Source: an uncultured Eubacteriales bacterium (GTDB lineage: Bacteria; Bacillota; Clostridia; Peptostreptococcales; Anaerovoracaceae). Taken from it: DNA of 64,000 bases. The position numbers were made by a program, and so were the translations under genes. The stretch's first letter is position 1. Every line of letters begins with the position of its first letter. The notes under the pieces were generated by a model. It worked only from the letters and a program-made list of their open reading frames with translations, had not been told where the DNA came from and made no database searches. The DNA lies in contig CADADV010000009.1 of assembly GCA_902786815.1 (NCBI GenBank), positions 50,680 to 114,679 on the forward strand. Direction: 5' to 3'. Shown here piece by piece: positions 1-64,000 of the stretch.

Positions 1-465
1 GTCTGAGAGTTTGCGCTGCAGATAGCTGTCGGTCTCACCGGCTGCGCGTTCAATGTCCGCTGATGTGACGCCGCTGCGTTTCATCTCCGAGATCAGCTGG
101 TTGGTATTGGAGATGAAAGAGCTCTTGCCGTTCATAGTTTTGTATACGCTGAGACCGTCCGCGTCCGCGAGCCTGTCGATCAGGACAGAGAGCAGCATCT
201 GGCGGCCGTACTTGTCGATGAGATCCGGCTGCTTGCCGCCCTGCTCCTTGATGACCTTGTGGCCGAGGGATGAAAAGTCAGCCACCATAAGATCCAGGAG
301 CGCAGACCGGCCGTGGGTGGTCTTAAAATAATCCAGCGCATCCCGTTCCATCTGAAGAGAGGCCTGATCGGGGACGAGGATGATCGTCTGCTGATCAGGA
401 TCGACGTTGTCGAATATGAACTTGTTCTTGTCGCAGGCCTCGCCCGCATAGTAGATGTTCAGCAT
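1..465 (-). CDS. addB: AddB-type helicase-exonuclease subunit, N-terminal 155 residues (gene runs off the window)
   Basis: Reading leftward from the ATG at 465, the frame stays open to the window edge, so only the N-terminus is present. AddB pairs with AddA to process double-strand breaks for recombination. The segment IILVPDQASLQMERD and the following VADFSSLGHKVIKEQGG match the start of AddB proteins (strand-VPEQ-helix, then a conserved aromatic-Ser region). The usual Walker A at the extreme N-terminus is not visible: residues 5-12 read YYAGEACD instead of a GxxxxGKS loop. RexB-like AddB proteins also lack it. No clear Shine-Dalgarno sequence precedes the ATG. The family call rests on the N-terminus only, so AddB is likely rather than proven. 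Confidence 0.72.
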   Translation of the reverse strand, partial: MLNIYYAGEACDKNKFIFDNVDPDQQTIILVPDQASLQMERDALDYFKTTHGRSALLDLMVADFSSLGHKVIKEQGGKQPDLIDKYGRQMLLSVLIDRLADADGLSVYKTMNGKSSFISNTNQLISEMKRSGVTSADIERAAGETDSYLQRKLSD

Positions 466-485
466 AACAAATCTTGAGCCAAAAT

Positions 486-679
486 GTATCACGATTTAGG
501 ACAGGAACAAGCAAATGGTGATAGTTTTACCGATAAACGCCTGCTCCTGAGGGGTTCTGATGAAAAAAGTATCACGATTTCAGCTGCTTGAAGCCAAATC
601 GTGATACATATTTTTCTGATGAGCTGATTATTGAGGAAAAGTATCACGATTCCCCATGAAATGAGGCGAATAGTGGTAT
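486..679. repeat. Array of three 39-bp palindromic units (family 1, GTATCACGATTT)
   Basis: Three units start at 486, 569 and 641. Each begins GTATCACGATTT (11 of 12 in the third) and ends 39 bp later with its inverse AAATCGTGATAC. The middle unit (569-607) is a perfect 12-bp inverted repeat around a 15-bp centre. The right arms of units 1 and 3 are degenerate (AAATGGTGATAG and GAATAGTGGTAT). Start spacings are 83 and 72 bp. The array fills the gap between the nupQ-like stop and addB. Confidence 0.85.
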
Positions 680-710
680 GTTTTGCCTCTCAAAAAGCAG
701 CGGCGCAACT

Positions 711-1697
711 TCATCGGTCTTCTCGGAAGTACGGAAGGCCAAGTGCTTCCGGCGGCTGGTGTTCACGCTTGCGGCGCATGCTCGTGATGATCAGAACGAT
801 GATCGTAACGAGGTACGGCAGCATCTTGTAGAGCTCCTTGGTGGCCATGCCTGCGCCCGGAATGAACAGGTTCAGGATGTAGAGGCCGCCGAAGAGAATG
901 GATCCGAAGATCGCGACGTTCGGCTTCCACAGTGTGAAGATTACGAGGGCGATGGCCAGCCATCCTCTGTCACCGAATGCGTCGTTGGACCAGACGCCGT
1001 TGGCGTAATCCATGACGTAGAACAGTCCGCCGAGTCCTGCGATCATGCAGCCGATGCAGATCGCGAAGTATTTGTACTTGGTGACGTCGATACCGGCAGC
1101 ATCCGCTGTTGCAGGGTTCTCACCGATGGCTCTGAGCTGCAGTCCGATGCGTGTGCGCGTCAGGATGAACGCGGTCACGATGGCGATGGCTACGGCCAGG
1201 TAAGTCATGAACCCGTAAGACAGGAAGATTTTGCCGAAGGCGCCGCAGTCGTCCGCGAACGGAAGGGATCTGCGGAAGCATTTGCTGGTCGCAGAAAGTG
1301 CGATCGAAGGAACGGCGCTTCCTGTCAGCTTCATGAGGGAACCTCCGAAGAAGTTACCGAAGCCGATGCCGAAGGTTGTCATGGCCAGGCCGACTACGTT
1401 CTGGTTCGCACGGAGCGTTACCGTCAGGAAGGCAAACAGCAGTCCCATGATCAGCGCGCCGGCGAGACACGCCAGGAACGGAATCAGGATTGCCACAATC
1501 GGAACGACATGTCCTCCGCAGCTCTGCTCGTAGAGGAAGGAGCCGATGACGCCGCAGATGGCGCCGACATACATAACGCCCGGGATACCCAGGTTCAGGC
1601 TTCCGACTTTCTCGGATATTGTTTCGCCGGTACATCCGAACAGGAGCGGCATGCCCTGCAGTATGGCTCTAGGAATAAAAGCAACTAAACTGAACAT
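711..1697 (-). CDS. ABC transporter permease, purine-nucleoside importer (NupQ-like)
   Basis: This is a 328-residue polytopic membrane protein of the BPD_transp_2 permease family, the second permease of Bmp/Nup-type nucleoside importers. The N-terminal region ATLQG-like AILQGMPLLFGCTGETISEK and the following NLGIPGVMYVGA are typical: the EKxGxxNLGxEG motif sits between the first membrane segments. Its ATG overlaps the stop codon of the upstream permease gene (TAATG at 1695-1699), implying translational coupling. It is the last gene of the operon formed with the lipoprotein, ATPase and first permease. The substrate is inferred from the family and from the guanine-class riboswitch ahead of the operon. 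Confidence 0.88.
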   Translation of the reverse strand: MFSLVAFIPRAILQGMPLLFGCTGETISEKVGSLNLGIPGVMYVGAICGVIGSFLYEQSCGGHVVPIVAILIPFLACLAGALIMGLLFAFLTVTLRANQNVVGLAMTTFGIGFGNFFGGSLMKLTGSAVPSIALSATSKCFRRSLPFADDCGAFGKIFLSYGFMTYLAVAIAIVTAFILTRTRIGLQLRAIGENPATADAAGIDVTKYKYFAICIGCMIAGLGGLFYVMDYANGVWSNDAFGDRGWLAIALVIFTLWKPNVAIFGSILFGGLYILNLFIPGAGMATKELYKMLPYLVTIIVLIITSMRRKREHQPPEALGLPYFREDR

Positions 1698-2809
1698 TAT
1701 GCTTCCTCCTTTCCGGATGATTTTCTGACGTGCATCTTATACTGTATGAAAAACTCAACGCCGATGATGAAGAAGATGATGATCCCTGTCAGGATATCTC
1801 CAAAGGCTTCATTGAGTCCGTAGGATGTCGCGATCTCGCTGGCACCCTGTCCCATAAATACGATGAGGAAGCTGCAAAGGATCATGACGATGACGTTGAA
1901 CTGCGCCAGCCATGAAACCATGATGCCGGTGAATCCCATGCCGCCGGCGATGGTCGTCGTGATCGTGTGGTCAGAGCCGGATACCAGCAGCCAGCCGGCG
2001 AATCCGCAGATCGCACCGGACAGGATCAACGTACGGATGATGACTTTGTCGACGCTGATGCCGACGTAAGTCGCCGTCCGCTGGCTCTCTCCGACAACGG
2101 CGATCTCATAGCCGTGCTTGCTGTATTTGAGGTACACGTGCATGCCGATGGTGACCAGTACGACGAGAGCTACGATCAGTCCGTAGCTGTTGGCGCCGAT
2201 ATACGGCAGCCAGCCTGCCTGCGACGACTGGTTGATGATGCCGACGTGTCCGGATCCTTTCGGTACTTCCCATTTGATGATGAAGTATGCGACAAGCTGG
2301 ATCGCTACGTAGTTCATCATCAGGGTGAACAGTGTCTCGTTGGTTCCCCACTTGGCTTTGAAAATGGCCGGGATCATCGCCCAGATCGCGCCGGTCACAA
2401 CGGCTGCGAGCAGCATGACAATCAGAAGCACCGGGCCGGGAAGTTTGTCTCCCAGATACAGCATGCAAAGCGCCGTCGCCCAGGCTCCGATGAGGACCTG
2501 CCCTTCACCGCCCAGGTTCCAGAACTTCATCTTGTACGCCGGGGTCAGCGCGATGGAGATCAGAAGCAGCAGGGACAGCTCTTTCAGTGTGATCCATACT
2601 TTACGGCTTGTTCCAAAAGCACCCATGAACATGGTCGAGTAAATATCGAAGGGGTTCATGTGCACCACGCACATGATGATGACAGCATCGACGATCAGCG
2701 CCGCGATGATCGCCAGGGCCCGGTAGGTCCAGCTGTGTTTCCTGTCGATGTCCTCCCGCCGCGAAAGCTTGATGAGAGGCTCTTTTCTCAGTTTACGTTT
2801 TTCTGTCAT
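1697..2809 (-). CDS. ABC transporter permease, purine-nucleoside importer (NupP-like)
   Basis: This is a 370-residue integral membrane permease of the BPD_transp_2 family. It starts at MTEKRKLRKEP. I chose that ATG (2809) because GAGGAGGCG lies just upstream and because a longer start would overlap the ATPase gene. A basic cytoplasmic N-terminus is followed by about ten hydrophobic segments. The motif FWNLGGEGQVLIGAWA is the conserved cytoplasmic-loop region that contacts the ATPase. The stop codon of the preceding ATPase gene lies at 2811-2813, and this gene overlaps nupQ by one base at its 3' end. It should form the translocation pore together with the 711-1697 product. Confidence 0.88.
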   Translation of the reverse strand: MTEKRKLRKEPLIKLSRREDIDRKHSWTYRALAIIAALIVDAVIIMCVVHMNPFDIYSTMFMGAFGTSRKVWITLKELSLLLLISIALTPAYKMKFWNLGGEGQVLIGAWATALCMLYLGDKLPGPVLLIVMLLAAVVTGAIWAMIPAIFKAKWGTNETLFTLMMNYVAIQLVAYFIIKWEVPKGSGHVGIINQSSQAGWLPYIGANSYGLIVALVVLVTIGMHVYLKYSKHGYEIAVVGESQRTATYVGISVDKVIIRTLILSGAICGFAGWLLVSGSDHTITTTIAGGMGFTGIMVSWLAQFNVIVMILCSFLIVFMGQGASEIATSYGLNEAFGDILTGIIIFFIIGVEFFIQYKMHVRKSSGKEEA

Positions 2810-2810
2810 A

Positions 2811-4429
2811 TTACGCCTCCTCACTTTCCGACGGCTCATCCGACGGTCCGTCCGGATCGTCGTCCATCAGTTTCATAACATTGATCTTGGCGATATGGTC
2901 GCCGCTGTACTTGGTCATGAGCAGTCCGAGTTCTTCCTTCGTCGTCGAACGCGCGTCCACCAGCCCGCTGACTTTGCCTTCGCACAGGACCAGGATCCTG
3001 TCGCAAAGTTCAACCAGTACGTCCAGATCCTCGCCGACGTAGACGACGCCGACGCCCTTCTTCTTTTCATCCGAGAGGATGTTGTAGATCGTGTAGGACG
3101 TGTTGATGTCCAGGCCTCTGACGGCGTAGGCTGTCATGAGGACTCTCGGCGCCAGGGAGATCTCTCTGCCGACCAGAACCTTCTGTACGTTTCCGCCGGA
3201 GAGTTTCCGGACCGGCGTGTATATGTTCGGCGTGGAGACCTCGAGTTTTTCACGGATCTCCTCCGCCAGCTCGCGAGGTTCTTTCTCTCTCGTGAAGACG
3301 CCTCTGCCTTCGTTATACGAACGCAAAAGCATATTCCCTACCATGCCCATGTTGCCGACCAGGCCCATGCCGAGTCTGTCCTCCGGGACAAAGGCAAGAG
3401 AGATGCCGAGGTTTTTGATGTCGTTGACATCCTTGCCAAGAAGCTGTATTTCATCGTTGTTGTCGATAGCACGGTACAGGATGCTGCTGCCGGGTTCTGC
3501 CTTCTGCAGTCCTGCGATGGCTTCCAGCAGTTCCTTCTGTCCTGCGCCGGCGATCCCGGCGATGCCCAGGATCTCCCCGCCCCTGATGGTGAATGTGACA
3601 TCATCGAGGGCCTTGATGCCGTATTTATTCAGACAAGTCAGATGCTCGATCCGGACGAGGTCTTTGACGTCCACCGGATCGGTTCTGTCTATGTTGAGTT
3701 CGACTTTCTTACCCACCATCATCTCGGTGAGGGAGCTCTCCGTGGCGTCCTTCGTATCGACGACGCCCACATATTCGCCTTTGCGGAGAACTGCGACTCT
3801 GTCCGAAAGTTCCAGTACTTCCTGGAGCTTGTGGGTGATGATCACGATGGTCCTGCCGTGGTCTTTCATGGCTCTGAGCACGAAGAAGAGTTTCTCTGTT
3901 TCCTGCGGCGTAAGTACCGCCGTCGGTTCGTCCAGGATCAGGATCTTCGCGCCTCTGTAGAGGACCTTGATGATCTCTACCGTCTGCTTTTCGGAGACGG
4001 ACATTTCGTAGATTTTCTTGTTCAGATCGATCTCGAAACCGTATCTGTCTACAGTCTCTCTGATGTCCTTCAGGATCGCCTTCTTGTCCAGCTTTTGCTT
4101 GCCGGGCATACCGAGGATGATGTTCTCGGCGGCGCTGAATACATCGACCAGCTTGAAGTGCTGGTGGATCATGCCGATCTGATAATCAAAAGCATCCTGA
4201 GGGGAACGGATCACGGCTTCTTCGCCGTCTACGAAAATCTGTCCGCCGTCAGGAGCATAGATGCCTGCGAGCTCATCAGAGTGGTCTTGCCGCTTCCGTT
4301 CTCGCCCAGAAGGGAAAGGATCTCACCCGCATAGATGTCCATGCTGATGTTGTTATTGGCTGTGACCGAGCCGAATGTCTTCGTGACATTCCGCAGGGAA
4401 ACAGCGACTTTCTTTTCAGGAGTGCTCAA
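2811..4429 (-). pseudogene. Duplicated-domain ABC ATPase of the nucleoside importer (NupO-like), frameshifted after Walker A
   Basis: Two consecutive frames together encode one protein of about 540 residues. The first runs from a TTG start at 4429 behind AAGGAGGAGGG and contains Walker A (GENGSGKTT, residues 42-50). It goes out of frame near 4261-4273 and stops at 4229. The rest of domain 1 continues one frame over ([17 protein letters not shown], then IRSPQDAF, Q-loop GMIHQHFK, signature SVSEKQTVE, Walker B ILILDEPTAVLTPQE). Domain 2 follows with signature LSGGNVQKVLVGRE. Adding one or four bases would restore the frame; four bases (a second copy of CTCG) gives the usual family length. All other operon genes are intact, so this could be a sequence error, a recent mutation or a slippage switch. 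Without repair no product would have both Walker A and Walker B of domain 1. Confidence 0.8.
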
Positions 4430-4483
4430 GGCCCTCCTCCTTTCTGTTGTTCACATGCCGGACTCAGCCGGAAATAAGAATCA

Positions 4484-4513
4484 GGAAAACCCCGGAAGGA
4501 TCCGGGGTTTTCC
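4484..4513 (-). terminator. Perfect 13-bp hairpin between the lipoprotein and ATPase genes
   Basis: A 13-bp stem (GGAAAACCCCGGA with TCCGGGGTTTTCC) closes a 4-base AGGA loop. On the minus-strand transcript it ends in TTTTCC, so it may act as a partial terminator or as an mRNA-stabilising 3' end. Such hairpins are common after the binding-protein gene of an ABC operon, where they raise the amount of binding protein relative to membrane parts. Confidence 0.75.
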
Positions 4514-4530
4514 GGCTGTATTGCTTTTGC

Positions 4531-5793
4531 TTAGAATGCTGTGTCGAGGAGCTTGATGCCGTCGATCTGCAGATCGAAGTATGGAGCGGAACGGAACTTG
4601 GATTCCTTGAACGCGCCGTCTTCGATAACGTCTGTGTCACCCTGATATTCAGCGTCTGTGTCAACGTCAGCCATGTACTTCGTAACGTGACCGTCGCCGT
4701 CCACCTCAGCGTTGGCATTGATGCCCTTTTCTTTGTCAACCGTTACTGTGAATGTGGATGTGTCGAATACTTCGATGGATCCGTCCTTCAGGCCGGCTTC
4801 CACTTCAGCGATCTTGTCTGTTGTACCTTCTGCAGCAACCTTTTCGTTGATGTCAGTCAGAACTACGGAACCTGTCTCGAGGTCGCCTGTCCAGTCAGCA
4901 TCGATTGCTTCGCCGTTCTGAACAGCTTCCATGCAGTACTTGTAGTACGGTACCCAGTCGATTCTAGAGGAAACGATGAATGTCTCCGGGCAAGCTTCGA
5001 TGGTGCTGCCGTTGTAGGAAACGTCAGGAATACCTGCGTTTTCGCAAGCTGTCGGAGCCCCCATGGAGTCAGCGTGCTGTGAAAGGAGAACGCAGCCGTC
5101 GTTGATCAGCTTGTTAGCGCCCTCTTTTTCGAGAGTCTCGTCATACCATGAACCTGTGAAGGTAACTTCCATTGTAGCGGATTCGCACTGGGAACGTGCG
5201 CCGAGGAAGAAGGATGTGTAGCCTGAAACTACTTCTGCATATGTGAATGCACCTACATAACCGATCTTCGCCTGGTCAGCGGTGATCTTGCCTTCTTCGA
5301 TCATCTGGTTCAGCTTCAGACCAGCTGCAACACCTGCCAGGTAACGACCCTGATAGATGGATGCGAACGCATTGTGATAGTTGTCAAGACCTTCTGTGTG
5401 AGCCTTGGTTCCTGTTGAGTGGCAGAACTGTACATCCGGGAATTCCTTCGCTGCCTGGATCATGTAGTCTTCATGACCGAATGAGTCAGCGAATACGATG
5501 CCGCATCCTGCGTCGACCAGCTCAGCTGCTGCTTCGTAGCATTCCTGGCCTTCCGGAACGTTGGTCTTGATGATAGGCTCGATGCCCAGCTCTTCACATG
5601 CCGCATTGGCAGCGTCGATGAAGTTCTTGTCATAAGTTGAGTTTTCATCGTGCAGGCAGATGAATCCGGCCTTCATAGCCTGATCTGAATTGCCTTCCTC
5701 GCCGCCTTCTTCTGATCCGCCGCATCCTGTGAAGACTGTTGTGAATGCGAAGATCATTGTGAGCGCAAGTACCAGTGATAATACTTTCTTCAT
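4531..5793 (-). CDS. BMP-family substrate-binding lipoprotein of the nucleoside importer
   Basis: This is a 420-residue lipoprotein. A signal peptide (MKKVLSLVLALTMIFAFTTV) leads to a lipobox FTGC, so the mature protein is anchored by Cys23 outside the membrane. The body matches the Bmp family (PF02608): the ADQAKIGYVGAFTYAEVVSGYTSF region and the IVSSRIDWVPYYKY segment are characteristic. These proteins capture nucleosides for Nup-type transporters. The gene is first in the operon, preceded by GGAGGAG, a terminator hairpin, a guanine-class riboswitch and a strong promoter. The C-terminal third is acidic and less conserved. Confidence 0.9.
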   Translation of the reverse strand: MKKVLSLVLALTMIFAFTTVFTGCGGSEEGGEEGNSDQAMKAGFICLHDENSTYDKNFIDAANAACEELGIEPIIKTNVPEGQECYEAAAELVDAGCGIVFADSFGHEDYMIQAAKEFPDVQFCHSTGTKAHTEGLDNYHNAFASIYQGRYLAGVAAGLKLNQMIEEGKITADQAKIGYVGAFTYAEVVSGYTSFFLGARSQCESATMEVTFTGSWYDETLEKEGANKLINDGCVLLSQHADSMGAPTACENAGIPDVSYNGSTIEACPETFIVSSRIDWVPYYKYCMEAVQNGEAIDADWTGDLETGSVVLTDINEKVAAEGTTDKIAEVEAGLKDGSIEVFDTSTFTVTVDKEKGINANAEVDGDGHVTKYMADVDTDAEYQGDTDVIEDGAFKESKFRSAPYFDLQIDGIKLLDTAF

Positions 5794-5842
5794 TTTCTCC
5801 TCCTAATTAATCTTTCGAGAAACAACTTTGAGAAATAACAAA

Positions 5843-5864
5843 GACAGGTCTTGGAAAACCTGTC
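5843..5864 (-). terminator. Terminator hairpin of the riboswitch expression platform
   Basis: GACAGGT pairs with ACCTGTC around an 8-base loop, followed on the minus transcript by TTTGTTATTTC. It lies between the aptamer and the lipoprotein start. CCAA in its loop can alternatively pair with the TTGG of the aptamer P1 3' strand, giving a plausible antiterminator, so ligand binding would switch transcription off. Confidence 0.65.
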
Positions 5865-5897
5865 CGCCAACTTCTACAGCACTACCACTAGAGTCAT

Positions 5898-5964
5898 ACC
5901 AATAGTCGTAACTCAGGTGTTACGGTAGAAACGCACTGAACCATTTCCTCGTGCTTATATTGGC
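5898..5964 (-). promoter_or_regulatory. Purine riboswitch aptamer (guanine/hypoxanthine type) with atypical loops
   Basis: On the minus strand, P1 is GCCAA paired with TTGGT. The junction strands are canonical: ATATAA, then GTTTCTACC between P2 and P3, then GACTAT after P3. The C of GACTAT corresponds to the specificity nucleotide that selects guanine over adenine. P3 is GTAAC/GTTAC. P2 is short (GCAC/GTGC, extendable past a bulge). The kissing-loop GG (ATGG in L2) and CC (ACC in L3) are present, but L2 is longer and L3 one base shorter than usual. Position, strand and the nucleoside importer downstream all fit regulation by guanine or hypoxanthine. Confidence 0.85.
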
Positions 5965-6082
5965 TTTTATAAAATTCGCATGGCTTGTGGATTGTTTCTC
6001 GCCTGTACACAACATATTGTGCTTTTGCTGCTTTGTTGATGCTGCGTGCGTGGTCCGATGACACTCCGCCTGCCACGTTTTG

Positions 6083-6111
6083 AGTGTACCAATTCAGGGG
6101 CAAAGTGTCAA
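6083..6111 (-). promoter_or_regulatory. Sigma-A-type promoter of the nucleoside importer operon
   Basis: TTGACA (6111-6106), a 17-bp spacer and TACACT (6088-6083) on the minus strand. The predicted start near 6076 gives a leader of about 280 nt holding the riboswitch and terminator. Confidence 0.75.
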
Positions 6112-6218
6112 TTGATTATCTTGTTTTCAGACGGTATTTTCGCGCTGTTTTGTGCTTATTTTTAAATACAATCCCAATGGTTTCCAAATCATGCAAATCA
6201 TTTCCAAAACAGGGGTAA

Positions 6219-6257
6219 TTTACAGGGCCATGGGTTAGTTGAGTTTACAGGGCCATG
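6219..6257. repeat. Direct repeat TTTACAGGGCCATG, two copies 25 bp apart
   Basis: Exact 14-bp copies at 6219-6232 and 6244-6257 lie just upstream of the -10 element for the surface protein gene. They could be an operator; no regulator is identifiable. Confidence 0.7.
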
Positions 6258-6274
6258 CCCCGCCGTTGTATCTG

Positions 6275-6283
6275 TGCTATAAT
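6275..6283 (+). promoter_or_regulatory. Extended -10 promoter of the surface protein gene
   Basis: TG-C-TATAAT (TATAAT at 6278-6283), with no convincing -35 at 17 bp. A leader of about 58 nt precedes the start at 6348. Confidence 0.55.
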
Positions 6284-6347
6284 GTTTCATAACATGAAAT
6301 GACGATAGCTCGAGCTGACAGACTTGAACTGACAGAAAGGAACGACT

Positions 6348-8159
6348 ATGAATATTCGTGATTTTGCAAAAGGCGCCGGACTGGCGATCGTATTCGCAGC
6401 TGTGATGGCTTTTGCTTTTGCGGCGGGGACCTCGGAGTGCGCGGCGGATACTGCAACAACTGATGTCACCATTGAATGCGGTAGCGGGCATGAAGCCTTT
6501 GCCGTGAAGCTGAAAGACGCACTCGACATGGACAGTAACGAAGAGATGACTGTCTCTTATAACAACCAGCATTATATCCTCAACACGCAAGCTTCCGTAT
6601 CAGGTACGCAGGTTACTGTTACTTGTCCTAGGTTTTCTCTCCACAATAACATTCCCGTATTGATTGGAGCCTTGCGAAAGGGAATCGGGGAGAAGCTAAC
6701 GCGCATGAGCGGCAATACCGTATATACTGGTCCGCATGGATACACCATGGATAACGGAGAGCTATTATGGAATTCTGAGGTTAGCTATCATCCTTCTTAC
6801 ATATATGAAAGCATCACCAATTATGGTGGTTGTGATTATTATAAAGCTTTTGCGTCTTATCAGCAGGATGTTGATTATTTCTCGGATCTTACAGTCAACA
6901 GAATCACTGAACTCTACCTTCTCTGGCAAAAGCCTTACACTCGGAATGTCGAAGTTACAATCGACACACCGCTTTGCGGCAGTACTGATGGACCATCTGT
7001 GACGTGTGAAACCTTACCTTTCCTTACTTATACAGCTGTCGTATCAACCCCTATAGAAGAACCAGTCTGGATCAGCGATAAACCAGACGGTGTTGCATTG
7101 TATCATGATGTTTGGAGCATGTATTCCTACAAGGGCGCACTGAAAGGCGGAACCCCGTACTACGCCTGCGCCGTTTTTCATGCGCCGTGGGGGTATTACT
7201 TCCCTGAGAGCTTCAATAATGTAACTGTCAACGGGCAATCCGCAGATGATGCTGACGTCTGGGTTGGAATGCGTGAGAACACATACGAGTATCTCTATGT
7301 GGGTGCTGAAATGACACCGGAACATGTCTGGGACAACAACTGGACGTTGACCAAAGCGCCGACCTGCAGCGCGGAAGGTACTGAAACACGTTACTGTACG
7401 AATAAGTGCGGTGCGAGTGAAGACCAGCCCGTCTCCATCGATCCTGAGGCGCACGCGTGGGGTGCCTGGACGACTGTGAAGAAACCGACGGCACTGAACG
7501 CCGGCAGCGAGCAGCGCGTGTGTGAGTACAACGACACTCATGTTGAGAAGCGCACCCTTCCTGCCACCGGGGTCAGCGGCACGCTCCTGGCGCAGATGAA
7601 ATCGAGCGGCAAAACCAAACTGAATCTGACGTGGGCCAAGATCAAAGGCGCCGAAGGCTACGATATCTTCTTCGCAAAGTGCAACACCAAAGAATCGAGG
7701 ACGAAGCTCAAGCGTGTCAAGACGATCAAAGGCAACGCCACCTTCGCATGGACGAAGAGCGGGCTGAAGAAGCAAACCGCCTACAAGGCACAGGTGAAGG
7801 CCTTTGCTTACAAGGACGGCAAGAAGACGTACGTCAAAACCAGTCCTGCCGTCCACGTGTTCACTACCGGCGGCTCAAGCAAATACACCAACCCGAAGAG
7901 CGTCAGTGTGAACAAGACTGCTGTTTCCTTGAAAACAGGACGCACGTTCCAGATCAAAGGCAAAGTCGTCAAACTGAGCACGAAGAAAAAACTGATCCCG
8001 AAGCCCCACGGTCCTGTACTGCGCTACTGCAGCAGCAATAAGTCTGTTGCCGCCGTCAGCTCAGCCGGCAAGATCACAGCGAAAAAAGCCGGCAAGTGCA
8101 CCGTCTACGTTCTCGCGGTGAACGGCGCCAGAAAGTCCATTGCAGTCACCGTGAAATAA
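6348..8159 (+). CDS. Secreted repeat-containing surface protein with FN3-like and Big2-like C-terminal domains
   Basis: This is a 603-residue protein with an N-terminal signal peptide (hydrophobic residues about 10-28, likely cleavage after AGTSECAA or nearby). Residues about 30-320 are unassigned. Residues about 325-405 hold two small Cys/Trp modules (HVWDNNWTLTKAPTCSAEG and HAWGAWTTVKKPTALNAG) of the kind found as tandem modules in clostridial surface proteins. An FN3-like domain follows (about 410-510; LTWAKIKGAEGYDIFFA). A bacterial Ig-like Big2 domain ends the protein (about 515-603; KSVSVNKTAVSLKTGRTF and ITAKKAGKCTVYV). AGAAAGGAACG precedes the ATG. The stretch at about 6600-7100 is visibly more AT-rich than the Lys-rich C-terminal part, suggesting a mosaic gene. 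There is no sortase motif or membrane anchor. The function is unknown; adhesion or cell-wall association is only an inference from the domains. Confidence 0.8.
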   Translation: MNIRDFAKGAGLAIVFAAVMAFAFAAGTSECAADTATTDVTIECGSGHEAFAVKLKDALDMDSNEEMTVSYNNQHYILNTQASVSGTQVTVTCPRFSLHNNIPVLIGALRKGIGEKLTRMSGNTVYTGPHGYTMDNGELLWNSEVSYHPSYIYESITNYGGCDYYKAFASYQQDVDYFSDLTVNRITELYLLWQKPYTRNVEVTIDTPLCGSTDGPSVTCETLPFLTYTAVVSTPIEEPVWISDKPDGVALYHDVWSMYSYKGALKGGTPYYACAVFHAPWGYYFPESFNNVTVNGQSADDADVWVGMRENTYEYLYVGAEMTPEHVWDNNWTLTKAPTCSAEGTETRYCTNKCGASEDQPVSIDPEAHAWGAWTTVKKPTALNAGSEQRVCEYNDTHVEKRTLPATGVSGTLLAQMKSSGKTKLNLTWAKIKGAEGYDIFFAKCNTKESRTKLKRVKTIKGNATFAWTKSGLKKQTAYKAQVKAFAYKDGKKTYVKTSPAVHVFTTGGSSKYTNPKSVSVNKTAVSLKTGRTFQIKGKVVKLSTKKKLIPKPHGPVLRYCSSNKSVAAVSSAGKITAKKAGKCTVYVLAVNGARKSIAVTVK

Positions 8160-8228
8160 GGGTAGAATAAAGTATGCGTTAATGTTTTTGCAGACAGGAA
8201 ATCATGCTTTTGCATGTGGAGGAAGATG

Positions 8229-8780
8229 ATGAATTACGAAGTAGATATTGCGGGAATGAAGAAAAGTCTCAAACTGTTTAAAGTGTCTGATGATCTGCAG
8301 ATCGCTGCGTTCATCCTCTACGGGGACGTAGGGATCACGATGCACGCCGCGAAGGAACTGCTGGCGCGCGCGCCGGAATTTGACATCATGCTGACATCGG
8401 CATCCAAAAGCATCCCGCTCATATATGAGATGGCGCGTCAGTCCGGGCAGAACGACTATATCGTCGCGCTGAAATCCCAGAAGGTTTACATGGGTGAGCC
8501 TCTGAGTGCGGACGTGAATTCGATCACCACATTCCAGCGCCAGAAGATCTTTGTTGGCGAAGATGATGTGGCGAAGATGAAGGGCAAGCGCGTGCTGATC
8601 GTGGATGACGTTATCAGCACAGGACAATCCCTCGCCGCACTTGAAAAACTGGCGAATAACGCCGGCGCGGAAATCGTCGGCAAGATGGCCGTCCTCGCTG
8701 AGGGCGACGCCTATGACAGGACTGACATTACAGTCCTCGGCAAGCTGCCGCTGTTTGATGGAGAAGGGAATCTGCTGTAG
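8229..8780 (+). CDS. Phosphoribosyltransferase, adenine-PRTase-like
   Basis: This 183-residue protein of the type I phosphoribosyltransferase fold carries the PRPP-binding motif VLIVDDVISTGQS about two thirds along. The upstream segment DIMLTSASKSIPLIYEMARQ resembles adenine phosphoribosyltransferases, where this helix lines the base pocket. I chose the second of two adjacent ATGs (8229) because GGAGG then sits six bases upstream. Purine-base salvage (base plus PRPP to nucleotide) is the likely role and fits the nearby nucleoside importer. Exact base specificity cannot be read from the sequence. The gene follows the surface protein on the same strand without an obvious terminator between them. 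Confidence 0.8.
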   Translation: MNYEVDIAGMKKSLKLFKVSDDLQIAAFILYGDVGITMHAAKELLARAPEFDIMLTSASKSIPLIYEMARQSGQNDYIVALKSQKVYMGEPLSADVNSITTFQRQKIFVGEDDVAKMKGKRVLIVDDVISTGQSLAALEKLANNAGAEIVGKMAVLAEGDAYDRTDITVLGKLPLFDGEGNLL

Positions 8781-8798
8781 TTCGCGGTCGGCGACTCG

Positions 8799-9446
8799 TT
8801 AGATGATCTCGAACAGTTCTTCCGGCTTTTGAATGATGAAATCGGGGGCTTCGCCTGGTGCGAAGTCCTCTTTTGTTTTGCCTGCGAGGGTGGCGCTCCA
8901 GCCCACGAGGATTGAGGGCACGCCGGCGTTGCGGGCGCAGAGGATGTCCAGGCGCGAGTCGCCCATCATGATCGCGTTTTCGGGCTTTGCGCTGAGCTTC
9001 TCCAATGCCTTGAAGATCGTATCCGGCGCAGGCTTGCCTTCTTTGATATCTTCGACTGCCACGATCGCGTCGAAGTATTTGTACAGATCGAAGTGTGACA
9101 GTGCCCGGTGCAGCGACTCGCTGAGGCGGGATGTCGCGATGCTCGTCCTGTATCCGCGGGCTTTGACTTCCGCCAGCATTTCCTCAACGCCGGGGAACAG
9201 GTGGATCATGTCCAGGAAGTGGTCCTTCTGCCAGTCCCGGTAGATTTTCACGGACTCCTCCTTGCTTACCTCCGGGAAGGAAGTCTCCATGCTGTATTCC
9301 AATGGCTCGCCGAAGGTGGAGAGAATGTATGTCAAGTCGCCCTCCTCGCCTCTCAGCGTTTTATATACATGCTGCCAGGAACCGATGATGACATCGTTCG
9401 TGTCCATGATGGTTCCGTCAAAGTCAAATAATACTGTGTCGATCAT
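8799..9446 (-). CDS. HAD-superfamily phosphatase, PpaX/Gph-like
   Basis: This is a 215-residue HAD hydrolase. Motif I is DFDGTIMDT (nucleophile Asp and acid/base Asp), motif II is SIATSR, motif III Lys lies in KEGKPAPD, and motif IV is MGDSRLDI. A helical cap lies between motifs I and II, as in subfamily I phosphatases such as pyrophosphatase PpaX and phosphoglycolate phosphatase. The start at 9446 is set by MIDTVLFDFDGT and the GGAGG upstream; the frame is open further upstream but without homology. It converges with the phosphoribosyltransferase gene. The substrate is unknown. Confidence 0.85.
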   Translation of the reverse strand: MIDTVLFDFDGTIMDTNDVIIGSWQHVYKTLRGEEGDLTYILSTFGEPLEYSMETSFPEVSKEESVKIYRDWQKDHFLDMIHLFPGVEEMLAEVKARGYRTSIATSRLSESLHRALSHFDLYKYFDAIVAVEDIKEGKPAPDTIFKALEKLSAKPENAIMMGDSRLDILCARNAGVPSILVGWSATLAGKTKEDFAPGEAPDFIIQKPEELFEII

Positions 9447-9561
9447 GTTATTTCCTCCGTGCATCCTATTGTAGCACCTATTGTAGCAAATTGCAGTTGC
9501 GGCCGCCACACAAATGAATAACATCGCGAAACGAATACGATCACAGTTGGTTGCAGCACCA

Positions 9562-10347
9562 TCATACGAGGAAAGTCTGGATCAGCTGATCGATCTGCGC
9601 AGTATTAAAAGGATTCATCGCGGTTTCATATGTTACGATCAGATTCTTTCCTATGATGATGCCATTCTTCGCATATGTGTTGAGCTTGAACATGTTGTCT
9701 TCAAGATAGTCCGGGTCGTCGAGCAAGCCAAAATGCTCCCAGAAAAATGTCTTTCGCCTGCGGAGATTCAGAATGCAAAAGTCAGGATAAAACACATGTC
9801 TGCCAAGAATCAATGGCGTTTCAAATTGATAGACGAGCTGGTCCATGTAAAGGTGGTCTGCAATCAAAACCTCCGCTCGCGATCTGACTAGATCTCCTTT
9901 TTTCGTTTTCAGATCGGTTCTTGGCTTCCCCTCGGAACGCGGCGGATGTTCTCGTTTCCATTTCTCGATGAACTGCTCCTCCGTTAAGCGTATCGGATGT
10001 ACGAGCTTTTGTCTTTGCTGCGAAAGGTTGCCGAAGCAATCCTCCGCAGGAGACTTCTTACTATAGAAGTTCTGCGCGTGCCGCAATGCATTCAGCTCTG
10101 CCTTTGCGGAGGCGAGGACCTTTTGATCATATGATTTCTGTGCCAGCTCACGCGCAGTCACTATTTCACTCTTTGGCAAATAAATGCCGTCACTGTTAGC
10201 TTCCATCACCATATAATAGCGGTCTCCCCCTTTCCGGGCGTGGATCTTAAGCGCCCCTTCAGGTGCGCATGCTAACGCTTTTTCTTTCTCGGATATGATT
10301 CTCTCCAGCTCCTTTATTCTGTTGTTGATGTTATTCTCTAACCACAT
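9562..10347 (-). CDS. Uncharacterised PD-(D/E)XK-like protein (paralogue of the 25046 gene)
   Basis: This is a 261-residue protein with an N-terminal coiled-coil-like helix (about 5-30) and a small beta-rich module (GALKIHARKGGDRYYMVME, then ARELAQKSYDQKVL). The C-terminal part has the spacing of a PD-(D/E)XK nuclease: RSRAE (helix Glu), then YQFETPL, then YPDFCI (Asp), then FFWEHFGLL (Glu in the core strand). WEH in place of ExK is an atypical active site. The 25046-26050 product shares the same ordered blocks. Similar uncharacterised proteins are, to my recollection, common in gut Firmicutes. RBS GGGGGA precedes the ATG. A palindrome array lies about 345 bp upstream. Nuclease activity is an inference. 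Confidence 0.65.
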   Translation of the reverse strand: MWLENNINNRIKELERIISEKEKALACAPEGALKIHARKGGDRYYMVMEANSDGIYLPKSEIVTARELAQKSYDQKVLASAKAELNALRHAQNFYSKKSPAEDCFGNLSQQRQKLVHPIRLTEEQFIEKWKREHPPRSEGKPRTDLKTKKGDLVRSRAEVLIADHLYMDQLVYQFETPLILGRHVFYPDFCILNLRRRKTFFWEHFGLLDDPDYLEDNMFKLNTYAKNGIIIGKNLIVTYETAMNPFNTAQIDQLIQTFLV

Positions 10348-10691
10348 TTGTATCCCCCGTTTCTTCTTATGCCTGTAACTTTCAGCCTTACTATAAGACT
10401 ATAAACGCCGGTCTCATTGAGTTGTAATTATTTACATGAATACCATATTTTGTCATTTCTGTCAAGCGGTATCTTCCTCTGGCATGTGGATAACATCGCA
10501 CACAGCCTGCCGCCCAACGGCCGAGCCCCTCGCGAACGCTCGGCAGGGGCGTTGGTTGTGCACGAGTTACCCACAAGCCACCCTTTTGCTGCACTTGTTC
10601 TCTTGCGATGTGGCAATGAGCGCACTAGTGCAGTATCCCCGACGTTCACTCGACGTTCAGACTGCATTTTTTCTCTGATGCACTGGCGTTG
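10348..10691. other. Intergenic, no gene seen; one 38-bp palindromic element
   Basis: No reading frame here is convincing on either strand. At 10516-10553 a 38-bp element has AACG and CGTT at its ends and CCGAGC/GCTCGG arms inside, so it can fold as a hairpin. It could be a terminator-like or REP-like element, but no T-run follows. Confidence 0.5.
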
Positions 10692-10955
10692 TGTCCCGAT
10701 TCTCAGAAAATCAAAAAAGGGGCTACTGATTATCCTATGACAATCACCCCGAATTTGTTTTTCGGTAAATCAGGGCTACTTGTTCTGCTTCAACACACTT
10801 CAAGCACAAGCTTGATTGACCCTTAATTACGAAATACGATAACTGGGGCTAACCACCGTCTTGCGAAATCACCCCGAATCGCAGCAATTGCAAATCGGGG
10901 TAACTGAACTATAACAAACGATAGCCCCAAATGACGCTTATATAAAATCGGGGCA
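10692..10955. repeat. Array of five 34-bp palindromic units (family 2, CCCC...GGGGCTA)
   Basis: Units of exactly 34 bp start at 10692, 10745, 10818, 10870 and 10922. Each has a left arm like (G/C)ACCCCGAAT and a right arm like AATCGGGGCTA, with a divergent centre. The start spacings are 53, 73, 52 and 52 bp, close to 5 and 7 helical turns. The array lies upstream of the PD-(D/E)XK-like gene and downstream of the decarboxylase gene's terminator. Confidence 0.8.
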
Positions 10956-10973
10956 CATCCGCCAGGCAACAGG

Positions 10974-11104
10974 CGCTGGGGCGAATACAAACTGGTGCCG
11001 GGGCGGGCAGACGCTGGCGCTGAAACAGACATACGCCGGCGCTGGGACGGGCAGACGCTGGCGCTGGGGCGGATACAAGCTGGTGCCGGGGCGGCAGACG
11101 CTGG
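10974..11104. repeat. Tandem repeat, three GC-rich units of 44, 44 and 43 bp
   Basis: Units at 10974-11017, 11018-11061 and 11062-11104 share the tail GGGCAGACGCTGG. Units 1 and 3 are nearly identical and unit 2 is more diverged. The repeat begins 18 bp after the palindrome array. The minus-strand frame across it (Ala/Pro/Ser-rich) is a low-complexity artefact. Confidence 0.85.
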
Positions 11105-11156
11105 TGTCTGCAGTGGATCCAACTGCGCTGACAGCCACTGTGATGTGCGCAACGAA

Positions 11157-11187
11157 AAACCCGGCATCTGAGGGAATGTGCCGGGTT
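11157..11187 (-). terminator. Terminator of the decarboxylase beta-subunit gene
   Basis: AAACCCGGCA pairs with TGCCGGGTTT around a short loop and is followed on the minus strand by T residues. It begins about 55 bp past the stop codon at 11242. Confidence 0.85.
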
Positions 11188-11241
11188 TTCCTAGTGTATA
11201 AAAATGATTGTAGAGATTATCTCTGATTAATATGCACCTGA

Positions 11242-12408
11242 TTAATATGAACCATACATGCAGAGCATGACGCCGGCGGCTACACCGGAGCCGATAACGC
11301 CTGCGACGTTCGGTCCCATGGCGTGCATCAGCAGGAAGTTGGTTGGGTTCGCCTTTTGACCCTGTACCTGCGATACACGGGCTGCCATTGGTACGGCGGA
11401 TACACCTGCCGATCCAATGAGCGGATTGATTGGCGTCCTCGAGAAGACGTTCATGATCTTGGCGATAAGTACGCCGCCTGCTGTACCGAAGCAGAATGCC
11501 AGGACGCCGAGGATAACGATCTTGATCGTTGCCCAGGTCAGGAATGTTTCACCTGTTGCCGAAGCGCCTACGCAGGTACCGAGCAGGATAACGAGTATAT
11601 TCGAGAGAGCGTTCGAGGAGGTGTCGGACAGACGAGCTGTTCTGCCGCTTTCCTTGAACAGGTTGCCCATCATCAGCATACCGATCAGCGGTGCTACTGC
11701 CGGAAGCAGCAGAGCGATTACGATGGTAACTGCGATCGGGAACAGGATCTTTTCTCTCTGGGATACTGTTCTCAGCTGTTCCATCTTGAGCTCACGTTCA
11801 TGCTGCGTTGTCAGGGCTTTCATAATAGGCGGCTGTATGATCGGTACGAGGGCCATATACGAGTACGCCGCTACTGCGATCGGGCCTACCAAATGGTCTG
11901 CCAGTTTCGTTGTGAGGTAGATCGCTGTAGGACCGTCCGCTCCTCCGATGATGCCGATGGAACCGGCTTCCTGCGCATTGAATCCCAGTGCGATCGCTGA
12001 GAAGAATGCAAAGAAGATTCCCAGCTGGGCAGCCGCACCCATGAGCAGCGACTTCGGGTTCGCAATGAGCGGACCAAAGTCTGTCATAGCGCCTACGCCC
12101 AGGAAGATCAACGATGGCAAGACAGGTTTCAGCATATAGAATATGGAGAAAATACCTGCGTCCGCAAGTTCATTGGAGTTTACTACCCCCTCGTGGACAA
12201 CTTCGTTGATGAAGATCCCTGTCATCGGCAGGTTCGACAAAAGCATGCCGAATGCGATCGGAACCAGAAGCAAAGGCTCGAAGCCATGTCTGATTGCCAG
12301 ATACAGGAAGAACAGTGATACCACGATCATGATACCGCTCTGGTACGTGAAGTTTGCAACTCCAGTCGATTCCCAGAACCTAAGTAAAGTTTCGCCTACT
12401 GCATCCAT
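11242..12408 (-). CDS. Sodium-translocating decarboxylase, beta subunit (GcdB/OadB/MmdB family)
   Basis: This is a 388-residue polytopic membrane protein. Conserved family blocks are present: GVGAMTDFGPLIANP, then GFNAQEAGSIGIIGGADGPTAIY (the Asp-containing ion-binding region), and near the C-terminus NPLIGSAGVSAVPMAARVSQ and the closing NFLLMHAMGPNVAGVIGS. The beta subunit decarboxylates carboxybiotin and exports Na+. It is a single-gene unit with its own promoter and terminator. No biotin carrier, carboxyltransferase or gamma/delta subunit gene is nearby, so partners must be encoded elsewhere. Which acid (glutaconate, methylmalonate or oxaloacetate) is involved cannot be told from this subunit. 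Confidence 0.92.
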   Translation of the reverse strand: MDAVGETLLRFWESTGVANFTYQSGIMIVVSLFFLYLAIRHGFEPLLLVPIAFGMLLSNLPMTGIFINEVVHEGVVNSNELADAGIFSIFYMLKPVLPSLIFLGVGAMTDFGPLIANPKSLLMGAAAQLGIFFAFFSAIALGFNAQEAGSIGIIGGADGPTAIYLTTKLADHLVGPIAVAAYSYMALVPIIQPPIMKALTTQHERELKMEQLRTVSQREKILFPIAVTIVIALLLPAVAPLIGMLMMGNLFKESGRTARLSDTSSNALSNILVILLGTCVGASATGETFLTWATIKIVILGVLAFCFGTAGGVLIAKIMNVFSRTPINPLIGSAGVSAVPMAARVSQVQGQKANPTNFLLMHAMGPNVAGVIGSGVAAGVMLCMYGSY

Positions 12409-12495
12409 AAAATTAGCTCTCCTTTTTTATGCGATTCTGTGTGCGTTGCCTTTGCACGCAACACGACAAAGCGATGCTGGCGCATCACCGATAAA

Positions 12496-12524
12496 ATAGT
12501 AACACACTGCCCATTTTGATACAA
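12496..12524 (-). promoter_or_regulatory. Promoter of the decarboxylase beta-subunit gene
   Basis: TTGTAT (12524-12519), a 17-bp spacer and TACTAT (12501-12496) on the minus strand. The leader is about 80 nt and contains a small GTTGC/GCAAC hairpin. Confidence 0.6.
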
Positions 12525-12571
12525 GTTGTAATTTGATGTTTTACTCTCAAAATACTGTATACATTACATCA

Positions 12572-12606
12572 GGATATTTGATGGATACTTCGATGAATAC
12601 TTCGAT
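12572..12606. repeat. Short 12-bp tandem repeat after the ClC gene
   Basis: GGATATTTGAT, GGATACTTCGAT and GAATACTTCGAT lie head to tail directly past the ClC stop codon. ACATCAGGA also occurs on both sides (12566 and inside the ClC 3' end), suggesting a local duplication of the gene end. Confidence 0.7.
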
Positions 12607-12616
12607 GGATAGGATA

Positions 12617-13915
12617 CTACATCAGGAACTTCGATGCGGGCTTCAGGAATTGTCTCTGGACATCCTGCTCGCTGTACAGTCCCCCGCGGCCCGACAGGAA
12701 GTGGGCCATGCAGGCTGCGATGGCGAAGTACAGAGCCATCTCGCCGCTCAGGCAGATCGCCTCCAGGCCGTAGATAAAGACAGCGATCGGACAGTTGGTC
12801 ACGGATGCCAGCGCCCCGACGATCCCGATGGCAGCGGCCAGCGAGGGGTCCAGTCCGATCAGGCATCCGGCGGAGAAGCATCCGGTCGCCCCGATGAAGA
12901 TCATCGGCGCGATCTCGCCGCCCCGGATCCCGCAGCCCAGCGTAAACGCCGTCAGCATCAGTTTCCAGAGAAATGCCAGCATGGCGCTGTGTCCGTCCAG
13001 GGTCTCTTCCACATAGGAAAACCCGATGCCGTTGCAGTTCGTATGTCCCAGGATCTGCGTCAGCGCGATGACAAGGATCGCGCCGGTGATCACGCGCAGG
13101 TACTTATTCCCGACCGCTTCAAAACCCTTCGTGGTGATTTTGCGCACGAAGCAGTACAGTCTGCCGATGAGCATCGCCGCAAAAGCAATCGCGAGGACTT
13201 TGAGCAGGATACCGGGCGTGATGCCGGTGACCGTCAGATGCGCCGCAGCTTCGGCAGCGGACTGACTGCCCGCCTCCGTTTCGCCGCCTGTGAAATGACC
13301 GTGAAAATCGATATACGAAACGTCCGCGGCGCGGGCAATGCCCCACGTGATGAATGCCGTCATCAGCGTCGGTATCACATACACCCATTTCCGGTACTGC
13401 AAAACCAGCACCTCCACGCCGAATACCGCGCCGGCGAGAGGTGCGTTCAGGATCCCAGTGAAGCCCGCTGCGATGCCGCAGGCCAGCAGGAGCTCCGCCG
13501 GCGGCATGAGACGCCGCAGCGGCGCGAACTTTTCTCCTATAATGACGGCAAGCCCGCCGCCGATTTGCAGGGCCGATCCGACTCTGCCCACGGAGCCGCC
13601 TGTCAGATAAGCCAGGCACGTACTGACCGCGATCAGCGGCGCGATCCAGAATGAAAGCTTCCGCTCCCCGCGCATGTGCCGGAAGAGCGCATCCATGCAG
13701 AGGTCATCGTCCTTCCTGTACTCGTCGTAAAGGAGCACGACCAGAATGCCGGCCAGCGGCAGCGCGAAGATCAGCTTCTCGTGATCGTGGAACACGTTGT
13801 CGCACGTCATCGTCAGCCAACTGAAAAAAACGCAGGCGCCGCCGCAGACTATTCCGCAGCAGACGCCCGTCAGGATTCCTGTTATCAATTGTTTTGACCG
13901 GCTTTCCTGTGTCAT
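12617..13915 (-). CDS. ClC-family anion channel/transporter lacking the gating glutamate
   Basis: This is a 432-residue membrane protein of the voltage-gated chloride channel family. The second selectivity segment reads GGSVGRVGSALQIGG (residues 106-120), the equivalent of GREGP in exchangers, and Val112 replaces the gating Glu. The third segment is present as GCGIRGGEIAPMIFIGATG. The first GSGIP motif is not recognisable. In animal ClC-K channels the same position is Val and the proteins behave as channels. Exchange of Cl- or F- for H+ is therefore unlikely by the usual Glu pathway, though this is inference. The gene is the last of a minus-strand run corC-like, secA, prfB, clc, 30 bp after prfB. 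Confidence 0.85.
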   Translation of the reverse strand: MTQESRSKQLITGILTGVCCGIVCGGACVFFSWLTMTCDNVFHDHEKLIFALPLAGILVVLLYDEYRKDDDLCMDALFRHMRGERKLSFWIAPLIAVSTCLAYLTGGSVGRVGSALQIGGGLAVIIGEKFAPLRRLMPPAELLLACGIAAGFTGILNAPLAGAVFGVEVLVLQYRKWVYVIPTLMTAFITWGIARAADVSYIDFHGHFTGGETEAGSQSAAEAAAHLTVTGITPGILLKVLAIAFAAMLIGRLYCFVRKITTKGFEAVGNKYLRVITGAILVIALTQILGHTNCNGIGFSYVEETLDGHSAMLAFLWKLMLTAFTLGCGIRGGEIAPMIFIGATGCFSAGCLIGLDPSLAAAIGIVGALASVTNCPIAVFIYGLEAICLSGEMALYFAIAACMAHFLSGRGGLYSEQDVQRQFLKPASKFLM

Positions 13916-13945
13916 GTGTTTCGCCTTGAGTTGTTTCGCTTTAAG

Positions 13946-15043
13946 TTATTTCGCTTTGAGTTTCTCGTTGATGAAGTAGTCCAGGTCTCCGTCCATGACT
14001 GCCTGCACATTGCCGACTTCCGCGCCGGTCCGGTGGTCTTTGACCATGGTGTAGGGCTGGAAGACATAGGAGCGGATCTGGCTTCCCCAGGTGATCTGGT
14101 TGTAGTCGCCCTTCAGCTCGTTAAGCGATTCCTTCTCTTCTTTTTCTTTGAGTTCAATCAGCTTGGACATGAGCATCTTCATGGCGAACTCGCGGTTCTG
14201 GATCTGGGAGCGCTCGTTCTGGCACGTTACGACGATGTGGGTCGGAAGGTGCGTGATACGGACTGCGGAGTCTGTCATGTTGACGTGCTGTCCGCCGGCT
14301 CCGCTGGACCGGTAGGTGTCGATGCGCAGGTCTTCCGGATTGATCTCGACCGTCGTGTCGTATTCGATCTCCGGCGTCACATCCAGCGACGCGAATGAGG
14401 TGTGTCTGCGGGCGGAAGAGTCGAACGGCGAGATGCGCACCAGACGGTGCACGCCCTTCTCGTTCTTCAGGTAACCGTAAGCGTAATCGCCTTCGACAAA
14501 GACCGTCGCGCTCTTGATGCCGGCTTCTGTGTCATCGTTCATATCCATGATCTTCGCCTTGAAGCCCCGCTTCTCACACCAGCGCAGATACATACGCAAA
14601 AGCATCTCGGCCCAGTCCATGGCCTCGGTGCCGCCGCTGCCTGCGTGGATCGAAATGATGGCGTTGTTCTCGTCGTACTTCTCATTGAGGAGCGTCTTCA
14701 GCATCAGGTTTTCGAGGTCCTTCTCCAGAGTCTCCTTCTCGGATTTCGCCTCCAGCGCGGTCTCCTCGTCATCCATTTCCTCCGCCATCTCGATCATGAC
14801 CTTCAGGTCTTCCAGGGAGGTGTTCAGCCTGTCGAGCTCGCCCAGCTTGTCCTCGATGGACTTCTTTGACTTCATGACCTTCTGCGCCTTTTCCTGGTCT
14901 TCCCAGAAACCCGGCTGCATCGTCTGCTCATCCAGCTTCGCAAGTTCTTCCTTTAATGTATCCGTACCAAGCGCAGCATCCGCCTCCTCCAGCGAACGCT
15001 CCAGCTCCGGAATTTCCAACTTCAGTTCGTCTAACAGTATCAT
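13946..15043 (-). CDS. prfB: Peptide chain release factor 2
   Basis: RF2 is 365 residues here; it releases peptides at UGA and UAA. The catalytic GGQ is in SSGAGGQHVNMTDSAVRITH. An N-terminal helical domain (PGFWEDQEKAQKVMK) precedes the anticodon-recognition and peptidyl-hydrolase domains. In many bacteria an in-frame UGA near codon 25 forces a +1 frameshift that autoregulates RF2. Here the reading frame is continuous across that site (SLEEADAALGTDTLKEEL), so the mechanism is absent. The start is the ATG at 15043 preceded by AGGAGACATAG. secA ends 9 bp upstream, so the two are probably co-transcribed. Confidence 0.95.
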   Translation of the reverse strand: MILLDELKLEIPELERSLEEADAALGTDTLKEELAKLDEQTMQPGFWEDQEKAQKVMKSKKSIEDKLGELDRLNTSLEDLKVMIEMAEEMDDEETALEAKSEKETLEKDLENLMLKTLLNEKYDENNAIISIHAGSGGTEAMDWAEMLLRMYLRWCEKRGFKAKIMDMNDDTEAGIKSATVFVEGDYAYGYLKNEKGVHRLVRISPFDSSARRHTSFASLDVTPEIEYDTTVEINPEDLRIDTYRSSGAGGQHVNMTDSAVRITHLPTHIVVTCQNERSQIQNREFAMKMLMSKLIELKEKEEKESLNELKGDYNQITWGSQIRSYVFQPYTMVKDHRTGAEVGNVQAVMDGDLDYFINEKLKAK

Positions 15044-15052
15044 CTATGTCTC

Positions 15053-17872
15053 CTATACGTTCCTGCCGCAGCAGTGCTTGTACTTCTTCCCGCTTCCGCA
15101 TGGGCACGGGTCGTTGCGTCCTACCTTCGGTGTCTCGCGGCGCACGGTCTCCTGCTTGTGCTCCCGCTTCGGCACGGCTGCCTGCGCAGGGGCGCTGCCC
15201 ATGTCGACGTTTCCGCCGGCTGCCCTCTGGCGCGCGGCTTCTTCACGCATTTCGGAATCGTCGAACTCGTCCTTGTGCTCCTCGCCGCTTCCGATGACAT
15301 CACGACGTTCGCTGGACGTGGTGACGGTGACGTTGTAGCAGTAGCGGACGAACTCTTCCTGGATCGCGGAAATCATCAGCTCGAACATGGCGAAGCCTTC
15401 GTGTGCGTAAGCTGCTGCAGGATCCTGACCGCCCAGTCCTCTGAGGCCGATACCGCTCTTCATCTGATCCATGGCGTCGATGTGATCCATCCACTTGCTG
15501 TCGACGACACGCAGCAGGATCATACGCTCTACTTCACGGAGACGGTCAACGCCGATTTCTTCTTCCTTCTCGTCGTACATGTCGCTGAACTCGCCGTAGA
15601 GACCGTTCTTCAGGGACTCTTCATCCATGTTCGCCAGGTCTTCCGCGTCGAACTCCAGCGGATCGAAATGTCCGGTGATCTTGGCCAGTCCTTCGTTCAT
15701 CGTATCGAAGTCCCATTCCTCCGGATACTTGGATGCAATGACGATCGGGTCCACGACTTCATCGATGAATTTGCGAACCATCATATCCAGGTCTTCACGC
15801 AGGTCCTCTCCAAAGAGGACTTTCTTACGCTCGTTGTAGATGATCTCACGCTGCTTGTTCATGACGTTGTCGTACTGGAGGACGTACTTTCTGATTCCGA
15901 AGTTCCTGCCCTCCACCTTCTTCTGCGCGTTCTCGATCTGCTTGGAGACCATGCCGGATTCGATGGCCTCGTCTTCCTCGACGCCCAGTTTGCGGACGAT
16001 GTTCTGCATCCGCTCGCCGCCGAAGAGACGCATCAGTTCGTCTTCCATGGAGACGCAGAACTGTGTCTGGCCCGGGTCTCCCTGACGACCGGAACGACCA
16101 CGCAGCTGGTTGTCGATACGTCTCGATTCATGACGCTCGGTACCAATAATGCAAAGGCCTCCCAGCGCGCGTACGCGTTCCTGTTCGGGCGCACGCTCTG
16201 CCTTGTATTTTTCGAGGAGTCCCTGGAAGGTCTTTCTGGCTTCCAGCAGCTCCGGATCGTCGCTCTGCACGAAGCTTGTTGCAAAGGCGATCTGGTCCTC
16301 GTCGTATTCCAGTTCTTCCATCTCCCTGCGGGCCTGGAACTCGGGGTTTCCGCCCAGGATGATGTCGGTACCACGGCCGGCCATGTTGGTGGCGATGGTG
16401 ATGGCGCCTTCACGACCTGCTTCCGCGACGATCTGCGCTTCCTTCTCATGATGCTTCGCGTTCAGTACGTTGAAGTCCTTCACGCCGCGCTTTCTCAGCG
16501 CGTCCGCGATGATCTCGGATTTCTCGATGGAGATTGTGCCGACCAGGACCGGCTGGCCCTTTTCGTGAGCTTCGATAACGCGGTCGATGATGGCTTTGTA
16601 TTTGCCTTTTTCTGTTGCGTAGACGGCGTCCGCCAGGTCTTCTCTGATGACTGGTTTGTTCGTCGGGATGACCACGACGTCCATGTTGTAGATGTCGGTG
16701 AACTCGGCTTCTTCTGTCTTTGCAGTACCCGTCATACCGGCGAGTTTCTGATACATTCTGAAGTAGTTCTGCAGGGTGATCGTCGCCAGGGTCTTGCTCT
16801 CGGAGCGCACCAGAACGCGTTCCTTGGCCTCGATGGCCTGGTGGAGTCCGTCGCTGTAGCGACGCCCGAACATCATACGTCCGGTGAACTCGTCGACGAT
16901 GATGATCTCGCCGTCGCGGACCACGTAGTCAACGTCCCGCTTCATCATGTAGCGGGCTTTCAGAGCCTGCATGACGTGGTGGTTGATTTCCATATTCTCA
17001 GGGTCGGAGAAGTTGTCGATCTTGAAGAAGTCTTCGCACTTGGCCACGCCTTCTTCTGTCAGCGAGATCTGGTTGTCCTTTTCCTCGACTACGAAGTCGC
17101 CTGTTTCAACTTTCGTGTCTTTGTCACGGGTGCCCTTCGTGAGGGTGGTGACGAAGGAGTCGGCTCTGCGGTACATGTCCGTGGACTTGTCGCCGCGGCC
17201 GGAAATGATCAGCGGCGTTCTGGCTTCGTCGATGAGGATGGAGTCGACCTCGTCGACGATAGCGTAGTTGAGTTCACGCTGCATCATCTGCTCTTTGTAG
17301 GTGACCATGTTGTCACGCAGATAGTCGAAACCGTACTCGTTGTTCGTGCCGTATGTGATGTCCGCCTGGTAAGCGGCTCTTCTCTCCTCTTCTGTGATGC
17401 CGTGGATGACGCATCCGACCGACAGTCCCAGGAAGGTGTAGAGTTTGCCCATCCACTCCATGTCACGCTTGGCCAGGTAATCGTTGACCGTGACTACGTG
17501 GACGCCTTTGCCTGAGAGGGCGTTCAGATACGCCGGCAGCGTCGCCACGAGGGTCTTACCTTCACCAGTCTTCATCTCGGAGATCCTGCCCTGATGCAGG
17601 ACGATTCCGCCGATGACCTGTACATAGAAGTGCTTCATCCCCAGGCTTCTCCACGCGCCTTCACGGCATACTGCAAAAGCCTCCGGCAGGATGTCGTCCA
17701 GGCTTTCGCCTCCTGCGATCCTCTCCTTGAACTCTTCTGTCTTGGCACGAAGTTCCGCGTCGGAGAGCGCCTCCATCTCGGCCTCGTGCGCCATGACCTT
17801 GTCTGCAATTTTCGATACTTTCTTGACTTCCTTTTCATTCAGGTCGCCAAAGATTTTCTCCATAAAACCCAT
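15053..17872 (-). CDS. secA: Preprotein translocase ATPase SecA
   Basis: SecA is 939 residues here and drives Sec export through SecYEG. Walker A is [17 protein letters not shown] (about residue 100), followed by [16 protein letters not shown] and the DEAD-like [19 protein letters not shown]. The helicase C half has [17 protein letters not shown], then [26 protein letters not shown]. The C-terminus carries the zinc-binding SecB/ribosome-binding motif [14 protein letters not shown] after a variable linker. The start codon overlaps the stop of the corC-like gene (TAATG at 17870-17874). The length is slightly above the common 840-900. Confidence 0.98.
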
Positions 17873-19167
17873 TACTTATCCTCTGTCCTTTCTGTTTCAT
17901 TATCCTCTTCTGCCACATCTTCGCAGACGAGATTGATTTCCAATGCTTTCCTCGGATCGGCCTTCGTCACGCGGACCTTCAGTCTCTTCCTGTCGATCTG
18001 CGTCTCGAAACGGTCGTCCTTCTTCGGCAGGCGATCCAGCATCATGGCAACCCAGCCGTTCACTGTGTTGACTTCCTGGATCTCCTCGTCGATGCCGAAA
18101 TAATCAAATACCTTCATTACATTGGCGCTGCACATTACACGGTAGCTGCCGTTCTGCAAAGGCATGATTTCCTTGTTTGCGATGACGTCGTATTCATCAT
18201 AGATCTCGCCGACCAGTTCTTCGATGATGTCCTCCATCGTGACCAGTCCGGATGTCCCGCCGTACTCATCGATGACGATGGCCATGTGCGTCTTGAGCTG
18301 CTGCATCTTGCGGAGCAGGTCAAAGATCTTCATGGTCTCTGCTACGAATACGACCGGGGAAACATAGTCGGCGATATGCTTGTTCGTTCCCACCACGTGG
18401 TAGTGGAAATCCTTCTGGTTGATGACGCCGATGATCTTGTCGATATCTTCCTCGTACACCGGCACTCTGGAAAGTCCGGTTTCCTCAAAAAGCTTCGCCA
18501 GTTCCTCTTCGGTGCATTCTATATCGATGGCAACCATCTCAGGCCGCGGCGTCATGACTTCTTCTGCGGTCAGTTCGTCAAATTCGATGGCGTTCTGGAT
18601 GAGCTCGCTTCTCTCTTCATCGATCCCGCCGCCGGTCTCGGCTTCTTCAACCATGGTCAGGATCTCGTCATCGGTGATGGTGTCCTCTTCGTTCAGCTTG
18701 AACAGCCTGGCGATCAGATGCTTCCACTTGGTGAAAATAAATGTGATCGGCGTCAGGATCGTCATAAGGAAGCTGATGAACGGCGCCGAAAATTTGGCGA
18801 ACGCTTCCGGCTTCTCTTTGGCGATGTTCTTCGGGGTGATCTCACCGAAAATAAGCACAACAACAGTGATCACGATAGTTGAGACCGTTGCGCCGTGATG
18901 TGCCAGGACTGCAACGAACAGCACGGTCGCGATGGCCGTCATCGTGATGTTCACCACGTTGTTTCCGATCAGAATTGTTGTCAGCAGTTTGTCGTATTTC
19001 TCCGCCAGATCCAGGACCTTCTGCGCTTTGTCGTCGCCGTCGCCGGCCTGCGTCTTGAGTTTGATCCTGTTGATGGACGTAAACGCCGTCTCCGTTGCTG
19101 AGAAATATGCTGAGAAAAATATCAGGATTATGATCGCGATGATCTGTCCGGTCATAGATCCATCCAT
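17872..19167 (-). CDS. CorC/HlyC-type membrane protein (DUF21, CBS pair, CorC_HlyC domains)
   Basis: This is a 431-residue protein of the CNNM/CorC class. The N-terminal DUF21 domain (residues about 1-190) has four membrane segments, with [15 protein letters not shown] and [16 protein letters not shown]. Two CBS domains follow ([12 protein letters not shown] to about residue 330; [38 protein letters not shown]). A C-terminal CorC_HlyC domain follows ([16 protein letters not shown]). Members are linked to Mg2+ or Co2+ efflux and tolerance. AGGAGGGATG precedes the start. It heads the corC-secA-prfB-clc run. A long leader containing a hairpin (19283-19320) and folded-looking sequence precedes it. 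Confidence 0.92.
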
Positions 19168-19282
19168 CTAAATACATCCCTCCTGTCAAGGTTGTTTGTT
19201 TCACTGGTACATACATAATTAGTATATAACAAAATGACGCATATTGCGAGAGATATATAATAGAAGTCCGGCAGTCTTTGCT

Positions 19283-19320
19283 GCACACAAAAACCCGGGG
19301 GTGGGTCCGGGTCTTTGTGC
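19283..19320 (-). terminator. Hairpin with T-rich arm upstream of the corC-like gene
   Basis: GCACaCAAAaACCCGG pairs imperfectly with CCGGGTcTTTGtGC. Read on the minus strand it lies 116 bp ahead of the corC-like start, where it could terminate a short upstream transcript or act as an attenuator. No T-run follows outside the stem, so its strength is uncertain. Confidence 0.5.
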
Positions 19321-19454
19321 CTATTCTGCAGGAAAGCAAGAATGAAGGGGTATATATGGTTAGGCTGGTACTGCATAGAGCGCAGCCGTCCTGCCTCCCC
19401 CTGCCATTACATGAATGACGGTTATATGATATGCGCGGAGGATCGATACAACAA

Positions 19455-19517
19455 TCGGGAGAAAGTACTAATAGAAGTACCAATCCCGAGGACTAGTACC
19501 AAAGTGCTAGACCCCGG
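19455..19517. other. Two mutually exclusive inverted repeats in the 19168-19566 intergenic region
   Basis: TCGGGA (19455) pairs with TCCCGA (19484), with GTAC/GTAC inside. The same CCCG (19485-19488) can instead pair with CGGG near 19514-19517, with CTAG/CTAG inside. The rest of the intergenic stretch (19330-19454) shows a GGCTG/CAGCC hairpin but no gene. I do not recognise a known riboswitch class. Confidence 0.4.
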
Positions 19518-19541
19518 GATCGGCTTAAAACTAATAAAAAT

Positions 19542-19558
19542 GAACCCTTTCCAGGTTC
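19542..19558 (-). terminator. Terminator of the LuxR-family gene
   Basis: On the minus strand GAACC and GGGTTC pair around TGGAAA, followed by ATTTTTATT. It begins 8 bp after the stop codon at 19567. Confidence 0.75.
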
Positions 19559-19566
19559 CTGATTCT

Positions 19567-20595
19567 TTAATCTCCGCTTACAATGCGGATGGCTTCTATT
19601 CTGTTTTTGACTTCCAGTTTTCTGAAGATGTTGTAGATGTGGGTCTTGACCGTGCTTTCGGACAGGAACAGGATCTCAGCAATGTCTTTGTTGCTTTTGC
19701 CTTGGCAGATGAGCTCCGTGACCTCCCGCTCACGCCGCGTGAGATTGTACCGGTCGGCAACTTCGCTCAATCGTTTTTCGAAATCTGTCAGAACCGTTTG
19801 CAGCGGCACTCCCGCTCCCGGCGGAGAAACTGTCTCAAGCGGAGAAGCTGCTTCCGGCGGAGATGCATCATCCGGCGGCGCTGCATCCGGCGGAGAAGCT
19901 GCGAAGGTCGGTTTGAAGCAGTTGTGGTAGACAAAGGACGCCGTCAGCACACTGATGATCATCCAGAACAGGATCGTCAGGTCCAGAGGCTCCCGAACGA
20001 ACTGGCCGTTGCCCCAGCAGGCGGACGCCCCGCCCCAGAAATAGGAAAAGTAGTTCCACACGAGCATTGCCGTTGTGACCGTCATATAGGACACGCTTTT
20101 CTTCACATCGGAAACGGACGCATAGATGATATGGGCCACAGATGAGGCAAGGAAGCTGATTACCAGCACTGCATCGCCGGCAAGAAAAATCCACTTGATG
20201 GTACAAAGCTGACCCATGGGAACAACGAAAGAGATGAGGAGCCATGCTGCAGCGTAGGCGAGCATATATCCTCCAACCATCTTATCGAGAGAATGGATCG
20301 CTTCCCGGTCGAGGATCTGCTTTTGCAGTCTGAGCCACAGGAACATGGTGATCGCGATCAGACTGTTTCCGATCCGCATCACCTCCATGCAGCTGAACAG
20401 CGCTACGACATAGTTGCAGTAATAGAGCCCCATGTCATAGAAGCATATCACCATCAACCCAATCAGAAAAACAACAACTGCTTTATTGACCTCAGTCTTC
20501 CTGTGGAGATGGCTCAGCACTCCACAGGTAAGACCTGCCGCAATTCCTGCAAAGCAAAAAATGTAGCAGGCCATAATGATTTCGTGAATATACAT
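19567..20595 (-). CDS. Membrane-anchored LuxR-family transcriptional regulator
   Basis: This is a 342-residue protein with about seven hydrophobic segments in residues 1-235, a Pro/Ala-rich linker (about 240-270, repeated SPPxA units), then a LuxR-type helix-turn-helix (LTRREREVTELICQGKSNKDIAEILFLSESTVKTHIYNI). The architecture is an integral-membrane sensor fused directly to a DNA-binding domain, with no receiver domain. Targets cannot be inferred. The ATG at 20595 has GGAGG upstream. It follows lysC by 70 bp on the same strand. The linker DNA is itself a short repeat (TCCGGCGGAGAAGCTGC-like units, 19805-19910) and may vary in length. Confidence 0.85.
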   Translation of the reverse strand: MYIHEIIMACYIFCFAGIAAGLTCGVLSHLHRKTEVNKAVVVFLIGLMVICFYDMGLYYCNYVVALFSCMEVMRIGNSLIAITMFLWLRLQKQILDREAIHSLDKMVGGYMLAYAAAWLLISFVVPMGQLCTIKWIFLAGDAVLVISFLASSVAHIIYASVSDVKKSVSYMTVTTAMLVWNYFSYFWGGASACWGNGQFVREPLDLTILFWMIISVLTASFVYHNCFKPTFAASPPDAAPPDDASPPEAASPLETVSPPGAGVPLQTVLTDFEKRLSEVADRYNLTRREREVTELICQGKSNKDIAEILFLSESTVKTHIYNIFRKLEVKNRIEAIRIVSGD

Positions 20596-20665
20596 TAATT
20601 GAACCTCCTGGTCCCACCCCTTATGTGCCGGCACATGCAGCCGGCTTTTGCTGTCAAGCGTGCGT

Positions 20666-21982
20666 TTATTCTACGAACGCCCCATAGATTGCTTTGATCG
20701 CAGTCTCGAAGTCTTTCTCTTCGACGCCTACGATGATGTTCATTTCAGATGATCCCTGGTCGATCATCCTGATGTTGACGCCTGCATCCGCAAGCGCTGT
20801 GAACAGTCTGGCGGATGTACCCATACGGGCTGACATGCCTGCGCCTACTGTCGCGATGAGGGTCATGTCGCTGGCCACGTCGATGCTGTCCGGTTTCAGC
20901 TGGATCTTGATCTCTTCGATGATCTCTTCCAGTTTGTTGCCCAGAAGCTTGCTGTCGATGACGACGGACATCGTATCGATACCGGTCGGCAGGTGCTCGA
21001 TGGTCAGGTCATTGTCCTCGATGATGCCGGCCAGCTTCCGGATGAAGCCCTTCTCGTTGGCCAGGTGGTTTTTATAAATACCGATGACGGTAAAGTGTTT
21101 TCTTCCTGCGATACCGGAAATGATCTGATCCTCGCTGATGTCCGGATCCGCTGTGATCATCGTGCCCGGATCCTTCGGCCGGTTCGTGTTGCGGATGTTG
21201 ATCGGGATGCCTTCTGCTTTTGCAGGGAAGATGGCTTCCTCATGGAGTACAGACGCGCCCATGTAGGAAAGCTCACGCAATTCCATGTAGGAGATCTTCT
21301 CGATCGGTTTCGGATCCTTTACGATCCGCGGATCCGCCATGAGGAATCCGGAAACGTCCGTCCAGTTCTCGTAGACGTCCGCGCCCGTCGCTCTGGCGAC
21401 CAGCGCCCCCGTGATGTCGGAGCCGCCTCTGGAGAAGGTCTTGATCGTTCCATCCTCGAGCTTCTCGCCGTAGAATCCCGGGATGACTGCCGTCTCATGC
21501 TTCCGGAGGACCTTGGCGATCAGTTCGTTGGTCGTATCCTCCAGGAACTTGCCTTTGTCACTGAATTTGATGATGCTCTGCGCGTCCACAAAATCAAAGC
21601 CCAGATAAGCAGCGATGATCTTTGCATTGAGGTATTCCCCGCGGCTGGCAATGTAGTCGACGCTCGCGCCGTCTTCGATGTTCTTCTTGATCTTTCGCAG
21701 TTCTGCCTTGATGTCCACATCGACGCCCAGGTCTGCCTCAACAGCCATGAACCTGTCGTAGATCACCTGGAAGATCTGCTCATAAGGGATCCTGTGCTCG
21801 ATGTGCGTCTTGCAAAGATACAGCAGGTCGGTGACTTTGCTGTCATCTGCGTAGCGTTTCCCCGGTGCAGACACGATAACGTATTTGATCGCATCGTCGG
21901 ATTTGACGATGTCTCTGAGTTTTCTGATCTGAATAGCGTCAGCGACAGATGAGCCGCCGAACTTGGCTACTTTGATTCCCAT
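20666..21982 (-). CDS. Aspartate kinase
   Basis: This is a 438-residue monofunctional aspartokinase, catalysing the first step of the lysine/threonine/methionine pathway. The N-terminal kinase motif is VAKFGGSSVADA (residues 4-15). FSRGGSDITGALVARATGADVYENWTDVSG is the nucleotide/aspartate site. Two ACT domains follow (about 300-438; LIATVGAGMSARMGTSARLF and IRMIDQGSSEMNIIVGVEE), implying feedback control by an amino acid. The AMP-like insertion and overall length match the lysC/thrA kinase type of Clostridia. It lies 102 bp downstream of metK, with a 15-bp minisatellite in the gap. Confidence 0.93.
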   Translation of the reverse strand: MGIKVAKFGGSSVADAIQIRKLRDIVKSDDAIKYVIVSAPGKRYADDSKVTDLLYLCKTHIEHRIPYEQIFQVIYDRFMAVEADLGVDVDIKAELRKIKKNIEDGASVDYIASRGEYLNAKIIAAYLGFDFVDAQSIIKFSDKGKFLEDTTNELIAKVLRKHETAVIPGFYGEKLEDGTIKTFSRGGSDITGALVARATGADVYENWTDVSGFLMADPRIVKDPKPIEKISYMELRELSYMGASVLHEEAIFPAKAEGIPINIRNTNRPKDPGTMITADPDISEDQIISGIAGRKHFTVIGIYKNHLANEKGFIRKLAGIIEDNDLTIEHLPTGIDTMSVVIDSKLLGNKLEEIIEEIKIQLKPDSIDVASDMTLIATVGAGMSARMGTSARLFTALADAGVNIRMIDQGSSEMNIIVGVEEKDFETAIKAIYGAFVE

Positions 21983-22008
21983 TGGTTTCTTGTTATTCTC
22001 CTTTATTG

Positions 22009-22083
22009 TTTGTACTGTTTTTGTTTGTACTAATTATGTTTGTATTGATTATGTTTGTACTGTTTTTGCTTGTGCTGATTTTG
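22009..22083. repeat. Five tandem 15-bp repeats between metK and the aspartate kinase gene
   Basis: Units at 22009, 22024, 22039, 22054 and 22069 are variants of TTTGTACTGTTTTTG. Units 1 and 4 are identical. The array ends one base before the metK stop codon. Confidence 0.9.
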
Positions 22084-22084
22084 C

Positions 22085-23251
22085 TTATACCGGAAGATAT
22101 AATTCCTCTTTGAGTTCTTCCACCTTGTCGAGTTTCTCCCACGGGAGATAGATATCCGTCCTGCCGAAGTGACCGTATGCGGCTACCTGTCTGTAGATCG
22201 GCTTCCGCAGATCCAGGTCGCGGATGATCGCCGATGGTCTCAGGTCGAAATGCTTCTCAACGATCTCTGCCAGCTTCTCATCCGGGAACACACCTGTCCC
22301 GAAGGAATCCACCATGATGGATACCGGCTTGGCAATGCCGATGGCGTACGCAACCTGCACTTCGCACTTGTCCGCCAGCCCCGCTGCGACCATGTTCTTG
22401 GCCACCCATCTGGCTGCGTAAGTCGCGCTTCTGTCCACCTTCGTCGGGTCTTTGCCGCTGAAAGCGCCGCCGCCGTGATGCGCGTATCCGCCGTAAGTAT
22501 CGACGATGATCTTGCGTCCGGTCAGTCCCGAGTCACCCTGCGGTCCGCCGATGACGAACTTGCCGGTCGGGTTGACGAAGTACTTTGTATCCTCATCCAG
22601 AAGTTCAGCCGGGATGATCGGTTTGATGACATGCTCCATCAGATCTTTTTTGATCTGCTCCTGGGTCGCGTTCGGGTTGTGCTGTGTTGAAATGAGGACC
22701 GTGTCGACTCTCTTGACTTTGTCATCATCGTACTCGACGGTGACCTGGGTCTTGCCGTCCGGTCTCAGGTAATCGAGGGTCCCGTTCTTTCTGACCTCGG
22801 TCAGTCTTCTGGCCAGCTTGTGCGCCAGCGAGATCGGCATCGGCATCAGCTCCGGCGTCTCATTACATGCAAAACCAAACATGAGGCCCTGGTCTCCTGC
22901 GCCGATATCATGCTCGGAATTGGTGCTCTCGTTGACGCCCAGCGCGATATCCGGAGACTGCTCGTCGATGGATGTCATGATCGCGCAGGAATATCCGTCG
23001 AAACCGTACTTGGCTCTGTCGTATCCGATATCCACGATGACGCTTCTGGCGATCTTCGGGATGTCTACATAACAATCCGTCGTGATCTCTCCCATGATCA
23101 TGGCGTATCCTGTATTGACCGTTGTCTCCGCAGCGACTCTGCCGACCGGATCCTGCTCCAGGATCGCGTCAACGATCGCATCGGAAATCTGATCGCATAT
23201 CTTATCCGGATGTCCTTCCGTTACAGATTCTGATGTGAATAATCTCTTCAT
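22085..23251 (-). CDS. metK: S-adenosylmethionine synthetase
   Basis: This 388-residue enzyme makes SAM from methionine and ATP. Signature elements are [17 protein letters not shown] at the N-terminus, [16 protein letters not shown], and the glycine-rich P-loop-like [18 protein letters not shown]-type block (read here as [20 protein letters not shown]). The length is typical. It has its own extended -10 promoter, and no SAM riboswitch is visible in the roughly 85-nt leader. Its promoter lies back to back with that of the 23376 gene. Confidence 0.97.
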
Positions 23252-23333
23252 ATTTGACTCCTTTTTTCATCTGCCCTGCGTGCGCCTTGTGTGCGCCCTG
23301 CGTGCGTTTCCCTTCTGAACCGCACACATAGTT

Positions 23334-23344
23334 ATTATAGCACA
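23334..23344 (-). promoter_or_regulatory. Extended -10 promoter of metK
   Basis: TG-TGC-TATAAT context on the minus strand (TATAAT at 23339-23334), with a weak TTGAAG upstream at an unsuitable 12-bp spacing. It is divergent from, and only about 20 bp away from, the promoter of the 23376 gene. Confidence 0.55.
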
Positions 23345-23360
23345 TAATCTGCTTCAAATG

Positions 23361-23369
23361 TGTTATACT
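23361..23369 (+). promoter_or_regulatory. Extended -10 promoter giving an apparently leaderless transcript
   Basis: TG-T-TATACT with TATACT at 23364-23369, followed by only six bases before the ATG at 23376. The predicted transcription start coincides with the start codon, and no Shine-Dalgarno sequence exists. Confidence 0.55.
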
Positions 23370-23375
23370 TCTCAT

Positions 23376-24632
23376 ATGAAAAAACAAACTTCTGACCATC
23401 CAGACAAGTTAATAAACGGCAGCGGCGAACCGGAAGCCGCGCAGCACGGATTCACCCTCCTGGAAGGTGGCCTTTGCTCCAGCATACCGGATTCCAAAAA
23501 GCGGTTTGCTTCCGCATACGTGACGAACACGCGCCTCATGGGCGTGCTGGCGCTCTACGCCCACTGGACCGTCGCCGGCGGCGGCGACATCCACCAGTTC
23601 TTTTATATTGACTGCGAGGAAACAGGACTCGAATCCTGCAAAGTCTATCGCGGCGACTGGAACATGGAAATGCAGATGGCAGAGCAGGCTCTCGTCGGGG
23701 GACTCGGCGCGCAGAAAATCCCGATTACCGTGAACGTGTTCCGGTGGATTTTGCAGCAGTGGAGAGACTTTAATATAGAGCACGGACTCCCGCTGCCCCG
23801 CAACAAAAGCGACTACGAGTTCATCTTCGACAAAACGGCGAAGCTCTCTGCGTCTGAGCAGGCTGAGCTCATGGACCAGATCTGCGGTGCGATCACCAGC
23901 GACTACCAGGTCGTGAACTATTTCCTCATGCGCTGTTTCGGTCAGGACCACGAGGGCGCGGCATATGTCGCAGCAGAAGACGTCCCCCTCGACATCTTTT
24001 CCAATTACCACCGGACAACCTTCTGCAAAAACATCATCGACCCGTCTGACCGTCGTTTCGCCGGACCCCCTGAGAAACGGCCTCACGAATACATCTGTGA
24101 GTCCCTGGTGGAAACCGACGGCATCTATGAGACGATCATCACCCGGATCATTGTCATGGATCTCAAGGTGGTCGATTTCGAATACTGCAACAAAGCCCCT
24201 GTCACGCAGACAGAGGCTGCCATTCTGCTGCGAAAAACAGAGTATGCGACCGTATACGAATTCTTCATGGAAGATGAGGACATCGAAGAGAACCTCGGTG
24301 AGTTCGTGCTCAACATGAACACCGTCATGACCAGGCATCCGAACGGCCGCCTCTTCATGGCCTTCAAACCGACCAACGCCCACGTGGACGAGCGCGTCTT
24401 CATGCTCAGCAACGACGTCAAAGGCGTCTACTTCCTGTCCGACTACGGACAGCTGATCGTCTGCGCCTATTCTCCCGAGGATATCCTTGAACTCGAGGAA
24501 GACCTGGCGGCCGGCCCGCTCAGCCCCTTCCTCATCATCACCGGCAAGTACGAACTGCTGAACCCGGTGTTGTTTGAATTCATCAACAGCGACTACACAG
24601 ACTTCCAGGCCTTCATCAGCCCCGTGGAGTAG
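23376..24632 (+). CDS. Uncharacterised 418-residue protein
   Basis: I do not recognise this family. The protein is soluble, acidic, with no signal peptide or membrane segment. It begins MKKQTSDHPDK; I prefer this ATG to an in-frame one 18 bases upstream because that one would sit inside the -10 element. Visible traits are a Trp/Tyr-rich N-terminal region (LYAHWTVAGGGDIHQFFYIDCEE), a central WILQQWRDFNIEHGLPLPRNK, and a C-terminal half with alternating strands (ATVYEFFMEDEDIEENL; GRLFMAFKPTNAHVDERVF; LIITGKYELLNPVLF). Codon use looks like that of neighbouring core genes, so it is probably resident rather than newly acquired. It stands alone on the plus strand. Confidence 0.75.
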   Translation: MKKQTSDHPDKLINGSGEPEAAQHGFTLLEGGLCSSIPDSKKRFASAYVTNTRLMGVLALYAHWTVAGGGDIHQFFYIDCEETGLESCKVYRGDWNMEMQMAEQALVGGLGAQKIPITVNVFRWILQQWRDFNIEHGLPLPRNKSDYEFIFDKTAKLSASEQAELMDQICGAITSDYQVVNYFLMRCFGQDHEGAAYVAAEDVPLDIFSNYHRTTFCKNIIDPSDRRFAGPPEKRPHEYICESLVETDGIYETIITRIIVMDLKVVDFEYCNKAPVTQTEAAILLRKTEYATVYEFFMEDEDIEENLGEFVLNMNTVMTRHPNGRLFMAFKPTNAHVDERVFMLSNDVKGVYFLSDYGQLIVCAYSPEDILELEEDLAAGPLSPFLIITGKYELLNPVLFEFINSDYTDFQAFISPVE

Positions 24633-24692
24633 GACGAACGCGGGCTGACGGCGCGAGTGGGTCCACAGTTGTGCGGCCCCGCGAGCGGATGA

Positions 24693-24948
24693 CCGCAGCT
24701 TTTCCTGGTTTTGCACCTGATTTCTGCGGGATTCCAACTGCTGAGCCAGTGCCGCGAGCAGATGACCGCAGGTTTTCCTGGTTTTGCACCTGATTTCTGC
24801 GGGATCTCAACTGCTGAGCCGGTACCGCGAGCGGATGACCGCAGGTTTTCCTGGTTTTGCACCTAATTTCTGCGGCGGTTTGCTCGCGGGGGAAGTCCAC
24901 ACCTCTCATTCCCACAGATTTTGATATGTTTTTGCTATATTTCTGCGG
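24693..24948. repeat. Array of four 37-bp palindromic units at 73-bp period (family 3, CCGCAG...CTGCGG), upstream copy
   Basis: Units at 24693-24729, 24766-24802, 24839-24875 and 24912-24948, each 37 bp, start CCGCAG (CCACAG in the fourth) and end ATTTCTGCGG. The period is exactly 73 bp throughout, leaving 36-bp gaps. Gaps 1 and 2 are near-identical and gap 3 differs. The array fills the space between the 23376 gene and the promoter region of the 25046 gene. Confidence 0.9.
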
Positions 24949-25045
24949 CGTTCCGCTCGCGGGGCTTGACATATCTCCCCATTTGTTGCAATATATTGTC
25001 ATAGTTACCATTTATTGTAAGTAGCATGATTGGGAGAGAGATATA

Positions 25046-26050
25046 ATGCCTGAAGTAACTGCCTTGAACAGAATCTTAGCACAGTCTTTTAACAGGTCGA
25101 TTATAATCGCGTTGCAGAATCCACCTGACGCGAAAGCTTCGGCTGCTAGAATTCAACGTATCATCAATAGTCTGCCGAAGGGAAAATTGTATTCTTCGAA
25201 CCACGGCAGTAACGTGTCGTTTTACACTATGCAGGATGGACATCAGAAGTATATGTCACAGCGATCCAACAATACACATGCGTTGGCTCGAAAGTCATAT
25301 CTTATGTTGCTGCAGGAGATTCTTGAATTGACCGATTCAGATCGGCCGGCTGATATTCTGCGAAGGGATACTCTCATTGCCAAACTTCAGAAACTTATTC
25401 TTTCATTTGAACGCGGCAATTTGAACCTTGCCCGAATCGTACTGACAAGCGAACAATACAAATGGTTCACCCGCTCTTTTGTTCAGAAAAAAATCGATCC
25501 ATCAAAAGCACACCAAGCAGCGTGCGGTTTATTTGTTCGTTCCAACTCGGAAAAAGAGATTATCAATACTTCCGAAGATCTGGCGCTGCCTTTGCATTAT
25601 GAGGAGAAGCAAACCATTTATGTATTTCCCTTGGTTCAAAAGCTTCGGGATGAGCTTGTTAGCGAGGGCTTTCTCCGCGAAGATGCCAAAGTCGAACAAT
25701 TATTTGATTTTCGCAAAGGCATTACAACTTGGAATGTTCCTTCTGAGTTTCAGTGGATGAATACTCATGGGTCTATCTGGAAATCATACTTTCCGCCGAA
25801 AGGAACAATTGTGATTTACAATGATTTCAAGATCATGCTGGCAGACGGAACGATATTCATATGGGAACATGAAGGTCTGATGGATTTTTTCATATACAGG
25901 TGCAACGCGACGGAACGTATTACTGTAATGAAAACCACCCACACTGTTGACAAAGAAAACATATTAGAAACTTATCAGGATGAGGTTGATTCACCTGAAA
26001 AGTTGATTGATATCATCACGAAATACATATTGCCGCGTTTGTGGTTCTAG
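25046..26050 (+). CDS. Uncharacterised PD-(D/E)XK-like protein flanked by palindrome arrays
   Basis: This is a 334-residue protein homologous in layout to the 9562-10347 product. The shared ordered blocks are an N-terminal helix, then GKLYSSNHGSNVSFYTMQ with LARKSYLMLLQEI, then VRSNSEKEI (helix Glu), LPLHYEEKQ, YNDFKIM (Asp) and FIWEHEGLM (Glu). It carries an insertion of about 40 residues between the Glu helix and the Asp strand, and an extra C-terminal stretch after WEH. The AT-rich coding sequence differs from the GC-rich flanks. RBS GGGAGAGAG precedes the ATG. Arrays of the same 37-bp palindrome lie on both sides, in the same orientation except for the last unit. A nuclease or DNA-binding role is inferred only. 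Confidence 0.65.
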   Translation: MPEVTALNRILAQSFNRSIIIALQNPPDAKASAARIQRIINSLPKGKLYSSNHGSNVSFYTMQDGHQKYMSQRSNNTHALARKSYLMLLQEILELTDSDRPADILRRDTLIAKLQKLILSFERGNLNLARIVLTSEQYKWFTRSFVQKKIDPSKAHQAACGLFVRSNSEKEIINTSEDLALPLHYEEKQTIYVFPLVQKLRDELVSEGFLREDAKVEQLFDFRKGITTWNVPSEFQWMNTHGSIWKSYFPPKGTIVIYNDFKIMLADGTIFIWEHEGLMDFFIYRCNATERITVMKTTHTVDKENILETYQDEVDSPEKLIDIITKYILPRLWF

Positions 26051-26056
26051 GGAGTC

Positions 26057-26160
26057 GCCGGCGAGCGGGTGACTGTTGTGAGTGGCTGGCGGGCATCGGG
26101 GCCGGCGAGCGGGTGACCGTTGTAAGTGGCTGGCTGGCATCGGGGCCGGCGAGCGAACGG
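26057..26160. repeat. 44-bp tandem repeat, two copies plus a partial
   Basis: Copies begin at 26057, 26101 and 26145 with GCCGGCGAGCG. Each full unit contains GTGGCTGGC and GGCATCGGG. The partial third copy runs straight into the first downstream palindrome unit. Confidence 0.85.
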
Positions 26161-26343
26161 CCGCAGATTTTGCCCGATTATTGCTGTATTTCTGCGGGAT
26201 TTCAGTTGCTGAGCCGACACCATGAACGGGCGACCGCAGACTTTTCCCGATTATTGCTGTATTTCTGCGGGATACCAGCCACTGTAAGGAGCAAACTCCT
26301 GCAATCCCGCAGAAATAAGGGGTCAAAGATAAAAAAACTGCGG
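26161..26343. repeat. Array of three 37-bp palindromic units at 73-bp period (family 3), downstream copy
   Basis: Units at 26161-26197, 26234-26270 and 26307-26343 share CCGCAG...CTGCGG ends with the upstream array. The third unit is inverted (CCGCAGAAAT start). The period is again exactly 73 bp, with 36-bp gaps. The first gap resembles gaps 1 and 2 of the upstream array (GTTGCTGAGCCG). The remainder to 26443 holds only short direct repeats (GAACAGACAGCCGC twice) and a GC-rich inverted repeat next to the purL stop. Confidence 0.9.
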
Positions 26344-26443
26344 CCATCCGCTCGCCGTGTGGTGAACAGACAGCCGCGAACTGACAATTGCAATCAGACG
26401 GCAGCGAACAGACAGCCGCAGAGGCGCGTCGCGTTAATCGCGC

Positions 26444-29400
26444 TTATCCCTTGAAGTACTTGACTGCGGATTCGAACATCTTCATGTCGTATTTGCCGGG
26501 GACGTTCTTGTAGAGGCCGTAGCCGGTTCTTTCGGCGTGGCCCATTTTGCCGAAGACGCGTCCGTCCGGAGAGGTCATGCCTTCGATCGCGTAGACGGAG
26601 CCGTTCGGGTTGAAGTGGATGTCGCTGGACGGTTTGCCGTCAAAGTCAACGTACTGTGTGGCGACCTGACCGTTCGCGGCCAGTTCCTTCAGCAGTGACT
26701 CGTCTGCGAGGATCCTGCCTTCTCCGTGGGATACCGGAACTGTGAAGACATCACCGACCTGTGTCGCAGCCAGCCAAGGTGACTTGTTGGATGCAACGCG
26801 GATGCGCACGAGGCGGGACTGGTGACGTCCGATCTCGTTGAGGGTCAGGGTCGGGCAGTTCTCATCTGTATCGATGATCTTGCCAAACGGCACCAGACCC
26901 AGTTTGATGAGGGCCTGGAATCCGTTGCAGATTCCGCACATGAGTCCGCCGCGGTTGTCGAGCATATCTGTCACGGCTTCCTTGACCGCCGGGTTGCGGA
27001 AGAAGGCAGTGATGAATTTGCCGGATCCGTCCGGTTCGTCGCCGCCGGAGAAACCGCCCGGTATGAAGACCATCTGGGCGTCAGCCAAAGCCGATGCAAA
27101 ATCATCCACGGACTTGCCGATGGCGTCTGCTGTCATGTTCCGGATGACCATGATCTGCGGGTCTGCGCCGGCTGCTGCCATGGCTCTGGCAGAATCGTAT
27201 TCGCAGTTCGTGCCCGGGAAGGCCGGGATGAGAACCTTCGGTTTCGCGGTGAGGATCGCCGGTGCGCCGGCAGCGAAACCGGTGGCTGCGTCAGCACCAA
27301 CCGCCGAACCGGCAGCTGCGCCAGCCGCTCCGCCTGTATAATCCAGATCAGGAATAACCTGTTCCTTCGTTTCAATATTGCACGGATAGATCGGTTCGAG
27401 AACGTCCTCATAGATCTTCAGGAGTTCGTCGAGGGCGACGGTGTCGCTGCCGAGGGTGATGGCGCCGTCGGCTGTGGTCTCGCCCAGCTCGATGCCGGCA
27501 GATGCGCCGCCTTCTACCTCAAGGAGGAAGGAACCGTAAGCGTAACCGAAGAGTTCCTTCATGAGGATCGCGTCTCTCTCGGCTCCTGCAAAAGCATCCG
27601 AGAACTTGAATCCAACCATGTTTCCGAAGCACATCTTCATGATGGCTTCCGCGATGCCGCCGTGGCCCGGCACATAGGCTGCACGGATGAGTCCGGCGTC
27701 GCCCAGGCTCTTGACTGTCTCGAAGATCTGCTTCAGGGAATCGATTTCCGGAAGACCGTCGCTGCCCGCAGCAGGCTTGAGAAGCAGGACCTTGTGGCCG
27801 GCTTCCTTGAATTCATTGGTGATCACATCATCCACCGCAGCAGTCGTGACTGCAAAGGATACCAGTGTCGGCGGAACGTTGATGTCCTCAAAGGTACCGC
27901 TCATGGAATCCTTGCCGCCGATGGCTGCAACTTCCAGTCCCATCTGCGCTTCGAAGGCGCCGAGGAGTGCTGCCAGCGGCTTGCCCCATCTGGATGGATC
28001 CTTGCCCAGCTTTTCGAAGTATTCCTGGAAGCTCAGGTAGGTCGCTTCCCGGCCGCCGCCGGAGGCGATGAGCTTGGCCACGGAATCCACGACCGCCAGG
28101 TACGCGCCGTGGTACGGGCTCTTCTCGGAAATGTATGGATCATATCCCCATGACATGATGGAGCAGGTATCTGAGACCGCGTTCTCCACGGAGACTTTCT
28201 GGACCATGGTCTGTGCCGGCGTCATCTGATACTTGCCGCCGAACGGCATGACGACTGTGCCGGCGCCGATGGTGGAGTCGAACTTCTCGGACAGGCCCTT
28301 CTGGGAGCAGGTGTTGATATCCGCAGCCAGTGCCTTCAGATTGTCACCGAAGATGCCCTTTTCGCAGAGCAGGGTTCCTTCTGCCGGTTCCCACGGAAGC
28401 GGCAGTTCTTTGTCAAGCGCATCCGGAGATGCAGAAGCAGCTTTTGCGGTAATGTGTTTTTCCGCGCCGTTGGAATCCAGGAATGCGCGGGAAATATCTA
28501 CAATGGTGTTGCCCTTCCAGTGCATGACAAGACGCGGCTGCTCGGTGACGGTCGCAACAACTGTCGCTTCCAGGTTCTCCGCCTCCGCGATCTCGAAGAA
28601 ACGATCTTTGTCGGATGCAGCGATGACAACAGCCATTCTCTCCTGGGATTCACTGATGGCGAGCTCCGTTCCGTCGAGGCCCTCGTACTTCTTCGGTACG
28701 ACATCCAGGTTGATGTCCAGGCCGTCGGCCAGCTCGCCGATGGCAACGGAAACACCGCCTGCACCGAAGTCATTGCACCGCTTGATCATGCGGGACGCTT
28801 CGCCGTTGCGGAACAGTCTCTGCAGTTTCCGTTCTTCCGGAGCATTGCCCTTCTGGACTTCTGCACCGCAGTTTTCCAGTGAGGAAAGGTCGTGGGACTT
28901 GGAAGATCCAGTCGCGCCGCCGCAGCCGTCCCTGCCTGTTCTGCCGCCGAGGAGGATGATGATGTCTCCCGGAGCCGGCCGCTCACGCACGACATTCTCT
29001 GCAGGAGCTGCGCCGATAACAGCACCCAGTTCCATTCTCTTGGCTGCGTATCCGTCGTGGTAGATCTCCTGCACCAGTCCGGTGGAAACGCCGATCTGGT
29101 TGCCATAGGAGGAATAACCGTCCGCCGCGGAGGTGACGATCTTTCTCTGGGGCAGCTTGCCCTGCATGGTTTCGTCCAAAGGACGACGCGGGTCCGCCGC
29201 GCCGGTGATACGCATGGCGGTATAAACATACGCACGTCCCGAAAGCGGGTCTCTGATGGCGCCGCCGATGCAGGTCGCCGCGCCGCCGAACGGCTCGATC
29301 TCTGTCGGGTGATTGTGCGTTTCATTCTTGAACAGAAGCAGCCAGTCTTCCTGCTTGCCGTCGATGGCGACTTTGATCTTGACGGTGCAGGCGTTGATTT

Positions 29401-30280
29401 CTTCGGACTCGTCGAGACCCTCCATTTTTCCTGCCGCTTTTAAGGCCTTTGCAGCGATCGTACCAAGATCCATGAGCGTGACCGGCTTGGTCCTGCCGAG
29501 TTCAGAACGGACGGCGAGGTAATCGTTGTAGGCATTCTGCAGCGTCTTATCTTCAAATGTGATCTCATCTAAGATGGTGTTGAATGTGGTATGTCTGCAG
29601 TGATCGGACCAGTAGGTGTCGATCATCTTGATTTCGGTGATGGTCGGAACGCGGCCTTCGCTGCGGAAGTACTCCTGGCAGACTTTGATGTCGCCTTCGT
29701 CCATGGCCAGCCCGCGGTCATCGATGAACTGTTTCAGCGCCGCTTCATCCATATCGTTGAATCCTTCGATGGATTCGACGGTCTGCGGAAGCTCATATTC
29801 AACGCGCAGTGTCTCCGGCATGTCGAGGGACGCCTGGCGCATCTCGACCGGGTTAATGACGAAGCTGATGATCTGCTGCAGTTCTTCCGGCGTCACCGCG
29901 CCGCTGATAAGATAGACCTTGGCGCACGCCACCAGCGGACGTTCCTGCTGGGAGATGATCTGGATGCACTGGGCCGCGGAGTCCGCTCTCTGATCGTACT
30001 GTCCCGGCAGCGCTTCGACTGCAAAGACCGCATCGCCCATTTCGGCGAATGTCGCCTCATCCCCAACAAACCTGTACACATCGTCGACCTGCGGTTCTGA
30101 GAACACGCTCCCGATGCATTCTTCAAAGAGTTCTTCCGAGATGCCTTCTACATCGTACCGGTTGAAGATCCGGATCTTTTCGACGGAACTGATTCCCAGA
30201 AATGTCCTGATCTCCGACAGCAAAGCTCTGGCTTCGCTGGCAACGGCTTCTTTTTTCTCGACGAATACTCTGTATACCAT
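26444..30280 (-). CDS. purL: Phosphoribosylformylglycinamidine synthase, single-chain type
   Basis: This 1278-residue enzyme converts FGAR, glutamine and ATP to FGAM. In order it has an N-terminal PurS-like domain, a linker, two AIRS-like synthetase halves (TYWSDHCRHTTFNT and LLFKNETHNHPTEIEPFGGAATCIGG; GAGGVSVAIGELADGLDI), and a C-terminal glutamine amidotransferase with nucleophile C1118 in GLMCGICNGFQ and His/Glu in GHAERTGYG (about 1248-1250). An Ala/Gly-rich linker of about 30 residues (near 1000-1030) joins synthetase and amidotransferase. It is the last gene of the purine operon, 1 bp after purD. Confidence 0.96.
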   Translation of the reverse strand: MVYRVFVEKKEAVASEARALLSEIRTFLGISSVEKIRIFNRYDVEGISEELFEECIGSVFSEPQVDDVYRFVGDEATFAEMGDAVFAVEALPGQYDQRADSAAQCIQIISQQERPLVACAKVYLISGAVTPEELQQIISFVINPVEMRQASLDMPETLRVEYELPQTVESIEGFNDMDEAALKQFIDDRGLAMDEGDIKVCQEYFRSEGRVPTITEIKMIDTYWSDHCRHTTFNTILDEITFEDKTLQNAYNDYLAVRSELGRTKPVTLMDLGTIAAKALKAAGKMEGLDESEEINACTVKIKVAIDGKQEDWLLLFKNETHNHPTEIEPFGGAATCIGGAIRDPLSGRAYVYTAMRITGAADPRRPLDETMQGKLPQRKIVTSAADGYSSYGNQIGVSTGLVQEIYHDGYAAKRMELGAVIGAAPAENVVRERPAPGDIIILLGGRTGRDGCGGATGSSKSHDLSSLENCGAEVQKGNAPEERKLQRLFRNGEASRMIKRCNDFGAGGVSVAIGELADGLDINLDVVPKKYEGLDGTELAISESQERMAVVIAASDKDRFFEIAEAENLEATVVATVTEQPRLVMHWKGNTIVDISRAFLDSNGAEKHITAKAASASPDALDKELPLPWEPAEGTLLCEKGIFGDNLKALAADINTCSQKGLSEKFDSTIGAGTVVMPFGGKYQMTPAQTMVQKVSVENAVSDTCSIMSWGYDPYISEKSPYHGAYLAVVDSVAKLIASGGGREATYLSFQEYFEKLGKDPSRWGKPLAALLGAFEAQMGLEVAAIGGKDSMSGTFEDINVPPTLVSFAVTTAAVDDVITNEFKEAGHKVLLLKPAAGSDGLPEIDSLKQIFETVKSLGDAGLIRAAYVPGHGGIAEAIMKMCFGNMVGFKFSDAFAGAERDAILMKELFGYAYGSFLLEVEGGASAGIELGETTADGAITLGSDTVALDELLKIYEDVLEPIYPCNIETKEQVIPDLDYTGGAAGAAAGSAVGADAATGFAAGAPAILTAKPKVLIPAFPGTNCEYDSARAMAAAGADPQIMVIRNMTADAIGKSVDDFASALADAQMVFIPGGFSGGDEPDGSGKFITAFFRNPAVKEAVTDMLDNRGGLMCGICNGFQALIKLGLVPFGKIIDTDENCPTLTLNEIGRHQSRLVRIRVASNKSPWLAATQVGDVFTVPVSHGEGRILADESLLKELAANGQVATQYVDFDGKPSSDIHFNPNGSVYAIEGMTSPDGRVFGKMGHAERTGYGLYKNVPGKYDMKMFESAVKYFKG

Positions 30281-30281
30281 A

Positions 30282-31553
30282 TTATTTCCTCCCCGCCTTC
30301 AGCGCTCTGGCGCCGATGTCTGTTCTGTAATACGCGTTTTCGAAGGTGATCTTCGCCGCGTTTTCGTATGCTGTATCAATGGCTTCCTGCAGGGTCGGCG
30401 CTACGCTGGTGACGCCCAGGACTCTGCCGCCTGAGGTGAGGAGCTTACCGTCCTCGAGCTTCGCGCCTGCCACGAACACTTCCGTGTTTCCGGTGAGCTC
30501 ACCCATCGTGATCTCGCAGCCTTTCTTGTAGCTCTGCGGGTATCCTCCTGACGCCACGACGACGCAACAGGCAAAATCGTCCGCGAACTTCACTTCCGTT
30601 TCCGCCAGCTTTTCGTCTGTGACAGCTTCCATAACGGTCAGCAGATCGCTCTCAAGCAAAGGCAATACAACCTGTGCCTCGGGATCTCCGAAACGGCAGT
30701 TGTATTCGATCACCTTCGGGCCGTCCGCTGTGATCATCAGACCGAAGTAGAGGCATCCTTTGAAGGGCCTGCCCTCTGCATTCATGGCCTTGACCGTCGG
30801 CAGGAAGATCTCTTCCATGCAGCGCGCCGCCACGTCTTCTGTATAGTACGGGTTCGGTGCGACAGTTCCCATGCCGCCGGTGTTCAGGCCTTTGTCTCCG
30901 TCCAGGGCTCTCTTGTGGTCCTGGGAGGAGATCATCGGCACGATGGCGTGGCCATCTGTGAACGAGAGCACGGAAACTTCCGGTCCTGTCAGGAACTCTT
31001 CGATGACGACGCGGGCGCCGCTCTCGCCGAACTTCTTCTCTTCCATCATGCTGCGCACGGCTGCCTTGGCATCGTCTCTGGTCTCGGCGATGATGACGCC
31101 TTTGCCCAGGGCCAGCCCGTCCGCTTTGACGACGGTCGGGATCGGCGCCGTTTCCAGATACTCCAGCGCGGCTGCCATATTATCAAAGACTTCATAGGCC
31201 GCCGTCGGGATGCCGTACTTCTTCATCAGATCCTTCGAAAAGACTTTGCTTGCCTCGATGACGGCTGCCTTCTTGTCCGGGCCGAAGCACCGGATGCCTT
31301 CTGCCTGGAGCACGTCCACGCAGCCCATGGCCAGCGGATCGTCCGGCGCAACGACTGCGTAGTCGATGCCTTCCTTCACTGCAAAATCACGAATGCCGTC
31401 CAGGTTTTTCGCGCCAATGTCCACGCATGTGGCGTCTGCCGCAATGCCCCCGTTGCCCGGAAGGGCGTAGATCACATCTACCTTCGGGCTCTTCGCGAGG
31501 CCCTTGATGATCGCATGCTCGCGGCCGCCGCCGCCTACTACCATTACTTTCAT
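30282..31553 (-). CDS. purD: Phosphoribosylamine-glycine ligase
   Basis: GAR synthetase is 423 residues here; it joins phosphoribosylamine and glycine using ATP. It begins MKVMVVGGGGREHAIIKGLA (dinucleotide-like N-domain). The ATP-grasp domain has VVKADGLALGKGVIIAET and, later, NTGGMGTVAPNP and FKGCLYFGLMIT, with the metal-binding EYNCRFGDPEAQVVLPLL. The length is typical. It lies in the purine operon between the AICAR formyltransferase gene and purL. Confidence 0.97.
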   Translation of the reverse strand: MKVMVVGGGGREHAIIKGLAKSPKVDVIYALPGNGGIAADATCVDIGAKNLDGIRDFAVKEGIDYAVVAPDDPLAMGCVDVLQAEGIRCFGPDKKAAVIEASKVFSKDLMKKYGIPTAAYEVFDNMAAALEYLETAPIPTVVKADGLALGKGVIIAETRDDAKAAVRSMMEEKKFGESGARVVIEEFLTGPEVSVLSFTDGHAIVPMISSQDHKRALDGDKGLNTGGMGTVAPNPYYTEDVAARCMEEIFLPTVKAMNAEGRPFKGCLYFGLMITADGPKVIEYNCRFGDPEAQVVLPLLESDLLTVMEAVTDEKLAETEVKFADDFACCVVVASGGYPQSYKKGCEITMGELTGNTEVFVAGAKLEDGKLLTSGGRVLGVTSVAPTLQEAIDTAYENAAKITFENAYYRTDIGARALKAGRK

Positions 31554-31602
31554 TGCTATCTCTCCTCCGCGCCGCGAGCGGCGCTCATTTATTGCTTTTG
31601 CA

Positions 31603-32787
31603 TTAGTGGTGGAACAATCTCACCTTGTTGAATATCATGACCATGTTGTACTTGTCTGCCGCGGCGATGACTTCGTCATCACGCACTGATCCGCCCGCCT
31701 CTACGACGTAGGACACGCCGCTGGCCTTTGCGCGTTCGATGCTGTCTCCGAATGGGAAGAAGGCGTCGGACGCGAGCACGCCGCCGGTCTGCTCATCGAG
31801 GTACGCGCGCTTTTCTTCTGCGGTCAGGCGCTCGGGCTGCTCGCTGAAGTACTTCTGCCAGTTGCCCTCGGCGCAGACATCTTCTTCGTATTCATTGATG
31901 TATCCGTCGATGGCGTTGTCTCTGACCGCCCGCGGGAGCTTGTCCTTGAACGGCAGGTTCAGCACTTTGTCGTGCATCCGCAGATACCAGGTGTCCGCCT
32001 TGCTGCCTGCCAGGCGCGTGCAGTGGATCCTGGACTGCTGTCCCGCACCGATGCCGATGCACTGTCCGTCTCTGGCGAAGCAGACAGAATTGGACTGGGT
32101 GTATTTGAGCGCGATCATAGCGATGATCAGATCCTCTTTGATCTCGTCCGGAAGGTCTTTGTTCTTCGTGACGATGTTCTCGAGAAGGTCCGGTCCGATC
32201 TTGATGTCGTTGTGGGTCTGCTCGAAGTTGATGCCGAAGACCTGGCGTGTTTCCTGCCCTTCCGCGCTGTAGGAAGGATCGATCTTGATCACATTGTAGT
32301 TTCCGTTTTTCTTTTTGCTGAGCATCTCCAGCGCTTTGTCCGTGAATCCCGGCGCGATCACGCCGTCGGATACTTCGCGCTTGATGATGCGCGCCGCCGC
32401 CTCGTCACACACGTCAGACAGGGCGATGAAATCTCCGAAGGAGCAAAGTCTGTCCGTGCCTCTGGCTCTGGCGTAGGCGCAGGCGATCGGGGAATCGTCC
32501 AGGCCTTTGATGTCGTCGACGAAATAGGCCCGCTTCATCTTATCGCTCAGCGGTCTGCCGATGGCTGCCGAGGTCGGGCTCACATGCTTGAAGGATGTGG
32601 CCGCAGGCATGCCTGTCGCTTCCTTGATTTCCTTTACCAGCTGCCATGCGTTGAAGGCGTCGAGGAAATTGATATATCCCGGTCTGCCGTTCAGGATCTC
32701 GATGGGAAGGTCGCTGCCGTCCGCCATGTAGATCCTGGCTTCGCTCTGGTTCGGGTTGCATCCGTATTTGAGTTTCAGTTCGTTCAT
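31603..32787 (-). CDS. AICAR formyltransferase, stand-alone
   Basis: This 394-residue protein corresponds to the AICAR transformylase half of PurH. It uses 10-formyl-THF to make FAICAR. The Lys-His pair is in ATSFKHVSPTSAAIGRPLS. Other conserved blocks are KYTQSNSVCFARDGQCIGIGAGQQSR and the C-terminal ASDAFFPFGDSIERA. The N-terminal MGS-like IMP cyclohydrolase domain of normal PurH is missing. That step is covered by the adjacent PurO-type gene. The RBS is weak (GGCAG). Stand-alone formyltransferases of this kind are known in some Clostridia and archaea. Confidence 0.93.
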   Translation of the reverse strand: MNELKLKYGCNPNQSEARIYMADGSDLPIEILNGRPGYINFLDAFNAWQLVKEIKEATGMPAATSFKHVSPTSAAIGRPLSDKMKRAYFVDDIKGLDDSPIACAYARARGTDRLCSFGDFIALSDVCDEAAARIIKREVSDGVIAPGFTDKALEMLSKKKNGNYNVIKIDPSYSAEGQETRQVFGINFEQTHNDIKIGPDLLENIVTKNKDLPDEIKEDLIIAMIALKYTQSNSVCFARDGQCIGIGAGQQSRIHCTRLAGSKADTWYLRMHDKVLNLPFKDKLPRAVRDNAIDGYINEYEEDVCAEGNWQKYFSEQPERLTAEEKRAYLDEQTGGVLASDAFFPFGDSIERAKASGVSYVVEAGGSVRDDEVIAAADKYNMVMIFNKVRLFHH

Positions 32788-32802
32788 GTCGCTGCCTTTC
32801 TC

Positions 32803-33516
32803 TTACTTTTCGTATCTGTTGATCAGTCGTTCTTCGTACGTCCCTTCTGCAAGGTCCGTATATCTGACATAGAGGGAAATCTTGTTGTCATCGTCCAGCG
32901 CCTCCCAGATCTCCTGCGCAAAGGCGTCGATGTCATCGGGAACGGCGACTCTCTCCGGTTCGCCCTGGAAGGTCGGGAGCGGTGATCCGTCTTCCACATA
33001 AGTGTGGATGAAATGACCCAGACCCGGCAGCGCTTCATAGGAGAAGGTGAACCGGTTGCATGCCGTTCCTTCTGCGTCGGCGCTCTTCAGAATGCTCATC
33101 TCGTAGTTGCCGGTCTCCAGGTCCGTGATGCTGCTGATCCTCGGCGTGAGGTTCGGAGCATCCGGCTCGAACTGCCTGCTCTCGAGCGTCTCCGGGAACG
33201 CCAGTCCCCTCTCAAGCCCCTCGTAGATCGTATCTGTCTGGTCGCCGTTGGTGACGATCAGGAAGTTTTCGAATGACCGGATAGCGGCGTAGATGATCAG
33301 GCTCGGATCCTCCACCTTCGATTCATCAAAAGGCTCCGTGTAGACTCCCTTATCGCGGATCGCAAATAGGCGATTTCTGCTGTTGGGGCTCCTGCCCATG
33401 ATGAAATAGGCCGATGCCGCCTTGCCGGAGGGCGTCAGCCCTGTCACAATCCCTCGTCCTACGTAGGAATTGCCTTTGACTCTGTTTGTGAAAGAATCGA
33501 TATTGTAGATTCCCAT
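32803..33516 (-). CDS. IMP cyclohydrolase, PurO-type
   Basis: This 237-residue protein matches the archaeal-type IMP cyclohydrolase family (PF07826), which closes the FAICAR ring to IMP. It starts MGIYNIDSFTNRVKGNSYVGRGIVTG. Other conserved stretches are SAYFIMGRSPNSRNRLF and the central VTNGDQTDTIYEGL. I chose the ATG at 33516 because AAAGGAGAATATCAA precedes it. It lies directly upstream of the AICAR formyltransferase gene, so the last two steps of IMP synthesis sit together as two separate proteins in place of bifunctional PurH. Confidence 0.9.
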   Translation of the reverse strand: MGIYNIDSFTNRVKGNSYVGRGIVTGLTPSGKAASAYFIMGRSPNSRNRLFAIRDKGVYTEPFDESKVEDPSLIIYAAIRSFENFLIVTNGDQTDTIYEGLERGLAFPETLESRQFEPDAPNLTPRISSITDLETGNYEMSILKSADAEGTACNRFTFSYEALPGLGHFIHTYVEDGSPLPTFQGEPERVAVPDDIDAFAQEIWEALDDDNKISLYVRYTDLAEGTYEERLINRYEK

Positions 33517-33587
33517 TTGATATTCTCCTTTCGCCGCTGTATTCAGCGTGATGCTGCCGCTCGTGATGCCGCTGGTGATGCTGCTCA

Positions 33588-34274
33588 CTAGAGCGCTTTC
33601 TCCGCGCACATCTGCGCGCATATTTTCTCTGCCGCACGGGGCAGGATGATCCATTCTGCCTGTTCCATGACGCGCTTCTGCAAGATCTCAGGTGTGTCGC
33701 CGTCCTGCACTTCGACGGCCTTCTGCATGATGATCTCGCCGCCGTCGGGGATCTCGTTCACGAAGTGAACGGTCGCGCCGGTGACTTTGACGCCTTTGGC
33801 GAGGGCTGCCTCATGGACGAGGAGTCCGTAGTAGCCTTTGCCGCAGAAAGACGGGATCAGGGACGGATGGATGTTGATGATCCGGTGGTCGAAGTGTCTG
33901 GTGAAATCCTCGCTGAGGATGCTCATGAACCCCGCCATGATGATCAGATCGATGTTTCTGCTCTCGATCTCCTCGATGAGCCTGCGCTCAAAACCTTCCT
34001 GTCCGCCGCAGCTTTTTCTCGTGATCGCAAAAGCTTCAATGCCTGCGTTGGCCGCGCGCTCGAGGGCGTAGGCGCTCTTCTTGTTGGATATGACGAGCGA
34101 GATGGTCCCGCTCTTTATGATGCCGCTTTTCTCCGCGTCGATGAGGGCCTGCAGGTTCGTGCCGCCCCCGGAGACGAGAACCGCGATTTTTGCTTTTGCA
34201 TGAGAGCGTTCATGAGAACGCTCCTGGGAGCGCTCCGATGTCGCGATGGCGCATTCTGTTTTTGCGTTTGACAT
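33588..34274 (-). CDS. purN: Phosphoribosylglycinamide formyltransferase
   Basis: This 228-residue GAR transformylase uses 10-formyl-THF. The core begins KIAVLVSGGGTNLQALIDA. The formyl-folate site includes IIMAGFMSILSEDFTRHFDHRIINIHPSLIPSF (catalytic Asn and His in this block) and GATVHFVNEIPDGGEII (Asp). A Ser/Glu/Arg/His-rich stretch of about 25 residues (SERSQERSHERSHAKAK) precedes the core, encoded by imperfect inverted repeats of GAGCGTTC. The start at 34274 fits GGGAGGGCGGC and avoids overlap with purM. Confidence 0.95.
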   Translation of the reverse strand: MSNAKTECAIATSERSQERSHERSHAKAKIAVLVSGGGTNLQALIDAEKSGIIKSGTISLVISNKKSAYALERAANAGIEAFAITRKSCGGQEGFERRLIEEIESRNIDLIIMAGFMSILSEDFTRHFDHRIINIHPSLIPSFCGKGYYGLLVHEAALAKGVKVTGATVHFVNEIPDGGEIIMQKAVEVQDGDTPEILQKRVMEQAEWIILPRAAEKICAQMCAEKAL

Positions 34275-34284
34275 GCCGCCCTCC

Positions 34285-35325
34285 CTAGACAAGTTCGATC
34301 TTGTTTTCGCCTTCGATGATCTCGCCGATGATGTACGGGGCTTCGCCCGCCTCGGTGAGGATCTGCAGGGCCTTCTCTGCCTCTGCTGCAGGGACGACGA
34401 TGCTCATGCCGACGCCCATGTTGAAGGTGTTGAACATATCTCTTTCTGAAATGCCGCCTGTCTTCGCGATCAGGTCAAAGATCGGAAGCACTTTGACAGA
34501 TGCCTTGTCGATCTTCGCGCAAAGTCCTTCCGGAATGCTTCTCGGAATGTTTTCATAGAAGCCGCCGCCGGTGATGTGCGAGATGCCTTTGACGTTCACT
34601 TCTTCGATGAGTTTCAGGACCGGCTTCACGTAGATGCGGGTCGGCGTCAGAAGGGTCTCGCCGATGGACGCACCGCTCAGCTCTGCGACCGGCGATTTGA
34701 TATCGGAATTCTCTACATCAAAGACCTTGCGCACCAGTGAGAATCCGTTGGAGTGCACGCCGCTTGACGGCAGCGCGATCACAACGTCTCCTGCCTGCAT
34801 GGTCTCATTGTCTATGATCTTGTCTTTGTCGACGACGCCTGTGACGTAGCCGGCCAAGTCGTATTCATCCTCCGGATAAAAGCCGGGCATCTCGGCTGTC
34901 TCGCCGCCGATGAGGGCTGCGCCTGACTGGATGCATCCGTCGCAGACGCCCTTGACGATGGCCTCCATCCGCTCGGGTACGTTCTTGCCGCAGGCGATGT
35001 AGTCCAGGAAGAACAAGGGCTTGGCGCCGCCGCAGATGATGTCGTTGACGCACATGGCAACGCAGTCTACGCCGACCGTGTCATGCTTGTCCATGAGAAA
35101 GGCGAGCCGGAGTTTCGTCCCCACGCCGTCTGTTCCGCTGACCAGAATAGGTCTTTTGATTCCTGTCAGGTCCAGTTCGAACATGCCGCCGAAACCGCCG
35201 ATGTCGGAGCACACGCCCTCCGTTCTTGTGGAGGCGATGTGCTTCTTCATCAGTTCGACTGCTCTGTATCCTGCTGTGATGTCTACGCCTGCTGCAGCGT
35301 AGGCGTCAGATCTTGAGTTCTTCAT
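34285..35325 (-). CDS. purM: Phosphoribosylformylglycinamidine cyclo-ligase
   Basis: AIR synthetase is 346 residues here; it closes the imidazole ring from FGAM with ATP. Conserved blocks are [16 protein letters not shown] at the N-terminus, [74 protein letters not shown] and [15 protein letters not shown]. The length matches the family. It lies between purF and purN in the purine operon. Confidence 0.97.
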
Positions 35326-35364
35326 GTCTTATGCTCCTGTCTTGTACTTCTCCGTACTCCTCTG

Positions 35365-36789
35365 TTATTCTTTGCCGTTCCAGCAGTATGTGCATACGCT
35401 GTCTTTGTCCAGTCCGATGGCTTCCAGAACGCCGTCGATGTTCTGGTATCCCAGCGAATCGAATCCCAGCTTTTCGCTGATGGCTTTGCGGAGGGCTTTG
35501 CCTCTGTCTGTTCTGCCGTCGCTGTATTCTTCGATATACTTCTCGCCCTCTTCTCCTTCGAGCTCGAGGATCGTCTTCCTGGCGATCAGGTCGCGCTCAG
35601 GGGTCTGGCGTGTGAAGTTCAGGAATTTGCATGCGTACATGATCGGCGGGCATGCCGATCTCATGTGGACTTCCTTCGCGCCGTGTTCATAGAGGAAGTC
35701 TACGGTCTCCCGCAGCTGCGTGCCTCTGACGATGCTGTCGTCCACCAGCAGCAGTTTCATGTCCTTGATCAGCGGTGTGACCGGGACCTGTTTCATCTTC
35801 GCGACTCTGCTGCGTTCCTCGTGGGACATGGGCATGAAGCTGCGCGGCCAGGTCGGTGTGTACTTGACGAACACGCGCCCGTAGTCCTGTCTGCATTCGT
35901 TGGAGTAGCCGATGGCGTGGGCGATGCCGGAATCCGGTACGCCGCAGACATGGTCGACCTCCGGAACGCCGCCGTGGGCCGCCTCATCTCTGGCCATGAT
36001 GTGGCCGTTGAGGTTTCTCATCCGCTCTACGTTGACGCCCTCATAGTCGGAATTCGGATATCCGAAGTACGTCCAGAGGAATGCGCAGATGCAGGTTTTG
36101 CCCGTCGCAGGCGAGAGGGTTTTGATGCTGTCTGCTTTCACTTCGACGATCTCTCCGGCGCCCAGCTCATATTCCGTCTGGTAGCCCAGTTTCTCATACG
36201 CAAAGGACTCAAAAGAAATGCTGTGGCCGTCCTCGTCTTTGCCGATGAGCATCGGCGTCCTGCCGTATTTGTCTCTGGCTGCGATGATGGTGCCGTCTTC
36301 CTTCAGGATCATGATGGAAGCGGATCCCTCGATGGCGTCCTGCGCGAACTTGATGCCGCTGACGAAATCGCTCTTCTGGTCGATCATGGAAGCCAGGATC
36401 TCCGCGGAGTTGATGCGGCCGCCGCTCATCTCCTCAAAGTGTCCGCCGCTGAACGCCAGATACTGTTTCACAAGCGTGGCCTGGTTGTTGATCCGCCCTA
36501 CGAAAACGATCGCATAGGTTCCCAGATTGGAACGGATGATCAGCGGCTGCGGATCTGTGTCGCTGATGGTCCCGATGCCGGCGGTCCCGTGCATCTGCGT
36601 GATCGCATTTTCAAATTTTGTTCTGAATGGCGAATTTTCTATGTTGTGGATCTCTCTCTTGAATCCCGTCTCCGGATCAAAGAGCGCCATGCCGCCCCGG
36701 CGCGTGCCCAGGTGGGAATGATAATCTGTCCCATAAAAAACGTCCATTGTGATGTCTCTTTTCGAGACTGCTCCGAAATATCCACCCAT
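35365..36789 (-). CDS. purF: Amidophosphoribosyltransferase-like protein lacking the N-terminal catalytic Cys
   Basis: This 474-residue protein with PurF architecture catalyses the first committed purine step. The N-terminal Ntn domain starts MGGYFGAVSKRD where active PurF enzymes expose Cys as residue 1 (CGxFG); here that position is Gly. Other landmarks are present: SHLGTRRGGMALFD, GRINNQATL, the PRPP loop LLLVDDSIVRGTQL, and cysteines fitting the Fe-S ligands (CICAFLW, YACKF, CTYC). Without the Cys the protein should not hydrolyse glutamine and may use free ammonia or another glutaminase. The ATG overlaps the fchA stop (TGATG). No second purF is in the window. Confidence 0.88.
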   Translation of the reverse strand: MGGYFGAVSKRDITMDVFYGTDYHSHLGTRRGGMALFDPETGFKREIHNIENSPFRTKFENAITQMHGTAGIGTISDTDPQPLIIRSNLGTYAIVFVGRINNQATLVKQYLAFSGGHFEEMSGGRINSAEILASMIDQKSDFVSGIKFAQDAIEGSASIMILKEDGTIIAARDKYGRTPMLIGKDEDGHSISFESFAYEKLGYQTEYELGAGEIVEVKADSIKTLSPATGKTCICAFLWTYFGYPNSDYEGVNVERMRNLNGHIMARDEAAHGGVPEVDHVCGVPDSGIAHAIGYSNECRQDYGRVFVKYTPTWPRSFMPMSHEERSRVAKMKQVPVTPLIKDMKLLLVDDSIVRGTQLRETVDFLYEHGAKEVHMRSACPPIMYACKFLNFTRQTPERDLIARKTILELEGEEGEKYIEEYSDGRTDRGKALRKAISEKLGFDSLGYQNIDGVLEAIGLDKDSVCTYCWNGKE

Positions 36790-37448
36790 CAGATCTTTTC
36801 TCCTGTCTCTATTACTGTGTTGATCAATGTGTTAGTTGTGTATCCGAAAACAGAGTCCGCCAGAGCGCCGTAATAGATGATTCTCTGGGTGCATTCTCCG
36901 TTGATCTTCTGTGCCAGTTCTCTATCCTTCATCATGTTGGTGTTGATGTAGATGTTGAAGCTCGCCGCCTGCATGGCCGCCTTGCAAAGCACTGCGCTGG
37001 AGGCGGAGTCCGCGATGACGACTTTGTTTCCCTTGACCACGAATTCCTGTGCCAGCTCGATGGCTCTGCCACATTTAATGATGATCTCCATCGGCACCTG
37101 GCAGGCAGTATGCAGCGCTTCCTGCTTCATCTGATCGATCCTCGCCTTTTCCTCCGGATCCTTGGATTTCATCTTGTAGAGCTTTGCCAGCGGTTCGAAG
37201 TTGTCGATATCCTTCTGGACAAGGTTGATGAGATCCTGCTGGATCTTCGTGATCTCGGCGATGTTCTTTTCCATTTCGGCCGCGACTGCGATGTACTTTT
37301 TCTTACCGACGGTAAGGCGCGCGACCATTGCGCTCAGTGACGCTCCCAGAGCACCGACCAGAGCGGCGACGCTGCCGCCGCCCGGGATCGGTTCCTTGGT
37401 TGCTACTGATTCGATAAACTCCTTGCATGTCTTATCGGTGTATGCCAT
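36789..37448 (-). CDS. Cyclodeaminase/cyclohydrolase family protein (FchA-like)
   Basis: This is a 219-residue helical protein of the formiminotransferase-cyclodeaminase C-domain family. The diagnostic PIPGGGSVAALVGALGASLSAMVARLT occupies residues about 21-47. In Clostridia this family supplies methenyl-THF cyclohydrolase activity, interconverting 5,10-methenyl-THF and 10-formyl-THF. Its place between purC and purF suggests it provides 10-formyl-THF for the two transformylases in the same operon. A formimino-THF cyclodeaminase role is the alternative, but no histidine or glycine-degradation genes are nearby. Confidence 0.88.
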   Translation of the reverse strand: MAYTDKTCKEFIESVATKEPIPGGGSVAALVGALGASLSAMVARLTVGKKKYIAVAAEMEKNIAEITKIQQDLINLVQKDIDNFEPLAKLYKMKSKDPEEKARIDQMKQEALHTACQVPMEIIIKCGRAIELAQEFVVKGNKVVIADSASSAVLCKAAMQAASFNIYINTNMMKDRELAQKINGECTQRIIYYGALADSVFGYTTNTLINTVIETGEKI

Positions 37449-37509
37449 TCTTTCTTCCTTTCTGTCCGGGGCTTTCGCCCTGTTTGAGGCTTTTGCATGC
37501 AGATGCTTA

Positions 37510-38196
37510 TTACTCTGCGAAGAAGAGTTCTGAGAGCTTCAGCGGCTCGATGTATTCGCCGTCCTTGTAGACTCTCATGTTGCCGGATGCGATCTCGTCG
37601 ATCAGCATGACTTTGCCGTCCTTGTCGTATCCGAATTCGAACTTGATGTCATAGAGCACGAGGCCCTTCTCAAGCATGTCGTCCGCAACGATCTGTGTGA
37701 TCTCCTGCGTCATTTTCTTGATATCTTCATACTGTTCGTCTGTCATGATTCCCAGAACGATCAGGCCGTCCTTGGTGACGAGCGGATCTTCCTTCTCATC
37801 ATTCTTGAAGGTGGTCTCAACATAAGCCGGAAGGTCTGCGCCTTCTTCGATGTACTCACCGTATCTTCTGAAGAAGGAACCGACTGCCTTATGTCTGCAG
37901 ATGACTTCCAGTCCGTTGCCAAACACCTTGGCAGGCTTTACTTCCATCGTGGTGTTCTCCAGATCGGAACTGATGAAGTGGGTGCGGATGCCTGCAGCGT
38001 TGATCTTCTCGAAGTAGTAGGTGGTCATTCTCAGATTGACGTCACCGACTCCCTCGATGGTGAGGCCGACCTGATTCATTCCGGGATCGAACACGCCGTC
38101 CTTGCCGGTCACATCATCCTTGAACTTGAGCATGTAGTTGCCGTTGTCCAGTTCGAATACGTTCTTTGTCTTGCCAGTGTAAACTAATTTTTCCAT
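37510..38196 (-). CDS. purC: SAICAR synthetase
   Basis: This 228-residue enzyme condenses CAIR with aspartate using ATP. It starts with [19 protein letters not shown]. Typical blocks are [42 protein letters not shown] and [24 protein letters not shown] (metal-binding). The length is normal. A gap of about 120 bp to purE holds two short hairpins and a twofold GTCTGCAAAAGCAAG repeat. Confidence 0.96.
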
Positions 38197-38331
38197 GTTT
38201 TCCTCCTATGGTTTATATTAAGATATTTTTTAAACAATACTTGTATGACAGTTTATATGGCAGACTTCCGTCTGCAAAAGCAAGAGTCTGCAAAAGCAAG
38301 GCAGCAGCCTTGAACCGGCTGCCGGGCGGAA

Positions 38332-38820
38332 TTATTCCGCGTCGTTCAGCCGTGCGTCCTTCGCCAGGACTGCCTCCGCTGCTGCTTTTCTTTCGTTCTT
38401 CAGTTTATCAGACAGCTCCGGATCGCTTACTGCGATAATCTGGGCTGCCAGAATGGCGGCGTTCGCCGCACCGTCAATTGCCACTGTCGCCACCGGGATT
38501 CCCGAAGGCATCTGAACCGTCGACAGAAGTGCATCCAGTCCGTCCAGTGTTGATGATTTGACCGGCACTCCGATGACCGGCAAAAGTGTATTCGCCGCCA
38601 GCGCTCCTGCCAGATGGGCAGCCTTGCCTGCCAGCGCGATGATCGCTCCGAACCCGTTCGCCTCTGCTTCCTCTGCGAATTTCTTCGCCTGCTCCGGGGT
38701 TCTGTGCGCAGAATATATGTGAACCTCGTAAGGGATTCCGTACCCTTCCAGTCTTTCGATCGCTTTCTCTGCAACCGGCATATCGCTGTCCGAACCCATT
38801 ACGATCCCGACCTTTCTCAT
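38332..38820 (-). CDS. purE: N5-CAIR mutase / AIR carboxylase PurE
   Basis: This is a 162-residue PurE. It begins MRKVGIVMGSDSDMPVAEKA, then YEVHIYSAHRTPEQ (catalytic His region) and IIALAGKAAHLAGALAANTLLPVIGVP. I chose the ATG at 38820 with AGGTGA upstream; an in-frame ATG 24 bases earlier is possible. No purK is in the operon, so whether this is the class I (N5-CAIR) or class II (CO2) form cannot be decided here. It is the first gene of the purine operon. Confidence 0.94.
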   Translation of the reverse strand: MRKVGIVMGSDSDMPVAEKAIERLEGYGIPYEVHIYSAHRTPEQAKKFAEEAEANGFGAIIALAGKAAHLAGALAANTLLPVIGVPVKSSTLDGLDALLSTVQMPSGIPVATVAIDGAANAAILAAQIIAVSDPELSDKLKNERKAAAEAVLAKDARLNDAE

Positions 38821-38885
38821 ACGCGTCACCTGCCCTTTCATCAATGCATTTCACGCTCCAGATGCGTTACCAAAAAATCATTAAT

Positions 38886-38894
38886 ATTATACCA
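38886..38894 (-). promoter_or_regulatory. Extended -10 promoter of the purine operon
   Basis: TG-G-TATAAT on the minus strand (TATAAT at 38891-38886). The leader of about 60 nt is too short for a purine riboswitch, and none is visible. Confidence 0.6.
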
Positions 38895-39073
38895 TGAAAC
38901 GGCCCTGATTCACCATGTTTTTTTAACATTTTCAACGCCGCAAAAGTTGCAAAAGCAGCAGCAAGCTGCAACAAACCGCAACAGCCGCAACAGCCGCAAT
39001 GAAAAGAGCCGCGGCGTGCGCCGCGGCTCCGGTGTGTTGCTTTTGCCCCGTGTGCGGGGAATTGGCTGCCCGA

Positions 39074-39415
39074 TTATACGAGCTCGAGGAATACTACCTC
39101 AGCGTTGTCGCCCTGGCGGGGTCCAAGCTTGAGGATCCTGGTGTAGCCGCCCTGACGGTCAGCGTACTTCGGAGCGATCTCCTCGAATAACTTTGTTACT
39201 ACAGATTCGTCAAAGATATAAGCCATAGCCTGTCTTCTGGCGTGAAGGTCACCGCGCTTGCCCAGCGTGATCATCTTCTCAGCCTGTCTTCTGGCTTCCT
39301 TGGCTCTATGCTCTGTTGTCTGGATCCTTCCTTCTCTAAGCAGGTCTGTTACCAGATTTCTCAGCATAGCTTTTCTATGAGCTGACTCTCTGCCTAATTT
39401 TCTATATCCTGGCAT
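39074..39415 (-). CDS. rplQ: Ribosomal protein L17
   Basis: Large-subunit protein of 113 residues, beginning [26 protein letters not shown], which is the family signature. This is the bacterial short form. It is the last gene of the S10-spc-alpha block, 19 bp after rpoA. A GC-rich inverted repeat (AGCCGCGG/CCGCGGCT, 39007-39027) lies past the stop and could terminate the block. Confidence 0.97.
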
Positions 39416-39434
39416 TTCTGCTTCCTCCTGTTAA

Positions 39435-40382
39435 TTATTCGTCACTCTGTCTGAGGCTGAGACCCAGCTCTTCGAGCTTGTTCTTCACTTCGTCCAGTGA
39501 CTTCTTACCAAGGTTTCTAACCTTCATCATGTCTTCTTCACTCTTCTGCGTGAGTTCTTCGACTGTGTTGATCGCCGCTCTCTTCAGGCAGTTGAAGGAT
39601 CTGACTGAAAGTTCCAGTTCCTCGATGGTCATCTCGAGTGCCTTTTCTTTCTGGTTTTCTTCCTTCTCGACCATGATCTCCATGCCTTCTGCGGAATCAT
39701 CCAGACCTACGAACAGGTTGAGATGCTCCTGCATGATCTTGGCACCGATGGAGACGCCTTCTCTCGGAGTAACGGAACCGTCTGTCCAGATCTCCAGGAT
39801 GAGCTTGTCATAGTCTGTGACCTGGCCGACTCTTGTATTCTCCACAGTGAAGTTGCACTTTCTGACCGGAGTGTAAATGGAGTCTGTCGGGATGACAGAG
39901 ATCGGAGTGCTTTCATCCTTGTTGTTCTCTGCCGGTACATAGCCTCTGCCTCTGGCGAGGTTGATCTCCATTACAAGCGTCGTATTGTCGTCGAGTGTCG
40001 CAATGTGAAGCTCGGGATTGAAAATCTCAATATCCGAATCGCAGCGGATGTCTGCTGCTGTAACTTCTTTCGGTCCTACTTCGTTGATGATAACCCTCTT
40101 CTCATTCTCGCCGGTCATCTTGATGGCGAGCTTCTTGAGGTTCAGGATGATTTCGGTAACGTCTTCCTTAACGCCCGGGATCGTTGAAAACTCGTGGAGT
40201 ATTCCATCGATCTTCACGGAGGTTACTGCTACGCCCGGAAGGGAGCTGAGCAGGATTCTTCTCAGGCTGTTCCCGAGAGTCGTTCCATATCCTCTTTCGA
40301 GTGGTTCAACAACGAACTTTCCATAGTTCGGGTCATCGTTTGAATATATACATTCGATTGTAGGTTTTTCTATTTCTATCAC
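39435..40382 (-). CDS. rpoA: RNA polymerase alpha subunit
   Basis: Alpha is 315 residues here; it assembles core polymerase and contacts UP elements. The N-terminal dimerisation domain has [28 protein letters not shown] flexible linker of about 20 residues precedes the C-terminal helix-hairpin-helix domain ([22 protein letters not shown] and [17 protein letters not shown]). Confidence 0.98.
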
Positions 40383-40430
40383 GCAAAACCCTCCTTTTTT
40401 TATTCAATTTCGATCTTTGTTGTTCAGATC

Positions 40431-41018
40431 TTACTTGGAGTACAACTCGACGATCAGATGCTCTTCAACAGGTGTGTCGATCTGTTCTCTTGTCGGATCT
40501 GCCAGTACTGTTCCCTCGAGTTTGTCTCTGTCAACTGACAGCCACTCAGGAACACCTACTGTCATGTCTTTGATCTCCTGGAATTTCGGGGAGCTTGCGC
40601 TTTTAGCCTTGACCTTGATGACATCTCCCGGCTTGACCTGGTATGAAGGGATGTTTACCTTCTTGCCATTGACCGTAAAGTGTGCATGTACGACCAGCTG
40701 ACGTGCTTCTCTTCTTGTCATCGCCAGTCCCATTCTGTATACGACATTGTCGAGGCGCTCTTCGAGCATGATGAGAAGGTTTTCACCAGTGATGCCCTTT
40801 TTCTTTGCAGCCTTGTCAAATGTGTTTCTGAACTGCTTTTCCTGTACGCCGTAGATGAACTTCGCTCTCTGCTTCTCACGGAGCTGCAGTCCGTATTCGC
40901 TCATCTTTCTGGTGTTTCTGGAAGGAGTCCTCTTTGATTCTTTGAAGATTCCCATGTGGCTTGGGTCTATCTGAAGGGATCTGCATCTCTTCAGGATCGG
41001 ATCTCTGTTTACTGACAT
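40431..41018 (-). CDS. rpsD: Ribosomal protein S4
   Basis: Small-subunit assembly protein of 195 residues. The S4 RNA-binding domain is visible ([45 protein letters not shown]). The N-terminus is the Cys-free form ([15 protein letters not shown] with a single Cys), so no zinc site. It lies between rpsK and rpoA. Confidence 0.97.
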
Positions 41019-41037
41019 TTAATTATTCCTCCCTTCA

Positions 41038-41436
41038 TCAGACTCTTCTACGCTTCGGCGGTCTGCATCCGTTGTGCGGAATCGGTGTGATATCCTTGAT
41101 CATTGTGATCTCGAGGCCTGCAGTCTGCAGTGCTCTGATCGCAGCTTCTCTTCCGGATCCCGGACCCTTAACGTAAACTTCAACGGTTTTGAGGCCGTGC
41201 TCCATTGCGCCCTTAGCAGCTTCTTCTGCAGCAGACTGTGCAGCGAACGGCGTGGATTTTCTTGATCCTCTGAAGCCCAGTGAACCTGCGCTGGACCAGG
41301 AAAGTGCGTTACCTGACATGTCTGTCAGTGTAACCAATGTATTGTTAAAGGTAGCCTGGATATGTGCCTGACCTTTTTCAACGTTCTTACGTTCTTTTCT
41401 CTTTTTTCTAACAGCTTTCTTAGCAGCTTTAGCCAT
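41038..41436 (-). CDS. rpsK: Ribosomal protein S11
   Basis: Platform protein of 132 residues with [27 protein letters not shown] and the basic C-terminus [13 protein letters not shown]-type ending (read [13 protein letters not shown]). It is 14 bp downstream of rpsM. Confidence 0.97.
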
Positions 41437-41450
41437 ATCGATCTACCTCC

Positions 41451-41822
41451 TTATCCCTTCTTCTTCCTTCCAACGGTCTTCTTAGGACCCTTGCGAGTTC
41501 TGGCGTTTGTCTTTGTCTTCTGTCCTCTTACAGGCAGACCTCTTCTGTGTCTGATTCCTCTGTAGCAGCCGATCTCCATCAGGCGCTTGATGTTCATGGA
41601 AGTGTCTCTTCTCAGATCGCCTTCCACCATGTAATCGGATTCGATGACCTTTCTGATTTTACCGGCTTCTTCCTCAGTCAGATCTTTGACTCTGGTTGAA
41701 GGGTCGATTCCGGTCTTCTCCAGGATAGCTCTGGAGGTGGTCCAGCCAATACCGTAGATGTAGGTAAGGCCAGCTTCGATTCTTTTTTCGTTTGGTAAGT
41801 CTACACCGGCTATACGAGCCAT
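41451..41822 (-). CDS. rpsM: Ribosomal protein S13
   Basis: Head protein of 123 residues, starting [26 protein letters not shown]. It carries the conserved [31 protein letters not shown] and a basic tail that contacts tRNA. Confidence 0.97.
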
Positions 41823-41927
41823 ATTTTCCTCCTGTTCCCATCTTCCGTCACGCAGCCGCGTCTCTTACCTGAGCGGGCGTAATATAAACGGGATGTTTCA
41901 TTAAATAGTAACTTTGGTAACGATTGA

Positions 41928-42282
<355 letters not shown>

Positions 42283-42297
42283 ATTCTTTCCTCCCGG

Positions 42298-43050
42298 CTA
42301 TTCGCCCAGAGTGAGCAGCTCTGGCTCACCATCTGTGATGACTACAGTGTTTTCGTAATGTGCTGACAGTTTCCCGTCAAGCGTTACTACAGTCCAGTCG
42401 TTGGATAACGTTCTTACATTATAGGTGCCTTCACATATCATCGGCTCAATGGCAAACACCATACCCTTGGCCAGTCTCGGTCCTCTCCCCGCTTTGCCGA
42501 AGTTCGGGATCTGGGGATCTTCGTGCATCTGCTGTCCAACGCCGTGGCCAACGTAATCTCTGATCACGCTGAAGCCTTCGCCTTCGGCAGAGCACTGGAT
42601 CGCGTGCGATATGTCGGACAGTCTGCAGCCGACCTTGCAGAACTCAAGTCCTGCAAAAAAACTGTCCCGCGTGGCATCGATCAAATGCTGCGCTTCCTCG
42701 CTGACCTTCCCTACTGCGTAAGTTCTGGCAGCGTCGCTTACATATCCTTTGTAGGTAGACCCTACATCAACGCTTACAATGTCGCCTTCTCTCAGAATCC
42801 GTTTCTTGTCAGGAATCCCATGAACGACTTCTTCGTTTACGGAGACACAGGCGCTGGCCGGAAATCCGCCGTATCCCAGAAAGGTCGGGATCATTCCGGC
42901 GCCCCTTATTGTCTTCTCAACGAAATGATTGATGTCGGCGGTTGAAAGGCCGGGCTTCACAAGATGCTCCAGTTCTTTCAGGATGTATCCTGTCACCTTG
43001 CCCGATTCCCGCATCAGCTCTATTTCTGAGTCTGATTTGATAATAATCAT
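42298..43050 (-). CDS. map: Methionine aminopeptidase, type I
   Basis: This 250-residue enzyme removes initiator Met. The metal ligands appear in order: Asp in VSVDVGSTYKGYVSDAARTYAVG (two Asp), His in YVGHGVGQQMHEDPQIPNFG, Glu in VFAIEPMICEGT and the final Glu near the C-terminal SAHYENTVVIT. It has no N-terminal zinc-finger extension. It lies 3 bp from adk. Confidence 0.97.
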   Translation of the reverse strand: MIIIKSDSEIELMRESGKVTGYILKELEHLVKPGLSTADINHFVEKTIRGAGMIPTFLGYGGFPASACVSVNEEVVHGIPDKKRILREGDIVSVDVGSTYKGYVSDAARTYAVGKVSEEAQHLIDATRDSFFAGLEFCKVGCRLSDISHAIQCSAEGEGFSVIRDYVGHGVGQQMHEDPQIPNFGKAGRGPRLAKGMVFAIEPMICEGTYNVRTLSNDWTVVTLDGKLSAHYENTVVITDGEPELLTLGE

Positions 43051-43053
43051 TGC

Positions 43054-43698
43054 CTATTCCCCTAAAATGCCGACGATTGTGTTGAATACATTCTCGAGTC
43101 CTGCCGCGCCGTCGATATGTGAGATATTTCCGGCTTTCTCATAGTAGTCAATGAGCGGCTTTGTCTCGTTGTTGTATACTTCGATTCTGTTGGCAGCGGT
43201 TTCCTCGTTGTCATCCTTTCTCTGGATCAGCTCTGCGCCGCAAACGTCGCAGATGCCTTCCTGTTTCGGCGGGATGTTCACAACATGGAATGATGCGCCG
43301 CACTTGCTGCAGACTCTTCTGCCTGTCAGTCTGATCATCAGCTCTTCTCTGTCAACATCGATATCGAGCACGTGATCGATCTTGCTTCCCTTTGCTTCCA
43401 GGAACTTATCGAGTTCTTCAGCCTGGAATACTGTTCTTGGGAAACCATCGAGCAGGAATCCGTCTTTGCAATCATCCTTGTTCAGTCTGTCTGTTGCAAT
43501 TTCGACTACCAGTTCATCCGGAACCAGCTGACCCTTGTTCATGTATTCCTGAGCCTTCTTGCCGAGTTCTGTTCCGTTCTTGATGTTTTCTCTGAAAATG
43601 TCGCCTGTTGAGATATGAGGGATATCATACTTCTCAATGATTCTGGCGGCCTGGGTGCCTTTGCCTGCTCCCGGAGGGCCTAACAATATCAAATTCAT
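43054..43698 (-). CDS. adk: Adenylate kinase, zinc-lid form
   Basis: This 214-residue enzyme equilibrates AMP, ADP and ATP. The P-loop is LLGPPGAGKGTQA. The AMP site is STGDIFRENI and DGFPRTVFQAE. The lid has four Cys (CSKCGASFH and CDVCG) fit for zinc, as in Gram-positive adenylate kinases. It lies between secY and map. Confidence 0.98.
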   Translation of the reverse strand: MNLILLGPPGAGKGTQAARIIEKYDIPHISTGDIFRENIKNGTELGKKAQEYMNKGQLVPDELVVEIATDRLNKDDCKDGFLLDGFPRTVFQAEELDKFLEAKGSKIDHVLDIDVDREELMIRLTGRRVCSKCGASFHVVNIPPKQEGICDVCGAELIQRKDDNEETAANRIEVYNNETKPLIDYYEKAGNISHIDGAAGLENVFNTIVGILGE

Positions 43699-43708
43699 AT
43701 TATACCTC

Positions 43709-44992
43709 CTATTTGAGGAACCCGCTGTAATTTCTCATTACCATCTGGTTCTCAAGCTGTTTCATTGTATCGAGTGCAACACCGACTGCGATCAGAAGCG
43801 ACGTGCCTCCGAAGTGGAAGGACAGGCCTCCCAGCTGGCTGACGATGGTTGGCAGGATCGCTACCAGCGCCAGGAATATTGCACCAACAAACGTGATTCT
43901 TGTCATTACTCTGTTCAGGTATTCAACCGTTGTCTTGCCAGGTCTGATGCCGGGGATGAATCCGCCGTTTGCCTTCAGATTCTGAGCAACTTCCATCGGG
44001 TTGAATGTTACTGAAGTGTAGAAGTAAGTGAAGAATATGATCAGTACTGCGTTGAACGCCGCATATACCCATACGCCCGGTGAACCTGTCGGCGCAAGCC
44101 ATTTCTCGACCCACATTGCTGCGTCACCCTTCGCATTCATGAAGTAGGTGATCGTCAGCGGGAACTGCAGAAACGCCATTGCGAAGATGACCGGGATAAC
44201 GCCCGCCTGGTTGACCTTGAGCGGAATATGCGTTGCCTGTCCGCCGTACATCTTTCTTCCGACGACTCTCTTAGCATACTGTACAGGGATTCTTCTCTGA
44301 CCCTGCTGTACCATGATGATTCCTACGATAACTGCTGCGCAGAAGAGCAGGAATACGATCAGTGTGATGATGCTCATGGTGCCTTCAGTGAGCTTGCCCC
44401 AGATTTCCTGGCAGGCGGACGGCAGTCTGGCGATGATACCCGCGAAGATGATCAGCGAAATACCATTGCCGATACCGTGCTCATTGATCTGCTCACCAAG
44501 CCACATGAGGAAGGCCGTACCGGCCGTCAGCACCATGACGATCACGATGATTGAGAACACGTCTGTGCTGATAAGGGCCTGTCTGAACAGTCCGATCGTA
44601 ACACCGATAGCCTGTACTACCGCCAGAGCGACTGTAAGGTATCTGGTATACTGTGCGATTTTCTTTCTTCCTTCTGTCCCCTCTCTTGACAGCCTTTCCA
44701 GTGCAGGAACGGCGATCGTCAGGAGCTGGAGTATAATGGATGCTGTAATGTAAGGTGTGATACTCAGCGCGAATATTGTGAAGTTGCTGAACGCACCTCC
44801 CGAGAACAGATTGAACAGAGCAAATAATCCTGTGTCACTGTCAAAGGTCTGTGATAATACTTCCCTGTCCATACCCGGAACCGGTATCTGTGCACCGACT
44901 CTGAAGATCAGCAGCATGAGCAGTGTGAATATGATCTTCTTTCGTATGTCCGGAATATTCCAGGCCTTTGCAACTGTTCTTAGCATCTCCAT
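43709..44992 (-). CDS. secY: Protein translocase subunit SecY
   Basis: This 427-residue protein has ten membrane segments and forms the translocation channel used by SecA. Signatures are the plug region GLFALFNLFSGGAFSNFTIFALSITPYITASIILQLL and the cytoplasmic loop RRIPVQYAKRVVGRKMYGGQATHIPLKVNQAGVIPVIFA. The start codon overlaps the rplO stop (TAATG). Confidence 0.98.
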   Translation of the reverse strand: MEMLRTVAKAWNIPDIRKKIIFTLLMLLIFRVGAQIPVPGMDREVLSQTFDSDTGLFALFNLFSGGAFSNFTIFALSITPYITASIILQLLTIAVPALERLSREGTEGRKKIAQYTRYLTVALAVVQAIGVTIGLFRQALISTDVFSIIVIVMVLTAGTAFLMWLGEQINEHGIGNGISLIIFAGIIARLPSACQEIWGKLTEGTMSIITLIVFLLFCAAVIVGIIMVQQGQRRIPVQYAKRVVGRKMYGGQATHIPLKVNQAGVIPVIFAMAFLQFPLTITYFMNAKGDAAMWVEKWLAPTGSPGVWVYAAFNAVLIIFFTYFYTSVTFNPMEVAQNLKANGGFIPGIRPGKTTVEYLNRVMTRITFVGAIFLALVAILPTIVSQLGGLSFHFGGTSLLIAVGVALDTMKQLENQMVMRNYSGFLK

Positions 44993-45432
44993 TAGATCAC
45001 CTCAGCCTTTCCTCCGGCAGCTTCGATTTTCTCCACAGCAGTCTTGCTGAACTTGTGTGCCTGTACTGTCAGGCTCTTTTCCAGGTCGCCGTTGCCGAGG
45101 ATCTTGATGCCGTCCTTGACCTGCTTCGCAAGTCCTGCATCCATGATCATTTCAGGAGTTACTGTCGTACCTGCTTCGAATCTGTTGAGTTCGCTTACAT
45201 TCAGTACTGTGTACTCAGTTCCCCAAATATTCTTGAATCCTCTCTTCGGGATTCTTCTGTAAAGAGGCATCTGTCCGCCTTCGAAACCAAGTCTGACGCC
45301 GCCGCCGGATCTGGACTTCTGTCCGTTCATTCCTCTGCCGGCTGTGGTTCCGTTGCCTGTACCTGTTCCGCGGCCTTTTCTCTTCGGAGCTCTTGTAGCT
45401 CCTTCAGATGCCTTTAATTCATGCAGTTTCAT
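44992..45432 (-). CDS. rplO: Ribosomal protein L15
   Basis: Protein of 146 residues with the Gly/Arg-rich N-terminal tail ([28 protein letters not shown]) and the RIPKRGFKN block. The tail penetrates 23S rRNA. It is coupled to secY by stop/start overlap. Confidence 0.97.
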
Positions 45433-45447
45433 CTGTGTGGCACCTCC

Positions 45448-45630
45448 TTATAACTCTTCAACAGTTAAGAGATGCGGAACCTTGTTGATTGCGCCTCTTG
45501 TTGCGGGGCAGTCAACCAGTTCAACTGACTGATGCATCTTCTTAAGTCCTAACGCTTCTACTACTTTTTTCTGCTTAGGGGAAGCGCCAATAACACTCTT
45601 CGTCAATGTGACTTTGATCTTTTTTGCCAT
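45448..45630 (-). CDS. rpmD: Ribosomal protein L30
   Basis: Protein of 60 residues of the bacterial short form: [26 protein letters not shown], then a closing strand. It lies between rpsE and rplO, as expected in the spc block. Confidence 0.95.
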
Positions 45631-45643
45631 TACTACTTCCTCC

Positions 45644-46147
45644 TTATCCTAAGATTTCTTCCTTAGTCTTGCCTCTCTTCCTGGCCACTTCTTCCAGTGT
45701 TGTGAGCGCCTTCAGGCCTTCCATTGTTGCGTAAGCCATGTTGCCGGTGTTGTTGGAGCCAATGGACTTCGCTCTGATGTCCTTGACGCCTGCGGCTTCC
45801 AGTACTGTACGAACGGATGAACCTGCGATAACGCCTGTACCAGGGGCAGCCGGCATGAGCAGTACTCTTCCTGCTCCGAATACGCCCAGCTGTCTGTGAG
45901 GGATCGTTGTTCCTACTGTCGGAACCAGAATTACATTCTTCTTAGCATCTTCTGTTGCTTTTCTTACTGCTTCAGGGATCTCCTGTGCCTTGCCGAGGCC
46001 TACGCCTACGTGGCCTTCGCCGTCGCCGACAACTACAGTAACGGAGAATCTCATGTTTCTTCCGCCCTTAACGGTTTTAGCAACTCTTCTGATGCTGACT
46101 ATCGTTTCGTTTAACTCCAGATTTGAAGTGTCTAAAGCTTGTCTCAT
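45644..46147 (-). CDS. rpsE: Ribosomal protein S5
   Basis: Protein of 167 residues. The double-stranded RNA-binding N-domain ([22 protein letters not shown] and [18 protein letters not shown]) is followed by the C-domain with [26 protein letters not shown]. It is involved in decoding accuracy. Confidence 0.97.
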
Positions 46148-46161
46148 CTTGTTACCTCCCG

Positions 46162-46527
46162 TTAAAATTTGAGTCCCGCTTCGCGAGCACCGTCAGCCAG
46201 TTCCTTGACTCTTCCGTGATAGAGGAATCCTCCTCTGTCAAAGCATACTGTTTCGATACCCTTCTCCAGTGCTCTCTTAGCAATAGCTTCTCCAACTGCC
46301 TTTGCAGCTTCCTTGTTGCCGCCGTACTTGATGCTCTCTTTGAGCTCCTTGTCGATCGTGGATGCGCTTGCCAGCGTTACGCCGTTAACATCATCGATGA
46401 TCTGAGCGGAGATGTTCTTGTTGCTTCTGAATACGCACAGCCGAGGCATTTCAGGAGTACCGCTGAGATGTTTTCTGATGCGCGCATGTCTGACCAGGCG
46501 CTTGTCATTTCTGCTTTCTCTTGCCAT
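46162..46527 (-). CDS. rplR: Ribosomal protein L18
   Basis: 5S rRNA-binding protein of 121 residues: [34 protein letters not shown] at the N-terminus and [25 protein letters not shown] at the end. Confidence 0.97.
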
Positions 46528-46545
46528 TTTGCTTTACTCCTTTCT

Positions 46546-47088
46546 TTAACCTGAGACTCCGGTCTTTCCTTCTTTCCTACGGATATGTTCGCCTTCGTAC
46601 TTGATGCCTTTGCCTTTGTAAGGTTCAGGTTTTCTCCAGGCTCTGATATTCGCAGCATAGTTGCCGACCAGTGCTTTGTTGATTCCTTTAACGATTACTG
46701 TATTTGCATCCGGGCATTCTGTCTCGATGCCTTCCGGATCCGGAAGTTCGATCGGGTGTGAGTATCCCAGATTCATAACCAGTGTCTTGCCCTTCTTCTC
46801 AGCCTTGTAACCAACGCCTACGAGCTGGAGCTTCTTCTGGAAGCCGTCTGTAACGCCGACTACCATGTTGTTGATGAGCGTTCTGGCCAGACCGTGCTGT
46901 GATCTGTCCTGTGCGTTGTCGCTGCTTCTCTTCACTTCGAGCACGCCGTCATTGATCTCTACTGTGAGCAAGTCGCTGATTGTTTCCTGCAGCTGTCCTT
47001 TAGGTCCCTTAACGGAAACTACGTTTCCATCGACCTTTACTTCTACGCCGGCAGGAATCGTGATTGTCTGAAAACCAATTCTTGACAT
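46546..47088 (-). CDS. rplF: Ribosomal protein L6
   Basis: Protein of 180 residues with two repeated alpha/beta domains. The C-terminal signature is RAWRKPEPYKGKGIKYEGEHIRRKEGKTG. It lies near the factor-binding site. Confidence 0.98.
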   Translation of the reverse strand: MSRIGFQTITIPAGVEVKVDGNVVSVKGPKGQLQETISDLLTVEINDGVLEVKRSSDNAQDRSQHGLARTLINNMVVGVTDGFQKKLQLVGVGYKAEKKGKTLVMNLGYSHPIELPDPEGIETECPDANTVIVKGINKALVGNYAANIRAWRKPEPYKGKGIKYEGEHIRRKEGKTGVSG

Positions 47089-47100
47089 TGTTTATACCTC

Positions 47101-47499
47101 CTACCAAACGTAACAAATTACTTCGCCGCCGATTCCCAGCTTCCTGGCTTCCTTGTCGCTGATGACTCCCTTAGATGTGGAGATGATAGCGATTCCCAGT
47201 CCGCCAAGTACTCTTGGAATTTCGTTAGCTTTTGCATAAGTCTTGAGTCCCGGCTTGGAAATCTTCTTGATTCCGCTGATGACTCTCTCTTTGTCAGCAC
47301 CATACTTCATCGTAACTTTGATGATGCCCTGCTTGTTGTCTTCGATCACTTCGAAATCTTCGATGTAACCTTCTTCCTTCAGGATTCCTGCGATTGACTT
47401 CTTCATCTTGGAAGCAGGAATTTCAACTGTCGGATGTCCTGCGGTGTTCGCGTTCCTGATTCTGGTCAGCATATCCGCAATCGGATCTGTCATTGTCAT
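47101..47499 (-). CDS. rpsH: Ribosomal protein S8
   Basis: Protein of 132 residues, starting [22 protein letters not shown]. The C-terminal [26 protein letters not shown] binds central-domain 16S rRNA. Confidence 0.98.
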
Positions 47500-47587
47500 T
47501 TCGTAAATTCTCCTTCCTCCATCAGTATTGTGTTCGTCTGCACGCGGACGATTTACAACTTAATGGAAAGTAGTTCTAACTTTTATC

Positions 47588-47773
47588 TTACCAGCTTGCT
47601 TTTCTTACGCCCGGGATCTCTCCCTTGTAAGCCAGTTCTCTGAAGCAGATTCTGCAGATGCCGTACTTCTTCAGTACTGAATGCGGTCTTCCGCAGATTC
47701 TGCATCTTGTGTATGCGCGTGTTGCATACTTAGGTTTTCTCTGCTGTTTTACCTTAAGTGCTGTTTTAGCCAT
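47588..47773 (-). CDS. rpsN: Ribosomal protein S14, zinc-binding form
   Basis: Protein of 61 residues with [20 protein letters not shown] (two CxxC pairs), the short type Z S14. It starts [16 protein letters not shown], and ends with the typical Gly-x-x-x-Gly-Val-Arg-Lys-Ala-Ser-Trp. Confidence 0.97.
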
Positions 47774-47788
47774 GATTTTCCTCCTCTA

Positions 47789-48331
47789 TTACTTCTCAAA
47801 CGGCATTCCGAGGTCAGCCAGAAGAGCCTGTGCTTCTTCGTCTGTCTTAGCCGTTGTGGTGAATACGATGTTCATACCCTTGATTGTATCAACCTTGTCA
47901 TAATTGATTTCAGGGAAAATCAGCTGTTCTTTGATGCCCATCGAGTAATTTCCTCTGCCATCGAATGAGTTTTTGCTTACGCCCTTAAAGTCTCTAACTC
48001 TCGGAAGAGCGATGTTGATGAGCTTGTCGATGAATTCGTACATGTTGTCGCCTCTGAGCGTGACCTTGGCGCCGACAGGCATGCCCTGTCTGACCTTGAA
48101 GTTCGCGATGGACTTTCTGGCCTTTGTGACGATCGGTCTCTGTCCGGTGATCAGAGCGATTTCTTCAACTGCACTTTCCATGACCTTGGCATTGTCCTTC
48201 GCTTCGCCCAGTCCCATATTCAGGGTGACCTTCTCAAGTTTCGGGACCTGCATAACGTTTTCGTATCCGAACTGTTCCTTCAGCTTCGGGAATACTTCGC
48301 TTTTATACTTTTCTCTCAATCTTGCTGTCAA
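47789..48331 (-). CDS. rplE: Ribosomal protein L5
   Basis: 5S rRNA-binding protein of 180 residues: [21 protein letters not shown], then [32 protein letters not shown]. The length is standard. Confidence 0.98.
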
Positions 48332-48348
48332 AACCGTCTCCTCCTTTC

Positions 48349-48654
48349 TTAGTCAATTTCTGTTCCGGTTGCTTTCGCAACTCTGATCTTCTTGCCGTCT
48401 TCGACTTTGTATCCGATTCTTGACGGCTTCTTTGCCTTTGTGTCATAGAACATGACGTTTGATGCATCGATCGGGCCTTCCTGGTGCTTGATCTCAGCTG
48501 CAGCCTTCTGTGTCTGCTTCTGATGCTTTGTCTGGATGTTGACGCCCTCTACGATGACCTTGTTATCCTTAGGCATTGCCTTTAATACTTTGCCAGTCTT
48601 TCCCTTATCTTTTCCGGCAAGTACGATTACTGTATCATCTTTTTTGATTTTCAT
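48349..48654 (-). CDS. rplX: Ribosomal protein L24
   Basis: Assembly initiator of 101 residues with an N-terminal KOW motif ([23 protein letters not shown]). I used the ATG at 48654, which fits the family start and avoids the overlap with rplN that the longer frame would create. Confidence 0.96.
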
Positions 48655-48664
48655 TCGATACCTC

Positions 48665-49033
48665 CTATAATACTTCCGGTGCAAGGGATACGATCTTCAT
48701 GAAGCCTTTTTCTCTGAGCTCTCTCGCTACAGGTCCGAAAATACGTGTTCCGGCCGGCTGCATGTCGTCTTTTATGATAACTGCTGCGTTCTGGTCAAAC
48801 TTCACATAGCTGCCATCTGCTCTTCTGGCACCGGTCTTCGTTCTAACCACAACGGCTCTGACAACGTCGCCCTTCTTTACAACGCCACCTGGTGTCGCAT
48901 CCTTGACTGCGCAGACGATGATATCGCCGATGTTCGCATACTGGCGGCTTGTTCCGCCCAGGATACGGATGACCAGAAGTTCTTTGGCTCCGGAGTTGTC
49001 AGCAACCCTTAATCTTGTTTCAGTCTGAATCAT
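48665..49033 (-). CDS. rplN: Ribosomal protein L14
   Basis: Protein of 122 residues, starting [27 protein letters not shown]. The [24 protein letters not shown] ending is the family signature. Confidence 0.98.
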
Positions 49034-49048
49034 TACAAGGTGCCTCCT

Positions 49049-49309
49049 TTATTTAACCTTCTCTACGATGTTGACAAGTCTCCATCTCTTGTCCTTGGAC
49101 AGAGGTCTTGTCTCCATAATTCTAACTTTATCTCCGATTTCACACTCGTTGTTCTCATCGTGAGCCTTGATCTTCTTGGTTCTCTTTACTGCCTTGCCAT
49201 AAAGGGAATGTCTTACGAAGTCTTCAACTGTGACAACGACTGTCTTGTCCATTTTGTCGCTTGTTACGATACCGACAAGTGTCTTTCTTCTGTTTCTTTC
49301 AACTGCCAT
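49049..49309 (-). CDS. rpsQ: Ribosomal protein S17
   Basis: OB-fold protein of 86 residues: [22 protein letters not shown], then [21 protein letters not shown]. It binds the 5' domain of 16S rRNA. Confidence 0.97.
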
Positions 49310-49327
49310 AATTCATCCTCCTTTCTT

Positions 49328-49531
49328 TTAGCCCTGAACCTTCTGAAGTTCTTTTTCTCTGATGATAGTTTTTACTCTTGCGATGTCTCTCTTTGTGTCT
49401 CTCAGCAGGATTGGATTTTCGAGCTGTCCAGTGACATGCTGGAATCTGAGATTAAAGAGGTCTTTTTTCATTTTGTTCAGTTCAGCGTTGAGTTCCGCTT
49501 CTGACATTTCTCTGATTTTCTTCAATTCCAT
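49328..49531 (-). CDS. rpmC: Ribosomal protein L29
   Basis: Two-helix protein of 67 residues: [26 protein letters not shown], then [11 protein letters not shown]. Its start overlaps the rplP stop (TAATG). Confidence 0.97.
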
Positions 49532-49959
49532 TACTCTTCACCATCCTTCTTCTTGTCTGCGATGGCAAACTTACACTTAACAGGGAGCTTGTGTGAAGCG
49601 AGTCTCATGGCTTCTCTTGCCTGTGCTTCGGTTACGCCTTCGATCTCGAACATCACTCTGCCCGGCTTAACTACTGCTACCCAGTACTCCGGAGCACCTT
49701 TACCGGAACCCATACGTACTTCTGCAGGCTTCTTAGTTACTGATTTATGAGGGAAGATTTTGATGTAAACCTTACCGCCTCTTTTTACAGATCTTGTCAT
49801 GGCGATTCTGGCCGCCTCGATCTGGTTTGAAGTGATCCATCCACATTCAGTGGCCTGAAGACCATAATCGCCGTAAGTGACTTTGTTGCCCTTTGTGGCT
49901 TTGCCCTTCATTCTGCCTCTGTGAACTCTTCTGTGTTTAACGCGCTTAGGCATTAACAT
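49531..49959 (-). CDS. rplP: Ribosomal protein L16
   Basis: Protein of 142 residues, starting [19 protein letters not shown]. Conserved [23 protein letters not shown] and the C-terminal [22 protein letters not shown] precedes the first ATG. Confidence 0.98.
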
Positions 49960-49982
49960 GTCGCGTTCCTCCTTCCTGACGT

Positions 49983-50849
49983 CTATTCTTCTGCTGCTGC
50001 AGTCTCTTCTGCAGGAGCCTGATCTTCTACTTGCGGAGCCGGAGCAGCCTTAGGCTTTCTGATTCTCTGGTTTGCAGCCTTTGGAATCTCAGCTCTCTCG
50101 TCTCTTCTGTTATCTCTTCTCGGTCTTCTGTCGCCGTCTCTTCTTCTTCTGTCGCCGTCTCTTCTCTTGCCGCGGCCTCTTTCCTTCTTTTCTTCAGGAA
50201 CAGATGACTTCAGATCCTTGTCGAGTCTCTCACCGTGGTTGATCCAGACCTTGATACCCAGCTTGCCGTAAGTGGTATCTGCTTCTGCAAAACCATAATC
50301 GATGTCAGCTCTCAGTGTGTGAAGAGGAACATTACCTTCGCTGTACTTCTCGGATCTGGCGATTTCAGCACCGCCCAGTCTTCCGGAGGTCAGGACCTTG
50401 ATGCCCTTTGCGCCGGCCTTCATGGTTCTGCCGATCGCCTGCTTCATAGCTCTTCTGAAGGAAACTCTTCTTTCCAGAGCCTGCGCGATGGACTCAGCTG
50501 TCAGCTGTGCGTCGAGCTCAGCTCTTCTGATCTCTCTGATGTCCAGTACAACGTTCTTCTTTGTCATTCTTTCGAGCTCTGCCTTCAGGTCGTCGATACC
50601 CGTTCCGGATCTGCCGATGACCATACCCGGCTTAGCTGTCATAACGATGACTTTGATCTTGTTGTCCGCTGCTCTTTCGATGACTACCTTCGAAACGCCG
50701 GCAGCGTACAGCTTTTTCTTTACGAATTCTCTTACTTTGTTGTCTTCAACCAGGAAGTCAGCAAACTTCGCTTTGTCTGCATACCATTTTGAATCCCAGT
50801 CTTTGATGACGCCAACTCTTAATCCGTGTGGACTTACTTTCTGACCCAT
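49983..50849 (-). CDS. rpsC: Ribosomal protein S3 with a charged C-terminal extension
   Basis: Protein of 288 residues. The core (about 1-212) is standard: [22 protein letters not shown], a KH domain with [19 protein letters not shown], and [21 protein letters not shown]. After this come about 75 extra residues. An Arg/Asp-rich segment with repeated RRRDGDRR-type units is followed by an Ala/Pro/Glu tail ([15 protein letters not shown]). Usual bacterial S3 is 210-235 residues. The extension lies on the solvent side near the mRNA entry tunnel and may add RNA contacts. Confidence 0.96.
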
Positions 50850-51187
50850 TAGTTAACCTCCTTTTCTTTCAGAGTGCAGCCTACGTGACTTGATCTCTTC
50901 AGGATGATGGATGCTCTGCCCTGTGCGCCGGCCTTCCATCTCTTCATTGTCGGTCCCTGATGAGCGTAAATTTCAGCTACATAGAGGTTATCTGCGTTCA
51001 TTTCCTTAACATCCGCGTTGGCGGCTGCGGACTGAACGACCTTTTCTACGATTTCAGCTCCCTTGCCAGGAGTGAACTTCAGGATCGTCAGTGCCTCGTT
51101 TAAGTCTTTGCCTCTTACTAAATCAACAACAGGCTTGATCTTTGAAGGAGACATTCTGACATATTTTGCAATTGCTTTTGCTTCCAT
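50849..51187 (-). CDS. rplV: Ribosomal protein L22
   Basis: Exit-tunnel protein of 112 residues: [23 protein letters not shown], then [24 protein letters not shown] (the hairpin reaching the tunnel). Its stop overlaps the rpsC start. Confidence 0.97.
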
Positions 51188-51202
51188 TTGTTATCTCCTT
51201 TC

Positions 51203-51475
51203 TTACTTCGATTTCTTGTCTGCTGCGTGGCCTCTGTATGTTCTGGTAGGAGCAAATTCTCCTAATCTGTGGCCAACCATATCTTCTGTGATATATACAG
51301 GTACATGTTTTCTTCCGTCATGTACTGCGATTGTATGTCCAACCATCTGTGGGAATATTGTTGATGGTCTTGACCATGTCTTGATGACCTTCTTTTCGTT
51401 AGCTGCGTTCATGTCGTCGATCGCTTTAAGCAGCTTCTTGTCTACGAAAGGTCCCTTTTTCAGTGATCTTCCCAT
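51203..51475 (-). CDS. rpsS: Ribosomal protein S19
   Basis: Head protein of 90 residues: [18 protein letters not shown], then [32 protein letters not shown] and [17 protein letters not shown]. Confidence 0.98.
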
Positions 51476-51495
51476 TTATCTTCTGCTCCTTCCTT

Positions 51496-52329
51496 TTATT
51501 TTTCGTTTCTTCTCTTGACGATGTACTTGTCTGACTGCTTACCCTTCTTTCTCGTCTTGTATCCGAGTGCGGGCTTGCCCCAAGGTGTAACAGGACTTAC
51601 ACGTCCGATTCCGGCCTTGCCTTCGCCGCCGCCGTGTGGGTGATCGTTCGGGTTCATAACGGAACCTCTGACTGTCGGTCTGATTCCCATGTGGCGTTTT
51701 CTGCCGGCCTTACCGATCTGGATGTTCTGGTGATCGATGTTTCCGACTTCGCCGATTGTGGCTCTGCATTCCTGTCTGACCTTTCTTACTTCGCCTGACG
51801 GAAGTCTCAGTGAAGCGAACTTGCCTTCCTTAGCCATGAGCTGTGCGCCGTTTCCTGCTGCTCTGACGAGCTGTGCGCCTTTGCCCGGCTTCAGTTCGAC
51901 GTTGTGGATGATCGTACCTACCGGAATGTTCGCAACCGGAAGAGCGTTTCCGACTTTGATGTCTGCGTCCGGACCTGAGAAGATCACGTCGCCGACTTCG
52001 AGCTTGTTAGGAGCAACGATGTATCTCTTTTCGCCGTCTGCGTAGTTGATCAGCGCGATGTTGGCGCTTCTGTTCGGATCGTATTCGATCGTGGCGACCT
52101 TGCCCGGAATACCGTCCTTATCTCTCTTGAAGTCGATGATTCTGTACTTAGGTCTTGTGCCGCCGCCTCTGTGTCTGACTGTGATCTTGCCTCTGGAGTT
52201 TCTTCCTGAGTGCTTCTTAAGAGTTACTGTCAGGGACTTCTCCGGTTTGTCTGTCGTGATTTCCTCGAATGTGGAAACTGTCATTCCTCTTAAACCAGGA
52301 GTAGTCGGATTATATTTTCTGATTCCCAT
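51496..52329 (-). CDS. rplB: Ribosomal protein L2
   Basis: Protein of 277 residues close to the peptidyl-transferase centre. Signatures are [23 protein letters not shown] and the C-terminal [22 protein letters not shown], which includes the conserved His. Confidence 0.99.
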
Positions 52330-52347
52330 TTCTTCTTACCTCCTGTA

Positions 52348-52638
52348 TTACAGACTCTGGAAGAATTCGATTTCCTTACTAGCCGGAGTAAGTGTTACGA
52401 TCGCTTTCTTGGAAGCAGCCGTCTTTCCTACAAATCTTCCCATTCTCTTTTTCTTGCCTTTAACGTTCATGATGTTTACTTTTTTGACTTCCACATCGAA
52501 GATCTCTTCGACTGCGTTCTTGACCTCAGTCTTGTTCGCGTCTACCGCAACCTTGAATGTGTACTTTTTGTTCGCTGCATCGTCCATGGATTTCTCGGAG
52601 ATGACAGGCTTGATAATTACGTCGTAAGGAGTCTTCAT
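52348..52638 (-). CDS. rplW: Ribosomal protein L23
   Basis: Exit-site protein of 96 residues: [43 protein letters not shown]. It docks trigger factor and SRP. Its start overlaps the rplD stop. Confidence 0.97.
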
Positions 52639-53261
52639 TATGCGTACACCTCCTCAATCTTTTCTACTGCTGCCTTTGTGAGGATCAGGTTCGTGTGGTT
52701 GATGATCTCATACACGTTCATGGATCCTACGAGGGCAGTTCTGATTCCCGGAATGTTTGCTGCGGACTTGATGATGTTCTCGTCCTTCTCAGCTGTTACG
52801 ATCAGAGCCTTCTTCTCAGCCTTGATGTTTTCGAGCATCTTGACCATTTCCTTTGTCTTAGGCTCTTCGAACTTGATTTCGTCCATGACGATCAGTTCGT
52901 TTTCCTGTGCTTTTGATGAAAGCATGGACAGCATTGCCAGTCTTCTGAGCTTCTTGTTTACTGTATATCTGTAGCTCCTTGGCTTCGGTGCGAATACTAC
53001 TCCGCCTCCTACCTGTGATGGGTCTGTTGATGAACCCTGTCTGTGACGGCCTGTTCCCTTCTGTCTGAACGGCTTCTTGCCGCCTCCTCTGACTTCAGCT
53101 CTGGTCTTCGCAGACTGCGTGCCCTGTCTCTTGTTAGCCAGAATGTTCTTTACTACTGCGTGGACCGCGTTCTGGTTTGGCTCGATTCCGAAAACTGCAT
53201 CATTCAGTTCGATGGTTCCGGCTTCCTGTCCAGCCATGTTCAGCATTGTCACTGTTGACAT
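52638..53261 (-). CDS. rplD: Ribosomal protein L4
   Basis: Protein of 207 residues with the tunnel loop ([37 protein letters not shown]) and a conserved globular part. In some bacteria L4 autoregulates the S10 operon; that cannot be judged here. Confidence 0.97.
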
Positions 53262-53286
53262 CTTACTTCCTCCTTTCTGAAGTCAT

Positions 53287-53922
53287 TTATTTGTCCTGAC
53301 CCTTTACTGCGTACTGGATGCGGACGATCCCGCCTTTGTTGCCCGGGATGGCACCCTTGATCAGCATCAGGTTCCTGTCTGCAATAACTTTCACCAGCTC
53401 TACGTTCTGGACTGTGACTGTCTCGCGGCCCATTCTTCCCGGACCTGCGTTGCCCTTGAATACTCTGGATGGATATGTACCAGCTGCCAGAGCACCGGCC
53501 AGTCTCTTGTGCTTGGAACCGTGGCTCATCGGGCCTCTGTGGTGGCCGTGTCTCTTGATGTTGCCCTGTGTTCCTTTACCCTTTGAAGTTCCTGTTACGT
53601 CGAGCTTCTTTCCTTCTTCGAAATCTGCGACGGTGATAACCTGTCCGACTTCGTATGTGTCGCCTTCATCAGGTCTGAACTCGATCAGCTTTCTCATCGG
53701 CTTGAGTTCGTTCTTAGCGAAGTGACCTGTCATCGGCTTGTTCACTCTCTGCGGTTTTGCTTCTTCAAAGCCAACCTGGATCCCGTCGTATCCGTCTGTT
53801 TCAACGGTCTTGACCTGGGTTACTGTCATTGGGCCTGCCTCAACGACTGTTACAGGGATTACTGCGCCTGCTTCAGTGAAAATCTGAGTCATTCCCAGCT
53901 TTCTTCCTAAAAGTGTCTTCAT
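53287..53922 (-). CDS. rplC: Ribosomal protein L3
   Basis: Protein of 211 residues: MKTLLGRKLGMTQIFTEAGAVIPVTVVEAGP, then the GTSKGKGTQGNIKRHGHHRGPMSHGSKHKR loop near the A site. About 130 bp separates it from rpsJ, with a GCCGGTGCAC-centred inverted repeat in the gap. Confidence 0.98.
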   Translation of the reverse strand: MKTLLGRKLGMTQIFTEAGAVIPVTVVEAGPMTVTQVKTVETDGYDGIQVGFEEAKPQRVNKPMTGHFAKNELKPMRKLIEFRPDEGDTYEVGQVITVADFEEGKKLDVTGTSKGKGTQGNIKRHGHHRGPMSHGSKHKRLAGALAAGTYPSRVFKGNAGPGRMGRETVTVQNVELVKVIADRNLMLIKGAIPGNKGGIVRIQYAVKGQDK

Positions 53923-54049
53923 GTTTTATCTTTCCTCTCTTTCTTAACAGCGGGCCGGTGCACCTTCTGGCCGGTCGGCGGCTTGTGTTCGCCGGTGCCT
54001 CCATGTCATGCGCCGTCCATTCTTAAGGGTTGAGTTCCCTTGCTTTCTC

Positions 54050-54361
54050 TTAGAGCTTGATCTCGATGTCGACGCCTGCAGGCATGTCCAGCTTCGTGAG
54101 AGCATCTGTCGTCCTGGCAGTTGCGCTTGTGATGTCGATCAGTCTCTTGTGTGTCCTCTGTTCGAACTGTTCTCTGGAGTCCTTATACTTGTGAACAGCT
54201 CTCAGGATAGTGATAACTTCTTTTTCCGTCGGAAGCGGAATCGGACCTGATACTTCAGCTCCTGTCTTCTGTGCTGTCTCAACGATCTTAGCCGCTGATG
54301 CATCCAGAAGTTTGTGGTCGTAAGCCTTCAGCTTAATTCTGATTTTCTGTAACTCGCTCAT
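54050..54361 (-). CDS. rpsJ: Ribosomal protein S10
   Basis: Protein of 103 residues: [26 protein letters not shown], then [39 protein letters not shown]. It also serves as NusE in antitermination. It is the first gene of the block. AGGAGGAAAG precedes the ATG and a leader of about 230 nt runs from the predicted promoter. Confidence 0.98.
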
Positions 54362-54597
54362 TTCTTTCCTCCTATAACTTCGCTTTAGTACAGTTTTCGC
54401 TATGCTTGTACAAGGGGTTCGACAGTTTTTTCAGTACTTAGCACTGTTTCGTACACGCCCTTGTGTGTTTCCATATGCCGACGCACAAGAAAAAACGCAG
54501 CGAATCCCTTCGCCCCCGATCATGTGGGGACATTCTCGGTGGAAATTCTCCGATAGCGCGGTAACTTCCCACTTCTTCGCCTTACACAAGCTCTAAC

Positions 54598-54626
54598 ATA
54601 ATAACAAAAGCCCTCGACAAAATCAA
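54598..54626 (-). promoter_or_regulatory. Probable promoter of the S10 operon
   Basis: TTGATT (54626-54621), a 17-bp spacer and TATTAT (54603-54598) on the minus strand. The leader to rpsJ holds pairable segments (ACAGT/ACTGT; CCTTGTAC) that could form a ribosomal-protein leader structure. I cannot assign it to a known class. Confidence 0.55.
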
Positions 54627-54632
54627 GGACTT
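54608..54632. terminator. Imperfect hairpin with flanking T/A runs, overlapping the S10 promoter
   Basis: AAGCCCTCGA and TCAAGGACTT pair with two mismatches. On the plus strand TTTTTTATATTTTTTT follows, and on the minus strand TTTTGTTATT. No plus-strand gene needs termination here. On the minus strand it may end read-through from the LUD gene. It overlaps the promoter elements, so one of the two readings may be wrong. Confidence 0.4.
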
Positions 54633-54832
54633 TTTTATATTTTTTTCGTTTGTTTTTACTATGCCTGAAATCGCCCAAATGTAGCCGTATCAAGGGCTTC
54701 ACGATTTAAAGCGCGTACACTCCGCTCGTAGTGCCCATTTTCTTTACTACATATATGGCCTCCGGCGCCCATAATGCAAAAGCAGCACAATATGTGCTGC
54801 TTTACCCTATTGCTTCCGGTGCCGGGCAAACT

Positions 54833-55075
54833 GTACAAGAGATTCTTCATTATGAGCCCACTCTTGTACGCGGAGCCAAGAAAGAACGGTTATTTCTCCA
54901 TCTCTTGTACATTCAGGGGCGCCAGTACAAGATTGGCGATTCTAAGGCTTGTTTCTTGTACAAAAAAGGCCTTACGTCTGCATTTCAAAAGCCATTTGTA
55001 CAAGAGGTTCAAGGTAACGAACCATATCTTGTACTGCTGTACAAGAACGAATGAAATACGGCGGTTTTCTTGACC
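54833..55075. repeat. Array of five 37-bp palindromic units (family 4, GTACAAGA...TCTTGTAC), first copy
   Basis: Units start at 54833, 54874, 54925, 54998 and 55039. Three (54833, 54925, 54998) have perfect 8-bp GTACAAGA/TCTTGTAC ends, and the other two have one degenerate arm. Start spacings are 41, 51, 73 and 41 bp, near 4, 5, 7 and 4 helical turns. The array spans 243 bp between the LUD gene stop and the S10 promoter. The rest of the 54640-54832 stretch shows no gene. Confidence 0.88.
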
Positions 55076-55115
55076 TCGAGTCACGTATGGGATGGGTCAC
55101 CGGGACCGCACGAGC

Positions 55116-55763
55116 TTAAAATCCCAGATTCTCGTTGACGAGGATCACATGCACTCTGTCAGGGATGCTGGAATATCTGGTGGTCACCAGGTGGCAGCAT
55201 ACGGTGTTGCCCGGGGACAGGCAGTTGCCGCACTTGCCGGTGATGGCGCACGGCGTGTTCTTGCCGAGGCGGATGCAGTTCGGCGGGCAGGCGTCGCACT
55301 TGATCCTTGTATAGGCTGCATGCACGTCCGCTGCGATCTTGTTGGCGCCGATGACATAGATGACTTTATCAGGTCCCCAGATGATCGGGGCGACTCTGTT
55401 GCCGGTGCCGTCGATGTTGACGATCTCGCCTTCAAGGGTGATGGCGTTGGCGCTGGTCAGCATGAAGTCCGCTGAGAAGATGGCGCGCCGGATGGCTTTG
55501 CCCTTTTCCGGGTCCGGTTCCTTGAACGGTTCATAGGTGGTGTAGTTTCCCTTGTTGAGTTCGTCGAAGACGCCCAGCTGGTTCAGGGTCTCTGATCCGC
55601 CTCTTCCCACAGAGGACCCTTCCGGGATCATGTCCAGGATCATCTTCAGCGCTTCCTCGCCGTCTTCGGCGTAGTAACCCTTCATGCCTCTCTTCTCGAG
55701 GTTCTTGATGATCGTGTCGATTTTGACTTTATTGCCTTTGCTTAAGTTATCTGTTTTAGCCAT
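55116..55763 (-). CDS. LUD-domain protein (lactate-utilisation family) with Cys cluster
   Basis: This 215-residue protein of the LUD family (LutC/YkgG-like) has SVGRGGSETLNQLGVFDEL and SADFMLTSANAITLEGEIVNIDGTGNRVAPIIWGPDKVIYVIGANKI. The C-terminal region has about eight Cys (CDACPPNC, C, CGNC, CC), suggesting a metal or Fe-S site. LutA and LutB partners are not nearby, so a role in lactate oxidation is not implied. AGGAGGATAACACA precedes the start. Confidence 0.85.
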   Translation of the reverse strand: MAKTDNLSKGNKVKIDTIIKNLEKRGMKGYYAEDGEEALKMILDMIPEGSSVGRGGSETLNQLGVFDELNKGNYTTYEPFKEPDPEKGKAIRRAIFSADFMLTSANAITLEGEIVNIDGTGNRVAPIIWGPDKVIYVIGANKIAADVHAAYTRIKCDACPPNCIRLGKNTPCAITGKCGNCLSPGNTVCCHLVTTRYSSIPDRVHVILVNENLGF

Positions 55764-55812
55764 TGTGTTATCCTCCTAAGAAACACCTTACTATTATATT
55801 ATATGCGCCGCA

Positions 55813-56934
55813 TCAGTACGGCCGCTCATCAATGACATCCTTTAAGAACTCCGCGGCTGCGTCCATGCCGGCTGCCGCTGCCTCCTCGAGGCTGCCGTTC
55901 CCGGCTGCGTCTGGTGCGCTGCCTTCCGCTGCCGCGCTGCCTTCCGCCGCAGCGATGACGGCTGCGGTCAGGACATCGCCTGCGCCGCGTGTCTCGGCAA
56001 AGGTCAGCTTCCGGTCCGGTTTCAGCATGCCCGAAGAAAGTCCTTCCTTATAATATAATCCGCCGCCCTTCAATGTGATGATCACTTTCTCCACGCCGCG
56101 GTCTTCGAACGCCTGCCCTGCGGACATGAGCTGGTCCATGCCGAGGACCTGCTGTCCGCTCATCGCTTCGGCCTCCATACGTCCCGGCAGGACGCAGTGA
56201 GCCTTCATGGATGATTCGGCAAACCGCACGCCTCCGTCGATGGAGCCCGGATCAAAGTAGATCCTGCTTTTGCCTGCGTATTTCTCTGAAATGAAGTCGA
56301 GGGTGGCCGCCGGAACGGTTCCGTCGACAAAGATCGCGTCGGCCTCGTTCAGGACGCCGGCGCACTCTTCGAGCATCTCCGGCGTCAGCAGATCCATCGC
56401 GGCGGTATTCTCCCGCAGGAACTGCAGCTCCCCGATGATGTTGTGTATTTCCACCGAAACGGGTGTCGCCGCGCGCACTGTCCTGATGGCGCTGATATCG
56501 ACGCCGGCCTGCTCGAGTTCACACTTCGCCGCGAGTCCGAAGGCATCGTCGCCAACAACAGAAACAAACACAACTTCTGCGCCGTGGTCTGCCGCCAGAT
56601 GCTTGGCGACCTGGAACGCGCAGCCGCTGTTCTTCACACGGATATCGGTCTTGTTGTCTTCGACCACCGGATCATACCCGCCGAACTGGTTGCCGGAGAG
56701 GCCCACCTTATCCCAGTAGCTCTCGCTGGCCTGCGCGCGCATGGTGCGCTCGTAATACTGGCTGAAGCCTTCCAGCTTTTGTCCGCCGGCGGTCATGTCT
56801 GCTCCGGAAGCCGGATCGATTCCTGCCTGCCGCAGGGCCTCTTCGTCCTGCTTCTTCTGTAATTCCATATCGCGTTTGGGCGGCATCAGTCTGACGTCAA
56901 CGCCGACCTGTACGCCGCCGATTACTGCTATCAT
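55813..56934 (-). CDS. PfkB-family carbohydrate/nucleoside kinase with unusual insertion
   Basis: This is a 373-residue ribokinase-like protein. The start is MIAVIGGVQVGVDVRL; GGAGG lies about 12 bases upstream. Between the first strand and the substrate-binding region lies an extra stretch of about 65 residues (MELQKKQDEEALRQAGIDPAS onward) that is not typical. The core has CAFQVAKHLAADHGAEVVFVSVVGDDAFG and the catalytic TRGAGDVLTAAV (Asp base). The C-terminus is Ala/Glu/Gly-rich. The substrate is unknown. The gene has its own promoter and a leader containing a strong terminator-like hairpin, so attenuation is likely. Confidence 0.82.
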   Translation of the reverse strand: MIAVIGGVQVGVDVRLMPPKRDMELQKKQDEEALRQAGIDPASGADMTAGGQKLEGFSQYYERTMRAQASESYWDKVGLSGNQFGGYDPVVEDNKTDIRVKNSGCAFQVAKHLAADHGAEVVFVSVVGDDAFGLAAKCELEQAGVDISAIRTVRAATPVSVEIHNIIGELQFLRENTAAMDLLTPEMLEECAGVLNEADAIFVDGTVPAATLDFISEKYAGKSRIYFDPGSIDGGVRFAESSMKAHCVLPGRMEAEAMSGQQVLGMDQLMSAGQAFEDRGVEKVIITLKGGGLYYKEGLSSGMLKPDRKLTFAETRGAGDVLTAAVIAAAEGSAAAEGSAPDAAGNGSLEEAAAAGMDAAAEFLKDVIDERPY

Positions 56935-56979
56935 TTTAGTAACGTGCCTCCTCTGCACAATCATTTGTCTAAAAAACAA

Positions 56980-57002
56980 CTCCGGAGCCACATCTCCGGA
57001 GC
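56980..57002 (-). terminator. Leader terminator (attenuator) of the PfkB gene
   Basis: On the minus strand CCGGAG and CTCCGG pair around a 6-base loop and are followed by TTGTTTTTTAG. It sits between the promoter (57045-57072) and the PfkB start. The same 20-base core occurs again at 57178-57197. Confidence 0.7.
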
Positions 57003-57044
57003 GTTCTTGAATCAGTGTTGCTAAAAGCTTTCCTGCCTGACCAA

Positions 57045-57072
57045 ATTATAACACAACCAAAAGATATGTCAA
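57045..57072 (-). promoter_or_regulatory. Promoter of the PfkB gene
   Basis: TTGACA (57072-57067), a 16-bp spacer and TATAAT (57050-57045) on the minus strand. It gives a leader of about 100 nt. Confidence 0.75.
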
Positions 57073-57079
57073 CATTGTA

Positions 57080-57108
57080 TTGTAATTTATTTACATTAAT
57101 GTTATAAT
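57080..57108 (+). promoter_or_regulatory. Divergent plus-strand promoter with no gene downstream
   Basis: TTGTAA (57080-57085), a 17-bp spacer and TATAAT (57103-57108), with TG at the extended -10 position. Transcription would run into the 57178-57200 hairpin and then antisense to the nucleoside-kinase gene. Confidence 0.5.
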
Positions 57109-57176
57109 ATGTATGTCGCTGCCTTCTATATCTGCAAGTGGCTGGAGAGAAAGAAACGACAGTGACCAGCACATCG

Positions 57177-57200
57177 GCTCCGGAGCCACATCTCCGGGGC
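57177..57200. repeat. Second copy of the PfkB attenuator hairpin
   Basis: CTCCGGAGCCACATCTCCGG at 57178-57197 is identical to 56980-56999, in the same orientation. It lies 4 bp past the stop of the nucleoside-kinase gene and may be its terminator, though no T-run follows on the minus strand. Confidence 0.85.
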
Positions 57201-57203
57201 TTA

Positions 57204-58970
57204 TCATTCCACAAACACGCTCCCTCCTATGAATTCTCTCAAAATGGAGTTGCACGGTACGTCGTTTTCATCATCGATCGTCCGGAAGAGCCGGAGGAAG
57301 TACAGCAGCCTGCGGGCTTCCCCGTACTGAGGCTGATCCGGTCCGATTTCTTTAAGCAAAGGCTCCGCATACTTTTTCAAAAGGCTTGTTTCATAAACAA
57401 GTGTCGAATTGAACAGGACGTCCGCTTCTCCGTTGTACGGGAAGATGTTCTTGTCTTCGCCGCTTCTGACTTTCGGCCAGCCGTCGATCGTCGCGGCTGC
57501 GGAATGGCCTCTGTATTTATAGTCGCGCACCATTCTTCTGAGCATACGCGCATCTGTGGTCGGCACTCTGTTGTGCACGTCGACGTTCAGCTGCGCCAGC
57601 GGACTGATATAGATCTTGTACTTCGTTTCATCCGGGATCTGTTCTGTCAGCTTGCGATTCAGGGCGTGGATGCCTTCGATGACGATGAGCTGATCTTCGT
57701 CGATCTTCGTGATCCGGTTGCCGAACACTTTCTTCCCTTCAAGGAAGTCGAATTCCGGAAGGTCGACTTCTTTGCCTGCCAGCAGGTCGTTCATATTGCT
57801 GCAGAACAGGTCGATGTCCACGGCGCCAAGGTTCTCGAAATCCAGCTCACCGTTAGCATCCGGGATCATATCCTCCCTGTTGACGAAATAGTCGTCTGTG
57901 CCCATATAGATCGGACGGAGACCGTTGACCCTGAGCTGGATGCAAAGCCGCCGTGCGAAGGTGGTCTTGCCTGAAGAAGACGGTCCGGCGATCAGCACGA
58001 TCCGGCGTCGTTTGCTCTTGATCTCATCCGCGATCTCCGCGATCTTCTTCTCGTGGAGCGCCTCTGAAAGAAGGATCGTGTCCTTCGCGCCTCCTCTCCT
58101 GACGAGATCATTCATATCCGAAAGATGCCTTGTCCCGAGGATGTGGAGCCACCGATGCTCTTCGCTGAACGCACTGTACATTCTGTTATCGTCGATGTAC
58201 TCCGGCATCGTATTCGGATCGCTGTAGTACGGGTAACGCAGGAGGATGCCTTTGCGGTACTTCCTGAGTTCAAACAGCTTAATGTACCCGGAAGACGGCA
58301 CCATTGGTCCGAAGAAGAAATTCGTGAAGGTCTTCTCCCCGTTCTCAGACGGCAATGTCGTCGGAACAGTCGCAGAAAAGAACGCGGGCATGAAGTCCGG
58401 CTCCGATTCCACGATCTCTTCCAGCAGTTTCACCTTCTCGTCGTATCCGCCCTCTTTCCAGATGCGGATTCCTTCCTCTGCAGTGACGAACTTTCTGTGG
58501 AACGGAATGTCCATCTCCACGATTTCATGCATGCGGTCTTCAATTTTCCGGACGACTTCTTCCGTAAGCTTTTGCTGTATCTCTTCCTGGGCTTCTTCCT
58601 TGGTGCCCTTGTGGAACCTTGACGGTCTCACACGGGTGAAGAACCCCTTGTTCAAGGAGTTGTCGATCTCCGCATCCGCCCCCTCGACGCCGAGGTGGCC
58701 GAATACTTCATAGACTGCCATCAGGTAGATGAATGTCAGGCTTCGCTGATACGTCAGATTAGCGCTCTGGTTACGCATGTCCAGAAACGCAACAGAATCT
58801 CCTTCCTCTAACTGCTCTGTCAGATCTGTATCACGCCCATTTCGCCTGGCCAGAAGAATGTCATACTTGAATGGCCCCCGTTCTTTCACGAGGTCTTCGA
58901 TTGTCATTCCTTCTCTGATATTCAGTTGTTCGCCGTCAGGTGCGGCTTCTGTTCTCAATTTAATATTCAT
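57204..58970 (-). CDS. Nucleoside (uridine) kinase-like protein with tRNA-synthetase-like N-terminal domains
   Basis: This is a 588-residue two-part protein. Residues about 1-290 resemble the TGS and second additional domains of threonyl-tRNA synthetase (LNIREGMTIEDLVKERGPFKYDILLARRNG; later FHRKFVTAEEG). Residues about 300-588 form a uridine-kinase-type P-loop domain (VLIAGPSSSGKTTFARRL; MGTDDYFVNREDM; IEGIHALNRKL). This fusion is frequent in Clostridia and usually annotated as a nucleoside kinase. The start at MNIKLRTEAAPDG (58970) lies six bases after a TATACT -10 element, so the mRNA appears leaderless. No Shine-Dalgarno sequence is visible. Confidence 0.88.
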   Translation of the reverse strand: MNIKLRTEAAPDGEQLNIREGMTIEDLVKERGPFKYDILLARRNGRDTDLTEQLEEGDSVAFLDMRNQSANLTYQRSLTFIYLMAVYEVFGHLGVEGADAEIDNSLNKGFFTRVRPSRFHKGTKEEAQEEIQQKLTEEVVRKIEDRMHEIVEMDIPFHRKFVTAEEGIRIWKEGGYDEKVKLLEEIVESEPDFMPAFFSATVPTTLPSENGEKTFTNFFFGPMVPSSGYIKLFELRKYRKGILLRYPYYSDPNTMPEYIDDNRMYSAFSEEHRWLHILGTRHLSDMNDLVRRGGAKDTILLSEALHEKKIAEIADEIKSKRRRIVLIAGPSSSGKTTFARRLCIQLRVNGLRPIYMGTDDYFVNREDMIPDANGELDFENLGAVDIDLFCSNMNDLLAGKEVDLPEFDFLEGKKVFGNRITKIDEDQLIVIEGIHALNRKLTEQIPDETKYKIYISPLAQLNVDVHNRVPTTDARMLRRMVRDYKYRGHSAAATIDGWPKVRSGEDKNIFPYNGEADVLFNSTLVYETSLLKKYAEPLLKEIGPDQPQYGEARRLLYFLRLFRTIDDENDVPCNSILREFIGGSVFVE

Positions 58971-58976
58971 GTCTGT

Positions 58977-58985
58977 AGTATACCA
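58977..58985 (-). promoter_or_regulatory. Extended -10 promoter giving an apparently leaderless transcript
   Basis: TG-G-TATACT on the minus strand (TATACT at 58982-58977), six bases before the ATG at 58970. The geometry is identical to that at 23361-23376. Confidence 0.55.
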
Positions 58986-58992
58986 TAGAAAA

Positions 58993-59022
58993 TGTGTCAA
59001 AAGGGACGGTTCTTTTGACACA
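58993..59022. repeat. Perfect 11-bp inverted repeat, REP-like hairpin
   Basis: TGTGTCAAAAG and CTTTTGACACA flank an 8-base loop containing GGACGG. The sequence resembles a repeat I recall from other Firmicutes genomes (GGGACGGTTCTTTTGACAC-like). It provides a TTGACA just upstream of the -10 of the nucleoside-kinase gene, but at a 12-bp spacing. Confidence 0.8.
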
Positions 59023-59045
59023 CTTCATTTCCGCTGCAACAAAAA

Positions 59046-59075
59046 AACAGCTGCCGTGTGAATGCAGCAGCTGTT
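59046..59075 (-). terminator. Terminator of the PC4-like gene
   Basis: AACAGCTGC pairs with GCAGCTGTT (9 bp), followed on the minus strand by TTTTTTTGTTG. It begins about 30 bp after the stop at 59104. Confidence 0.85.
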
Positions 59076-59103
59076 TTTCTCTTCTTTGATTTGTAATCGC
59101 GTT

Positions 59104-59544
59104 TCACTGTAGCGCTGCGACGGATTCCTCCGGTTCGGCGGTCTCAGCAGCCGCAGCTGCCTCGGCCAGGATCTCCGTATCCACCATCGCATCTGAAGAC
59201 GCCGCCCGGTCGAACTCATCTTCCGGTTTGGTGTCCAGCGCTTCGGATACTTCTTCGGTGGAAACGACCGTCTCAGCCCTGACGACCGTCCTGCGGTTTC
59301 TGGCGTTGGAGCGGCGTCTGCGCATCGCGTTGAGCATCCGTCTCATCTCATCCTCTGTGAGAGTGATCCCCTTGGACATTCTCTCGTGATGCGGATCCCA
59401 ATCGCGTATGTCGTATTTCGCCGCACCGCCGTTCCAGCGAACCAGGTTGATTTCTCTGGTCCACCCGGTGTCCTGGGTGCTGATGATCCCGATTTCCTCC
59501 ATGATTTCAAAGGTTACATCCCTGTCATCTTCGTACACTGCCAT
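59104..59544 (-). CDS. PC4/YdbC-type ssDNA-binding protein with acidic Ala-rich tail
   Basis: This is a 146-residue protein. Residues about 8-75 match the YdbC/PC4 domain (FEIMEEIGIISTQDTGWTREINLVRWNGGAAKYDIRDWDP), a small fold that binds single-stranded nucleic acid. It is followed by a basic RRRRSNARNRR segment and then a long acidic, Ala-rich tail (about 95-146) with no recognised domain. Usual YdbC proteins are about 75-80 residues, so the tail is extra. AAAGGAGATTAG precedes the start at 59544. Confidence 0.85.
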   Translation of the reverse strand: MAVYEDDRDVTFEIMEEIGIISTQDTGWTREINLVRWNGGAAKYDIRDWDPHHERMSKGITLTEDEMRRMLNAMRRRRSNARNRRTVVRAETVVSTEEVSEALDTKPEDEFDRAASSDAMVDTEILAEAAAAAETAEPEESVAALQ

Positions 59545-59637
59545 AATACTAATCTCCTTTCTCTGTGCCCCTTTTGCTTTTGCAGTAGTGGTTTGTGTTC
59601 TGTGACAGGTATATATTACCAATTATAGTATTATTTG

Positions 59638-60153
59638 TCAACCCTTGATGCTGTCGAAGCTGAATTCCGGATCGGCGAACTCGATGGCCTCCTTGCCGGA
59701 GATGTGGTCGATGTCGATTTCAAAAGCGCCCATCCAAGCGATGCGTTCCTTAAACATCTCATGGATGTCCTCTCCCTGATTCGGCGAGTATTTCTCGACC
59801 AGAAGATCGGCGATCTTGTGTTTCTCTGCAACGTCCTCTATGATCCGCGCGCGGCCGAAGATGATGACGCTTCTGAAATAGGTGGTGTACTCCTCCGGCA
59901 CGACCTGGTCGGTCTCGATGATGGTGAGGCAGACCTTCTCGTGCTTTTTCATGGAATCATACTTATGGCCGGACGGCATGCCGTGGAAAAAGATCTTGTT
60001 GTCTTTGTACGCGAAGCCGATCGGCACCCCGTACGGATAGTCGCCGTCGCCCAGTACGCAGAGTACGCCTGATGTCGCCTTGTTGATGATCTCGTCGCAT
60101 TTCTCCTTCGACAGGATCTGTTTCTTGTCTCTTGATACTTCTCTGAATTCCAT
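59638..60153 (-). CDS. Pyridoxamine 5'-phosphate oxidase-family flavin-binding protein
   Basis: This 171-residue split-barrel protein reads KEKCDEIINKATSGVLCVLGDGDYPYGVPIGFAYKDNKIFFHGMPSGHKYDSMKKHEKVCLTI. This matches the NimA-like branch of the FMN-binding family (small reductases of unknown substrate in anaerobes). The start is set at MEFREVSRDK, with GAGAGGAACC upstream; a TTG start 13 codons earlier is possible. It lies next to the amidohydrolase gene on the same strand. Confidence 0.85.
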   Translation of the reverse strand: MEFREVSRDKKQILSKEKCDEIINKATSGVLCVLGDGDYPYGVPIGFAYKDNKIFFHGMPSGHKYDSMKKHEKVCLTIIETDQVVPEEYTTYFRSVIIFGRARIIEDVAEKHKIADLLVEKYSPNQGEDIHEMFKERIAWMGAFEIDIDHISGKEAIEFADPEFSFDSIKG

Positions 60154-60204
60154 CTTGTCCTGGTTCCTCTCTTCTGTTGTTTGTTCCTGCAATTATTTTT
60201 CACT

Positions 60205-61827
60205 TCACGCCTTATGCGTGATTTCTCCGTCGACCATGGTCAGGACTACCTTCGCGTCCTTGATTTCCTCTTCCGGGCGTTCGAAGATATTTCTGTCCAG
60301 CACGATGACGTCTGCCAGCTTACCGGCTTCCAGCGTGCCCAGTTCATCTGCTCTGCCGTAGACCTTCGCCGAACCGAGGGTGTTCGCCCTGATCGCTTCC
60401 GCCAGGGTCAGCTTCTCACCGTTGTCCGCGCCGGCGATCGAACCGTCGTAGTTCCTTCTCGCAACGCCTGCGTAGATGCCCGGGAATTGGTTGTAGAATA
60501 CAACCGGGAAGTCGGTCCCGAAGGCAAGCGTCGCGCCTGTATCGACGATCGAACGGAACGGCCATTCATAGCGGCACCGTTCCTCACCAATACGGAGCAG
60601 TTTCTCGTTGTTCTCCTGGGGCAGATGTTCTCCCTGCATGGACGCGATGACATCCAGCTCAACAAACCGCGGAATGTCTGCTGGATCCGCGCTCTCGATG
60701 TGCTCGATCGTATTCGGAAGCCCGTGTCTGCCGTTGGCTTTGATCGATGCTTCAAAAGCATCCAGTCCCATGCGGACCGCTCCGTCGCCGATGCAGTGCA
60801 GCCGCACAGGCAGACCAACGCGGTTCGCCTCGATGACGCCGGCGTTCAGTTCGTCCTGCGGGATCAGCGGGCAGCCGTCTCCGCACGTTGACGGATTGTC
60901 TGCGTACGGCGCGAGCAGCATTGCCGTATACGTGGAGGTAACGCCGTCCAGGAATCCCTTCAGCCCGTTCAGGCGGAACCGCGGCGACCAGAACTCCTTC
61001 TGCCACTCCTTCACGATATCAAAGTTCTTCATGCCTTTGAGCTTCGTATAGATATGGACGCGGCTCGTCAGCCTGCCCTCTTCACTCAGTTTCTGAAAGA
61101 CTTTGTGGCGCTTGTAGTACATGTCTTCATATCCGTCAGCGCTCATCTCGCTGATCGATGTGACGCCCTGGGACGCCAGACCTTTCATGAAGCCTTCCAC
61201 GATCTCGATGATCTGATCTTCCGGGAAATCGTAAAGTTTCTGCCATGCAGGCTCCGCGGCAGCCGGTTCAAAAGCAAGACCGTTCAGCTGCCCGTCTTCG
61301 GTGAGGCCCATATGGCCTCCGTCGAAGGTGTCTTCCGGCGTATACCCTGCCTCGTCCAGCGCCTTCGTGTTCATCCAGATCGTGTGGCAGTCAGCGCAGA
61401 TCATATACACCGGTCTGTCCGGCACGACTGCGTCCAGTGAATCTTTTGTCGGCAGCGGCGCGTCGTTCCAGGTCGCGGGGAACCAGCCGAATCCCAGGAC
61501 CCGCGGCAACTCCGGATTGGCCTCAGCAAAAGCTTTGATCATTTCCACCGCTTCATCCTCATTGGTGGACGCCGTGATATCCACCATGTATCTGCTGTCT
61601 GCAACTGCGCCCCACCAGAGGTGTTCATGTCCGTCGATCAGACCCGGCATGATGAGATTGTCACCGTATGACAGGACTTCTGTATCAGGTCCCTCGTATT
61701 CCGCAAGCTCCGCCTCGGTCCCGGCCGCGAGGATCTTCCCGCCTGCGATGGCAACTCCTCCTGCGAACGGCGCCTCATCCAGCCCGGTGAAGACCGCGTT
61801 GCTCTTGACTATTTTATCTGCATACAT
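60205..61827 (-). CDS. Amidohydrolase, YtcJ-like
   Basis: This is a 540-residue metal-dependent hydrolase of the Amidohydro_3 group. The metal-binding His pair appears as LIDGHEHLWW (HxH). Further ligands and landmarks are RLHCIGDGAVRMGLDAFE, IEHIESADPADIPRF and FGTDFPVVFYNQFPGIYAGV (final Asp). The C-terminal beta-sandwich has LGTLEAGKLADVIVLDRNIF. There is no signal peptide, so it is cytoplasmic. The substrate of these proteins is generally unknown; N-acyl or formyl groups are typical. A Cys-rich small protein gene lies 14 bp upstream. Confidence 0.88.
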   Translation of the reverse strand: MYADKIVKSNAVFTGLDEAPFAGGVAIAGGKILAAGTEAELAEYEGPDTEVLSYGDNLIMPGLIDGHEHLWWGAVADSRYMVDITASTNEDEAVEMIKAFAEANPELPRVLGFGWFPATWNDAPLPTKDSLDAVVPDRPVYMICADCHTIWMNTKALDEAGYTPEDTFDGGHMGLTEDGQLNGLAFEPAAAEPAWQKLYDFPEDQIIEIVEGFMKGLASQGVTSISEMSADGYEDMYYKRHKVFQKLSEEGRLTSRVHIYTKLKGMKNFDIVKEWQKEFWSPRFRLNGLKGFLDGVTSTYTAMLLAPYADNPSTCGDGCPLIPQDELNAGVIEANRVGLPVRLHCIGDGAVRMGLDAFEASIKANGRHGLPNTIEHIESADPADIPRFVELDVIASMQGEHLPQENNEKLLRIGEERCRYEWPFRSIVDTGATLAFGTDFPVVFYNQFPGIYAGVARRNYDGSIAGADNGEKLTLAEAIRANTLGSAKVYGRADELGTLEAGKLADVIVLDRNIFERPEEEIKDAKVVLTMVDGEITHKA

Positions 61828-61841
61828 GATTTCTGTTCCTC

Positions 61842-62051
61842 CTATTCCTGACCGAGGGTCAGCTTCGCGAAGTGTTCGAAGCTCCAGTCCTCAAACCCTT
61901 CGATACTGTCAGTTACTTTCAGGAAGAAACACTTTGGTATCTCCCCGCACTTCAAAGAATCCTCAACGCAGAGATTGCATCCCTGATCGTGATTCGCCGG
62001 ATTGAACGGACACGTTTCGTCCTGACAAGGACACCATGCTAATTTCGCCAT
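61842..62051 (-). CDS. Small Cys-rich protein, DUF6485-like
   Basis: This is a 69-residue protein with seven Cys in the first 41 residues (CPCQDETC, CNLC, C, C). The pattern CxC...C...CxxC followed by GEIPKCFFLK resembles the DUF6485 family, which probably binds a metal or cluster. The function is unknown. It lies between the amidohydrolase and ureD on the same strand, with GGAGGAATATT upstream. Confidence 0.7.
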   Translation of the reverse strand: MAKLAWCPCQDETCPFNPANHDQGCNLCVEDSLKCGEIPKCFFLKVTDSIEGFEDWSFEHFAKLTLGQE

Positions 62052-62071
62052 AATATTCCTCCTTTATCCTC

Positions 62072-62926
62072 CTAAAAGCTAACCCCGGAAAACTCCTTGC
62101 GGAGCCGGAGCGCCGGTTTATTCAAAATACTTTGCCTGCAGACGTCCCAGACGTTCTGCATGGTCTCGCGCATCTCTATGATCCCGTCCCCTAAAAACCG
62201 AATGACCATCAGATCGGGTCTGACGTTCCCTGCCGCCAGACGCACCGCGTCGCTGCTGAGGGCGCTGACCTGGCTCTTCAGCTGCGGATCCATGCCGTCC
62301 GCGTACACATAGAGAGACCCGTTGGTCTGGTATCCGTCCAGCAGCCCGGTCTGCAGCAGGTCTTCTTCCGACGGCTTCAGGCTGCAGTTGTCATACAGCG
62401 CCAACTCCCCGTCGATGAAGATCCTGGTCCGCGACGCATAATGTGTGTAGTCGAACCGTTCGCCGCTGGCGACTCTTCCTGCCGTCACCATATCCGCTGC
62501 AAAAAGCACCCCGCCTTTCTCGACGCGGAACTCGTTATCCTGATAGACGGTCGAATCCGCGAACGGCACATTGTGTTCCGGCAGATACTCCAGGATCCCG
62601 CCGCTGTGCACGTACAGCCTGTTCCAGACTTTGGCGCAGTCGTCGTCCATCCGGTAGTATTTGTTGTTCCCCGGTGTCGTGAAGACGGCGTCTGCCCCTG
62701 CCTCACACTCGATCTCTGTCAGCAGCCGGTCATGCTGCAAAATCCCTCCTGCCGGGTTGAGCGAATACACGATAGCCGTCCCGTCCACATCATAATAGTG
62801 GGCCTTCAGCAGCTGCAGCGGTATCTTATGGTACTGCCGTGCCATATAGGTTTTGCCTGCTGCATTCCTGCGGAAGACGATCGATATCTCTCCGTTCGGT
62901 TTTTCGGTGAGCGCATCCCAAAGCAT
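62072..62926 (-). CDS. ureD: Urease accessory protein UreD
   Basis: This 284-residue UreD (UreH) protein acts as scaffold for nickel insertion into urease with UreF and UreG. Conserved blocks are YSLNPAGGILQHDRLLTEIECEAGADAVFTTPGNNKYYRM and YLPEHNVPFADSTVYQDNEF. It is 15 bp downstream of ureG. Urease structural genes are not in the window and would be expected beyond 64 kb. Confidence 0.92.
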   Translation of the reverse strand: MLWDALTEKPNGEISIVFRRNAAGKTYMARQYHKIPLQLLKAHYYDVDGTAIVYSLNPAGGILQHDRLLTEIECEAGADAVFTTPGNNKYYRMDDDCAKVWNRLYVHSGGILEYLPEHNVPFADSTVYQDNEFRVEKGGVLFAADMVTAGRVASGERFDYTHYASRTRIFIDGELALYDNCSLKPSEEDLLQTGLLDGYQTNGSLYVYADGMDPQLKSQVSALSSDAVRLAAGNVRPDLMVIRFLGDGIIEMRETMQNVWDVCRQSILNKPALRLRKEFSGVSF

Positions 62927-62941
62927 TTCGTGCCTTTACTT

Positions 62942-63556
62942 CTACTTCATATCCTCAAACAGCATGTCTTCCCTGATCCACCGGATGACCTCATCCAGTC
63001 CGATGCCCCGGTACAGATCCGTGAACACGTAGGGCTTGTCGCCCCGCTGTTTCTTCGTGTCCCGGTCCATGACCTCCAGGCTCGCATGGACGTACTCCGC
63101 GATGTCGATCTTGTTGATCACCAGCAGATCGGACTTCGTGATGCCGGGGCCGCCTTTGCGCGGGATCTTCTCCCCCTCGCCAACATCGATGACGAAAATC
63201 AGTCCGTCGACAAGTTCGGGGCTGAAGGTTGCCGCCAGGTTGTCGCCGCCGCTCTCGATGAAGAGCAGATCCAGATTGTCGAAGCGAGACGTCAGCTCGT
63301 CGACCGCATCCAGATTCATGGAGATGTCTTCGCGTACCGCGGTGTGCGGACAGCCGCCGGTCTCCACGCCGATGATCCGTTCGGCAGGCAGAGCCTCCGC
63401 ACGCGTCAGTATCAGCGCGTCCTCCAGCGTGAATATATCATTTGTTACAACTGCGATATCGTATTCGGCCCGCAGCGCCTTGCAAAGTTTCTCGATCAGC
63501 GCGGTCTTCCCCGATCCGACGGGACCGCCCACACCGATCCTTACAGGTTTTCTCAT
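62942..63556 (-). CDS. ureG: Urease accessory GTPase UreG
   Basis: This 204-residue GTPase delivers nickel to urease. The P-loop is [17 protein letters not shown]. The nickel-binding CPH motif reads [15 protein letters not shown], with the conserved Glu in VETGGCPH. G4 is [23 protein letters not shown] precedes the start. About 325 bp separates it from ureF, occupied by a palindrome array. Confidence 0.97.
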
Positions 63557-63613
63557 TGTCGTCTCCTAGTTCAGCTCATTTTCGTTTGACTGAATGTTCC
63601 AGGTCATGTTCGC

Positions 63614-63856
63614 GTGCAAGAAATATTTGCTTTTTCTTCACATCTTGCCACTCTGTACAAGATTGAAGGATTAATTCGTTATTTCTTGTACCAAACACCC
63701 TGACAACCCACGTCCGTGGTCTGTTTTGTACAAGAAACCACCTCGAATTTCATTTTTCTTGTACGATTGGTTCTGTTTGTACAAGAAGAACAGCGATACG
63801 ATTCATATCTTGCACTGTTGTGCAAGAACGAGCGGAAACATCGCATTTTCTTGCAC
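63614..63856. repeat. Array of five 37-bp palindromic units (family 4), second copy, inside the urease cluster
   Basis: Units start at 63614, 63655, 63728, 63779 and 63820, with GTACAAGA (or GTGCAAGA) and TCTTGTAC (or TCTTGCAC) ends 37 bp apart. Start spacings are 41, 73, 51 and 41 bp. The total span of 243 bp equals that of the 54833 copy, whose spacings are 41, 51, 73, 41. It lies between ureF and ureG. Confidence 0.88.
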
Positions 63857-63882
63857 GACTCCATTTCTTGTCGCTCTCTGAC

Positions 63883-64000
63883 TCAGCTCATGTACAGCCG
63901 CACGGGCAGTTCTTCATGCCGCAGGCTGGCGATGTCGATGCCGGGGCAGAAATTGGTGATGTTCTCGATGCCGGTCGCCTCGGCAAGCCTGCATACCTGA
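63883..64000 (-). CDS. ureF: Urease accessory protein UreF, C-terminal end (gene continues past the window)
   Basis: The last 38 codons are present. They read as a UreF C-terminus: FCPGIDIASLRHEELPVRLY, then Met-Ser-stop. The conserved MRHE-like helix and final RLF/YMS are typical. UreF acts as the GTPase-regulating partner of UreG. It is upstream of ureG in the expected ureF-ureG-ureD order. Confidence 0.8.
   Translation of the reverse strand, partial: QVCRLAEATGIENITNFCPGIDIASLRHEELPVRLYMS

Follow-up and report, generated by a model that had tools for sequence, protein, structure and literature searches.

Genes A and B, located in a 64,000-nucleotide stretch of DNA (the window) from an uncultured Eubacteriales bacterium, are members of a family of stand-alone two-domain proteins, in which a variable N-terminal domain is followed by a C-terminal one of PD-(D/E)XK-like type. 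Most genes of this family lie beside their own set of evenly spaced palindromes, to which their products probably bind. The pairing of a nuclease-like gene with its own palindrome array appears to constitute a gene-and-repeat system of a new kind, no description of which was found in the literature searched. A large set of uncharacterised genes from gut Clostridia is now tied to a testable DNA target. Most of these genes carry the predicted binding sequence alongside; the rules of recognition should therefore be learnable by comparing members, and cases in which recognition domain and site have been swapped naturally serve as ready-made experiments.

Results

Gene A (positions 9562–10347, minus strand) encodes a protein of 261 aa, and gene B (25046–26050, plus strand) one of 334 aa. 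The earlier note had considered them paralogues on account of shared, ordered blocks, and this was upheld: RSxxE, P/NDF, and WEH are common to both, BLASTP aligned them (E = 1e-4, 30% over 60 aa), and a 14-row profile containing A and B recovered both. The gene A product consists of an N-terminal helix, three strands, and a long helix, followed by the C-terminal PD-(D/E)XK-like domain with the nuclease-like residues E159, D189, E204, H205, and K221. That of gene B comprises an N-terminal specificity domain (∼aa 1–155) and a nuclease-like domain (∼aa 160–334; approximate limits from alignment and model) with D260, E274, and H275. In gene A numbering, E159 and D189 were conserved in 89 of 89 sequences and E204 in 88 of 89, and position 221 was K or R in all 89. 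The secondary structure of the AF2 models, together with these conserved acidic and basic residues, agrees with membership in the PD-(D/E)XK superfamily, and the domain may cleave DNA. Foldseek similarity was weak (best match MunI, E = 0.025), with nothing at E < 0.001 for either model, and Pfam and NCBIfam searches with A and B yielded nothing near the curated cut-off. Unlike in RAYT/REPtron systems, the conserved residue pattern of the family, RSxxE..D..EH, contains no HUH/Y1 transposase signature, and Y1 transposase was absent from the Pfam matches of A and B (E ≤ 1) and of seven homologues (E ≤ 0.1).

Gene B is bracketed by 37-bp arrays of one family, exactly as had been claimed. The left array (24693–24948; all arrays are given without strand) has four CCGCAG..CTGCGG units starting at 24693, 24766, 24839, and 24912 (one mismatch), and the right array (26161–26343) has three, starting at 26161, 26234, and 26307; the period is 73 bp on both sides. 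By eye, the first two units of the right array are oriented as those of the left one. An array also exists upstream of gene A (10718–10970; limits from detector positions and by eye; half-site AATCGGGG), but it is irregular: instead of the clean five-unit 34-bp array described before, the detector sees three 29-bp units of the CCCCGAAT..ATCGGGG type (∼10747–10775, 10872–10900, and 10925–10953), which precede the start codon by 428, 553, and 606 bp. Two array families had been reported to lack a gene in the window; their arrays are present, and the cognate genes lie elsewhere in the genome. The TATCACGAT array (487–678) consists of three units at 487, 570, and 642 (83 and 72 bp apart), and its cognate gene is G000:C14:58871-59845. 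The GTACAAGA family has five units at 54833–55075 (41, 51, 73, and 41 bp apart) and another five at 63614–63856 (41, 73, 51, and 41 bp apart), the latter coordinates being approximate, as the leading, degenerate unit was positioned by converting coordinates of locus L136; its cognate gene, G000:C9:46290-47189, lies to the left of the window. At the gathering score, Rfam had no family that matched the window's arrays.

One scan returned 391 relatives. When flanks were searched without a predefined motif, 87 of 149 members had, no more than 1 kb away, at least three inverted-repeat units with a common half-site; the unit length range of the detector (28–46 bp) was set with knowledge of arrays already seen, and 40 of the loci served for its first trial. 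A chance origin of the arrays is unlikely because none of 632 shuffled flanks reached three units. Genes found later, with 33–45% identity to the nearest earlier gene, had arrays in seven of eight cases. Beside unrelated genes arrays were rare: they occurred at one of 29 HAD loci (30 less L202, gene A's own neighbour) and, within the upstream 1.5 kb, at one of 25 rplM loci where no family gene was detected. Both refuting outcomes named in the earlier note thus failed to appear: homologues do have arrays nearby, and arrays are not equally common next to unrelated genes. The HAD control L227, which itself contains a family gene, showed one unit. Units were detected on both sides of 11 of the 87 array-bearing genes. 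A single unit only was observed for 29 of 149 genes (flank at least 1200 bp); for C2:117247 (L002) and its relatives L158 and L191, the detector likewise saw one unit only. Nine relatives that are long or fragmentary all stayed below three units, which is a weak negative control because their flanks are incomplete. For counting, 175 genes were reduced to 158 by dropping those <150 aa and duplicates; the set for domain work comprised 148 (genes <230 aa and duplicates dropped), and that for covariation only the 83 genes with at least three units.

Half-site sequences vary between members, and the geometry is common to them. Half-site centres are 29.0 ± 2.9 bp apart (53 arrays), and the spacing of units corresponds to multiples of 10.35–10.4 bp (R = 0.82 vs a null maximum of 0.28). 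Half-site similarity tracked the N-terminal domain when C-terminal identity was held fixed (partial rank correlation 0.71), as opposed to −0.23 for the C-terminal domain with the N-terminal one held (65 pairs each). When the range of C-terminal identity was extended down to 0.4, both correlations vanished (0.08 and 0.02; 926 pairs). One syntenic locus shows array and N-terminal domain differing together, with the nuclease 98% identical. The L156/L160 comparison was also seen with G006 (L161); G010 may be a mixed bin because it has two rplM genes and 6% listed contamination. The sequence of the half-site goes with the N-terminal domain and not with the nuclease, and sequence evidence strongly supports recognition of its own array by the cognate protein. 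The covariation of palindrome and protein that had been proposed for checking is therefore present and represents protein–repeat co-evolution as in RAYT/REPtron systems.

For three families in one genome, gene-less arrays share their spacing with the array at their own gene. Half-sites and interiors were conserved to 0.93 vs 0.54 in gene-less TATCACGAT copies (three copies) and to 0.86 vs 0.40 in GTACAAGA arrays (seven diverged arrays), with two degenerate GTACAAGA units (C3, C1) placed by position, not by search, and the register of one unit in the C14 right array off by one base. The source genome (G000), in which four orthogonal specificities coexist, contains 43 GTACAAGA units vs 0–3 in each of 48 congeners. 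With G045 and with G010, the source genome shares gene-less arrays that have near-identical interiors. On a crude frame map, the 20 array stretches inspected lay mostly between the longest open frames, and four overlapped a frame. An IS256-type element is located inside one array.

Gene and arrays at the atpC–rplM locus are present or absent between genomes. Remnants in G003, and perhaps in G007, indicate that some loss has occurred. A B-type array (C5) is present in G000 and absent from G045, with flanks 88–95% identical; the comparison covered part of G045. Only one possible target-site duplication was seen, when a single site was found by eye to have a direct repeat of ∼13 bp, which is imperfect. 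The family genes look vertically inherited because, in most of 17 close pairs, the alignment extends through the flanks, as for orthologues that occupy one locus. For L154/L155 in G014, recent transposition was rejected on account of 99.8% identity across the whole overlap, flanks included; the pair is probably an assembly duplicate.

Discussion

The explanation we favour, with belief and doubt about evenly balanced, is that cognate protein–DNA pairs form a REPtron-like selfish or domesticated element in which the nuclease cuts and repair spreads the arrays. The variable N-terminal domain would bind one specific half-site of 8–10 bp, an inverted pair of half-sites about three helical turns apart would accommodate two subunits, and several units on one helix face would build a higher-order protein–DNA complex. 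The C-terminal domain, recruited to the array, may introduce a regulated nick or break there, after which host repair or recombination would copy or move the array. If arrays are nicked and copied by repair, they would constitute the cis part of such an element, and the gene-less arrays would be non-autonomous or solo copies. This explanation is considered the best because of the pairing at 87 of 149 genes, the phasing, the common half-site distance, the covariation with the N-terminal domain, the syntenic swap, the gene-less copies with the spacing of the array at the cognate gene, the GTACAAGA counts, the presence/absence patterns, and the conserved nuclease residues. Counting against it are L or F at the canonical Lys position of (D/E)xK in 72 of the 89 sequences, the loss of the partial correlations over the wider identity range, and the conservation of half-sites despite diverged interiors, which exceeds what dead transposon relics should show. 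The apparently vertical inheritance of the genes and the single, imperfect candidate for a target-site duplication also weigh against it. The same applies to the C14 flanking arrays, which are direct and not, as in REPtrons, inverted repeats, and to TATCACGA arrays, of which the 68%-complete assembly of G045 has 15 units and no detected cognate gene; the latter is either evidence against strict co-occurrence or an assembly gap.

Tn7 TnsA also has a PD-(D/E)XK nuclease fold, and Tn7 ends carry several protein sites, in which they resemble the arrays described here; the similarity to TnsA is only weak (Pfam PF08722, E = 0.015 for one homologue; Foldseek, E = 1.1). Our best reading is a lifestyle like that of REPtrons (RAYT/TnpAREP-REP), but with an unrelated enzyme and recognition of duplex DNA. 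As in REPtrons, one gene lies beside its own palindromes, and gene-less extragenic copies are dispersed; unlike REPtrons, the half-sites are ∼29 bp apart with variable, non-pairing interiors, and they are helically phased. The present family occurs in Clostridia, whereas a 2010 paper reports RAYT homologues only after the branching of gammaproteobacteria (PMC2817692). Somewhat more doubtfully, many Lachnospiraceae and related Clostridia may harbour a new class of genetic element: one PD-(D/E)XK protein, its recognition domain exchangeable, would by itself spread the helically phased palindrome arrays that belong to it, and no transposase of the HUH, DDE, or recombinase type would be involved. 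Should the nuclease move the arrays, bacterial repeats would have a new route of spreading; otherwise, the proteins would represent a new and large family of phased DNA-binding systems.

An unlikely, although still serious, alternative is a host regulatory or nucleoid-organising system whose proteins bind phased arrays and fold DNA or set local transcription, with the nuclease-like domain used for dimerisation or rare cutting and each array kept by host selection. Strict helical phasing, half-sites retained at gene-less sites while interiors diverge, the near-identical interiors shared with G045 and G010, and the location of most inspected stretches outside the longest open frames would all suit such a role; array families differing between congeners, four orthogonal specificities in one genome, arrays downstream as well as upstream of their own gene, and conserved nuclease residues would not. 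A defence or self/non-self system, in which the host arrays serve as sink, brake, or sensor for a restriction-like nuclease of exchangeable specificity, is improbable. The C-terminal domain is homologous to that of the candidate defence proteins PDC-S68 (PADLOC), the N-terminal domain is exchanged next to a constant nuclease, and copy number varies between genomes; yet, the arrays are part of the host's chromosome and would be exposed there to cutting by a restriction enzyme, and one scan of viral contigs contained no relative. Unlike PDC-S68 (profiles of ∼1200 positions), members of the family are mostly 250–350 aa long and have the N-terminal specificity domain and arrays; among the 175 genes in 204 loci scanned, none exceeded 420 aa, compared with ∼1200 aa for PDC-S68. 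Type I restriction specificity subunits likewise combine an exchangeable recognition domain with a constant nuclease; in contrast to them, the family consists of single polypeptides, and the sites it recognises form arrays within the genome of the host itself.

Returning to the favoured explanation, duplex recognition would have to give way if the acting form of the arrays were a hairpin of RNA or of single-stranded DNA (such as a terminator, a structured RNA, or a REP-type hairpin), which is very improbable and was rejected. Inverted repeats can fold, and true REPs are recognised as single-stranded hairpins (PMC8266576), but 55 GTACAAGA units show 65 one-arm vs 7 complementary two-arm changes, and arrays with at least four units show 317 vs 22. 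The mostly uncompensated arm changes argue for recognition of the duplex, which is also suggested by helical phasing and near-fixed unit length; the lack of an Rfam match for the window's arrays points the same way. A chance adjacency, with the arrays being miniature elements that belong to some unrelated transposase, is scarcely credible: arrays are dispersed, some have inverted ends, and one harbours the IS256-type element, but the control loci, the shuffles, and the covariation speak against it, and the half-site changes from gene to gene.

A family of nuclease-like genes often found beside palindrome arrays

The window (C9:50680-114679, on contig C9) is part of a 2.2-Mb draft genome, G000. 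Its genes A (9562-10347, minus strand) and B (25046-26050, plus strand) were taken for paralogues in the earlier note, and a profile search bore this out: both belong to one family with five members in G000 (A, B, C14:58871, C9:46290 and C2:117247), none of which contains an internal stop. Of the 49 genomes available for the genus, 46 had relatives (E ≤ 1e-5), with at most 15 matches per genome. A scan of named genomes gave 391 relatives; by title, the best 80 of these came chiefly from Lachnospiraceae, Mogibacterium or unplaced Bacillota/Clostridiales, and one came from Treponema. When 299 genomes sampled evenly over the phylum were scanned, 13 gave a match: full-length stand-alone forms occurred in the own genome and in three genomes of one family (G190, G270 and G294), and the remaining nine gave partial matches, of which eight lay inside open frames of at least 419 residues.

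No family for A or B was found in Pfam or NCBIfam; the C-terminal domain (C-domain) matches the PADLOC candidate PDC-S68 (E = 4.9e-25 for A and 1.3e-4 for B). AlphaFold2 modeled both proteins confidently (A: pLDDT 95.5, pTM 0.79; B: pLDDT 95.7, pTM 0.90). The model of A begins with a helix, followed by three strands and then a helix of 36 residues, and ends in a nuclease-like part (helix-strands-helix-strand-helix). In topology, though not by a database match, the N-terminal part may be like integrase arm-binding domains. Foldseek returned only weak restriction-enzyme matches for A (MunI, E = 0.025) and, for B, TnsA at E = 1.1 amid unrelated folds. Over 89 aligned rows (A numbering), E159, D189 and H205 were invariant, E204 was present in 88, and position 221 was always K or R (68 and 21 rows, respectively). 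Two residues past E204, where lysine would be expected, 72 of the 89 rows have L or F, so the catalytic base may have migrated to K/R221.

Arrays were sought with a detector given no motif, which collects units (inverted 8-mer pairs of one outer length with a common half-site); the permitted outer length, 28-46 bp, was chosen after the first arrays were known. Among 158 distinct genes, the 149 with at least 1,200 bp of flank were counted: at least three units were seen at 87, two at 33 and a single one at 29. Among 632 shuffled flanks, 584 gave one unit, 48 gave two and none gave more, and flanks of 29 HAD genes gave one unit in 26, two in 2 and four in 1; rplM upstream regions without a detected family gene had three units at 1 of 25 loci. 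The association first suggested for A and B thus extends to their homologues and is not equally common beside unrelated genes; it also appeared in seven of eight genes from a later search (at least three units; 33-45% identity to the nearest earlier gene). The HAD exception (L209, in genome G003; up to five units, CTTTTATGA-like half-site, 74-bp period) is probably a gene-less copy, since its array resembles that of a family gene, L165, in the same genome. Units lay upstream of 53 of the 87 array-bearing genes, downstream of 23 and on both sides of 11. Four of the five G000 paralogues had at least three units (B 7, C14:58871 6, C9:46290 5, A 3, C2:117247 1).

C2:117247 (locus L002), together with L158 and L191, forms a subfamily in which the detector found no standard array; upstream of C2:117247 lies a large inverted repeat around GTATTCCTATAGGAATAC. 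Four other loci (L091, L103, L115 and L116) carry 7-19 units at a nearly strict 51-53 bp period with very similar interiors, as if these arrays expand and homogenise.

Units are phased and apparently read as duplex

Distances between neighboring units cluster at 40-43, 51-54, 61-66, 72-74, 83-86, 92-96 bp and onward, with a best period of 10.35-10.4 bp (R = 0.82; 153 spacings, 87 loci; R = 0.79 with the 50-55 class removed), compared with a maximal R of 0.28 in 300 sets of random spacings. Half-site centers within a unit are 29.0 ± 2.9 bp apart (53 arrays of at least four units each). On these distances, most units are turned toward the same face of the double helix. Half-site changes mostly affected a single arm (65 one-arm versus 7 complementary in 55 GTACAAGA units; 317 versus 22 in arrays of at least four units), so arm pairing is not the conserved property, which supports putative recognition as duplex rather than hairpin.

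The N-domain covaries with the half-site

Half-sites were called alike at 5/8 or more and compared over 83 loci (3,403 pairs, which are non-independent). They were alike in all 21 pairs with N-terminal domain (N-domain) identity of at least 0.6, in seven of nine at 0.5-0.6 and in 13-28% below 0.5. When pairs were limited to C-domain identities of 0.65 or above (n = 65), half-site similarity had a partial rank correlation of 0.71 with the N-domain, controlling for the C-domain, and of −0.23 with the C-domain, controlling for the N-domain, and none of 500 label shuffles matched the observed correlation, to which linkage contributes because the N-domain adjoins the upstream array. Both partial correlations were near zero (0.08 and 0.02) when the limit on C-domain identity was lowered to 0.4 (926 pairs), because unrelated half-sites dominate there.

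The sharpest case is the syntenic pair L156 (G034) and L160 (G010). To one side of the locus, 962 bp align at 94.9% identity; to the other, 1,980 bp that take in most of the 3′ part of the gene align at 87.4%. Their C-domains are 98% and their N-domains 50% identical, and the array half-site is AAGTACAAAA at L156 versus AACCAC/GTGGTT at L160; G006 (L161) matches the L160 pattern. L080/L128 (C-domain 95%, N-domain 43%) and others behave likewise. L005 and L166, whose proteins are 60% identical, differ in half-site and have a five-unit plan in common (41-73-51-41 and mirrored 40-51-72-40). The G010 assembly holds two rplM genes (C34 and C17), so this bin may mix two species.

Arrays also lie dispersed without their genes

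The earlier note saw two array families in the window with no such gene adjacent. This holds there, but cognate genes exist elsewhere in G000, at one GTACAAGA site and at the C14 TATCACGA array. GTACAAGA arrays occupy eleven sites, and every one follows the 41-73-51-41 plan, forward or mirrored (on C3 and C1, one degenerate unit each was assigned by position). Of these sites, one adjoins its gene and one, on C26, has a sixth unit; there are hints of a twelfth at C5:201.9 kb. The 83/72 plan of TATCACGA occurs on C2, C3, C9 (window 487-678) and at its gene on C14; C5 carries two TATCACGA units, and C23 and C36 a single one apiece. The 73/73 plan of the CCGCAG arrays of gene B recurs at C14:64674 and C26:22464, in a noisier search (39 matches versus 10 in the control).

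With some bias, because arrays were located by half-site, half-sites were more conserved than interiors: 86% versus 40% identity in seven diverged GTACAAGA arrays, 95% versus 82% in five alike copies, 93% versus 54% in three gene-less TATCACGA arrays, and 82% versus 43% when both C14 arrays are included with these. Such conservation away from the gene favors the main rival, that the arrays serve host regulation or DNA folding, which we consider possible but rather unlikely. Across the 49 genus genomes, GTACAAGA units numbered 43 in G000 and 0-3 elsewhere (controls 0-4); TATCACGA units numbered 19 in G000, 9 in G010 (gene present), 15 in G045, in whose 68%-complete assembly the cognate gene was not found, and 0-3 in the others.

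The atpC-rplM interval carries array-gene-array in G000 and G010, a 64% identical relative with a different array in G037, a shortened gene with an array in G003, and an array with no detected gene in G033. In G005, G006, G021 and G034, the atp terminator is followed directly by the rplM promoter. About 70 bp separate the two in G007, including a 27-bp stretch 85% like gene-adjacent sequence of G000 that is perhaps a remnant. The gene-less array upstream of rplM in G033 (L272; half-site TTTTGACGAA) shares its 83/73 spacing with the TATCACGA family. A B-type array at C5:190.7 kb in G000 is missing from G045, whose flanks are 88-95% identical. An IS256/Mutator-family element (PF00872, E = 2e-114; G000:C5:190.8-192.3 kb, ∼2100-3560 of locus L249) splits this gene-less CCGCAG array, which it apparently used as a landing site.

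A possible mechanism

Family, geometry, phasing, N-domain/half-site covariation, dispersal and presence/absence are features of the sequences; from them we infer that subunits would bind half-sites through the N-domain, that units would assemble into one complex, that the nuclease domain would cut or nick, and that repair would spread the arrays. A defense system, an alternative that we consider improbable, is favored by the domain shared with PDC-S68 and by exchangeable specificity. The proposed parallel with RAYT/REP pairs extends to the wider lifestyle, which is like that of REPtrons, but not to features that define RAYTs: these have an HUH enzyme, which the family here lacks, and inverted flanking arrays, whereas the C14 arrays are not inverted. 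A literature search that covered only a minority of subscription journals and no bioRxiv preprints listed no paper on PD-(D/E)XK proteins that are coupled to palindrome arrays.

Other features of the window

GC-rich direct repeats (GGCGCTGGGGCGG..) at 10972-11094 immediately follow the array of gene A, and 15-bp tandem TGTTTGTAC.. repeats at 21992-22089 lie between aspartokinase-like and S-adenosylmethionine synthetase-like genes (names read off the translations). At the Rfam gathering score, the window contains a single match, a purine riboswitch at 5883-5982 on the minus strand (RF00167, 45.2 bits).
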